From positions 1-42,226 of IMG/VR virus record IMGVR_UViG_3300005936_000005: a stretch of 42,226 nt of DNA, one strand, 5' to 3'. This DNA is from a virus. The stretch's first letter is position 1; each line of letters starts with the position of its first letter. The notes beneath the pieces were generated by a model. That model saw only the letters and a program-made list of their open reading frames with translations. It was not told the DNA's origin and did not search any database. This document shows positions 1 through 42,226 of the stretch, piece by piece. The translations under genes and the position numbers were made by a program.

Positions 1-110
1 AAGTTTTATTATTAAAGATATATTATGAAAAAGTTATTTATTATGTTACCTATTTTGTTTTGAGTGTTATTGTTTTCTTGATGTTGAACACAACAAGTTA
101 TTGAACAGGT
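1..110. repeat. Terminal direct repeat (copy 1), circular overlap
   Basis: These 110 bases are identical to the last 110 bases of the window (42117-42226). The repeat begins in the leader of the lipoprotein gene and runs 86 bases into its coding region. A repeat of assembly k-mer size that starts and ends inside a gene is typical of a circular contig whose ends were not trimmed, giving a unit of 42116 bases. A true short direct terminal repeat is also possible; the sequence alone cannot decide. Confidence 0.9.
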
Positions 111-510
111 TGTAGAATATGGTAATCCTATTGTTATTACAGAAGAACCAGTTTGAATAGTTATTAACGCACAATTTACACAAGACTTTATAGATAACTA
201 TCAATATGAAGATAGTGAATGATATATGTTTGCTATAAACATAGATTGATATTATTATAACACGTTTAGAAAAGATAATGGTTGAGTTGGTAATTCACGA
301 AAGCATTGATTGACTTGAGCCATACCTGCTTATAAATTTAAAGAATGAGTAGATTGGTATATACCATTCAAACAAATTAAGTTAGCTAATAAAGATACTT
401 ATTGATTTCACTATATGTATTTTGTGAAAAAAGATAGTTATGATATAAAAATTTCACCAGTAAAAGAATGAGTAGAAACACATCATATTAGTTATGAGTT
501 TTATTATTAA
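25..510 (+). CDS. Putative phage lipoprotein
   Basis: With UGA as Gly this is a 161-residue protein. It starts with two lysines, then a hydrophobic stretch (residues 4-17) and a lipobox-like F-S-G-C ending at Cys20. Gly13, Gly19 and Gly21 are all written TGA, so the lipoprotein signal exists only in the recoded reading. The mature part is rich in Tyr, Asp and Lys (for example G-Y-Y-Y and Y-M-Y-F) and is otherwise unrecognised. It is probably exported, lipidated at Cys20 and anchored on the outer face of the host membrane. Superinfection exclusion or an outer spanin role are both conceivable, but the sequence supports neither directly. Across the circular junction it follows the lysozyme region. 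The leader holds the TTTTATT motif common in this genome and no clear Shine-Dalgarno. Confidence 0.75.
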
Positions 511-565
511 CCTTTAAAAAATGGCAAGAGAAATAACTAAGACAGAAGCACCTATCAAAATCTAA

Positions 566-903
566 CAGCGATTAGCCACCGTAAGTGGCTTATATGTCAG
601 AGATAACCCTAAAGGTTTGACTTGACTAGAAAATAAATCCCACAAGTTTCCCTGTGGGAATATAGGGGAGCTTGGTATATGCCACCGTGATAGGTCGGCT
701 CCCCTGAATTAACTTAAAGATATATACATCTACATAGACCGCACCACGTTGGAGAACGATGCTAGCAAAAGCTCCATTAAAATCTGAGTATGGCATTAAG
801 AGTCAATTCATCTTTGTATGAACACTTGAAACCGATATGATAAGACGGGATTTATGTAGAGTTGTATATCCTTAGATAACCTTTTAACTTATAATATGTA
901 GAG
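566..903 (+). ncRNA. Structured non-coding region with several hairpins
   Basis: This 338-base gene-free stretch lies between the lipoprotein gene and the next small gene. It can fold into a row of hairpins: GCCAC/GTGGC at 575-589, AACC/GGTT at 605-617, CCCACA/TGTGGG at 639-658, and GGGGAGC/GCTCCCC at 665-704, the last enclosing two weaker stems. A longer-range pairing CTACATA/TATGTAG (730-736 with 853-859) encloses TGGAG/CTCCA. It is more GC-rich than the flanking genes, as structured RNA in an AT-rich genome often is. No tRNA cloverleaf, promoter or terminator was found. It could be a regulatory RNA, an origin or a packaging signal; no known family was recognised. Confidence 0.5.
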
Positions 904-1251
904 ATGAAAACAATCTGATTGAAAGACTTAAAACTAAAAGAAGTTGAAGAAGTAGTTGAAGAAGTAGTAGTTAAAGAAACTAAACGAAAACCATTATTTC
1001 TTTGAATGAAAGAGAAAGATATTTTTAGGATAGAATATTTTGATGATTATATTTCTTGATACAATAAAGATTGACTACAAACTTATTATGAAAACTCTGA
1101 TAAATATTGGAGTAAAAAAGAATATAAAGATTGACTACCAACTTATTATGAAGACTCTGATAGAGATTGGTTGAAAAGAGAGGACTGAAAAGAGATAGAA
1201 TATATAGATTGAAAATACTATATAGACTGAGAAGAAGCAGAACTAATATAA
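904..1251 (+). CDS. Small repeat protein, DG-L-x-TYYE repeats
   Basis: 115 residues with UGA as Gly. The N-terminal third is an acidic Glu/Val-rich run (E-E-V-V repeated). Residues about 55-100 hold two near-identical units of the type Y-x-D-G-L-x-T-Y-Y-E-x-S-D, each ending in Trp, followed by two shorter I-D-G-K/E units. The pattern resembles the D/N-G turn repeats of MORN or YwqK-like proteins, but the match is loose. The repeat-forming glycines are mostly TGA. It is the first gene of the accessory array. No function is assigned. Confidence 0.7.
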
Positions 1252-1275
1252 TATTTTACTAGATAACCTTAACCT

Positions 1276-1521
1276 ATGGAGAGAGAAGACCTTATAAAAA
1301 AATATCAAAAAATACATAACGCAAAAGAGATTGTATATCCAATTGAAATCATTTCTGACCTAGAGGAACTAACAGAAAAGCCTGTTGTTGATATTGAAGC
1401 TATAATGAAATTAAATGGTAGTTATGTTTATGTTGGTGATAGTAATTATATAAGACGACAACATATTATAGAAAATAAAATCAATGAGATTATAGAGAAG
1501 CACCTCACACAGAAAGACTAA
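1276..1521 (+). CDS. Small hypothetical protein ending KHLTQKD
   Basis: 81 residues, no TGA codons, acidic and helical in character (E-R-E-D-L-I-K-K, I-I-E-N-K-I-N-E-I-I-E-K). The last seven codons and the following intergenic DNA are almost identical to those of the gene ending at 3453 (43 bases, one mismatch). The 3' end therefore looks like a shared module spread by duplication or recombination. Start ATG 1276 lacks a clear Shine-Dalgarno. No family was recognised. Confidence 0.7.
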   Translation: MEREDLIKKYQKIHNAKEIVYPIEIISDLEELTEKPVVDIEAIMKLNGSYVYVGDSNYIRRQHIIENKINEIIEKHLTQKD

Positions 1522-1540
1522 ACAAGTAAAGACTATTTAT
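1498..1540 (+). repeat. Intergenic repeat with gene 3' end (copy 1)
   Basis: This 43-base segment encodes the KHLTQKD tail, its stop and the AAGTAAAGACTATTTAT spacer. It recurs at 3430-3472 with a single difference (A versus C after the stop). Shorter relatives of the spacer follow three other genes of the array (near 2461, 2950 and 3913). Confidence 0.85.
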
Positions 1541-1558
1541 TATATAAGATATTAGAGG

Positions 1559-1723
1559 ATGAAGAAACTAACAAAGAGAATAGAAATTGATTTAGAATTT
1601 GGAAGTGATTTTCAGAAAGAAGTATATGAGGGTATGATAGTTTTGGTTATACAATCTGTCCAATTAAGAATGGAGGAAACGCACAAAGGTAATTCAATAA
1701 AAGTTAAGATATTAGATAAATAA
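1559..1723 (+). CDS. Small hypothetical protein
   Basis: 54 residues, no TGA codons. It starts K-K-L-T-K-R-I-E-I-D-L-E-F, a beta-strand-like pattern, and continues with a hydrophobic helix (M-I-V-L-V-I-Q-S-V-Q-L-R-M-E-E). Its start lies 37 bases after the upstream stop, behind a copy of the array spacer. No family was recognised. Confidence 0.55.
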   Translation: MKKLTKRIEIDLEFGSDFQKEVYEGMIVLVIQSVQLRMEETHKGNSIKVKILDK

Positions 1724-1751
1724 TTTTTAATTACATAACAATATATAGAGT

Positions 1752-1913
1752 ATGATGAAGAAATGCGAATCTTGTTGAAAAATCTGAGACACAAAAGAAT
1801 TATGACAGGAGTGGCTATGTTTAGATTGTTATCTAATAAAATATAAAATCACTCAAATATTTCCACTAATATCAATCATAATTTTAATAGCTATATTTTT
1901 AATATATATATAA
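1752..1913 (+). CDS. Zinc-knuckle protein with C-terminal membrane helix
   Basis: 53 residues, readable only with UGA as sense. Two C-x-x-C pairs (Cys5/Cys8 and Cys23/Cys26) form a probable zinc ribbon; the first pair is C-E-S-C-G with Gly9 written TGA. A very hydrophobic Ile-rich segment from about residue 33 to the end should be a transmembrane helix. A cytoplasmic zinc ribbon tethered to the membrane is the simplest reading. The start could be either of two adjacent ATGs (1752 or 1755). Confidence 0.6.
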
Positions 1914-1952
1914 CCAAATTAACCTTTTTAACCAAATAAAACCTATAACAGT

Positions 1953-2213
1953 ATGAACCAAGTAATACAAGGAGAATGTTTAGAAGAGATGGACAAACTA
2001 ATAGAGCAGTGAATAAAAGTAGATGCTATTATTACAGACCCACCCTATTGAACTACTGCTTGTGCAGTAGCTAGTTATACTAAAGAATGTGAACATTATT
2101 TTGTAGATACTTTTTGAAATGTTTGAAGTATATGTTGTAGATGCTGAAAAAAACAATGACTTTTAGATATAAACCAACAACAGATGGAAACCAACAACAT
2201 ATGGAAACCATAG
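1953..2213 (+). pseudogene. Truncated DNA methyltransferase (N-terminal stub)
   Basis: 86 residues. The first 45 match the start of beta-type N4/N6 DNA methyltransferases: Q-G-E-C-L-E-E-M near the start, then D-A-I-I-T-D-P-P-Y-G-T-T-A, which holds the catalytic D-P-P-Y motif (Gly written TGA). Full enzymes run 200-300 residues and include the F-x-G-x-G SAM-binding motif. Here the protein diverges after T-T-A into a short Cys-rich tail (C-C-R-C-G) and stops. The SAM site is missing, so methylation is unlikely. It is best read as a decayed gene fused to unrelated coding sequence. A 27-residue stub at 2388 has a similar opening. Confidence 0.65.
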
Positions 2214-2293
2214 AGTGTTATCAATTAAATAAGGCAAAATTTAAGAGGACTAAGATAAGTAATATTTAGATTTTATATTATATTATCAGAAAG

Positions 2294-2380
2294 ATGAAAA
2301 TAAATTTATTATATGTGTTTTATCTGGTATTAGTTGTGTTAATAATAATTGAATGGATTTTTTTTATTCCTAATATATAA
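2294..2380 (+). CDS. Possible 28-residue membrane peptide
   Basis: After a two-residue basic start (M-K-I) almost every residue is hydrophobic: one transmembrane helix with a single Glu near the middle. AGAAAG stands just before the ATG as a weak Shine-Dalgarno. Very short, so its reality rests on the RBS and on its place between two genes of the same strand. Confidence 0.4.
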   Translation: MKINLLYVFYLVLVVLIIIEWIFFIPNI

Positions 2381-2387
2381 TATAGAA

Positions 2388-2471
2388 ATGAAGAAGATAA
2401 TACATTGAGATTATTTAGAAGAGATGGAAGAAAAATATATAAATATAATAAAAGAGAGACTAACCAAGTAA
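2388..2471 (+). CDS. 27-residue stub resembling a methyltransferase start
   Basis: Reads M-K-K-I-I-H-G-D-Y-L-E-E-M, with Gly as TGA, which is the usual opening of beta-type DNA methyltransferases, then ends after a short charged helix. It holds no catalytic motif. Together with the stub at 1953 it suggests repeated loss of methyltransferase genes in this array, leaving the translated start behind. It ends in the array spacer repeat. Confidence 0.4.
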
Positions 2472-2490
2472 AGACTTTTTATATATTAAC
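2461..2490 (+). repeat. Array intergenic repeat (copy 2)
   Basis: TAACCAAGTAAAGAC followed by a T-rich run and ATATATTAAC, lying at the end of the 27-residue stub. Same element as those after 2950, 3451 and 3913. Confidence 0.75.
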
Positions 2491-2499
2491 TAAATTATT

Positions 2500-2952
2500 A
2501 TGTTTTCAATAACAAAAGATGGTAAAAAGTTAAGTAAAGATTTATATACACGAGACGAAAAAACTAAAACACTATCTACTAATGAATGTTGATTAGTATT
2601 AGATTTTAGTGATTGTTCTGATTGTACTTTTTATACTAGTTATGGTTGTACTTTTGATACTAGTTCTAATTGTACTTTTAAGACTGATTCTGATTGTACT
2701 TTTAAGACTGGTTCTAATTGTACTTTTAAGACTGGTTCTAATTGTACTTTTAAGACTGGTTATTATTGTGTAGTGGTTCGTAGAGATATATACGAGGTAG
2801 TAGAATTAGAAGAAAACAAAACAATAAAACTTAATTGATATTTAATAAAATGATATACTAATATAGGAGAAACCCATACAATAAAGATAGACTGAAAAGA
2901 GATAGAGTTGAGTGAAGAGAGTTATCAATCATTCAAGAAACAGTTTGAGTAA
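2500..2952 (+). CDS. Cysteine-ladder octapeptide repeat protein
   Basis: 150 residues. The centre is a perfect eight-residue periodicity: Cys at positions 42, 50, 58, 66, 74, 82 and 90, each internal unit reading C-T-F-x-T-x-x-x. The DNA repeats every 24 bases (2623-2766), with the last three units almost identical. An eight-residue turn with stacked Cys, Phe and Thr suggests a small beta-solenoid with a cysteine ladder. The C-terminal 60 residues are a separate, non-repeated domain with several TGA glycines. The function is unknown; phage genomes carry similar C-T-F repeat proteins of unknown role. Repeat number is likely to vary between relatives through slippage. Confidence 0.75.
2623..2766 (+). 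repeat. 24-bp coding tandem repeat, six units
   Basis: Six in-frame 24-base units, each beginning TGTACTTTT and continuing with A/G-ACT and a variable end. Units four to six are nearly identical, so recent expansion is likely. It encodes the octapeptide repeat of the enclosing gene. Confidence 0.85.
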
Positions 2953-2998
2953 ACAAGTAAAGACTATTTATATAATTAACCCTTATGAGATATGAAAG
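2950..2998 (+). repeat. Array intergenic repeat (copy 3) with start region
   Basis: Runs from the stop of the repeat protein through AAGTAAAGACTATTTATA and CCCTTATGAGATATGAAA, so it includes the start codon of the next gene. Copies at 3451-3498 and 3913-3959 match it closely. This is a gene-cassette boundary conserved from stop to start. Confidence 0.85.
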
Positions 2999-3453
2999 AG
3001 ATAATGGAAGAACTAAAAGAAAATAGTAAGTGCCGAAGCATATCCACTATTGTATGATACTTGGTATCACAAGGAATGACTTTTATGGTAGGTAATATTA
3101 CAGAGGATGAATTAAAATATCATAAAAAAATTATGATAGAAAATCTCAAATTCCTCACAAAAGATAAACAAGAGTGTTTCTATTGTTGAAGTACTGATTG
3201 AAAATGTTTATGTGATGCTATGGAAGAAACTGAAAGAAGAATTGCTGATGAAAAGCAAGAAGAATATAATACAGAAAAGCCTGTTGTTGATGTTAGGGAC
3301 ATCAATGTCCCAGACATATATATAACACAGTTCAAAAAGGTATTATCAGAGCGATGGGAATATATACAAGAAAATGGTAAACATTGAAAAGATTGTCATC
3401 AGATGTATATGGATTTTGTAGAAGTAGGAAAGCACCTCACACAGAAAGACTAA
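2992..3453 (+). CDS. Zinc-knuckle accessory protein
   Basis: 153 residues. A central C-F-Y-C-G-S-T-D-G-K-C-L-C segment looks like a compact zinc-binding knuckle. Both glycines in it are TGA, and C-x-x-C-G is the usual form of such knuckles. The N-terminal part is helical and includes a short hydrophobic stretch (Y-L-V-S-Q-G-M-T-F-M-V). The last seven residues (KHLTQKD) are shared with the gene ending at 1521, at DNA level too. ATG 2992 follows the conserved array leader; the upstream ATG at 2985 opens only a 13-codon frame. No known family. Confidence 0.65.
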
Positions 3454-3498
3454 CCAAGTAAAGACTATTTATATATTAACCCTTATGAGTTATGAAAG
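3451..3498 (+). repeat. Array intergenic repeat (copy 4) with start region
   Basis: TAACCAAGTAAAGACTATTT, an AT-rich stretch, then CCCTTATGAGTTATGAAAG. It differs from copy 3 at only a few positions and again reaches into the first codons of the next gene. Confidence 0.85.
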
Positions 3499-3923
3499 AC
3501 ATAATAGAAACCTATGACAATATATTCGAACAATTAGTAGAAGAGTTTGTTAGGGTATACTTTACAGAAGACGATGATAGCGTGGAAGATTATTATATTA
3601 TAGGTAGTTGCTGAAGATTAGCACCTTATACTGTAGGGATTGGAGATGATTACTACTTCCGAGATATATGTCAGATGTATGAAGCACTTAAGAATGATAT
3701 ACCTAAAGAGACGTTATTGAAACGGTATGATTACAGTTATGATATATACCAAAAGAACTCAAAGAACGATAGCAAGAAAGAGGATGAACATATAATCAAT
3801 CTAGTAAGTTATACGTTGTGAGCGTTACCGTATACTAAAGAAGACAAAGCAGAGGCTGAAAGGAATATCAAATACGCTAGAGATATGTTAGAGGAAAGCA
3901 TTAAAAATAACATAACCAAGTAA
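3492..3923 (+). CDS. Acidic hypothetical protein
   Basis: 143 residues, rich in Asp, Glu and Tyr. It opens with an acidic helix and the segment Y-F-T-E-D-D-D-S-V-E-D-Y-Y. Only two TGA glycines are present (I-I-G-S-C-G-R and T-L-G-A-L). The C-terminal third is a charged helix (E-D-K-A-E-A-E-R-N-I-K-Y). Its size and charge resemble small DNA-mimic or anti-host proteins, but nothing identifies it. It sits in the array between two copies of the spacer repeat. Confidence 0.65.
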
Positions 3924-3959
3924 AGACTATTTATATAATAACACTTATGAGATATGAAA
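3913..3959 (+). repeat. Array intergenic repeat (copy 5) with start region
   Basis: TAACCAAGTAAAGACTATTT, then an AT stretch and ACTTATGAGATATGAAAC. Last and most diverged copy, leading into a 28-codon gene. Confidence 0.8.
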
Positions 3960-4040
3960 CGAAGCCAAATAAAATATGATGATATAATGTGGGCTAAATT
4001 GGTATGTAATCACAAATACATAGCACTAACACTACAATAG
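3954..4040 (+). CDS. 28-residue peptide at the end of the array
   Basis: Starts in the same leader position as the two preceding genes and reads M-K-R-S-Q-I-K-Y-D-D-I-M-W to a TAG stop. It may be the remaining start of a lost gene, as the conserved leader would keep driving translation. Confidence 0.4.
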   Translation: MKRSQIKYDDIMWAKLVCNHKYIALTLQ

Positions 4041-4053
4041 CGGTAGGATATAT

Positions 4054-4143
4054 GGAAGGATAGCTAGATGTGGACTCAATGTATGACGTTAAAAGCCAGA
4101 CATCCACAAACAGCGCTTGAAAGGGTAACAACCTTTTCCTTCC
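4054..4143 (+). ncRNA. tRNA-like folded element
   Basis: The 90-base segment is closed by a seven-base-pair helix GGAAGGA/TCCTTCC (4054-4060 with 4137-4143). Directly before the 3' strand stands a five-base-pair, seven-base-loop hairpin, AAAGG-GTAACAA-CCTTT (4120-4136). That is exactly the geometry of a tRNA acceptor stem and T arm. The loop lacks the T-T-C-R-A core, and the rest folds better as one long arm (GTGGA/TCCAC around ATGT/ACAT) than as D and anticodon arms. A three-base CAT follows rather than CCA. I read it as a tRNA-like or tRNA-derived structured RNA, not a working tRNA. Confidence 0.5.
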
Positions 4144-4176
4144 CATAAAAATATATTATATAACAAATAAACAATA

Positions 4177-4248
4177 ATGGCATATAACTTAGTATTATAT
4201 GTTTTTTTTATAATTGAAATTATTATAATGTATATATTTATATGGTAA
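4177..4248 (+). CDS. Possible 23-residue membrane peptide
   Basis: After M-A-Y-N the peptide is almost wholly hydrophobic (Leu, Val, Phe, Ile) with one Glu, forming a single helix. It ends 10 bases before the RgpF-like gene. Too short to be certain; several similar peptides occur in this genome. Confidence 0.35.
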   Translation: MAYNLVLYVFFIIEIIIMYIFIW

Positions 4249-4258
4249 ATGATTATAT

Positions 4259-5071
4259 ATGAGAATATGTCTATTTAGTTCCTATACAGAAGAAAGGATC
4301 ACAGATAACGTATTTTTATATATCAAAGAATTATCAAAACATTGTGAAAAGGTTGTGTTCATAACCAACCATAGAGATATAAACTCTATAGATCTAATTA
4401 GACTTATGAATATATGAGTACAATTAGAGTTTGTAGCTAACTGATGATATGATTTCGGTATGTTCAATAGTTTCTTATTAACAAACAAAGAGATCATAAA
4501 CAAATATGATCAGATACTATTATGTAACGATTCTATGTTGATCATAAACAAACTAGATAACGTATTTGAGTGGATAAACAACCAAACAGCTGAATACCTA
4601 TCACTAACAAATAGCTACGCAGACGAACAAGCGATAAACTCATACAACAACGCTATGGGTAGGATAGAGAGATGATATATACCGATAACCCAGAGTAAAT
4701 TCCAGGAATCGTATTTTCTTGTGTTATCATGAGAAGCTAAGAAGCTGTTAGAGCTACCAACTAACAGAATATACAGTATGAAAGAGAAGATAGTCTTAGA
4801 GTACGAATTGAGATGGTCTGAACTAGCTAAAACTAACTACACAACAGCAGTTATGTACGAGATAGACGACTACATAGCTAAAGGTGTATGTGTTAGGAAA
4901 GATGTATATACAGACGAGGTATGTAGATCATGATGATGTACGCTAAGTTACGAAGCAGCGCCAGAGTTGGTTAGGTGTTGATTACCACTAATGAAAAGAC
5001 ATTACCTAAACGAAGAAGCGTATAACAAAACTATAGAATTTTTAGTATCTAATCAATACAAATGCTTATAG
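4259..5071 (+). CDS. RgpF-like glycan synthesis protein
   Basis: 270 residues. It matches the rhamnan-synthesis F family: a Rossmann-like start (M-R-I-C-L-F-S-S-Y), the motif N-G-G-Y-D-F-G at residues 61-67 with both motif glycines after Asn as TGA, L-L-C-N-D-S at 87-92, and Q-E-S-Y-F-L-V-L later, the family's usual Q-S-Y-F-L-V-F. These proteins help assemble rhamnose-rich surface polysaccharides. It heads a three-gene cassette; its last ten bases overlap the next gene, so the products are probably co-translated. It may alter host surface glycans (blocking superinfection) or decorate virion parts. Family identity is fairly sure, substrate unknown. Confidence 0.75.
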
Positions 5072-6294
5072 AGAGACGTTATGAAGACCTATGTAAGAAG
5101 AAATCAGACATCAACGAGCATCTACCAACGCTCTACAATTTAGCTAACGAGTGTAAAACTATCGTAGAGTTAGGTACAAGGAACGCTACCAGTACAGCAG
5201 CTATATTAGCTGGTATGGAGAGAGACGCTAAATTCATCTCGTATGATATCAACGAATCAACAGAAGCTAGAGAGTTAGAGCAACTAGCTAAGAGATGTAA
5301 TAAAGATTATACGTTTATGATCGGTGACTCAAGAGGGGTGGATATAGGTAATGTTGATATGTTATTTATCGATACACTACATAACTGATCATTATTAAGA
5401 GAAGAACTAAAGAACATAGTAGGTAAAGTTAACAAATATATCTGTTTCCACGACACAACAACGTTCTGAGTTAAATGAGAGACAGAAGATGAGTGACTAT
5501 TAAAAGCTATAGACGAGTTCAAACAAACGTATCCAGAGCGAGATACTAGTATAACATATACCAACAATAACTGACTAACTATATTGATTAAAGATAACCC
5601 TATTATAGTATATACAGCTATCTATTGAGATTTCGAGACACTAAAGAAACAACCAAGACAGGATATAGATACAAAGTTCGTATGTTTTACAGATAGAGAT
5701 GATCTAGATGTAGAGGAATGAGCTAAACGAAATATCATCATAGATAAATCCAGACCTGAGTTGAACAACAGGATGAGAGCTAAATACTTCAGAACACACC
5801 CGTTCGAATACTTTGATGCCGATAAAGTTATATATATGGACGGTAGCGCTAGACTATTAAGAGAGGATTCGGTAAGATATTTCGCAGACCAGATCAAAGA
5901 ACACGATATATATAACATCCAACACCCAAACAGAGACAACATATACGATGAAGCTAAATTCTGTATGATGTTAACGGCAGATAACACATGACCAAGGTTC
6001 ACTAAATATATATGAATGCCACTAATAGAGCAGGTAGAACATTATAGATCACAATGACTACCAGACAACCATATATTCTGTGCTACATGATTATTATGAG
6101 TAAAAAGATCTAACAAAATCATAGACGCGCTAGATGAACGGTTCAACGAGAACAAAGAACGAACATACCAAGACCAACTATCATTCCCGTATGTTGTATG
6201 GAAGAACGATATAACTAATAAATACTTCGAACTACCATGAACGCTATGGAAGAACGAATATATAGTTTTTAATCCTCATAAGAAACCTGACTAA
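5062..6294 (+). CDS. Methyltransferase-glycosyltransferase fusion
   Basis: 410 residues in two domains. Residues about 1-185 are a class I SAM methyltransferase: V-E-L-G-T-R-N-A-T-S-T is the nucleotide-binding loop, followed by F-I-S-Y-D-I-N, M-I-G-D-S and D-M-L-F-I-D-T-L-H-N-G, typical of the Methyltransf_24 type that acts on sugars. Residues about 190-410 resemble the DUF616/TOD1 glycosyltransferase family: F-V-C-F-T-D-R, N-R-M-R-A-K-Y-F and V-I-Y-M-D-G-S-A-R-L, where the D-G-S segment is in the usual place of a GT-A metal site. A single chain that builds and methylates a sugar fits a glycan-capping role. The start overlaps the upstream gene by ten bases, and the stop overlaps the next start (TAATG). 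Confidence 0.75.
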
Positions 6295-7004
6295 TGGTTA
6301 AACTATCGTTATGTATTCCTACATATAACAACCCTAAATTGATAGAAGCTTCTATAGAGAACTTAGAAGATGTTTTAGAGTGAATAGATTACGAGATATT
6401 GGTACTTAATGACGGTACTGATGACGAGACACCACATATATGTGCTAACGCGATAGCTAACAACCAAAAGATAAACTATATCAAACCAATAGATAACCTA
6501 TGAGTAACTAAAGCGTGGAACGAGTTAGCTGATAGCGCTAGAGGAGAGTACATCAGTATAATAAACGACGACGTTGTATTCCCTAAATGGTTCTATCATA
6601 AGATCATCAAAGCTATAGATGAGGAGACAAGAGACGATATCATGATGTATAACCCTAGGTTCAGAGAAGAGAGAGAGGACTACCCTATACAATACTACGG
6701 TAACCATATATGTGGTCATTGCTTCACGTTCAGAGCTATACATAAAAATAAACTGTTCCCGATACCTGAAGTGTTCAAGATATTCGGTAACGATAACCGG
6801 TTATGACATAAGATCAACGATCTATGATACAACCAACGTATAGTACACGATGCTATAGCGTTCCATCTCAAATCACAGACAGTAAAGAACATACCTAACA
6901 CAGACGTACAACCATACAAAGATATGTGCGAAGAGATGTGATGGACTATACCTACAGTATACCCATTACCAGAAGATGATTTAGATTATAACAAAGTGAT
7001 ATAA
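6294..7004 (+). CDS. GT2-family glycosyltransferase
   Basis: 236 residues. The opening L-S-L-C-I-P-T-Y-N-N-P is the canonical start of GT-A family 2 enzymes. L-V-L-N-D-G-T-D-D-E-T follows about 30 residues later, then N-L-G-V-T-K-A-W-N and I-S-I-I-N-D-D-V-V-F, the last being the D-x-D-like metal and nucleotide-sugar site. The remainder (G-N-H-I-C-G-H-C-F-T-F-R) is the acceptor half. It begins in the stop codon of the fusion gene (TAATG), so translation is coupled. With its two neighbours it forms a small glycan-building operon. Confidence 0.85.
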
Positions 7005-7005
7005 C

Positions 7006-7308
7006 ATGAGGAACTGTATACTATGTGACTGACTTAAATACTGAGACCAGTTTATAGAGAAACGACCAGAGAGGGTAAGGTTCTGTCTTAAGTGTGCCAA
7101 CAAACATAGAGATGATACTAAGTATGAATGAGAGCATTTCTGGATAAGCTGAGACCAAGGTAAAGGGTACTTCGTTAAAGACGGTAACGATATAAGATAC
7201 ATGAGCGAAGATGAGGTAGCTAAGATAAATAAACTAAGTACAGTAAAGATCATGAACAACCGCTACAAAGATAAATTTGATAAAGAATCCAATACCAACA
7301 AAGAATAA
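7006..7308 (+). CDS. Small zinc-finger protein
   Basis: 100 residues. Cys4/Cys7 and Cys27/Cys30 form two C-x-x-C pairs, a probable zinc ribbon; the rest is charged and helical (S-E-D-E-V-A-K-I-N-K-L). Several TGA glycines occur in the first half. It starts one base after the GT2 stop and precedes the terminase genes. Small zinc-ribbon proteins at this position are common in phages but carry no assigned function. Confidence 0.65.
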
Positions 7309-7338
7309 CATAAACGTTTTACATTATTAACCAATAGA

Positions 7339-7740
7339 ATGGCTAAAACTAAAACTAAAAGCTGACCTAAATGACCTATGAAGAAAGACGAAAACACTAT
7401 CAAAAAGTTATTGGACTGATTTCGTAGTGATTTTACTATATCAGAAGCTTGTTCTTGTGCTTGAATAACTACACAAACCTATTATAATCGGATAGAAAAA
7501 GATAAACAACTATTAGACGATATAACTAGTGCTAAAGCATATTGTTTCGCAATGGCTAAAAATAACGTAAGGAAATGATTGAATGAATGAGATAAAGAAT
7601 ATAGCCTTAAACGATTAAAGAATAGACAGAACAAGATATATAGCGAAAGGAGTGTAGATGAAATAGAATGAGAGGTGATACATACAATATCAGAAGAACA
7701 AAAGAAAGCTTTATTATCTAGACTAGCTTTAGATGAGTAA
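7339..7740 (+). CDS. terS: Terminase small subunit
   Basis: 133 residues. Position (overlapping the start of the large terminase) and layout fit a small terminase: a Lys/Gly-rich start, then a helix-turn-helix near residues 33-55 (F-T-I-S-E-A-C-S-C-A-G-I-T-T-Q-T-Y-Y-N-R-I). A helical core for oligomer formation and a C-terminal segment that would contact the large subunit follow. It recognises the packaging site on phage DNA. The leader CATTATTAACC lacks a strong Shine-Dalgarno. Conserved glycines in the linker and core are TGA. Confidence 0.75.
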
Positions 7741-9265
7741 ACCATATACCCATAAAGAGATACTATCAGACAAGAATCTAAGGATCGCTTATGGTGAGAT
7801 GGACTTCTTTTTTTGGTTTCAATATCATTATTGATTCAAAGCTAAGAAGTTCCATAAAGATTGGATGAGATCTATGCAAAGCAAAAACAACACATTTATA
7901 GAAGCGTTCAGAGCCAGCCGTAAAACAACGATAGCTAGATGATACGTATGTCGATGTATAGCGTATAAGAAAGAGCCGTCTATTATACGACAATCGTATG
8001 AAGACTCGTTAAGTTGAGAGTCGGTAAGAGAGATAGCTAAGATGTTGTTCAAACAAACAGTTGTTGATGATTATTGATATCTGTTCCCTATAGAGAGGAA
8101 AACGGAGGATCTATCTAAGAGATCGTTATCTAACTTCGAGAGTACATCATGAGTAAAAGTTACAGCTAGATCGTTATGACAAACCATTAGATGATCTAAT
8201 ACGTTTGATTTAAGTATAGGAATAAGCGCTAGACCTACATTATTGGTATTAGATGATATCGATGTAGTGAAGTCTGTTAATAGTGTAGATATTATCAATA
8301 ATAACGAGAAAAAGATATTATGAGAGACTATCCCTGCTTTGGATCCGTTAAGAAGGAAGATCATATTCTTAGGTAACACCATCAACGAGGATGGGATAGT
8401 ACCAAGATTCAGAAATAGATACAAAGATTCAAAACAATGGAATATATTTGAACAACCATTACTTGATGAGAAATGAAAGAACTTACGACCTGAGGTGTTT
8501 ACTGACGAAGTTATCGAGTGAATTAAAGCTGACGGTAAGACATCATTCAACCAGAACTACTTACTTATCCCTAGTACAGCAGGTAGCGGATGTTTTGTGA
8601 GAGCTTATTTCGATTATTTTCTACTATCACATTTCGAGGACCTAGATAGTATCCTCAAGAAACCAGACCTAAGGTGTGCTATATCTATAGATCCAGCGTT
8701 TAGTACCAACGCTAAGAGTGATGACGCTGTTGTTCTAGGTATAGGTGAACATAAGATATCTAAAGGTTATTATCTTATAGATTGATACGCTAACACATCA
8801 GCACCAAGTAAAACAATCCAAGCGGTGATAGTTATGTATAACGGTATGGTAGCTAACGGGTTCGCTCCATCATATATATCTGTAGAGAGTGTTACCATAA
8901 ACAAACAACAAACCCAATTCATAAAAGACCTAAAAGCTGAGCTATTAAGATACGAGATAAACATCCCAGTATACCTATACAAACCAAAGACGAACAAAGT
9001 GGCTAGGATCAAAGATACGTTAGAAGCTATCATGAGTATGCAATGATTAAAATTCAACCGTAATATATCAGATACAGCGTTCTTATCTAAAACAGAGACA
9101 CAATTCCTTGAATTCCCTAACGCTGATCATGACGATATTATCGATTGTATAGCTCAAGCTGTAGAGATGTTCAAATTTAGAGCAAAATCAACAACTTCAG
9201 CCCAACCAACTAAACCAACGAGGTACTTTAATCGTGTACTTTGAGAGTATGTCACGACAAAATAA
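7733..9265 (+). CDS. terL: Terminase large subunit
   Basis: 510 residues, the usual length. N-terminal packaging ATPase: F-R-A-S-R-K-T-T at residues 59-66 is a variant Walker A (R-x-x-R-K-T in place of G-x-G-K-S), and L-L-V-L-D-D-I-D around residues 171-177 is Walker B. C-terminal RNase H-fold nuclease: I-S-I-D-P-A-F with Asp320, then D-H-D-D-I-I-D around 465-471, the metal-binding acidic residues. It cuts concatemeric DNA and drives it into the prohead through the portal. The start overlaps terS by eight bases. TGA glycines run through both domains. Confidence 0.92.
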
Positions 9266-9469
9266 CAAATATGTCAACTAAAAATGGAGTTTATAGTTCT
9301 CAATAGATGTATCGTTGATACTCTACACACAGTAAAACCGACACCAAATACCGTTTATACACATACTATATCACAAATAAACAATAAGATAAGTAGATAA
9401 TATTTGTATTGATATATATTAAGGGTATAATGTAAATAACAAATAAGGCTTTTACATCTACTAGAAGCT
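9266..9469 (+). other. Gene-free gap with hairpin and late promoter
   Basis: 204 bases between terminase and portal, with no credible gene. It holds a tight hairpin, GTATC-GTT-GATAC (9309-9321), 44 bases after the terminase stop, and the promoter described separately. The rest is AT-rich leader. Confidence 0.6.
9404..9431 (+). promoter_or_regulatory. Sigma70-type promoter for head and tail genes
   Basis: TTGTAT at 9404-9409 and a perfect TATAAT at 9426-9431, spaced 16 bases. The portal gene starts 39 bases downstream. This is the best promoter-like site in the structural half and probably drives the head-tail operon with host RNA polymerase. Confidence 0.65.
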
Positions 9470-11428
9470 ATGGCTAAAGACGAGAAAATAGATAACGCTA
9501 ACCACCTTGAAGCGTTAGCTCATTTCAACAAGAGGTTCAACGATATGATGTCAGCAAGAGAGGATTTCGAGAACGATCCTGTTTATGCACGAGATATCTT
9601 CGACAAACAGACACAAGCTAAACGACATTACGATAACGACGGGAAACTGGTTGTTAATTTACCGTTAGAGAATAATCTGTTAGAGGTAGCGGTAGGTAGA
9701 CAAGCAGATAGAGTTATATTCGATGTAGAGCCTATAGGTGAAGTTAACATAGAGCAAACTATGCCATCTAAATATGCGTTACAGTACTATCTAGAGAAAG
9801 AATGATTCCATACAGAGAAGAAGAACTTCGAGTACGATAAATCTAAAACAGGGACAGGGATATTCTTCACATGACTAACATGCGAGAAATCTACCAAATA
9901 TAAGATCAAAACAGATATAGAGATAGAGTCAGACGATCTACGGAACGACACCAACTACGATAAATATACAGAAGAACAACGACTATTCTCACCAAAGAAT
10001 ATACCTATCAGAAGCTTTTGGTTGGATGATAGAGCGATAAACCAAAACGATATCCAGAAAGCTGAGGATTGTATATATAAGGAGAGGATAAGTAAAGAGG
10101 AAGCAGAGCTAAGATATAAAGACAAGAAAGGTTATATGCGAACAGATAATATAACAACAACACCAGATATCTATCCCGCAGCATGACAATCCAACAACGT
10201 TGTAAATACAGACGGGTTAGATATATACTACTACTATAACAAACTAACGAAAGATTTCTGGATCATCATCAACAAGACAGATGTGTTGTTCCAAGGTAAA
10301 CTATTATATAGTAACGGAAGACTACCGTTTGAAGCTGCTCAACATTACCCAAGAAACGACGCGTTCTACGGTATCGGTATCTGTCAGAAGATCGGTTACC
10401 TTAAAGCGTACAAATCAGAGATGCTACAATATATGTTAGATTGAGCTAGTATCAGTTCAGGTATCAATATGATAGTATGAGACGGTACTATGTTGAACGG
10501 ACAGACACAGGCAGGTAAAGTTAATATACGACAAAGTACATGAGATATAAGCCAAACCCAACAAGTGAAACTAGACGGTAACGTAGCGCAACTAAGCGGA
10601 CTACTAACATTCTTAGATGATCTAGTGGTACAAGATATAGGAGAGAATATCAAAGCGCCATACTCTAGCCCAGCATGAACATTAGGTGAGGTAGAGATCA
10701 TGGAAGAGAACAAAGCGATAAGATTAAAGACTGTAGATATAGCTAGAGATATATGTATGGATAACGCGCTAACTAGTATGTTACAGAACATCCAAGATTT
10801 CGCTCCAGCGTTATTGAAAGAGATCGAGAAAGACGATAAAGGTAACATTATCAAAGTTACACGACCTAAGATACAGATCAAAGATGTAAGTATAAAGAAA
10901 AAGAAAGGTAAAGTAGTTATCGAAGAGGATTACGGTAAATACGGGTTCTTCGAACTAAAACCAGAGACTATCCAAGGTGATATGATAGTTAAAGTAACAA
11001 CACCTAACACATGAGATAAGTTCCTAAAGAGTATCGCTATCAAGAAATATACAGACTTTGTAGGTAACTATAGTATGTTATTGAACGCGTTACCAGACGA
11101 ACAGAAGCTAGAGCTAGTGAAAGCGTATCCGTTAAGCGATGTAGTAGAATATATGAAAGATACATTCAAGATAGGTGAATCACTTATAGCTAAGACGAAG
11201 AAGAGCAAGACAAGAGAAGAGAATCTGAAGAAGATAGAGATGTTAAGAGAGATGGTTATGCCACAACAATGACAACAACCTTTACAACCTAACTGATGAC
11301 AGAATGAACAAGGTGCGACACAAGATCCTATGGCTGCTATGAGCGGTATGAATGAAGCAACATGATGAACAACAGATAAAGTTGAAACAACTCAACCAGG
11401 AGTTGGACAAAATGAAGTCGGTCTATAA
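9470..11428 (+). CDS. Portal protein
   Basis: 652 residues, in the size range of large podovirus (P22-like) portals. It follows terminase and precedes the scaffold-capsid pair. Features include an N-terminal helical region, a middle part with H-Y-P-R-N-D-A-F-Y-G-I-G-I-C-Q-K-I-G-Y-L, the typical portal helix passage where ring subunits meet, then A-P-Y-S-S-P-A-G-T and a long C-terminal helix. A Gln/Gly/Asn-rich tail ends the protein. It forms the dodecameric ring for DNA entry and exit. The identification rests on gene order and motif pattern, not on a close family match. Confidence 0.75.
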
Positions 11429-11705
11429 CATTATAAAGTTCGACACCAAAGATTTATCTGAGGTTAAAGAGTTATTAAAGTTATTAGGTAACGAGAGACT
11501 GAAATATATGGTAAGGTATCTAGAGAGACTGAAATACGAGATCATCAAAGATACAGCCAGAGTTACAAGCGATGTTGTTATGATCAGAGCAAGGGATGGA
11601 GGTATCCAGACAATAGAGACTATAATAGCTGATCTAAACAAAGCTAAGACGAAAGAAGACTTCTTCAATAGAGCGACAGGAGAGAAAGAGAGTATCAAGA
11701 AATAA
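11412..11705 (+). CDS. Small helical head protein overlapping portal
   Basis: 97 residues from ATG 11412, which has a good Shine-Dalgarno (AGGAG) nine bases upstream; an alternative ATG at 11352 would give 117 residues but has none. No TGA codons. The protein is strongly helical and charged (L-L-G-N-E-R-L-K-Y-M-V-R-Y-L-E-R-L-K-Y). It overlaps the last 17 bases of the portal gene in another frame. Its location suggests a head-assembly accessory protein; no family was recognised. Confidence 0.65.
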   Translation: MKSVYNIIKFDTKDLSEVKELLKLLGNERLKYMVRYLERLKYEIIKDTARVTSDVVMIRARDGGIQTIETIIADLNKAKTKEDFFNRATGEKESIKK

Positions 11706-11733
11706 CAGTTTTATTTACCTTATATATTATACT

Positions 11734-11943
11734 ATGTTCAACACTTACGACGAAATGTTCGCTAGCCAAATAGAAGCGGTTAAAGCAAACATAACACGAG
11801 TAGAAGAGAAATCAACACCTTTACAAAGAAAAGGGATAGTTGGTACATTACAGAAGATCGGTAGAGAGTTAGAAGATCTAGTATTCGGTATCGAGTTAGA
11901 CAACGTTAACAACAACGAGACTAAAGAAAAAGAAGTTAAGTAA
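11734..11943 (+). CDS. Small hypothetical head-region protein
   Basis: 69 residues, no TGA codons, helical and acidic toward the C-terminus (N-N-N-E-T-K-E-K-E-V-K). ATG 11734 follows the TTTTATTTACC leader typical of this genome. No family was recognised. Confidence 0.6.
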   Translation: MFNTYDEMFASQIEAVKANITRVEEKSTPLQRKGIVGTLQKIGRELEDLVFGIELDNVNNNETKEKEVK

Positions 11944-11965
11944 TACGTAGATCATTAACACTACA

Positions 11966-12020
11966 AGGTGCGGCAATGTAAATATTGCCACCATCTCGTA
12001 GGATAGCGAGTTATGCACCT
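11966..12020 (+). ncRNA. Compact three-way-junction RNA element
   Basis: AGGTGC (11966-11971) pairs with GCACCT (12015-12020) and encloses two hairpins: GGCAAT/ATTGCC (11972-11989) and CTCG/CGAG (11995-12010). Downstream, at 12038-12058, CTGTTGT/ACGACAG forms a seven-base-pair stem with a seven-base loop. The 170-base gap it sits in is unusually long for this operon and lies right before the scaffold-capsid genes. A cis-acting control element (processing site or translational control for capsid expression) is plausible. No known class was recognised. Confidence 0.5.
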
Positions 12021-12113
12021 CTTGTTATTCTACTAGACTGTTGTACTATTTACGACAGGACATTCTACCCTAGGTGACTAGACGATTGTTTTATATTTCT
12101 AACCTACCAGAAA

Positions 12114-12770
12114 ATGGCAGACGAAAAAAATACTGAAGAGCTTACTCAAGATGAACTCATAGCAAAACATGAGACTGAGAAAGCGGAACTACATTCTAAT
12201 TACGAGAAAGGGGTACAGAAGGTACTCAACGAAAAGAAAGAGAAAGAGTTCATGTTGGACGCTTACGACAAACTCGTAGCTGATAAAACAGCTATCAACG
12301 AGCTAGCGGAAGCTAACCCAGAACTTACTCAGAAAGTGTTAGACAAATTCTTTAACAAAGTATCTATCGATGAGGTTAGGACTCAGTCATGAGCAGATAA
12401 ACCTACCGTAGACGTTAAACAACAGATCGAGCATGGAATACAAGAGAGTAAAGTTCAAGACAGAATCGATTCATATATCGCTAAAGCGTGATTAGAAGGA
12501 GAAGATAAAGATAAGTTCTTAGAAGCTATGGAAGAAAACACTCCTAAGAAATGAATATCTCTATCGAATCTTGATAAAGTACTCAAACATTCTTTGATGG
12601 ACGTTAACCCTGATATCGAGAAAGTTAAAGAGCTAGACAACAGAGTCAAGATAGCTAACAGCCAATCTATTGGATGACAAAAGATAGCTGACAGCAAAAC
12701 CAAAGAGACTGACGCTATAACTAAACAAGTACAAGAGAGTATAGCTAGAAGCAGGATCTATAATAAATAA
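12114..12770 (+). CDS. Scaffold-like protein
   Basis: 218 residues, acidic and highly helical, with coiled-coil heptads (K-H-E-T-E-K-A-E-L-H-S-N-Y-E-K). It is placed between portal and capsid genes, the classical position of a scaffolding protein. The C-terminal end is basic (S-R-I-Y-N-K), as in scaffolds that dock onto the capsid shell. A few TGA glycines occur. Function is inferred from composition and gene order. Confidence 0.65.
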
Positions 12771-12796
12771 ACTTTTATTTGATTATTTCAATTACG

Positions 12797-13252
12797 ATGG
12801 CAACAAGAACAACAGCTAAAGCTTACGCAGTTCTTAAAGATTGTAATTCACTTAACAAAGCATTAGATCATAGAGTAGCTGGTAACTCATTAGCGGCTAA
12901 CCCAGGTCTAGTACTTACAGAAACAAGTGGATTCGCAGAAGAAGCAGGAGCAGCAAGCAAATGTATAGGAGTATGTACTCAAACTAAAACTTTTGATTCT
13001 GATAACGAAACAGTAGCAAAAGACTTAGTAACTTATGAACCAGTATTCGCAGGTAAATCACGAAAGATGCCTATCGAAGGAGGTTCAGTAACACAAGCAG
13101 ATGTTGGTAACTATTTCGGTCTTACAGCTGCACAAGCGGTAGAAGGAACAGACTCAACAGCTACTAAAACAAGCTCACTTAACTGGAGATTAGTTGAATT
13201 CGTTTCAGCTACTAAAGGATTATTTGAAATTGATAACGATATCGTAGACTAA
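12797..13252 (+). CDS. Capsid decoration-like protein
   Basis: 151 residues from the ATG at 12797; an upstream in-frame ATG at 12779 lies in the leader and is less likely. Ala/Thr/Gly-rich with a beta-type pattern, including K-M-P-I-E-G-G-S-V-T-Q-A-D-V-G-N-Y-F, seen in small capsid-stabilising proteins encoded just before major capsid genes. It contains 12 glycines and no TGA. Codon use is clean (GGA and GGT), suggesting high expression. Decoration or head-stabilising role inferred from position. Confidence 0.6.
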   Translation: MATRTTAKAYAVLKDCNSLNKALDHRVAGNSLAANPGLVLTETSGFAEEAGAASKCIGVCTQTKTFDSDNETVAKDLVTYEPVFAGKSRKMPIEGGSVTQADVGNYFGLTAAQAVEGTDSTATKTSSLNWRLVEFVSATKGLFEIDNDIVD

Positions 13253-13297
13253 TAAGATAAAGGGTGCAAAAATTCTTTATTTACTAATTTTATTCAC

Positions 13298-14404
13298 ATG
13301 GCAGGAGAAGTTATCTTCAATAATGGGGTAACATACGCAACTGGAGCTTCAACAGTCTTCAACGCATATATTACTGAAACCATTAAACAATATAGAATGG
13401 AAGAAAGTGAAGATCTCAAAGCAAAAATGGGATTCACTACTACGACAGCATTAAACCCAAACCAAGTGTTCTCAACAGCATACGGTATCCAATCACTAGA
13501 TAATCTAGGGGAAGGAGAAACTAAGAAAGAGATGGACAGAGAGATCGGTCCTAAGAAAGGTTTCGCTATCAAAGAATTTGGTAACAAGATCACTACAACT
13601 CATCTATTTACAGAACGATCTAGAAAAGCTAAAGATCTTGCTGGAGCGCCTGAATCTATCCAAGCTGAATGTGTTTCTATATCAGAAAACGCTAAAGTAT
13701 TGATGCAAGGAGCAGAAAGAAGAGTTATGGAAGAGATGGTTAAACTATGGACACTAGGGTTCGCTAACACAGCGTCATACGGTCCAGGATCATTGACACC
13801 AAAAGGACAATTCTTGTTTGATGACGATCATAGCATATCTATGCTAGGAACAACTCAATCTAACTTGTTATCATCTGGTACTGGAGCGTTGACTTCAGCT
13901 AGACTTCAAGCTGGACTTGATCAAGCTAAAGGTATGTTGTTCGATAACGGACATAGAGTAGGTCAACCGAAAGGAGAAGCTTACAAAATCTTCGTATCAA
14001 CAGTAAACGCAGTAACAGCTAGACAAATCCTTAATACTGAAGGATCACAAGCAGGTATGTTCTCAGCTAGAGCTGATAGTGGTACTAACGTTCAATACAG
14101 CGGAAGTATTGTTAACCAATACAACTTCAAAGGTAACTTAGTAGAAGTAGTTGAACTCGATATCTTAGGTACTTACGATAACACAGGTACAGCTATCGGA
14201 ACAAACGATTACTGGTTTCTAATGAACGCTAGATATATAAGAGAAGCAAAAGCTTTGAGATATATCGATCTATACCCTATCAAAGTAAACACTTACTTTG
14301 TAGATGATACTGACAACGAAGTTGCAGACATCAGAATGGGATTAGCAGTAGATCATTACGGAGCAGAACTCGGATTGTTCGGTTCAGTAGGATCATCAGC
14401 ATAA
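13298..14404 (+). CDS. Major capsid protein
   Basis: 368 residues, the right size and place for an HK97-fold major capsid protein: after scaffold and decoration genes, before head-tail connectors. Passages such as A-E-R-R-V-M-E-E-M-V-K-L and Y-K-I-F-V-S-T-V-N-A-V are consistent with the long spine helix and beta-rich P domain, though no family was recognised with certainty. It contains about 37 glycines, none written TGA, in a genome where TGA is a common glycine codon, which points to selection for efficient decoding. A hairpin follows the stop. Confidence 0.8.
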   Translation: MAGEVIFNNGVTYATGASTVFNAYITETIKQYRMEESEDLKAKMGFTTTTALNPNQVFSTAYGIQSLDNLGEGETKKEMDREIGPKKGFAIKEFGNKITTTHLFTERSRKAKDLAGAPESIQAECVSISENAKVLMQGAERRVMEEMVKLWTLGFANTASYGPGSLTPKGQFLFDDDHSISMLGTTQSNLLSSGTGALTSARLQAGLDQAKGMLFDNGHRVGQPKGEAYKIFVSTVNAVTARQILNTEGSQAGMFSARADSGTNVQYSGSIVNQYNFKGNLVEVVELDILGTYDNTGTAIGTNDYWFLMNARYIREAKALRYIDLYPIKVNTYFVDDTDNEVADIRMGLAVDHYGAELGLFGSVGSSA

Positions 14405-14423
14405 TAGATACAAGCATTATATA

Positions 14424-14449
14424 TATAGGGGGGAGTGATTCCCTCTATA
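14424..14449 (+). terminator. Hairpin after the major capsid gene
   Basis: TATAGGGGG (14424-14432) pairs with CCCTCTATA (14441-14449), nine pairs with one G-U and an eight-base loop. The following GAATAAAGTTTTTA is only weakly T-rich. It may act as a partial terminator or as a 3' stabiliser that raises capsid mRNA relative to the downstream tail genes. Confidence 0.55.
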
Positions 14450-14491
14450 GAATAAAGTTTTTATACTTTAACCCAAAAGGTGATGTTATCT

Positions 14492-14839
14492 ATGAAAGAA
14501 GACACTGGTAAACGAGATTACCAAACTTACGCAAGAATATACGCTAGCGACCCAGAAAGAGCTAAAGCTTACAGAGACGAGGTGTTAGGAAACAAAGAAG
14601 CTGAGGTAGATGAACAACTAGAGAAGATCCAGACGATAGTAAACGATCCAGCTGAAGCATTGAAGACTGTATACGAGAAATGAGTTGAAGATATCAAGAC
14701 TATCAAAGACGAGAGTACAGAGGTAGAGAAGAGAGCTGAGTTAAGGAAACTATTGAAAGCTGAATGAGTGAAAGTAACAAACTTCATGAATCTAGCTAAA
14801 CTAACAGAGCTAGCAAAAGAACATAAGATTATAGAATAA
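14492..14839 (+). CDS. Helical protein after the capsid gene
   Basis: 115 residues from ATG 14492, which has AAAAGG 12 bases upstream; GTG 14480 and ATG 14483 are in-frame alternatives but sit on or against that site. Charged, helical, with Y-A-R-I-Y-A-S-D-P-E-R-A-K-A-Y near the N-terminus. Two TGA glycines. Position suggests a head-completion or connector accessory protein; not recognised by family. Confidence 0.6.
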
Positions 14840-14886
14840 ACTAAACAACATAAAATGGTGTGCTTTTATCTAGGAACATAGAAACT

Positions 14887-15756
14887 ATGGCAAATACGTT
14901 TGATGATATAGAGACACGTGTCTACTACCTTATGAGCCAGAAGACAGACTCAAGCACATACGATAGTACCAACCTAGTGAAACCGAAGATCAACTCGGTT
15001 GTTTCTCAGATATGTAAATGAAACTATACTAGCGTTATGGATCCAAAGAAAACGTATGTAGCAGCTGATCTAAGATTCTTGAGAACGAAGACACCGGTAC
15101 AACATTATAGATCTATAAGCGTTACAGCTGATTTCGTTGTATGAGCTACAGAGATCACCTGTACTACTACCAACCTCAACGCTACATGATGATCGGTTAT
15201 ATATAAAGGTAACGTCATCCATTATACAGGTAAAAGCGCTACCCAGATAACATGATGTACTAACGTATTGATAGCATGAACAGATAACGATACTATGAGG
15301 AAACTAGAATCGGTAAGTGTAGACACATCTAAACCATTCAAGTTAACGTTATGGAACGGGTTCGAGCAAGAGGTAGAGTATCTAGACTCATTAGAGAACA
15401 AAACCAAATGATCATATTATAGTATAGTAGGAGACGACACAAGTTCTGACCAATTCCTAGATGTAGTAGGTATAGAAGACGAATATCTGTTACGGTTCTA
15501 TAGTTACGATAAATCGACAGATATGACAGCAGGTATAGATGAATGTACGTTACCAGAGAATTACGGGATAGATGTAGTAGCAGCGATAGTGGCATGAGAG
15601 TTATTGCGAGGTAAAGAGCAATACGAACAAGCTAAAGCGTTACTAGCGATGTGATATACAGCGTTACAGGATATGTATTCGTTCTATGTAGACCAGATAA
15701 AGAAGAACCAAACAACGATAGAACGAATAAAACCATCTTTTAGTTCCTTAAAATAG
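14887..15756 (+). CDS. Head-tail adaptor-like protein
   Basis: 289 residues. The first third is helical (F-D-D-I-E-T-R-V-Y-Y-L), followed by a beta-rich insertion with V-T-A-D-F-V-V-G-A-T-E-I-T-C and Y-K-G-N-V-I-H-Y-T-G. A C-terminal helical part (V-V-A-A-I-V-A-G-E-L-L-R-G-K-E-Q-Y) resembles the close of podovirus adaptor proteins. The gene lies between capsid and a tail-nozzle-like gene, so an adaptor ring under the portal is the natural role. Many glycines are TGA. Assigned from order and fold pattern. Confidence 0.55.
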
Positions 15757-15762
15757 ATAAAA

Positions 15763-17322
15763 GTGGAATCAACTATTATAGAGAAAGCATTTAGTAAAGG
15801 ATTTATTCAATGAGCATGAAGAAACAAGGTCTCGGCTGAATATGCTTCCTATATTAGAAATTGAAGGATAGATAACGGTAGTATCACTGTAAGGAAATGA
15901 CATCTAACACAGATAGTCGATAACACCTGAACAAGATGTAGGGGGATCACAGCAAACGAGCAACAAGGTAACCTAATGATAGCAAAGAACAGTAAATTAT
16001 GGAAAGCTGATACAGATATAGAGACATGGACAGAGATAGATAGTATATGAGATGATTCAGACGCAACATTCTTGAATTACGGTAAATATACTATGATCTT
16101 GAAAGCTGACGAGACACCGTATTATTACGACGGTACGACATTCGCGCAGATAACAGACTGAACAGATATAGATACATGAGAGAAACCGACAATAGGGACG
16201 GTTTTTTCTGGGTTCACGGTAATAGTTAGTAGTATTGACAAAAACAAGATAATATTCAGCCAACCGATAGTAAGTACCGATCAAGCAAGATGTTGGAAGT
16301 GGAAAACAGCTGATGGACATAAATCAGAACGTATAACAGCGAGATCAGAGGTATTAGGGATATTATGAACACTAAACAATATGTTCGTATGGACCAAAGA
16401 TAGCGTAGAGTATATGGATAAGAACTCTATCAACTCTATCAACGGTACAGCTGCGTTATATTTGAATGTTATGGGTGAATGAGACCAACTATTATCGCCG
16501 AAGATACCGGTATCAGCTAACGATTTAGCGTTCTATATCACAAAAGATTTCGTAGTCAAGAGTATCGGTTACGTATCATGAACAACAAACACGACTATAT
16601 GAGAGCTAAGCGATAGAGAGTTACTAAACATAAAATGATTCTTAGAGACAGACCTAAACGCGGACCAGACAGAAAGTTTCGGGTTCAGGAACGGTAACGT
16701 CATACAACGACATCTAAAATCAGCTGATAGTTTGATTAACGATATAGTGTTGATATACGATATCACTAACGATTCATGGTTATGCGACAACAACAAATAT
16801 TTCCAGAGTATGGTCAAGTTCGATACCAAGATATACGCAGGTAGTATCCTAAATAGCACGATATTCAGAGATAATATATGATACGACGATGATTGATCAT
16901 GAATCCCGTTCGAGTATAAGACACAACGGATGAGTTTCGGTAACCCGGTAACAGACAAGAACTTCCAAGGGTTCGAGATAGCATGAGAGATCAACAGTTT
17001 AACGAGTTTGAATATAGATATATTACTAGACGACAGCACTATCAACAGTTTGAATATAGATTGATCAGAATACTCTACAGATCTATGAGATAACGCTATA
17101 GGTGACGCTCCGGTATGATGAGACCCTATATGATGAAACCTAGCTTCGTCAGATATGACACATTTCGAGAAAGTGGCTGATCATTGACAGGTGATGTTAG
17201 ACGGTAAATCTATACTACTATATATATACGGTGAAGAGATATGACAAAGGTTCTATCTAGATTACCTATCATTCTTCGTAAAAGGTAGAGTGAATAGCTA
17301 TGAATTACGCGATAAATTTTAG
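15763..17322 (+). CDS. Tail nozzle-like (P22 gp10 type) protein
   Basis: 519 residues from GTG 15763, the only start before a run of conserved-looking sequence; the first in-frame ATG is much further in. The protein is beta-rich with repeated short strands (G-N-L-M-I-A-K-N-S-K-L-W-K, Y-T-M-I-L-K-A-D-E-T-P-Y-Y-Y-D-G, M-F-V-W-T-K-D-S-V-E-Y). This pattern is like the beta-propeller tail-nozzle proteins of podoviruses, in which I-T-D and E-Y/W-x turns recur. It would form the tail tube below the adaptor. Dense in TGA glycine. Similarity is by pattern only. Confidence 0.55.
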
Positions 17323-17339
17323 ATTGTTACTAATAAAAG

Positions 17340-19319
17340 ATGGGTTCACAATTAAGCAATATCAAATTCCAACTAACAAGCACATGTACAGCAACACAAG
17401 CGGCTGCTACCACTTTTACTGTAACTAACGACACTATAGAGGATAAAGTGATAACAGCAACCAACGCTAGCGTGTTGATAAGCTCTTTGAACGGTAAAGT
17501 CATCGAGAGGTTTGTTGGTACGTTCGCAGCTGGTACATTCACTATAACAAGTAGATGATTAACAAGCGCAGATTCAGAGACAGAAGATACAGATCTCCAG
17601 AAAGAACGAAGAGTGTGATCTATCGGTAAGATAGTGGCGTTCGCGTTCGATAACCTGGATGTAAGTAACGACTGAACATGACCAGAGATAAAATGAGATA
17701 TAATATTCAGCTGAGATAACACATTCAGCGGTATCGATACATTCACTAAAGGGTTGAACGTACCGGTATTCGCAGACTCTACAGCAAGAGACGCAACTAT
17801 AACAAGCCCAGCTAACGGTATGGAATGTTATCTAACAGATACATGAGAGTTTAATGATTATACAGCATGATCATGGGAATCAAGAACAAGCGGAAGTATA
17901 ACACCTAACGCTAGTGTAACTGTAGCAGGTAAAGTAGAACAAGCTACAGACGCTCAAGTATGAGCAAACACAGAGACAGGAGAGACATGAGCACCGTTGT
18001 TCATTAACCCTGATAGTGTAGTAAAGACATCATGATCAGTATATACACCAGCATATCTTACAGGTGGAAGTTCAGCTACAGCATGGTGAGCTACATGGAC
18101 ATGAGTAACTGATTGAGAATTCACTATAACAATAGATTGAACAGCAAGAGATATAACAGGATTAGATTTTAGTTCTACTACTGATGAAGATTGAATCGCT
18201 GCAGTAATCCAAACATGAATAAGAGATACAACAACTAGCACAGAAACATGTGTATGGAGTACAGATCATTTTATAATAACAAGTACAAATACAACAAGTT
18301 CTAGTGCAGTAACGGTAACAAGTGCTGTATGAGGTTGAACATGAACAGATATAAGTTGAGTATGAGCTACAGAATATATGGATTCGGAATCATGAGTATG
18401 AACAACTACATCAGCAGTAAGTGATACAACACAAGACGAGAATAAACTACCGGTATTAGACGCTACAGGTAAACTAGCTAGCTGATTTATGGATACGTAT
18501 GTAGAAGCTACGGTAGATGCAGCAAAGAAGTTTGGTTGAGATGGTACTGATTGAGCGGTAGACTGAACAGCAGATATAACATTAACAGGAACAAATAGTA
18601 CACTAATAACTAAAAATTACACATCATGGACAGCAGGAACAGCAGCTAGAACATTTAGTGTTGGTACATTGACAGGATGTGTGTTTATCATAAAAATACA
18701 ATGAGATTGTGATCTAACTAATTGGACTATAGATTGAATAGGTGGAATAGGAGCATATGACGCATGAGCAGCACCTAGTGGAGAATCAGCTAGTTGGATG
18801 CAATATGTTGTAGCAACAGCATGAGCTACAGGAGCATCTAGTGGATATGCTTGAGGATGATGAGCAGGGTTCACAGCAGATGGATCAACAGCATCAACAT
18901 GAGCTGCAGGATGAGTAAAACCAGCACGACAACAACTTATAGATATTATACCTAGCAGGAAATACTTATGATGCGCATGAGCAACAGGATGAAGTTCAGA
19001 AACAGTTAACACTCATAGTGTTACTGGATGAGGTTGATGAGCTATGATTATCTTCGAAGTGTGAGGTAACCTAACAGTAGATTCAGGGACAACAGATATA
19101 GATGTATCAGGATGAGCAGGATGAGTAGCGACAGTATGAGAAAATACTGGATGAGGTGGTTGAGGTGGTTGAGTGTTCGTTATGTTATATAACGGTACAT
19201 TAACAGGAACAACAACACCTACAGTATTAGGATGATTAGGTTGAGCTGGTTCCGTTAATCAATGATGAGCAGGATGAGTATGAGATTACTTAATAGAAAA
19301 GAACACAGTATTTGCATAG
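17340..19319 (+). CDS. Glycine-rich tail tip or fibre protein
   Basis: 659 residues. The middle has a beta-domain of the DUF3383-like kind: F-T-I-T-I-D-G-T-A-R-D-I-T-G-L-D-F, then C-V-W-S-T-D-H-F-I-I-T-S. The last 200 residues are a glycine-rich adhesin-like region with runs such as G-G-G-G-G-G-G and V-S-G-G-A-G-G-V. These are written with TGA mixed with GGT and GGA, which is strong evidence that TGA is glycine. Glycine-rich sandwiches of this kind form receptor-binding tips in other phages (T-even gp38 type, by analogy). Probably a host-recognition protein. Confidence 0.65.
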
Positions 19320-19346
19320 AAAAATTTATCATATAAATAACAGAAG

Positions 19347-22169
19347 ATGGCAGGATTAAGTTCAGCAGCATATGGTAGGATCATGGCACAAGCAGCTAAA
19401 CAATGAATAAGTGCTAGTACCGTCAACAATAAAGCAACGAGTTTGGGTTATTCAGTACCTTGAAACTCTAGTCCTAGTAGTTCTACTAACGGATCAAGGG
19501 ATATAGGTGGTAGGACATACAGCTCTAGCGGTCAGTATATGTGATATACTAACAACCAGTCATCTGGTAGTTGATTACCTGTTAGTACGCCAAGCTTGAC
19601 ATCGACCAAAAGGACAGATTATTTCGGTGATGTTAACAAGAACAGATCAAACACAGCCAAATATACATGAAGTTGAGTACAACTATCTGACCAATCATCA
19701 TTACAGACAAATTCAGAAGACTTCAAACCTATATCACTTACCAAAGATATGAGCCAATACGGTGAAGCTATGAAGATAGCTGAAGGTAAGATGCCATGAC
19801 TACTAGAATCTAGGAACGATATCATAGCTACAAACCTATACGGTACATGAGCAAAAACAAAAGACGATATTAGAGCGTATCTAGCACAACAATGAGGATT
19901 CAGTTCAGCCACCGCTATAGATAGACAGAACACGGTAGAGTCTATAGCTGCTAGGATGGGTATCACTAAAGATACACTATCAGTAGAAGACCAGTTGATG
20001 AACGACGCAGACGCAGAACTAAACGAACTTAAATTAGAGAAAGATAAAAGTTTACTATGGAAAGAGATAGATCATGTATCTGGCGAAGATGTTAGAGAGT
20101 TGAGTGATTCAGAACTACAACCATTAGCGGATAAGTTAGGGATGACGTTAGAGGACGCTAGAGCTTACGAGCAAGAGAGATTAGCTAGTCTACAAGAATA
20201 CAAAAGACCGTATGACGAAGCGGTAGCTCAACAAGAGTTAGATAAAGCTAGAGGGATAGAGGACGCAGATACAGCGCTACAAAGAGCGTTAGACACTAAC
20301 GAGAATAACATATCAGACGTAACAAGGGACGCTACTAGAGCTATCCAAAGCTCAGAGATGATATGAGCGTTAAAATGATATAACCAATCAGAGTTACGAA
20401 GACAAGGACTTACTAGCATCCAAACAGACGCTGACGAGTTATTAAGAAGGATCAGAGTAGATATGCAGAACGATACAGACGACACACTCAAATACAAGAC
20501 CAGACTATCAGAAGATTTCGTTACCAGTATGGATACTCTGAACGCTGACTGGAAATCTAGCATGCAAGACGAGAGATTACGAGGTACTAACACTATCAAC
20601 ACATTATTAGAGAAATATAGCCCATCAGAAGATATCTTGACAGACGAGCTAAACAAATTCGCTAAAGAGTTCGGGATGAGAGGTTCAGAGATCATGCAGA
20701 GATATGTAAGTATGTATAAAGAGATAACTAACGACGCGTACGAGAAAGAAGCACAGATAGCCAACATCAACAACATATACAGCCAGATAGCAGCAAGAGA
20801 AGCTGCTATGAGCGAAAGTCCATCAGGAACACTAACAACAGCAGAGATATCATCATTATTAAAGATGAGAGACAACCCTGAAGCTAGCGACGAGACTATA
20901 GCATGGGTAAACAGTATGCTAGGTATATGATCACAACAATCACAATACGACCAAAAACCATATACACCAGTAACACAATCAACCCTAAATAACGCTATGG
21001 GTACATTATTACAATCATCTAACGACCCTAACGCTATAACGAACCAAAGCCTACAATGTTGAGCATGAGTCAACGATCGGTTACAGAGCTTCGGTGTTTC
21101 AGATGTGAATATGTTTGTAGACCCTATCAACGCTAAGACAGCACAAACAAACAGCGATACAGCAACAATAGGAAGTGTAGCGGTATTCGATTTCAATAAC
21201 GATTACGGTCATGTAGGTATAGTGACCAAAGTAGACGGTAACGGTAATCCTACAGAGATAGCTGATTGGAATTGGGGATCAGACGAGAAATATAGTGTAC
21301 ATAATATCGACGCTAACCAACAATCAGCTATAACATGATACTTCGACCCTACTAAAGCGCAACAAACACAAGAAACACAATATGAAGAACACAACTGAAT
21401 AACTTTATGACCACAATATGAAGTATTATCTGCTAGTAACAAAAGTATAGTTAAATGATTATTAGACTACAAAATATCACTACCACCAAGAAACAAAGAA
21501 TACAACAATATAATATGAGCAACAATGGAAGCTAACTCAGAATGGAGTGATGTAACATACAAAGAAAGATATGATTTCAAGAAAGTATGGAATAAATCAC
21601 TTATCTGATGATGAAACCTATCTAAAGTTGCTACAGCGGTACAGCATCTATGAGAGCTAGAAAAATTATGAAATGAGCTTGAATGACAATCAAATATCCA
21701 AGTAAAGAATAAAATCACTAACCGAGCTAAATGAGCGTTAGGTGATCCCAAGATAACAAGTTATGAGGTAGCAGTATCAGCTGTTGTCAGTGAGTTAGCT
21801 GGAGCGTATAAAGGTAACGCTAGTGCTAGTGAAGCTGATGTTAAAGCGTTTAGAGATGATGTATGAATAGAGTTATCACCTAAACAGATGCTAGCTTTTG
21901 TAAATGAAGCAGCACATTTATTATTCGGTAAAATAAATACTGAAGCAGAATGATATTATTGAGTTATGTGAACAGAACCATTAAGTATATTTACTCAAGA
22001 TTGACGAGATTATTTGTTAAGTAAATGACTAAACGTAGATTATTATTTCAAATCACCAGAAAGATCATGAGTGGTTGATATTGATACACAATGAGAGATA
22101 ACACAGCCAGAGACATGAGAATGAACAATACAATCAGTACCAACAAGCCCATACTCAAGACGACAATAG
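19347..22169 (+). CDS. Internal virion protein with CHAP-like hydrolase domain
   Basis: 940 residues. The N-terminal 570 are Ser/Asn-rich, then helical and acidic with coiled-coil stretches. Residues about 560-660 look like a CHAP amidase/peptidase: L-Q-C-G-A-G-V-N-D-R with Cys571, then V-A-V-F-D-F-N-N-D-Y-G-H-V-G-I-V-T with His622, then A-D-W-N-W-G. Cys and His in this order and spacing are the catalytic pair of the family. The C-terminal 280 residues are helical. A long helical virion protein with an embedded cell-wall hydrolase fits an ejected internal protein that opens peptidoglycan during DNA entry. The size suits podovirus internal virion proteins. Confidence 0.65.
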
Positions 22170-22194
22170 TAATTTATATGTAAACGATGATATC

Positions 22195-25100
22195 ATGGCA
22201 GGATTAACACCAAACTATTGAGGTATAGACCTAGGGTTCATGGATACACCATTAAACAGGAACACTACAGTCAACAGACAATCAAATATAGAGACTTCAC
22301 CTAGTGTGGAGACCCCAGATATTCCTATGAGTAAAATGCCCACACAAGAACCTAAAATAGATACAGCTAATCTTAAACAAGATCCGTCTATGATGAGCCA
22401 AGTACCACAACAATCATTAAAAGTAGATCTCAAAAGAAAACAGCTAGATATGCAGACACAACTAGACCAATCACAGAATATATGATACACACCATGACCA
22501 GCACCAAGTTTGATGGACAACGAGGTATTTATGACACCAGAATACCAAGCAGAGTTAGACACAAAACCATATCTAAAAGAAGCGTGGGCTGAATTAGATC
22601 AATGAAGGAACTATGATGCAGCATTTAGAGATATAGTAAATGGTATGACTGAAGAAGAGCTAACTACCAACTATTGAGATATAGATGTAAACCAACAAAG
22701 ATCGTTATTATGACTAGCAGCAGATATACAAGCAGGTATGCCAGTAAGTGAATTACAGATGTATAGTGATTTACCTAGACCATTCTTAAAAAAACTACTT
22801 AAAGATAAAGATCTAGCTAAGATGTGGCATGGTAGAGCGTTTAGTGATAAAAGAGAATCAAAATTCGAATATCCTACACTAATAACAGAAGACAATCTAG
22901 CAGATATGGATATATGGGAAAGACTTAAAGGTAACCAGAAGATATCAGAATCATGATGGGAAGCGTCATGAAACAAAGAAGATACCACATTATCATTCCT
23001 ATGAAACGAAGCACACCTATGATTAGCAGCAAGACTAGTTGGTAATATACCAGCAGGATTCAGGACGATGATGTCGTTTATGGGTAACTTTTTTACCGAT
23101 CCAGAAGTAGTTATAAAAGATATGGCTAACGGTATAGCACAATGAGCTAAATGAGTACGACAAACAGCGTCTACTGAATGAGCTGCAGGAGCTATAACAA
23201 CAGTAAATCAATTAGCTGATCTAGTTGTAACCAACCCAGAATTGGTATATGGTTGACAGTTTACTAAGATGATGAAGCAATGAGCTGGTAAAATATTCAA
23301 TATAGCAGATCAAGCATTAACACAATGAGCAGCATCTATAACAAAAACATCATGACCATGACAAACATCCCAGTATAAATGATCACCATTACACGCATAC
23401 GCTACTGATTATATATTAGGTAAAACTAAAACAAAAGTAGCGTCATATTATAACAAAGGTAAGATACCAAAGAATTTCAAGGACCTAACATCTAAACAAC
23501 AAGCAGATGTACGATCACAAGCTTCGTATGATGTATATAAAGACGTATACGGTAAATATCCAGAAGGATTCAAAGTACCGTATGCTAACGAATGACGAAC
23601 AATAGATACCACACCATACCAAGCACCACAAGCGCCAGGTCATGTTCCAGGTACAGCTACAAGCACCATGAAAGCGTCACCGTTCAACCAATGAGTGAAC
23701 GCTGAAGGTATGGCTACTATAAGACCGGTAGTAAGAAGAACAAAGACTATTGATTCGTTTATTGACCAAGGAACAGCTAACACTATAAAGAACCTCAAAA
23801 ATGATGCAGGTAGGGTGAAAGTATATGAAGACCATATAGAATGAGCGCAGACATTATTAGAGAATAAAGACGTTATCCCTTATATATTTGATGAAGCTGG
23901 TAACCCAACAACATCAACCATACAATACACAGCAGTAAGCCAAGCGATAGCAGAAACCAAAACAGATATATGGAATTTAGTTGAACCTATGGTAGATGAA
24001 GCTACTAACGCTGGCGCTACCGTTGATGTAGCTCCGTTAGTTGAGAGTATACAAACATCTATGCAATGATCAGTATTAAGTGACTGAACTATGATCCCAG
24101 GCGCAGAATCAGCTTACAGTACTATGAACAAATACCTTAATATGTTGATAGACGAGAACGGTACATCAAAAACAATGAGTGTTTCAGACGCACAAAGGAT
24201 ATCACAAAGTATAAATAGACAAACCAAAGCATTGTATAACGGTTGAGGTTGAGACATATTAACCAACATAGCATTAGAGGGTATAAATAGACAACTTAGA
24301 CCAGCTATAGACACAGCTGTAGAGAAAGTGTTAGATACGCCATGACTTAAAGATCTCAAAAAAAGACGATGATCATTGACCAATATAGAGCCATCAATAA
24401 CCAAAAGATGACAGGTTATAGACAGACAGCCAAAAGCGTGACTCTTTGGATGACTTTCTGATATATACGGATGAGCAGAATTATGATGAGCAGTTGCTAA
24501 TTTTGCTATGGGTAATATAGGATGAGGTATAAGCGGTCTAATAAAGGCGTGATCAGTAAAACTTATCAACAAATATATTAAAAATAAGAATGATAGAAAT
24601 AGAGCGTTAGCTAAGATGTTCATGGAGGTAGATAAACAGATGAAAGGGTATAAGATACCTGGATGATATAGAGGTATCAAGATCAAACCTAAAACTAGAC
24701 CTACAGCAACAGAATGAACACCGAAACTAGAGACAGAAACAGTTATGAAAGCTACAGAGGTTAAACTAAATAGAGCCGAGAAACTGAAAGCTAGAGCAGC
24801 TAAAGAGAAAGTTATCGCTAAAAACAAAGTGGTAGATAAAGCTAAATTTGATGAGGTTAAGAAAAACGGTACAGAGATAGAGGATAGCAACACATGGAAA
24901 GAATGAGATATATCTGAACTAGGTACATTAGAGTCAGGTATAATATTAGAATGAAGGATCAGGAAAGTCAAGATCGATGGTGAGCTTATACTAGAATGAG
25001 ACGCTGAACCTGTATACAGACTAAGTAAAGCAGATATCAAGAAAACCAAAGCAGACGCATTAGATACGTTCACTAAAGAGATGGAGGAATGAAGTCTAGC

Positions 25101-26076
25101 TACCAAGAAATGAGAAGGTAAGATAGACCTCAAAGAACAGAAGATATGAGCAGGAAGGAATATGGCGATGGAAGCTATCCTAAAAGAGTACGGGATCAAG
25201 AGTATCGAAGACCTACCAAACGATGTAGCTATGAAAGTTATCGAAGCAGCAAGAAGCAGAAGCACAAAGATGGAAGCGGAGATAGATGAGCTATTAACAC
25301 CATACAAGAAAACATCCAACACTAAAGCTGAAGCTATAAAGAAAACTAACTCACCTATGGATCTAGAGACAGGTAAACCTAAACCTACAACAAACAAGGT
25401 TGAATGACTAGAGACCAAGAGATGATTATTCTGATGAGAGGAAGCTAATAACAAAGGGATAGATATCCCAGCAGATACAGCTAAAGCGCTAAGAGCAGAG
25501 AAAGGGTTGAGTGCTGACGACATCATGAAGAAATACCCAGACATCCAGCTAAAAAGAGATGTACCGGTAAAAGATATAAACGAGTTATCGTTAGATAAAA
25601 GTATGAAACTAGCTACAGAGGTTAAGTGATTATGATCTGTATTTGCTGAATGACCTTGATATTATTTCACCGACTCTATTTCTGAAGCTCAATGATATGG
25701 AGATAGTATTATAGAGTTAGATATAAAAAAATGAACTAACTTGTTAGAGAAGACATCACCTAAACTAACAGATAAACAGATAGATGATATATTAGGTTCG
25801 TTTGATAAAGAGATATTAGATGATGCATGATCCGATCGATCGGAAAATTATGATGATGGTATAAATCAAATAAAAGATATGATAAAGAAAAAAGATAACC
25901 CGTTAGATCAGTTAATTGATATACGAGCTGAGATATTGCATAGACAAGACCCAGAGAAGTTTGTAAAAGCAATGAAAGATAACGGTATAGATGGTATCGT
26001 TATAAAGAAAGACTGAAGTAACCATTATATACTATATAACACATCCGCTTTTGAATCGATAAATAACACCAAATAA
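22195..26076 (+). CDS. Giant internal virion protein with ADP-ribosyltransferase-like C-terminus
   Basis: 1293 residues, the largest gene. It starts with a Pro/Gln/Met-rich unstructured segment, then a helical body with Ala/Gly-rich possibly membrane-active stretches around residues 280-400, and a charged helical region (residues about 850-1060). The end (from about residue 1130) resembles the ART domain of phage polyvalent proteins: G-P-G-Y-Y-F-T-D-S-I-S-E-A-Q-G-Y-G with Gly1153, then I-I-E-L-D-I-K, N-L-L-E-K, and near the end D-G-I-V-I-K-K-D-G-S-N-H-Y-I-L-Y-N. Such domains move ADP-ribose from NAD to host targets. Injected with the DNA, it could act on host proteins early. The ART call is by motif pattern. 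Confidence 0.65.
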
Positions 26077-26106
26077 ATAAACTTTTTAACCCTTATTATT
26101 AAAACG

Positions 26107-26445
26107 ATGGCAACACTAGATGTAAGAAATTACGATTACGCTTCGTTCTCTGTACCTAATGCAACAACAGATTACGATGTGAAGACCAACCAAACAGCTT
26201 TATTCTCTGAGGTAGATAACGCTGGATATGTTAAGATAGAATCAACAGCAATCATCACAGTGAAGTTCAACGAGACCACTAAAACAGGTATCCCGTTTGT
26301 AGCTAACGAAGCACAAGAGTTCGGTAAGAACTTCATCCCTATCAGAAGTATCAGCAACTTGTATATAACTAACGCTAGTGGATGAGCCGCTACTGTACAG
26401 GTTATATTAGCTGCACCAGATGACGGTGTAAGTACCACTAACTAG
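26107..26445 (+). CDS. Small beta-rich virion protein
   Basis: 112 residues, beta-type throughout (V-K-I-E-S-T-A-I-I-T-V-K-F-N-E-T-T, I-R-S-I-S-N-L-Y-I-T-N-A-S-G-G-A-A-T-V-Q-V-I-L-A-A-P-D). The ending I-T-N-x-S-G-x-x-A-x-V-x-V-x-x-A resembles small phage baseplate or tail-accessory proteins. One TGA only. It resembles in style the 100-residue protein at 27314, and both lie near the fibre genes. Confidence 0.6.
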
Positions 26446-26470
26446 TTTTATTCTTTAAGAAAAGGTGTAC

Positions 26471-27289
26471 ATGAACGAATTTGATAAAAAGAATCTAGAG
26501 TTATCTGATATCACTACTAAGGTGTTGAATCTAAGAAATGAGTTCAATACCATAAACGAGATGATAAAGAACCGTAACGAGGATCTAGCGGTAGTTAAAA
26601 CAAAACTAGACACCACTAACGATAACTTAACGAAGCTATATAACGAGATAGACAAGAAACATAACTTAGCTATGGATAAAGTCAGAGACGAGGAGACAAG
26701 GATCAACGAAATCCAGAGAACTAGGAATATCGATCTCAATAATAGAGAATCAGCTATAACACAAGCATGAATAGACATAAAAAAGATGAAAGCTGATATA
26801 ACACAAGCTAAAGATAATATCAAGCTCTTAGAATCCAAAACCAAACAATGAGAACTACTATACGCTAACAAAAATAAGGTTTTAGATGAAAAGATAGCCG
26901 AATATACAACTAAATCACTAGAATGTGACCAGGAGATAGACGGAGCGAAGATAAGTAAAGACGTCAACGATATCAAAGAGAAGAATCTAGACGACAGAGA
27001 GTTGGAGTTGATAGCAAGAGAACAGAGGGTAGAGAAAATAGAGACTAAGATCGATACTAGAGAACTTGAGATGAATACACAAGAACAGAAGATAGCTAAA
27101 GATATAGCTAACAGTAACAAACTATTACAAGAGATAGCTTTATTTAATAGAGACTATATAACTAACAAGAAAGATCTAGAGGAGAGAGAACACAAACAAT
27201 GACAGATAGATAAAGATAACAAAGAGAGATCTAAACAACTAACTATATTAGAGATGAAGATCAAACAGAAAGAGAGAGACAGAATTTAA
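26471..27289 (+). CDS. Long coiled-coil protein
   Basis: 272 residues, almost entirely coiled coil, rich in Lys, Glu, Asp, Asn and Ile with repeated heptads (E-L-I-A-R-E-Q-R-V-E-K-I-E-T-K-I). ATG 26471 has AAAGGTG six bases upstream, one of the clearest ribosome sites here. No signal peptide or membrane segment. Between tail genes, it may be a fibre shaft or a chaperone for fibre assembly. Confidence 0.65.
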
Positions 27290-27313
27290 TGTTTTATCAT
27301 ATAAATTAACACA

Positions 27314-27616
27314 ATGGCTATAATATTACCAAATACATGTCCATGGGCAGCCACATACACGTTCGTTGATGGTAACCAGAACCAACTATCACTCATAGAT
27401 AATCTACCTATGAAATACACTAACACAATAGTTGTGACTAACTTAGACGATACCAACAACGTGTATATTAGTCCTAAGACATGAGCTACTAGCGAGACAG
27501 AAGAGTATACTCTTAAACCAGGACTGACTATCAGTTTCGATTGGAGAGAAGACGCTCAATTTGATTTATTTATCAGAGGTACAAGTGCTAGTAAAATAAC
27601 TTACTTTATATGTTAA
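27314..27616 (+). CDS. Small beta-rich virion protein
   Basis: 100 residues, beta-sandwich-like, with T-N-T-I-V-V-T-N-L-D-D-T-N-N-V-Y-I-S-P and Y-T-L-K-P-G-L-T-I-S-F-D-W, the pattern of small phage proteins that cap tail structures. It has one TGA glycine. Likely a tail accessory protein related in style to the product at 26107. Confidence 0.55.
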
Positions 27617-27627
27617 CACATTAAGAC

Positions 27628-27864
27628 ATGGCAATAGTGAATATAATAGGTGGATGAGGGACATGAAGCTCTTTTGTTGACCCTATGACTACAGCATGAG
27701 ATATTATTATAAGAAACAGTAGTAACGCTACAGATAGATTAGCGATAGGAACAGCATGACAGGTACTGAAAGTCAACGCTTGAGCCACAGCATCAGAACG
27801 ATGATCAGCAGCTTCAGGTTGATGAGCGCCTAACGTTAAGAGGATGTTAATCCAAAGCATATAA
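27628..27864 (+). CDS. Short tail-fibre-like protein
   Basis: 78 residues. The passage G-D-I-I-I-R-N-S-S-N-A-T-D-R-L-A-I-G-T-A followed by G-Q-V-L-K-V-N is the recurrent beta unit of phage tail fibres (usually G-D-L-x-x-R x-x-x x-x-x-L-x-x-G-x-x-G-Q-V-L). Poly-Gly at the start and later is written largely with TGA. Too short for a complete fibre; it may be a fibre collar or a remnant of a longer one. Confidence 0.65.
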
Positions 27865-27893
27865 AACTATTTTAATCTTTAATATACTATACT

Positions 27894-28811
27894 ATGAAAA
27901 CTATCAATTTAACAGCAACAACTGACAGCTTAGAGTTAGTTCTAATAGACGCTGTAACAACAACAGCATTAGATTGGACTTGTCATTATTACGATACTAC
28001 TATAGCTGATGGTACGGTATTAGAGTGAGTATATACAGGAACAACTAACGACACAACAGCGGTAACGATATGTGCTGCACCAGCATCAGGACACGTAAGA
28101 ACTATCAAAGACTTGAGCGTATATAACGCTGATACGGTTACGGCTGCTGTTATAGTACAGTTCAACGCCAACTCTACTATAAGGGTGGTAAGACGTAAGA
28201 ATCTAGATACACTAACATCGTTCAGTATAGTTGACGAGGATTCACCATCTACATGATATGTGGATTGACCAGCATCAGCTACCGACGGTAACCTAGCGTT
28301 ATTTGACGGAGCTACAGGTACAGCTATCAAAGAGTGATGAGTGCCAGTAACAGCGACATCAACAACGACATTCACTAATAAAACATTAACAGCACCAGTA
28401 ATATCTTCTATAAGTAACACAGGTACGGTAACTTTACCTACAGCTACCGATACTTTGGTTGGTAGAGCTACTACAGATACGTTAACTAATAAAAGAGTGA
28501 CTTCAAGAAGCTGAACAACAACTTCATCAGCTACTCCTACTATAAATACAGACAATGTAGATTTCTATTCACTAACAGCACAATCAGAAGATATAACGAG
28601 TATGACGACGAACCTAAGCGGTACACCGACAGAAAGACAGACACTTTGGATAGCTATCACAGGTACAGCAGCAAGAGCTATAGCTTGGGGTACATCATTC
28701 GAAGCTAGCACGGTAGCGTTACCAACAACAACAGTAACTACAGCTAGATTAGATGTAGGGTTTGTTTGGAACACAGTAACTAGTAAATGGCGTGTAGTAG
28801 CATCAGGATAG
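27894..28811 (+). CDS. Tail fibre protein
   Basis: 305 residues, Thr/Ala/Val-rich and beta-strand throughout. Diagnostic fibre passages are G-N-L-A-L-F-D-G-A-T-G-T-A-I-K-E-G-G and two T-N-K-x-L/V-T units (T-F-T-N-K-T-L-T-A-P-V-I, D-T-L-T-N-K-R-V-T), which recur in shafts of many phage fibres. The C-terminal domain (W-I-A-I-T-G-T-A-A-R-A-I-A-W-G) is probably the receptor-facing tip. It likely trimerises and binds the host surface. Confidence 0.75.
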
Positions 28812-28840
28812 AAACATTTAGTTCTTAAATAATTTTAATT

Positions 28841-29500
28841 ATGGCATTAACAACAGACTTAGAAGCGTACTATAAACTAGATGGAAATAGCGATGATAGT
28901 GTTGGTAGTAATGATTGAACCGATTCTAATATTACTTATGTAACTTGAAAAATAAACAACTGTGCTGATTTTAACGGTAGTAGTTGAAAGATAACGATAG
29001 ATGAATCAAGTCTACCGTTATGATCTTCAGATAGAACAATATATACACGGATAAAATCAGACGCTAATAATTGAATAATTTGGTCTTATGGGCAACGAGG
29101 ATGAATACGTAAGATGATGTCGTTAGGTATATCAGCTACAGGGTATCTTACGGTATATAACTATTGAGCTGATTATACAACAACACAACTAATAACACCA
29201 TGAACACGATATTTTGTTCTAGTAACATATAATGGTACTGAAGAAGAGGTGTTTGTTGGTGACACTAGTATATGAACATATACGGTAGCGTTAGACACAA
29301 CAGCGTCAGTTAATTTCACTTTAGGTAACTTCCCTAATGTAGGAGCGGGTGGACGATATGATGGATTGATTGACGAAGTTTGAATAATGAGTAGAGTAGC
29401 AACATCTACAGAAATAACAGAGCTATACAACTCTTGAGATGGGTTACAATACCCGTTCACATCTACAGCTAACACCACAGCGTTCTTCCAATTATTCTAA
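28841..29500 (+). CDS. LamG-like lectin-fold tail protein
   Basis: 219 residues forming one concanavalin-A/LamG domain: A-Y-Y-K-L-D-G-N-S-D-D-S-V-G-S-N-D-G at the start, C-A-D-F-N-G-S-S-G-K-I-T-I next, and the family ending Y-D-G-L-I-D-E-V-G-I-M-S-R-V-A-T, then E-I-T-E-L-Y-N-S-G. Several family glycines (N-D-G, Y-N-S-G) are TGA. The fold binds carbohydrate or protein ligands, so a role in host-surface recognition is likely. Last gene of the tail block. Confidence 0.8.
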
Positions 29501-29531
29501 TCTAACAATATTTTATATTTGAACTAACCAG

Positions 29532-29801
29532 ATGAACTTATCAGCTAACACTGAATTTTATATGAATATATGAACTATAGTAGCGGTACTATTCTTCTTC
29601 GCATGAATTATCTCTAAACATATAACGCTTAGGGATAAAGTGAAACAACTAGAGAAAGATACAACTAGAATTAAAGCTAAACTAGATGTGGTATGCGAGA
29701 AACAACAATCAAGCGAGGTTATGTTAGCTAAGGTTATGACGCAGCTCACCAACATCCAACTAACGCTAGGGGAGATAAAGACACAAATAAGAAATAAATA
29801 G
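29532..29801 (+). CDS. Membrane-anchored coiled-coil protein (holin or spanin-like)
   Basis: 89 residues: one transmembrane helix at about 13-30 (I-V-A-V-L-F-F-F-A-G-I-I) followed by a charged coiled coil. This layout is shared by some small holins and by inner spanins. It opens the probable lysis module and precedes a holin-like gene. Two TGA glycines lie in or near the helix. Confidence 0.6.
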
Positions 29802-29827
29802 TAGTTTTATTGTTAACATTATATACT

Positions 29828-30106
29828 ATGGAACAGTTTTTACGAACACTAGCATTAGTACCTTTAATTGTAGCTATAACACAAGGTGTAAAATCTATCG
29901 TACCAGAAAGCTTCTATAAATTCTTATGGATGTTCTCTTGCGGGTTAGGAGTACTAGTAGCATTCGGATATGTATACGCATTGAACATCGTTGAATACAA
30001 CGACGTAATGATTATTATGGCAGGTGTGATAGCATGACTATCAGCTAGCTGATTGTATGAAGTAAGCAAAAATACTGTTAGGATCTTTAACCCTAAAAGT
30101 GTTTAA
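29828..30106 (+). CDS. Holin-like membrane protein
   Basis: 92 residues with two to three membrane segments (about 6-22, 32-52 and 58-74). It contains L-V-P-L-I-V-A-I-T-Q-G-V-K, a passage like the start of several Gram-positive phage holins, and a short basic tail. It would form membrane lesions that let lytic enzymes through. ATG 29828 follows the TTTTATTGTTAACATTATA leader. Confidence 0.65.
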
Positions 30107-30221
30107 GCGACAACAAAAACAGACCAACAAGGATGATAATAATGTACTTCTAGTACTACTGTTTATCTTACTGTTGGTCTGTTTATTTCTTGCGACTTTC
30201 GAGTTCGTATTCTGATCATAA
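30099..30221 (+). CDS. Possible 40-residue single-helix membrane peptide
   Basis: Open from GTG 30099 to TAA 30221 with TGA as Gly. It overlaps the last codons of the holin-like gene in another frame. The sequence is K-R-Q-Q-K-Q-T-N-K-D-D-N-N, then an unbroken Val/Leu helix (V-L-L-V-L-L-F-I-L-L-L-V-C-L-F-L), then a short polar end. The charged start and one helix fit a small lysis or anti-holin peptide. The frame coincides with a perfect 13-base inverted repeat, so a terminator function for the DNA competes with this call. Confidence 0.4.
30117..30184. terminator. 13-base inverted repeat, possible terminator
   Basis: AAACAGACCAACA (30117-30129) is the exact reverse complement of TGTTGGTCTGTTT (30172-30184). 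The loop holds a second hairpin GTACT-TCT-AGTAC. After the right arm comes ATTTCTTG, not a strong T-tract. It could end or attenuate transcription after the tail and holin genes, or be an RNA processing site. Confidence 0.55.
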
Positions 30222-30255
30222 TTTAGTGTTTACTTTCTAACCAAAAAAATATATA

Positions 30256-30411
30256 ATGGATGAGATCAAAAAATTAGAACACCAACTAAAAGAGATAGAG
30301 GAGCTTATAGAATCCAACATCTGATGAGATACCAAATATATCCTAGATCTGTTCAAAAAAAGAACAGCTATAGAAAAAAAGATAGATACACTTATATTCA
30401 GAGATTTTTAG
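30256..30411 (+). CDS. Small coiled-coil peptide
   Basis: 51 residues, highly charged and helical (E-H-Q-L-K-E-I-E-E-L-I-E-S, then K-R-T-A-I-E-K-K-I-D-T-L-I). Gly-Gly in the middle is TGA-TGA and probably breaks the two helices. Located in the lysis module; unrecognised. Confidence 0.55.
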
Positions 30412-30431
30412 TATTCTAAGCAACATAAATT

Positions 30432-30569
30432 ATGATACCCTATATAGAAGCTATATTCTTGTTCTTGTTCGCTTTACTGTGATTTATAGCACGATGATAT
30501 AATGGGTTTCTTGTCGCTACAATAGTAGTTATATTATTTATTTACATAAGAAACCAATTATCTAAATAG
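30432..30569 (+). CDS. Small two-helix membrane protein
   Basis: 45 residues with two hydrophobic segments separated by R-G-Y-N-G, a hairpin-like topology as in pinholins and class II holins. It ends with a basic tail (I-R-N-Q-L-S-K). It precedes the protease gene, so a second holin or antiholin is possible. Confidence 0.5.
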
Positions 30570-30591
30570 TTTTTATTCTTAACCATATATT

Positions 30592-32601
30592 ATGGCAGAA
30601 GTAAAAGGTAGACAATTTAACGCCGAATGTAAAGAAGACAAAAGAGATTATCCGTTCACTGATTTCGCTGAGTGGGCTAGTGGTGACGAAGAGTCGGTAC
30701 GACCTAAAAGGAAGTTCAAAGTACAGAACCAAAAGAACACTCCAGCATGTTTTGAATGAAGTACTAAAGTGCTTATGTGAGATTATTCATATAAGAAAAT
30801 TATGGATATAAAAAAATGAGACTTTATATTAAATTCCTGATGAATTGATGAGGTGGTTGATGTTATAGAAAAACAAGCTGATAGTTTAGTAGATATAAAA
30901 ACATATAAGACTAGATGATGATTATGAAATATAAGATGTACAAAAGACCATACATTTTTTGTTTATGAAAATAATGAGATAATAGAGAAAAAGGCTGGAG
31001 ACATTAAAAGATGAAATTTTGTTATAGAAGCTATACAGGATATAAAAGAACAAGATGTAGAGAAAATAGATATACTTGATTATATATCACATGATATATA
31101 TATGACAGATGATTGATTATATTTATACAATAAACAATGAAACCAAAAATATGCTATACCAAGATATATAAACATAGATGATAGTTTTTTGAAATTATGT
31201 TGATATTATTTAGCTGAGTGAAATCTAATATATTCTTCATGAAATATAAATGGTATAATGTTCACATTTCATAGAAAAGAGAAAGAGTATCATGATGAGG
31301 TTATAGAATCATTAAAGAAAATATATAATTGAATATCATACTCTATATATGATAAATGAGATAATGCTACCACAATAGAAGTATATTCTAGTATTATATG
31401 ACATCTATTCAAAAATATATTCAATAGTTTATGTTTTAATAAAGATATACCTGATTTTATTTATAATTTACCATACAAAAAATTTAAGGTATTGTTATCA
31501 AGGTTGATATATTGAGATTGATATATAACTATAAGAAGTGCTTTAGAAATATGATTATCATTAACAGCAGATAAATTGATAAATAAAATAAAGAATAAAT
31601 TATATAATGAGTGAATTTGATGTTCTTATGAAATTAGAAATAACTCATCAAGTACACAAAAAAGAAAAGATATTTACTGATTATATTTTTATTGAAAAGA
31701 TGTTGTTGATTTACTTCCAGAAGAATCTGAATGAATAACACCAAGACCGCTAAGTAATAACCAAATACAATTCTTTATTAGAGATTGAAAAAAATATGTA
31801 GCTAAAAAAGTTGTATCAATAAATACTGAAGATATATACACACCCGTATACGACTTAAGTATTAAAGATAAACATGAATATATTGTTAATTGAATACTTG
31901 TACATAATTGTACTATGTATTCAGCTTGTCATATCAGTAACTGACAGAATATATTAGAAGATAAAAGGCTGTGAGTAAAAAGAGAACAAGTAGACCCGTT
32001 ATGACCATGGAACGAGTTCTGTGCCGAGAGAGGTAACTATAACAACTGAGCAGCTATCCAGACCATAGCGTTAAGACATAAAAAGAAAGGGTTTATTGAG
32101 GGGTTTGTTACTATATCTAGACAGACAGACGAGCTAACACAATCAAGACAGATGAAACAAGCGATAGATATGTGATGTTTCTTGTCTAGTGGATCAGCGT
32201 TCTGAGATCGAGCTACCATCAAAAAGACTGGTATGTTCTCTGAGAGGACTGACGGTGTGTTCACATGACACGCTTATTGTTTTGTTGATTATGTGTTAGA
32301 TGGTGATGGTGAAGTTGAATACTTCTGGGCTGTTAACTCATGGTGAGATACATGGGGGATACATAAAGGATATTTCAAAGTATACAGAAACCAGTTGATG
32401 AACCATTATAGTAAATTAGTATTCATAGATAAAGACGACTCAAGGAACTTCGCTAACTTCGAAGAGATCCAGAAAATCAAACAAGCGATAGCTATCCTAA
32501 GAGACGTATATCATAATACCAAGAAAGAAGAGGTGCAGAGATATTTAGAGAAGGTTCAATTTTGACAATCGTTTTCTGATATCTATTGAACTATTATATA
32601 G
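30592..32601 (+). CDS. Papain-like cysteine protease precursor with intein
   Basis: 669 residues as translated; about 282 after removal of the 387-residue intein (residues 53-439). The joined extein is a C1-type papain-like protease: Gln47 lies six residues before the catalytic Cys, as Gln19 and Cys25 do in papain. The Cys is in C-T-M-Y-S-A-C-H, the His in G-H-A-Y-C-F-V-D-Y, and the Asn in W-A-V-N-S-W-G-D-T-W-G, with both family glycines of that motif encoded. It follows small holin-like genes, so it may cleave peptide bonds in the host envelope at lysis, or process virion proteins. The uncut form cannot have an active site. Confidence 0.85.
30748..31908 (+). mobile_element. LAGLIDADG intein at the protease active site
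   Basis: 387 codons. Block A: C-F-E-G-S-T-K-V-L at the start. Block B: C-T-K-D-H with the conserved T-x-x-H. Two LAGLIDADG endonuclease motifs: C-G-Y-Y-L-A-E-G-N and L-L-S-R-L-I-Y-G-D-G-Y, acidic residues present, glycines mostly TGA. Blocks F and G: V-Y-D-L-S-I-K-D-K-H-E-Y, ending V-N-G-I-L-V-H-N before Cys+1. All splice-site residues (Cys1, His-Asn end, Cys+1) are present, so splicing and homing are probably active. Cys+1 is also the protease nucleophile. The intein is visibly more AT-rich (ATA, TTA, AAA codons) than the extein, suggesting later arrival. Confidence 0.92.
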
Positions 32602-32641
32602 TTTTACTATTAACCTGAAAAAGATATTCATAAATTTCCTC

Positions 32642-32669
32642 TTGACATTGTTAAGGAAATATATAGTAT
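32642..32669 (+). promoter_or_regulatory. Sigma70-type promoter for a short RNA
   Basis: Perfect TTGACA at 32642-32647, 16-base spacer, TAGTAT at 32664-32669 (four of six consensus matches; TATAGT two bases earlier would give a spacer too short). Predicted start near 32676, where the folded RNA begins. Confidence 0.65.
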
Positions 32670-32675
32670 TGGTTG

Positions 32676-32833
32676 TGTTAGGTAGTAATCGCTCCTAACA
32701 GTTAGTAGCAGAAGCTCTAACTTCTATGAGGTAATACACTTCTAGTGCAATCAGTATTATAGACGGGCTACCGATGTAGTTATCTATCAAACTATTACAC
32801 AAAGCGATAAATCTTTTTTATCACTTTTTTTTT
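32676..32833 (+). ncRNA. Structured RNA upstream of the AIPR-like gene
   Basis: About 158 bases with no reading frame, framed by a promoter and a terminator-like hairpin. Stems: TGTTAGG/CCTAACA (32676-32700, 11-base loop), AGAAG/CTTCT (32710-32725), TAATAC/GTATTA (32732-32759), CTAC/GTAG (32768-32779) and the final hairpin. GTTAG at 32701 could also pair with CTAAC at 32717, giving an alternative fold. It ends only five bases before the start codon of the AIPR-like gene, so it is either a separate small RNA or a long leader that controls that gene. No known family was recognised. Confidence 0.6.
32806..32833 (+). terminator. Intrinsic terminator-like hairpin and T-tract
   Basis: GATAAA/TTTATC (32806-32822) with a five-base loop, two bases, then nine T. 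The stem is short and AT-only, so termination may be partial, which would allow some read-through into the gene starting at 32838. Confidence 0.5.
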
Positions 32834-32837
32834 ACAC

Positions 32838-33998
32838 ATGAAAACATTATTAACATTCCCATCAACATCATTAAAGAAAAACACTACACCAGCATGAGAT
32901 GTGAACTATACGATCTCTATCAACATCAAAGATTTACCTAGAGAGCTGAACGATTGGAGAGAGATCAACCCTAGATGAGTTAAGAACAATATAGTATACA
33001 AAGCGATAAAGAACTCGCTCAACGAAGACCCTACAGGGTTCTATAACAGGGACAGATGATTATCTATAATAGCTGACACTGTTACCTATAACACAGACAC
33101 CAAAACGGTTGGTGTGATTTTTACCGATCACGATAAACATGGTCTACTTGACTGAGGTCATACTTTCGAAGCTATCCAAGACTATCTAGATGAGGTTACA
33201 GAGACAGAAGATGATAGCATAAACATCTATATTAAAGTACAGATAATGATCTGAGTACCTAGTATAGATATAACAGCAGATATAGTTGAATCATTGAACA
33301 CATCAGCGCAGGTGAAACCAGAGAGTATCATCAACCTAAGAGAGTGATTCGATATCATCAAGACTTCGTTAGAGAGAGAAAGCTATTCTGATAGAATCCA
33401 TTACTCAGAATACGAGAGAGATCAGGACGGTAAAGTCAAAGATATCAGTATCACCGATATAGTGTCATACCTTATCTGTTTTAATATCAGTAAATACACA
33501 GACGAGACCCAACCAGTGAAAGCGTATTCATGAGGTAGGAGTATATTCAAAGAGTTCGAATCAACATCAGATGCGCTTAACTGACTAACACCGTTACTTA
33601 AAGATATCTTAGAGCTATATGATCTGATATATATCAACTACCCTAACCTATACGAAGGTAACTTCGGTAACCTAACATGAGTGAAAAGTCTCAGCAACTG
33701 ACGTAATATCATACTACCGTTTATATGATTAGAATCTAACTACGTTATCCCTAAAGGGTTTATCTATCCGATCCTAGCAGCGTTCAGAAACCTAGTTATC
33801 TTTGATGACAATAACAATGCTAAACGATTGATAAAACCTACAGAGATGTTCGGGCTACTATGACCTAAACTTATCAAGATAGTATGAACTAAAGCGTTAG
33901 AACATAAAAACCCTAACAAACTCGGTAAAGATAAAGATGTTTGGACTAAATGTTATGACGAGGTAGAAAAATATCTATTGAAGAATAGAATTTACTAG
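32838..33998 (+). CDS. AIPR-like (abortive infection family) protein
   Basis: 386 residues. Motifs match the AIPR family: L-P-R-E-L-N-D-W-R-E-I-N-P-R (residues 33-46), V-Y-K-A-I-K-N-S-L (53-61), F-Y-N-R-D-R-G-L-S-I-I-A (68-79) and H-G-L-L-D-G-G-H-T-F-E-A-I (101-113), the last with TGA for one of its glycines. Family members are known from bacterial abortive-infection loci; their activity is not settled. In a phage it may exclude rival phages or counter a host system. It is flanked by two promoter-driven structured RNAs, an arrangement like RNA-guided or RNA-antitoxin units. Family call moderate; role is inference. Confidence 0.6.
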
Positions 33999-34051
33999 AA
34001 CATATTATATATATTTTTAAGAATAACAGTATGTTTTATTTGTATTATCTG

Positions 34052-34079
34052 TTGCAAAATTAAAAATAAAATATATACT
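34052..34079 (+). promoter_or_regulatory. Sigma70-type promoter for replication genes
   Basis: TTGCAA at 34052-34057, 16-base spacer, TATACT at 34074-34079. Transcription would begin near 34086, just before the pseudoknot-capable RNA, and continue into the replication genes. Confidence 0.6.
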
Positions 34080-34090
34080 TCACTTAAATT

Positions 34091-34217
34091 AAAGTCATCA
34101 CGCGACTGTATTGTTAGTTTGAAAATTCCGTAATGGAAATGAAAAATCCCATGCTAGGGAACATATACAGTTATAAGCCCTACGCTTTTTGTTGTGATGA
34201 CTTTGAGAGTGGGGCTT
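34091..34217 (+). ncRNA. Pseudoknot-capable leader RNA or small RNA
   Basis: An 11-base-pair closing stem AAAGTCATCAC/GTGATGACTTT (34091-34101 with 34194-34204) encloses ACTGTAT/ATACAGT (34105-34111 with 34165-34171). That stem encloses two hairpins, TTCC/GGAA and TCCC/GGGA. AAGCCC (34175-34180), inside the closed domain, pairs with GGGCTT (34212-34217) outside it, forming a pseudoknot or a competing helix. The outer strand lies 20 bases before the next start codon. Junction, two hairpins and pseudoknot near a start codon are hallmarks of a riboswitch-like leader; a trans-acting RNA is the alternative. No known class was matched. Confidence 0.65.
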
Positions 34218-34237
34218 TTACTTTATTCTAAAAAACT

Positions 34238-35083
34238 ATGGCTAATAAAAGAATGTTTAGTAATCAAATTATCAATTCTGATGTATTTCTTGATATGAAC
34301 ATGTCAGCGCAAGCATTATATTTTCATCTAAATATGAACGCAGATGATGATGGATTTGTGTCACCTAGAAAAATTATGCGTATGTTGTGATCTCCAGACG
34401 ATGACATCAAATTATTGGTTATGAAATGATTTGTTTTACCTTTTGCTGACTGAGTTATTGTTATTACACATCGAAAAATAAACAACAACCAAATCAAGTT
34501 AGATAGATACACTCCAACGCTATATAAAGAGCATCTAAAAACCATGACCCAAAAAGAGAAAGTTTATAGTTTAGAACTAGTCGGCATACAAGATGGAGAC
34601 ATTTCGGAACCGAAGAGTAGAGTAGAGAAGAGTAGAATAGAGAAGAAAAGAGTAATAAATACCTCCAAAATAAATTTGGAGGAGTTTGAAAGATTTTGGA
34701 AACTTTTCCCACATACAAGGAAATGAAAAAAAGCAGAAGCTAAGAAATACTTTATAAAATTAAAAATTAAAGATGTATTAGAAGAAGTTAAGCTGCTGAC
34801 GCGAAAAATAAAGATAGGATTACAAGACGCATCTTTTGTTCCAGCGTGTGATAGATGGATAAGAGATTTTACTGAGACAGGTGAGGTAGTAAAAGAATCT
34901 ATCTTCCGTGAGATGATAATATACCTTAAATCTTTTGAGTGAGAGAAGAGAGGAGAGATATCACAGAAAATGAAACATGATTTCTGAGAAGAGTTTATTA
35001 AATGATTATGGAAGATGTATTGACAATCGAAGAAGATCCAAATGAGATTTACAGATGATAATGGGAGAGTAACTAAGTTTTAA
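34238..35083 (+). CDS. Phage replisome organiser (replication initiation)
   Basis: 281 residues. The N-terminal 100 match the common phage replisome-organiser domain: M-F-S-N-Q-I-I-N-S-D-V-F-L, M-S-A-Q-A-L-Y-F-H-L-N-M-N-A-D-D-D-G-F-V, then a winged-helix part (R-K-I-M-R-M-L-G-S-P-D-D-D-I). A basic linker of K-S-R-V-E-K-S-R-I-E-K type follows, then a helical C-terminal domain (F-E-R-F-W-K-L-F-P) like the part that contacts helicase or DNA. It would bind the origin and load the helicase encoded next. The origin is often inside or beside such genes; the GAGTAGAGAAG repeats near 34616-34645 are a candidate. Confidence 0.8.
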
Positions 35084-35098
35084 TTTATATTTTTATTT

Positions 35099-36883
35099 AT
35101 GGATAAAGTTGTCGATTTTTTGAAATACCTATCAGCAGATGGATTCGTAGAGATAAACAACCTCAATAGTTTAACAAGCTATAGAGAATCTCTATGAAAA
35201 AGAAATATATATTTCTGTGCTTGATTGAAAGAGAAACTTACTTGTAGATGTAATGATGATGATATTGGAAAGAAAAGATATTTCGCTTGTGACTTCGATA
35301 TTAGGGTAGATCATCACGAGAAGACAGATAAGATTATATCACAAGAAGACTTAAATAAAGAATCAGATAAGATTATCGAGTTGTTGAGTAAAAACGGGTT
35401 CGGTGACTTCTGTGCTAAGGTATATACAGGTAACTGATTACATCTGTATTACGCTTGAGAACCTAGAGAATTTGATAAACTTATATTTGCTGATGGTGTA
35501 GAATATATTTTTGAACAGATGGATGATATAATGAAACCATTATGATACAAGACAGATAAATCTGTTACCAATATCGGTAGAATACTCAGATTACCAGGTA
35601 GTATAAACCCAAGAAAGAAAGACAAGAAGGATATGAAACGAGATATGTGAGATATAGAATGTACACTAGAATACTTTGAAGAGAAAGATTCGTTAGCGTT
35701 CTCAGGTATAGAAGAGTTCGCTAAACAGTACAAACTAGATAAAGAGCAACAGAAAATAGACGAACAGAAGATCAAGAATATAGTCAGAACAGAATACAAG
35801 AAACCAGATAATGTATGGAAACAGATAAACGAGATCCCAGCATGTGATGTAGCTTGTGATATATGGTGAGTAACTATCTGATCAGATGATGGTAAAGACA
35901 ACATACCATTAAAGGAAGAGAAGAAGAATATGTGAGCATACCGATATAAACCACATAACGTCATAGTAAACACATGAAGCTCTATAATCAAAACAGATAA
36001 AAACTATTTCACTAGCTACGAGTTAGTCTATTACGAATATGCTAACAAAGACGCAAAAGCTGTGCTTGAATACTTCAAGACACGCCACAATATAAACATA
36101 GATAACAAGAATCTATCGATAGATATCCCTAAAAAAGAATATAAAAAACAATGATATCTTTACGGTAACGAGACTTTTGATACTTTTGATTGTGTAATGA
36201 GTTGAGAGCTTGTAACAGTCATAGCTGAATCGAATAGTGGTAAGACATCATTCGCTATGGATATAATACAAACAAATACTAAACGCTGAAAGAAATGTTT
36301 TTATATCAATCTAGAGTTCCCTATAGAAACTATGTGGGAGAGTAGATGGTTGTTCTTGAACTGAAAGAAGAAAAGGAATATAACAGATATAGATCCCTTA
36401 GATGAAGCAGAGGTGAGAATAATGAATAAATATGTCAAAGAGAAGATAGCACAGTTTGATTACCACAACGAGCCAAAAGGTATGACGATAGACGCTATCA
36501 TAGAGTTGGTACAAGAGAAACACAAACAATGATATTGATTGTTTGTTTTAGATACATTCTCTAGGATAATATGAAACCTTGATAGTTCGGTAGCACATAG
36601 TAGCCAGAATAAATCTATGGAGATACTACAGGAGGTGTGTCAGAATCTATGAGTTGTAATAATAAACCTACACCACACAAATAAGAAATGAGATTTTGAG
36701 TGAAGTAAAAAGATTATGGATCTAAGTAATGTATTTATTATTATGGAGAAATCAGAGGATGATGATGGAAACAAGACAACAAACTTTATGTTAACTAAAG
36801 ATAAATATATAACGAGGACAGAAATACAAACATATTATACAAAACAAGAATACGCTTTACATCCACCAGAGAAACCTTTTTAA
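35099..36883 (+). CDS. Primase-helicase fusion
   Basis: 594 residues. N-terminal archaeo-eukaryotic-type primase: C-D-F-D-I-R-V-D with Asp65 and Asp67 as the metal pair, Y-T-G-N-G-L-H-L-Y-Y with the nucleotide-binding His, and R-I-L-R-L-P-G-S-I-N-P-R-K. C-terminal RecA-like helicase: A-E-S-N-S-G-K-T-S (Walker A, Lys382), L-F-V-L-D-T-F (Walker B, Asp485) and V-I-I-N-L-H-H-T-N-K-K-G. It unwinds DNA and makes primers at the fork, replacing separate DnaB and DnaG. With no phage DNA polymerase found, it probably recruits the host enzyme. It follows the organiser gene by 15 bases. Confidence 0.85.
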
Positions 36884-36898
36884 TTTTTTATTGAAACT

Positions 36899-37195
36899 AT
36901 GTATATTAAAATCTGAAGATTCAAACAATACGAACGTGAGTTCGGGATAACTACGCTTATCACTCATGTTTGATTATACAAAGATGATGACAAGCTAGTC
37001 AAACGACTAAAACATACACCAGAGATCATGGCTAAGTTTTGTGGTAAGATCGATGTAACTATCCCAGAGATCCAAGACCAACTCAAAGAGCATGAGATAG
37101 ATAAGTTACTACCACCAAGAGAATCTGTTTTATTTGATCATATCCCATTAAAATGACTATGAGAAAGAAAAAACATTCAATCAAAGAATACATAG
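36899..37195 (+). CDS. Hypothetical protein of the replication operon
   Basis: 98 residues, mixed alpha/beta (Y-I-K-I-G-R-F-K-Q-Y-E-R-E-F-G-I-T-T-L), later helical. Few TGA codons. The end overlaps the start of the next small gene by 37 bases. Unrecognised. Confidence 0.6.
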
Positions 37196-37284
37196 CACGT
37201 AAGATCCTAGAGAAAGAGGAAGAGAAAAAAGAGACAGAAGAAGAGAAGAAAGCTAGGGAGCGAAAGTTTTATCTTAATAAATAA
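37159..37284 (+). CDS. Small basic and acidic helix protein
   Basis: 41 residues, no TGA. It is nearly all charged (R-K-K-K-H-S at the start, then E-K-E-E-E-K-K-E-T-E-E-E-K-K) and forms a single long helix. It starts inside the previous gene. Possibly a small nucleic-acid-binding or regulatory peptide; unrecognised. Confidence 0.5.
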   Translation: MRKKKHSIKEYIARKILEKEEEKKETEEEKKARERKFYLNK

Positions 37285-37286
37285 AA

Positions 37287-37457
37287 ATGAGATACAGAGT
37301 CTATTCAACCAAGCACATCTACGAAGACTACAAAACACCAAGACAGGTAAGAAGGGCGTTAGAAGAGCAAGACGCTTTCCTAATTACCTATATATTTGAA
37401 GACAAAAACGAAGAAGAAGAGAAAATCCCGTGATGATGGCAAGAATTATTAACCTAA
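37287..37457 (+). CDS. Small hypothetical protein
   Basis: 56 residues, beginning M-R-Y-R-V-Y-S-T-K-H-I-Y and ending with I-P-G-G-W-Q-E-L-L-T. The Gly-Gly is TGA-TGA followed by a TGG tryptophan, a neat local demonstration that TGA and TGG are read differently. Starts two bases after the upstream stop. Confidence 0.55.
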
Positions 37458-37520
37458 ACAACACAAAACACTGTAAGCTATATATTATCGTTTGAAAAGT
37501 TTTATTCTCTTTATATTAAA

Positions 37521-38117
37521 ATGCAGTACAAGAAGCATACACCAAAAACTACCAAAAAAAAACCTTCACAAAAAAAAATCACCATAAAAAAGAAAAAACT
37601 AACAAAGACTAAAATAAAAGAATGTTTACGATTTTGGTTTGGTAAATTATATATTAGGTTAAGGGATACAGATAAAGATTGATACTGATATTGTATAAGC
37701 TCATGAAAGAAGCTGTATTGGACTGAATGACAATGAGGTCATTACATCCCTAACGGCTCATGTAAGATACATACACGGAACGAAGACAACGTACACCTAC
37801 AATCTATGCAAGATAATGTATTGAAGAACGGTAATATATTATGGTATAGACCGGAGCTGATTGACAAGATAGGGATAGCTAAAGTAGAGTACTTCGAGAG
37901 TACCAAGAACGATACCAAACAACGGAAAGAGTGGGAGTATCTAGAGCTTATCAATAAATACAAACAGAAGGTATACGATATGATTCCAATAAAATCACCA
38001 AAAGTCCAGCAGGAGATACACGAATATATCAAAAAGAACGATAAAAAGATGTGGAGTGTTATGTATGCTGACCAAGAGATAATACCAAAAGATATCACAA
38101 AAGACATAAAAAACTAA
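37521..38117 (+). CDS. NinG-like recombination protein with lost zinc ligands
   Basis: 198 residues. After a Lys-rich start it follows the lambda NinG (Rap) pattern: W-F-G-K-L-Y-I-R-L-R-D (39-49), C-I-S-S-G-K-K (58-64), G-G-H-Y-I-P-N-G-S-C (72-81), N-E-D-N-V-H-L-Q-S (87-95), then G-N-I-L-W-Y-R-P-E-L-I and K-I-G-I-A-K-V-E-Y-F. NinG proteins act on recombination intermediates through a Cys/His zinc site. Here the usual C-I-S-C is C-I-S-S, and the usual H-L-Q-C-x-x-C is H-L-Q-S-M-Q-D, so three expected cysteines are replaced. Either metal binding is by other residues or the protein has lost it. Confidence 0.75.
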
Positions 38118-38188
38118 ATTATCTATTGTAATTTATATAAAAATCTATATACTGGTATCAACATCATTTATATTCTTATTAGATTATT

Positions 38189-38323
38189 ATGACATTTCTA
38201 GGTATATTGTTCTTTGTTTATATTGTTATCTGATGTATTCTTTTAGATAGAAGACAAAAAAGATGATGACATGTTGAAGATATTTTATGAAATATATGTT
38301 TCCGACCGTTTATCAAAAAATAA
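38189..38323 (+). CDS. Small membrane protein
   Basis: 44 residues: one N-terminal transmembrane helix (F-L-G-I-L-F-F-V-Y-I-V-I-G-C-I-L-L) and a basic tail (R-R-Q-K-R-G-G-H). Three of five glycines are back-to-back or near TGA codons. Positive-inside rule puts the tail in the cytoplasm. Unrecognised. Confidence 0.5.
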
Positions 38324-38349
38324 ACCTTTTATCGTTTTACTAGATTATT

Positions 38350-38547
38350 ATGGATCATGATTATTATCGAGAAGACAAAGAACCAGCTAAAAGAGTTATA
38401 GATCTGACACCAAACCAATTAAAGATGGTAGTTGGATATGCTAAGAGAGCTAGACTAGATATAAGTATAGTTGTTGATTGGATAGAGAAAGGTAGGTTAA
38501 CTATCAACGATATTAGAGATGGTATTTTATGAACTAGAGTATGATAA
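38350..38547 (+). CDS. Small helical protein
   Basis: 65 residues. L-T-P-N-Q-L-K-M-V-V-G-Y-A-K-R-A-R-L-D-I-S-I-V-V and W-I-E-K-G-R-L-T-I-N-D-I-R-D-G-I-L read as a compact three-helix domain, possibly DNA-binding. The stop overlaps the next start in ATGATAA, so translation is coupled. Confidence 0.6.
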
Positions 38548-38858
38548 TGCTTAGCAAAGAAGAGATAAACGAGAAATTAGAATGACTACGTAAGTCATTC
38601 CCTAGACGACCAACACCAAGTCCTTTTATTAAAATTAACCAAGAGAGAAAAATGGAAACAACAACCTATACACAAAAAGAAGTTATGTGATTTATACAGA
38701 ACGTATTTGATTCATATCAACTAGAAGAAACTTGTGAAATATATTCAATTGATTTCGAGGAACGATTGAACAATCAATGACTGAACTGAAACAACTGAGA
38801 CAACGAAGATAAGATGGAAGAGTTCCACGAACAACATCTAGAATCGTTTATTTATTAA
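38541..38858 (+). CDS. Acidic hypothetical protein
   Basis: 105 residues from ATG 38541, coupled to the previous stop. An alternative ATG at 38652 is preceded by a TTTTATTAAAATTAACC leader and AGAGAG, exactly the leader style of this genome, and would give 68 residues; the choice is open. The C-terminal half is acidic and Asn/Gly-rich (N-N-Q-G-L-N-G-N-N-G-D-N-E-D), with these glycines mostly TGA. Unrecognised. Confidence 0.55.
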
Positions 38859-38884
38859 GTTTTTATTATTTATATTATTATATC

Positions 38885-39469
38885 ATGGCACACTGAAACA
38901 ATACAAACACACCAGCTTATTTTGTTAAGTTATTAGGTGTAAAAGAAAAGAAACCTTTCTTTGAACTTTCTCATAAAGTTGAAGAAGAGTACGTAAAAGA
39001 ACAATGTTCGTTTATCGAAGGTACATTTGACAGTATCGAAAAAGGTACATACGAACGAGAATGAAAACCAAGGAATATATTCAAGCTAAATCTAAAAGAT
39101 AATGGTGAGAAATATATCCTAAATTTCTCGTATACACAATTAAGTAGAGGATTATTGAACTCACTGTTATGAGCTAAAGAGTTAAATAAGATTAGAATTG
39201 AGGTACGAGGTTATGTAAAAGAATGAGTAGCTAAGAACGCTATCAAGGTGTTATTAGATTGAGAGAAAGCTGAACGATCTATATCGTATGATGATATGAT
39301 GATGATGGTAGAGGTTATCAAAGACTCTAATGATGAGTATGTAAGTTCAGACTACAAAAAACTAGACAAATATCTTATGGATAAATTCGATGAACTTAAC
39401 AACAAGAAAGCAGTAAAAGAAGAAGTTAAAGAAGAGACAACAGAGGACAACGACTTACCTTTTAACTAG
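38885..39469 (+). CDS. ssb: Single-stranded DNA-binding protein
   Basis: 194 residues. The N-terminal 130 are a beta-type domain consistent with an OB fold (C-S-F-I-E-G-T-F-D-S-I, Y-I-L-N-F-S-Y-T-Q-L, R-I-E-V-R-G-Y-V). The protein ends in an acidic Lys/Glu tail closing with E-D-N-D-L-P-F-N, which matches the SSB C-terminal tip (D-D-x-I-P-F) that binds replication partners. It would coat single strands at the fork and in recombination, working with the primase-helicase and the NinG-like protein. Confidence 0.75.
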
Positions 39470-39517
39470 GAGCTTGATATTCTCCATAAAATGTCTAATT
39501 TTACCAACTAAATTACT

Positions 39518-39613
39518 ATGAAAATATTAAAATGTAAGCAATGTATGATAGAAAAAACATTAGATAGTTTTTTAGTTTCTAACCAACAACTATGGCACGA
39601 TTATGATTTATAA
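39518..39613 (+). CDS. Possible 31-residue zinc-knuckle stub
   Basis: M-K-I-L-K-C-K-Q-C-M-I-E-K-T-L-D-S-F begins like common small C-x-x-C proteins, where a second Cys pair would follow, but it stops soon after. It overlaps the next small frame by 22 bases. Either a truncated remnant or a real leader peptide. Confidence 0.35.
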   Translation: MKILKCKQCMIEKTLDSFLVSNQQLWHDYDL

Positions 39614-39696
39614 TACTGTTTATCCTCGCTTGCGTACGACCACCATTACGGTTTATTATAGCGTTATTCATAGCTTTAGCATTTATTAACTGATAG
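39592..39696 (+). CDS. Possible 34-residue membrane peptide
   Basis: Two short hydrophobic segments (F-I-I-L-F-I-L-A-C-V and F-I-I-A-L-F-I-A-L-A-F-I) joined by R-P-P-L-R, with TGA glycines at both ends. It starts after a TTTCTAACCAACAACT leader and ends one base before the next gene. Confidence 0.45.
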
Positions 39697-40212
39697 ATGA
39701 AAGAAATAATAAAAGATATCTGAGATTTGATTATTCATATAGAAAACGACACAAGAAGAACCAAGCTACCAGAGATGTCTATGAAGCTTATAGAGCTAAC
39801 ATTCATATTAGCTGAATCTAAACGTGAAGTAGTGAGGATGAAATGATTATACGATCGTACATTTATCAAGAAAAAAGAGTCATCTAAAATATACCTAGAG
39901 AAGTTAGCTAAAGACAAATACGAAAAAGCAGTTAGTATAGCAGACGAAAAAGATAAGAAGAAGATAAAACTTGATAAGGTATCGAATATAGACGCAGATG
40001 ATTTCACTAAGCTAGAGATATTATCGTTCGTGGAAGAGTCTATGAAAAACGAGCCATGATTCAACACTCTCGTAACCAAACTAGAAGAACATCAGATGGT
40101 TATGGTATATCTAGATCCTATCATCAGGAGTTATACAGAATTGATCAACTCATGGAAACATGTAGACAAATCACCAAAAGAAAGTTTTAACCCTTGAACA
40201 CAAACATGATAG
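39697..40212 (+). CDS. Helical hypothetical protein
   Basis: 171 residues, helical and charged, with L-I-E-L-T-F-I-L-A-E-S-K-R-E-V-V-R-M-K-G-L-Y-D in the first half and a Lys/Asp-rich middle (A-D-E-K-D-K-K-K-I-K-L-D-K). The pattern recalls small phage proteins that act with recombination or replication factors. ATG follows the upstream TAG with no gap, and the stop overlaps the next start. Unrecognised. Confidence 0.6.
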
Positions 40213-40430
40213 ATTTTATAGAATATCTTGTCGATGAACTGAACTTCAGGAAAGTCACCAAGATTTGTTGAACAACAGAGATAACGTTAAGAAAATATAT
40301 CAATGGCTGAAACATCAGACCATCGTTAGAGAAAAAAATAGCTAGTAACATAGATGTATGGGTATCAACAGTATGAGATGAACGGTTAGATAGCTGTACA
40401 GACAAAACTTTTATGAAATTCCAAGACTAA
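40206..40430 (+). CDS. Small helix-turn-helix protein
   Basis: 74 residues. The central K-V-T-K-I-C-G-T-T-E-I-T-L-R-K-Y-I-N-G-G followed by R-P-S-L-E-K-K-I-A is a classical helix-turn-helix with the lambda-repressor spacing: a helix, T-x-I-T-L-R-K-Y as recognition helix, N-G-G turn, and closing helix. It may be a transcription regulator (Cro-like), the only one seen in the window. Glycines of the turn include TGA. Translation is coupled to the upstream gene by overlap. Confidence 0.65.
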
Positions 40431-40432
40431 CT

Positions 40433-40513
40433 ATGGATAGAGAACGAATATATATCGGATCATTGTATCTGATACTAGCTACACTAATAATCCACTCAAT
40501 AATAATTTTTTAA
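40433..40513 (+). CDS. Possible 26-residue membrane peptide
   Basis: M-D-R-E-R start, then a hydrophobic helix (L-Y-L-I-L-A-T-L-I-I-H-S-I-I-I-F). No TGA. It begins two bases after the HTH gene. Short but consistent with the many small membrane peptides of this genome. Confidence 0.4.
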   Translation: MDRERIYIGSLYLILATLIIHSIIIF

Positions 40514-40532
40514 TTTTTCACCACCCTTTGAA

Positions 40533-40841
40533 ATGATTTATGCGTTATGATTACTAATGATTATTTGTCCTTTATTTATTATCGCTATGGTGTGGATACC
40601 AGCGCTGAATAAAATATGGGCAAAGATTGTAGTTACCGCTATAACTATATACTGTGTTATTATGTTATGTGTAGCTGGTGTACAATACAACACACTAGAA
40701 GACACAGAATGAGCGTTAGATTACAGTATGGATACACAGATAGATTACCTACTTTGTGTAGAAGAAGCAAACACAACAGACGATTTCTGAGATTGTGTTA
40801 TAGATTACCTAGACCTATTAGAAGAAGTGTTTTGAGATTAG
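40533..40841 (+). CDS. Two-helix membrane protein with acidic tail
   Basis: 102 residues: two transmembrane helices (about 3-21 and 29-48), then an acidic extramembrane tail with two Cys (L-C-V-E-E-A, G-D-C-V-I-D) and many Asp/Glu. Probably sits in the host membrane with the tail outside or in the cytoplasm. Just upstream of the lysozyme genes, so a lysis or signalling role is possible; unrecognised. Confidence 0.6.
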
Positions 40842-40867
40842 TATTTTTTAACCTTTAATGAAATAAA

Positions 40868-41134
40868 ATGAAAAAAAGACTTAATATCCCTTTTATTGTT
40901 ATGTTGGTATTGTTTTGTTTAACTATTGTTTATATCATAACACAACAAACAACTGAAGTGGTAACAGATTACAAAGAGATGACAGCTTGACAGTTGTTGG
41001 ATATCAAGATTGATTATGATGTTGATATTGATATATTGACAGCAAAAAGAGCGATAATAATAAACGAGTACGAGATAAGGAGATGACTAAAAACTCCAAT
41101 AGAAGAGCTAGATGAAGTGATGGGTTTGAAATAG
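40868..41134 (+). CDS. Membrane-anchored protein upstream of lysozyme (spanin-like)
   Basis: 88 residues: basic start, one transmembrane helix (I-P-F-I-V-M-L-V-L-F-C-L-T-I-V-Y-I-I), then a mostly charged segment. The 3' end overlaps the lysozyme-like gene by 52 bases in another frame. An anchor plus charged helix next to a muralytic enzyme is reminiscent of an inner spanin, but it could simply be a secreted or anchored accessory protein. Confidence 0.55.
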
Positions 41135-41523
41135 ACCAAGTGCAAGTAGCACCAAGTCAGAAAACTGTCAATGTTATAGAAGAAGGTAAAAAGATTACCC
41201 ACTTATGATATAAGATTGATGACATAAGACAACAATACGTACAATACGCTTACGATGTTTGAGGGATAGATTTAGTGTTGTTGATGGAATGCGAGAACGG
41301 GCAACGGAATCCTGCAACTAAAGGCGACTGAGGAGTAGCTCATGGGTTCTGTCAGATAAACACCAACTATCATACACTACCAACAAACTTCTTTGAATGG
41401 AAATCACAGATAGAGTTCTGTAATAAGAAGATGGTAGAGTGAACACCATTCTATTGACCTAGCAGGAATATAGATTGACAGAAATGTTATGAATATGTAA
41501 ATGATAGATTTAAGATAGATTAA
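41083..41523 (+). CDS. Lysozyme-like muralytic enzyme
   Basis: 146 residues. L-L-M-E-C-E-N-G-Q-R-N-P-A-T-K-G-D-G-G-V followed by A-H-G-F-C-Q-I-N matches the lytic transglycosylase/goose-type lysozyme core: Glu69 or Glu71 is the catalytic acid (the E-x-G pattern favours Glu71), and G-x-x-Q-I-N closes the site. The G-D-G-G run includes TGA. It cleaves peptidoglycan glycan strands. No signal peptide, so it needs a holin or the ejected tail to reach its substrate. ATG 41083 directly follows AAGGAG, unusually close, and overlaps the upstream gene by 52 bases. Confidence 0.75.
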
Positions 41524-41547
41524 CCTTTAACATTAACCTAAACAACC

Positions 41548-41772
41548 ATGAACAAATTCACCAGACCAACAGAAGACACAATCCAAAAGCTGACTGATGA
41601 TGATATAGTTATGCACTGAAGTATCTTGGATAAACTAATATCTTGAGAACTAACACACCCAGCTTTCATCAAAGAGCAAGATAGATGGACTAAAGAGTTC
41701 AGATCGAGACTCAACCTGATAGTGAACGACAGGAAATCTGAGCTAGCTAAGAACCTAAAGAAGAACAAATAG
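41548..41772 (+). CDS. Small helical hypothetical protein
   Basis: 74 residues, helical, two TGA glycines, basic C-terminus (K-N-L-K-K-N-K). Reads like a small coiled-coil accessory protein (W-T-K-E-F-R-S-R-L-N-L-I-V-N-D-R-K-S). Unrecognised. Confidence 0.6.
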
Positions 41773-41794
41773 ATTTTACTTTATATATAGAGTT

Positions 41795-42097
41795 ATGAAA
41801 ACACTAGAGCAGTTGAAAGAAAAGCGATTACAATTCGCAAGAGCTAATCCAAAGCATACAGATTTAATTAGAGAATTTATATCTGACATAAATAAACAAC
41901 TCCAAGAAGCACCAAAGGTAGAAGAAGATGTGGTAGAGAAAATTAAAGAACAATACACTAAAGATATAAAATTATTGAGAGAGTTATACAAACAAGAACT
42001 TGATGCAATATCATTAAAAAGTTTAGATGAGTTTTTAATACGAGCAAACAATAGACCAAGACATCTCACTCCAGCAGATACAAGTGATAGCGAGTAG
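41795..42097 (+). CDS. Charged helical hypothetical protein
   Basis: 100 residues, no TGA, helical and charged (T-L-E-Q-L-K-E-K-R-L-Q-F-A-R, then V-V-E-K-I-K-E-Q-Y-T-K-D-I). The polar end (T-P-A-D-T-S-D-S-E) is probably disordered. It is the last gene before the circular junction and precedes the lipoprotein gene by 43 bases. Unrecognised. Confidence 0.6.
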   Translation: MKTLEQLKEKRLQFARANPKHTDLIREFISDINKQLQEAPKVEEDVVEKIKEQYTKDIKLLRELYKQELDAISLKSLDEFLIRANNRPRHLTPADTSDSE

Positions 42098-42116
42098 AAT
42101 AGAAGCCACCACAAAT

Positions 42117-42226
42117 AAGTTTTATTATTAAAGATATATTATGAAAAAGTTATTTATTATGTTACCTATTTTGTTTTGAGTGTTATTGTTTTCTTGATGT
42201 TGAACACAACAAGTTATTGAACAGGT
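42117..42226. repeat. Terminal direct repeat (copy 2), circular overlap
   Basis: Exact second copy of bases 1-110. It holds the leader and first 28 codons plus two bases of the lipoprotein gene, starting with ATG at 42141. It follows directly on the gene ending at 42097, so across the junction the lipoprotein gene is simply the next gene of that transcription unit. Confidence 0.9.

Follow-up and report, generated by a model that had tools for sequence, protein, structure and literature searches.

Several described systems come close to the DNA analyzed here. Codetta predicted a code for Absconditabacteria in which UGA is glycine and both CGA and CGG are tryptophan (PMC8629427), and the same work predicted that two phages read AGG as methionine, like their Bacilli hosts. 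Phages of Gracilibacteria and Absconditabacteria that use genetic code 25 are also already known (PMC10746230). The window, by which we mean the whole stretch that was analyzed, is IMG/VR record IMGVR_UViG_3300005936_000005, with 42,226 bases and no end repeats. It is from a tailed phage (Caudoviricetes), carrying genes for both terminase subunits (TerS and TerL), a holin, and a weak portal match, with the capsid gene recognized by position only. We are highly confident that it represents a phage of an Absconditabacterales (SR1) bacterium that is written wholly in the code of its host, with UGA as glycine, CGA and CGG as tryptophan, and UAA and UAG as stops.

The gene set is recovered only when TGA is read as sense. 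With TGA open, the + strand holds 43 open reading frames of at least 100 aa (37.8 kb in total, the longest 1324 aa), compared with 17 under the standard code (6.9 kb, the longest 382 aa); opening TAG or TAA instead yields 8.8 kb and 12.0 kb, respectively, with the same strand and length limit. The 50 genes called, all on the + strand, contain 437 in-frame TGA and 424 GGN codons. As the original prediction had said of the long frames, they end at TAA (33 genes) or TAG (17 genes). That TGA occurs in nearly all long genes was right for most of them but not for a few that lack it entirely, notably those at 12797-14404. The features that bear on the code are listed here.

1..42226, + strand: whole virus record, with TGA as Gly, CGA and CGG as Trp, and TAA and TAG as stops, from open reading frame coverage, codon counts, and profile tests
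7339..7740, + strand: TerS, 7 TGA; phrog_4102, with homologues among related phage contigs
7799..9265, + strand: TerL, 13 TGA and 3 CGA; phrog_38
12797..14404, + strand: capsid-region gene pair, probable decoration and major capsid proteins, 0 TGA in 49 Gly codons
28841..29500, + strand: LamG-domain protein, an independent test of TGA, CGA, and CGG; PF13385
30592..32601, + strand: papain-like protease split by a LAGLIDADG-type intein, 37 TGA; PF00112 and PF14890
34238..35083, + strand: DnaD-like helicase loader, 8 TGA and 2 CGA; phrog_8489
37521..38117, + strand: NinG/Rap-like junction endonuclease, 2 CGG and 1 CGA; PF05766
41083..41523, + strand: lysozyme-like protein with CGG at 41305 in N-G-Q-[CGG]-N-P; column in related phages (lysozyme residue 75) TGG 3, CGA 2, Tyr 1

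To identify the residue at each codon, we built profiles from standard-code homologues of TerL, the loader, and NinG, masked TGA, CGA, and CGG, and placed each of the 20 residues in turn at the codon under test. For TGA, glycine was best (463.3 bits) and alanine second (447.9); tryptophan, the residue that would have spoken against the original prediction of UGA as glycine, was outside the best eight. The LamG domain agreed, scoring 39.9 bits with TGA as glycine and 21.2 with TGA as tryptophan, CGA and CGG being arginine in both cases. A second line of evidence came from related phages. Searching a genome collection for TGA at the conserved glycine of the EF-Tu/IF2 G1 motif gave 43 loci, most of them labelled Gracilibacteria, Absconditabacteria, SR1, or Patescibacteria, and TerL relatives in this host class led to 37 IMG/VR contigs whose TerL is 61-94% identical to that of a contig in an Absconditabacterales genome. 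Codons were tallied in these contigs from non-overlapping open reading frames only, by the majority partner in each column. TGA columns had glycine as majority partner in 1688 of 2986 cases, with alanine next at 108. Individual motifs cited earlier for TGA at glycine were all found (FS-g-C, N-g-g-YDFG, Y-g-D-g-Y, NSW-g-DTWG, and GD-g-G), as was the glycine-rich protein at 17340 with TGA at its glycines. UGA is thus glycine by profile scores, LamG scores, and related-phage columns alike, as it is in NCBI genetic code 25.

The rest of that table does not fit the window. The original prediction assigned code 25, which is correct for UGA, but it missed that CGA and CGG, judged by alignment and profile scores, are read as tryptophan; since both are arginine in table 25, the code is not table 25. 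In the profile test, CGA scored 457.0 bits as tryptophan, 442.6 as tyrosine, and 436.9 as arginine, which agrees with its meaning in the Absconditabacteria code. Moving CGA from arginine to tryptophan raised TerL against phrog_38 from 205.2 to 220.1 bits (+14.9) and the loader against phrog_8489 from 185.7 to 194.7 (+9.0), and moving CGA and CGG together raised NinG against phrog_171 from 77.7 to 87.3 (+9.6) and a TOD1 profile from 16.8 to 23.5. Most Pfam and PHROG scores go up in this way; CHAP (35.3 to 33.0) and papain (29.0 to 28.3) drop slightly, and the GT2 profile scores the same under either residue. In the 37 related contigs, CGA columns were tryptophan in 171 cases and arginine in 6. 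Control codons in the same contigs behaved as expected for the standard meanings, with AGA at 1670 arginine and 0 tryptophan columns and CGT at 246 and 0. TGG was likewise tryptophan (263 columns, 0 arginine), in keeping with the original prediction, but as the sole tryptophan codon it would miss about half: the window has 83 TGG, 62 CGA, and 13 CGG. TGG alone gives 6.7 tryptophans per 1000 codons, and the three codons together about 12.7. In the small local profile test, tryptophan was not the best-scoring residue for TGG, as the columns concerned show little conservation in that set.

Single conserved columns give the same picture. All three TerL CGA codons sit on tryptophan or aromatic columns of relatives, one of them in the motif K-N-L-[CGA]-P-E, and CGA, CGG, and TGG exchange at the same column in TerL and in the lysozyme-like gene of related phages.

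7952..7954, + strand: TerL residue 52, CGA; mostly TGG in host-class relatives, and Tyr, CGA, or TGG in related phages
7988..7990, + strand: TerL residue 64, CGA; related-phage column CGA 16, TGG 12, CGG 6, His 4
8486..8488, + strand: Trp of the TerL L-W-P-E motif, CGA; Trp in 6 of 7 standard-code phages
34472..34474, + strand: invariant Trp of the loader (its first CGA); TGG in 15 of 16 homologues

No other phage with CGA at the loader tryptophan turned up in a motif search, a result of little weight given that the window spaces this motif differently.

CGG is the codon on which an alternative could best be built. A code in which UGA is glycine and CGA tryptophan, with CGG carrying another or an ambiguous meaning, would fit the small number of CGG codons in the window (13) and the local profile test, which with two codons only ranked phenylalanine (89.0 bits), tryptophan (88.1), and tyrosine (87.1) closely and arginine lower (79.7); on its own, this test says that CGG is aromatic. 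The NinG column at the CGG at 37776 is phenylalanine or tyrosine. However, reading CGG alone as tryptophan raised NinG against PF05766 from 67.7 bits with arginine to 73.1 (+5.4) and LamG against PF13385 from 39.9 with arginine to 47.1 (+7.2); the latter reached 44.3 with CGA alone as tryptophan and 51.4 with both (+11.5). The lysozyme column is TGG or CGA in relatives, CGG columns in the 37 related contigs were tryptophan in 27 cases and arginine in none, and an SR1 genome carries a tryptophan-like tRNA-CCG. With CGG thus matching its meaning in the Absconditabacteria code, we regard a separate meaning for this codon as unlikely.

Plain code 25, in which only UGA is reassigned (to glycine), CGA and CGG stay arginine, and the host could be any member of Gracilibacteria or Absconditabacteria, is very unlikely. 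In its favor, it is the code listed in the tables for these bacteria, and CGA does mean arginine in some genomes recoded at TGA: outside Absconditabacterales, CGA columns were arginine in 9 cases and tryptophan in none, in a small group drawn mostly from one locus. Nevertheless, CGA in the window sits on conserved tryptophan columns, arginine scores worse in most profiles, and the related phages exchange CGA with TGG rather than AGA, so that their swap counts contradict arginine. Absconditabacterales loci themselves had tryptophan in 32 CGA columns and arginine in 2. The original prediction of a phage of the Absconditabacteria/Gracilibacteria group was borne out, and because CGA is tryptophan in Absconditabacterales and not in the other TGA-recoded loci examined, the host can be narrowed to this order, in which the phage presumably grows.

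The host order has the machinery that such a code would need. One SR1 genome has a tRNA-UCA with the glycine elements G1:C72, C2:G71, G3:C70, and U73, the identity elements used in PMC8629427. The same genome has a tRNA-UCG (G1:U72, G73) and a tRNA-CCG (A1:U72, G73), both without A20, like its tRNA-Trp(CCA), and also tRNA-Arg with GCG, UCU, and CCU anticodons. We assigned these acceptor ends by eye, with seven pairs instead of the eight drawn by ARAGORN, which names tRNAs from their anticodon only and calls tRNA-UCA SeC and both tRNA-UCG and tRNA-CCG Arg. Among 49 Absconditabacterales genomes, no RF2 scored above the cut-off, and 46 had one class-I release factor, with a far better score as RF1. 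Both the tRNAs (from the one SR1 genome) and the lack of RF2 (from the 49 genomes) therefore agree with the Absconditabacteria code. We propose that the host supplies tRNA-Gly(UCA), together with tRNA-UCG and tRNA-CCG that would be charged with tryptophan, and has no RF2, such that the phage would need no translation genes of its own. A scan of the 42.2-kb window found neither tRNA genes nor Rfam families, and with no tRNA there, reliance on host translation is the simplest reading. Decoding borne by the phage itself in a standard-code host, with suppressor tRNAs, a release factor, and a code switch late in infection, is known from phages discussed in PMC10746230 but is the least credible reading here, since the window (which may lack an end) has no tRNA, none of 41 related loci has one with anticodon UCA, UCG, or CCG, TGA is used across all gene classes (the scan for translation functions covering part of the genes), and the CGA/CGG change is rare and coincides with a single bacterial order.

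Host and phage also agree in codon usage. The window's shares of TGA (0.49) and of CGA plus CGG (0.48) are both inside the range of Absconditabacterales hosts. A suggestion that phages are richer in CGA than their hosts was dropped, as CGA in host loci spans about 0.2 to 0.8 of tryptophan codons. The original prediction had also pointed to CRISPR spacers as a possible link to the host. Comparing 40 of the 42.2 kb with the 49 Absconditabacterales genomes gave no spacer match, which is weak as a negative; among short matches, the best lay in AT-rich or low-complexity sequence with no repeat array.

The window shares TerS, TerL, NinG, and the lysozyme-like gene with the 37 related contigs, and hence genes with phages found in Absconditabacterales, where the reference contig could be a co-binned phage. 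In the TerL tree, it branches deeply within a group of recoded phages (support 94/91), apart from the clade that the 37 contigs form, on a long end branch that makes its exact place unsure. When TerL and the capsid gene of the window were used directly as queries against IMG/VR, neither brought up relatives, and an alignment of TerL from distant phages was too varied to serve as a query. From its position outside the 37-contig clade, the code seems to be tied more closely to the host than to the phage lineage. We consider it very likely that Absconditabacterales phages from two or more terminase lineages, deeply separated from one another, have taken on CGA and CGG as tryptophan on top of UGA as glycine, using CGA about as frequently as TGG and carrying no tRNA for CGA or CGG, with the code tracking the host rather than the lineage.

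The capsid region differs in its use of these codons. The genes at 12797-14404 have TGA at none of 49 glycine codons, compared with 437 of 812 elsewhere (p = 1.9e-16); ATA is rare there (4 of 23 isoleucine codons), and CGA is in use. Most of the genes lowest in TGA in related phages encode major head proteins; one of them has TGA at 4 of 36 glycine codons, versus 66% overall. From gene order and these low-TGA head proteins, rather than direct homology, the pair probably encodes the decoration and major capsid proteins; modelling the structure of the capsid gene product from its single sequence gave a pLDDT of 31. The low TGA has the look of selection on codon choice in the protein made most abundantly. 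That it mirrors highly expressed host genes was unsupported, as host EF-Tu has 53% TGA, in a few genes picked for having TGA.

A changed genetic code has been suggested to shield cells from viruses. Here, hosts in which three codons are reassigned still have phages fitted to all three, and such a shield would therefore be short-lived. In practical terms, about one in two tryptophans of these phages is misread under table 25 (75 of 158 in the window), to the detriment of profile scoring, structure prediction, and the assignment of hosts. Absconditabacterales would deserve a translation table of its own, and CGA as tryptophan offers a marker, readable from sequence, that separates phages of this order from those of other TGA-recoded hosts.

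A literature search, which covered few subscription papers and no preprints and leaves priority unproven, found no report of phages with CGA or CGG as tryptophan. The window shares all three codon meanings, low G+C, and UAA/UAG stops with the Absconditabacteria code described in PMC8629427, but that description concerned bacterial genomes, whereas the present one concerns phages, including the IMG/VR relatives. Like the code-25 phages in PMC10746230, it has dense in-frame TGA and genes that are readable only with TGA as glycine; the main text of that study covers TGA only, with no mention of CGA or arginine codons, and the window adds two sense codons. Finally, like the AGG-as-methionine phages in PMC8629427, it follows a sense-codon change of its host without a tRNA gene for it. 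There, however, the codon, residue, and host are different, and in the window a stop codon and two sense codons have changed together.

The recoded glycine codon is avoided in capsid genes. None of the 49 Gly codons in the probable decoration and major capsid protein genes of the window is TGA and, by codon counts, the TGA share in capsid genes of related phages is about 0.1, against 0.66 in those phages overall. The low-TGA capsid genes are as follows.

Window 12797-14404 (+), the two capsid-region genes
L155 (related phage contig), 6081-7172
L158 (related phage contig), 11401-12474
L159 (related phage contig), 16251-17324
L173 (related phage contig), 12297-13427

ATA is likewise avoided in the capsid genes; no avoidance of CGA for Trp was found there. 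No TGA depletion was visible in host EF-Tu, for which the comparison comprised few genes, picked for having a TGA.

Other features of the window include the following.

1989-2213, short frame that matches N6/N4 DNA methylases weakly and carries the motif DPPYG
4259-7004, sugar-transfer gene cluster adjoining the terminase
30592-32601 (+), papain-like protease with an interrupting intein
32838-33998, AIPR-domain protein (Pfam match, 85 bits)

The short frame looks like a truncated methylase. In the sugar-transfer cluster, a GT2 is accompanied by a protein carrying N-G-G-Y-D-F-G and by a TOD1-like one that includes a methyltransferase domain. The AIPR family is tied to phage resistance via abortive infection, and is here encoded by the phage itself. 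A 761-aa TerL frame (L102, contig G041:C187) also matches the intein region of the protease, a sequence match which suggests that inteins spread among recoded phages.

A second TGA-recoded phage set (L180-L183), relatives of a TerL in genome G235, nearly lacks CGA and CGG: in 10,000 codons they occur 2.0 and 2.5 times, respectively. Such scarcity would be expected of phages whose hosts do not read the two as Trp. Among Trp-type codons, CGA+CGG make up a similar share in the phage contig G044:C50 (L124-L125; 0.24) and in the host contigs of its bin, G044 (0.28); consequently, codon choice of phage and host may be matched within pairs.
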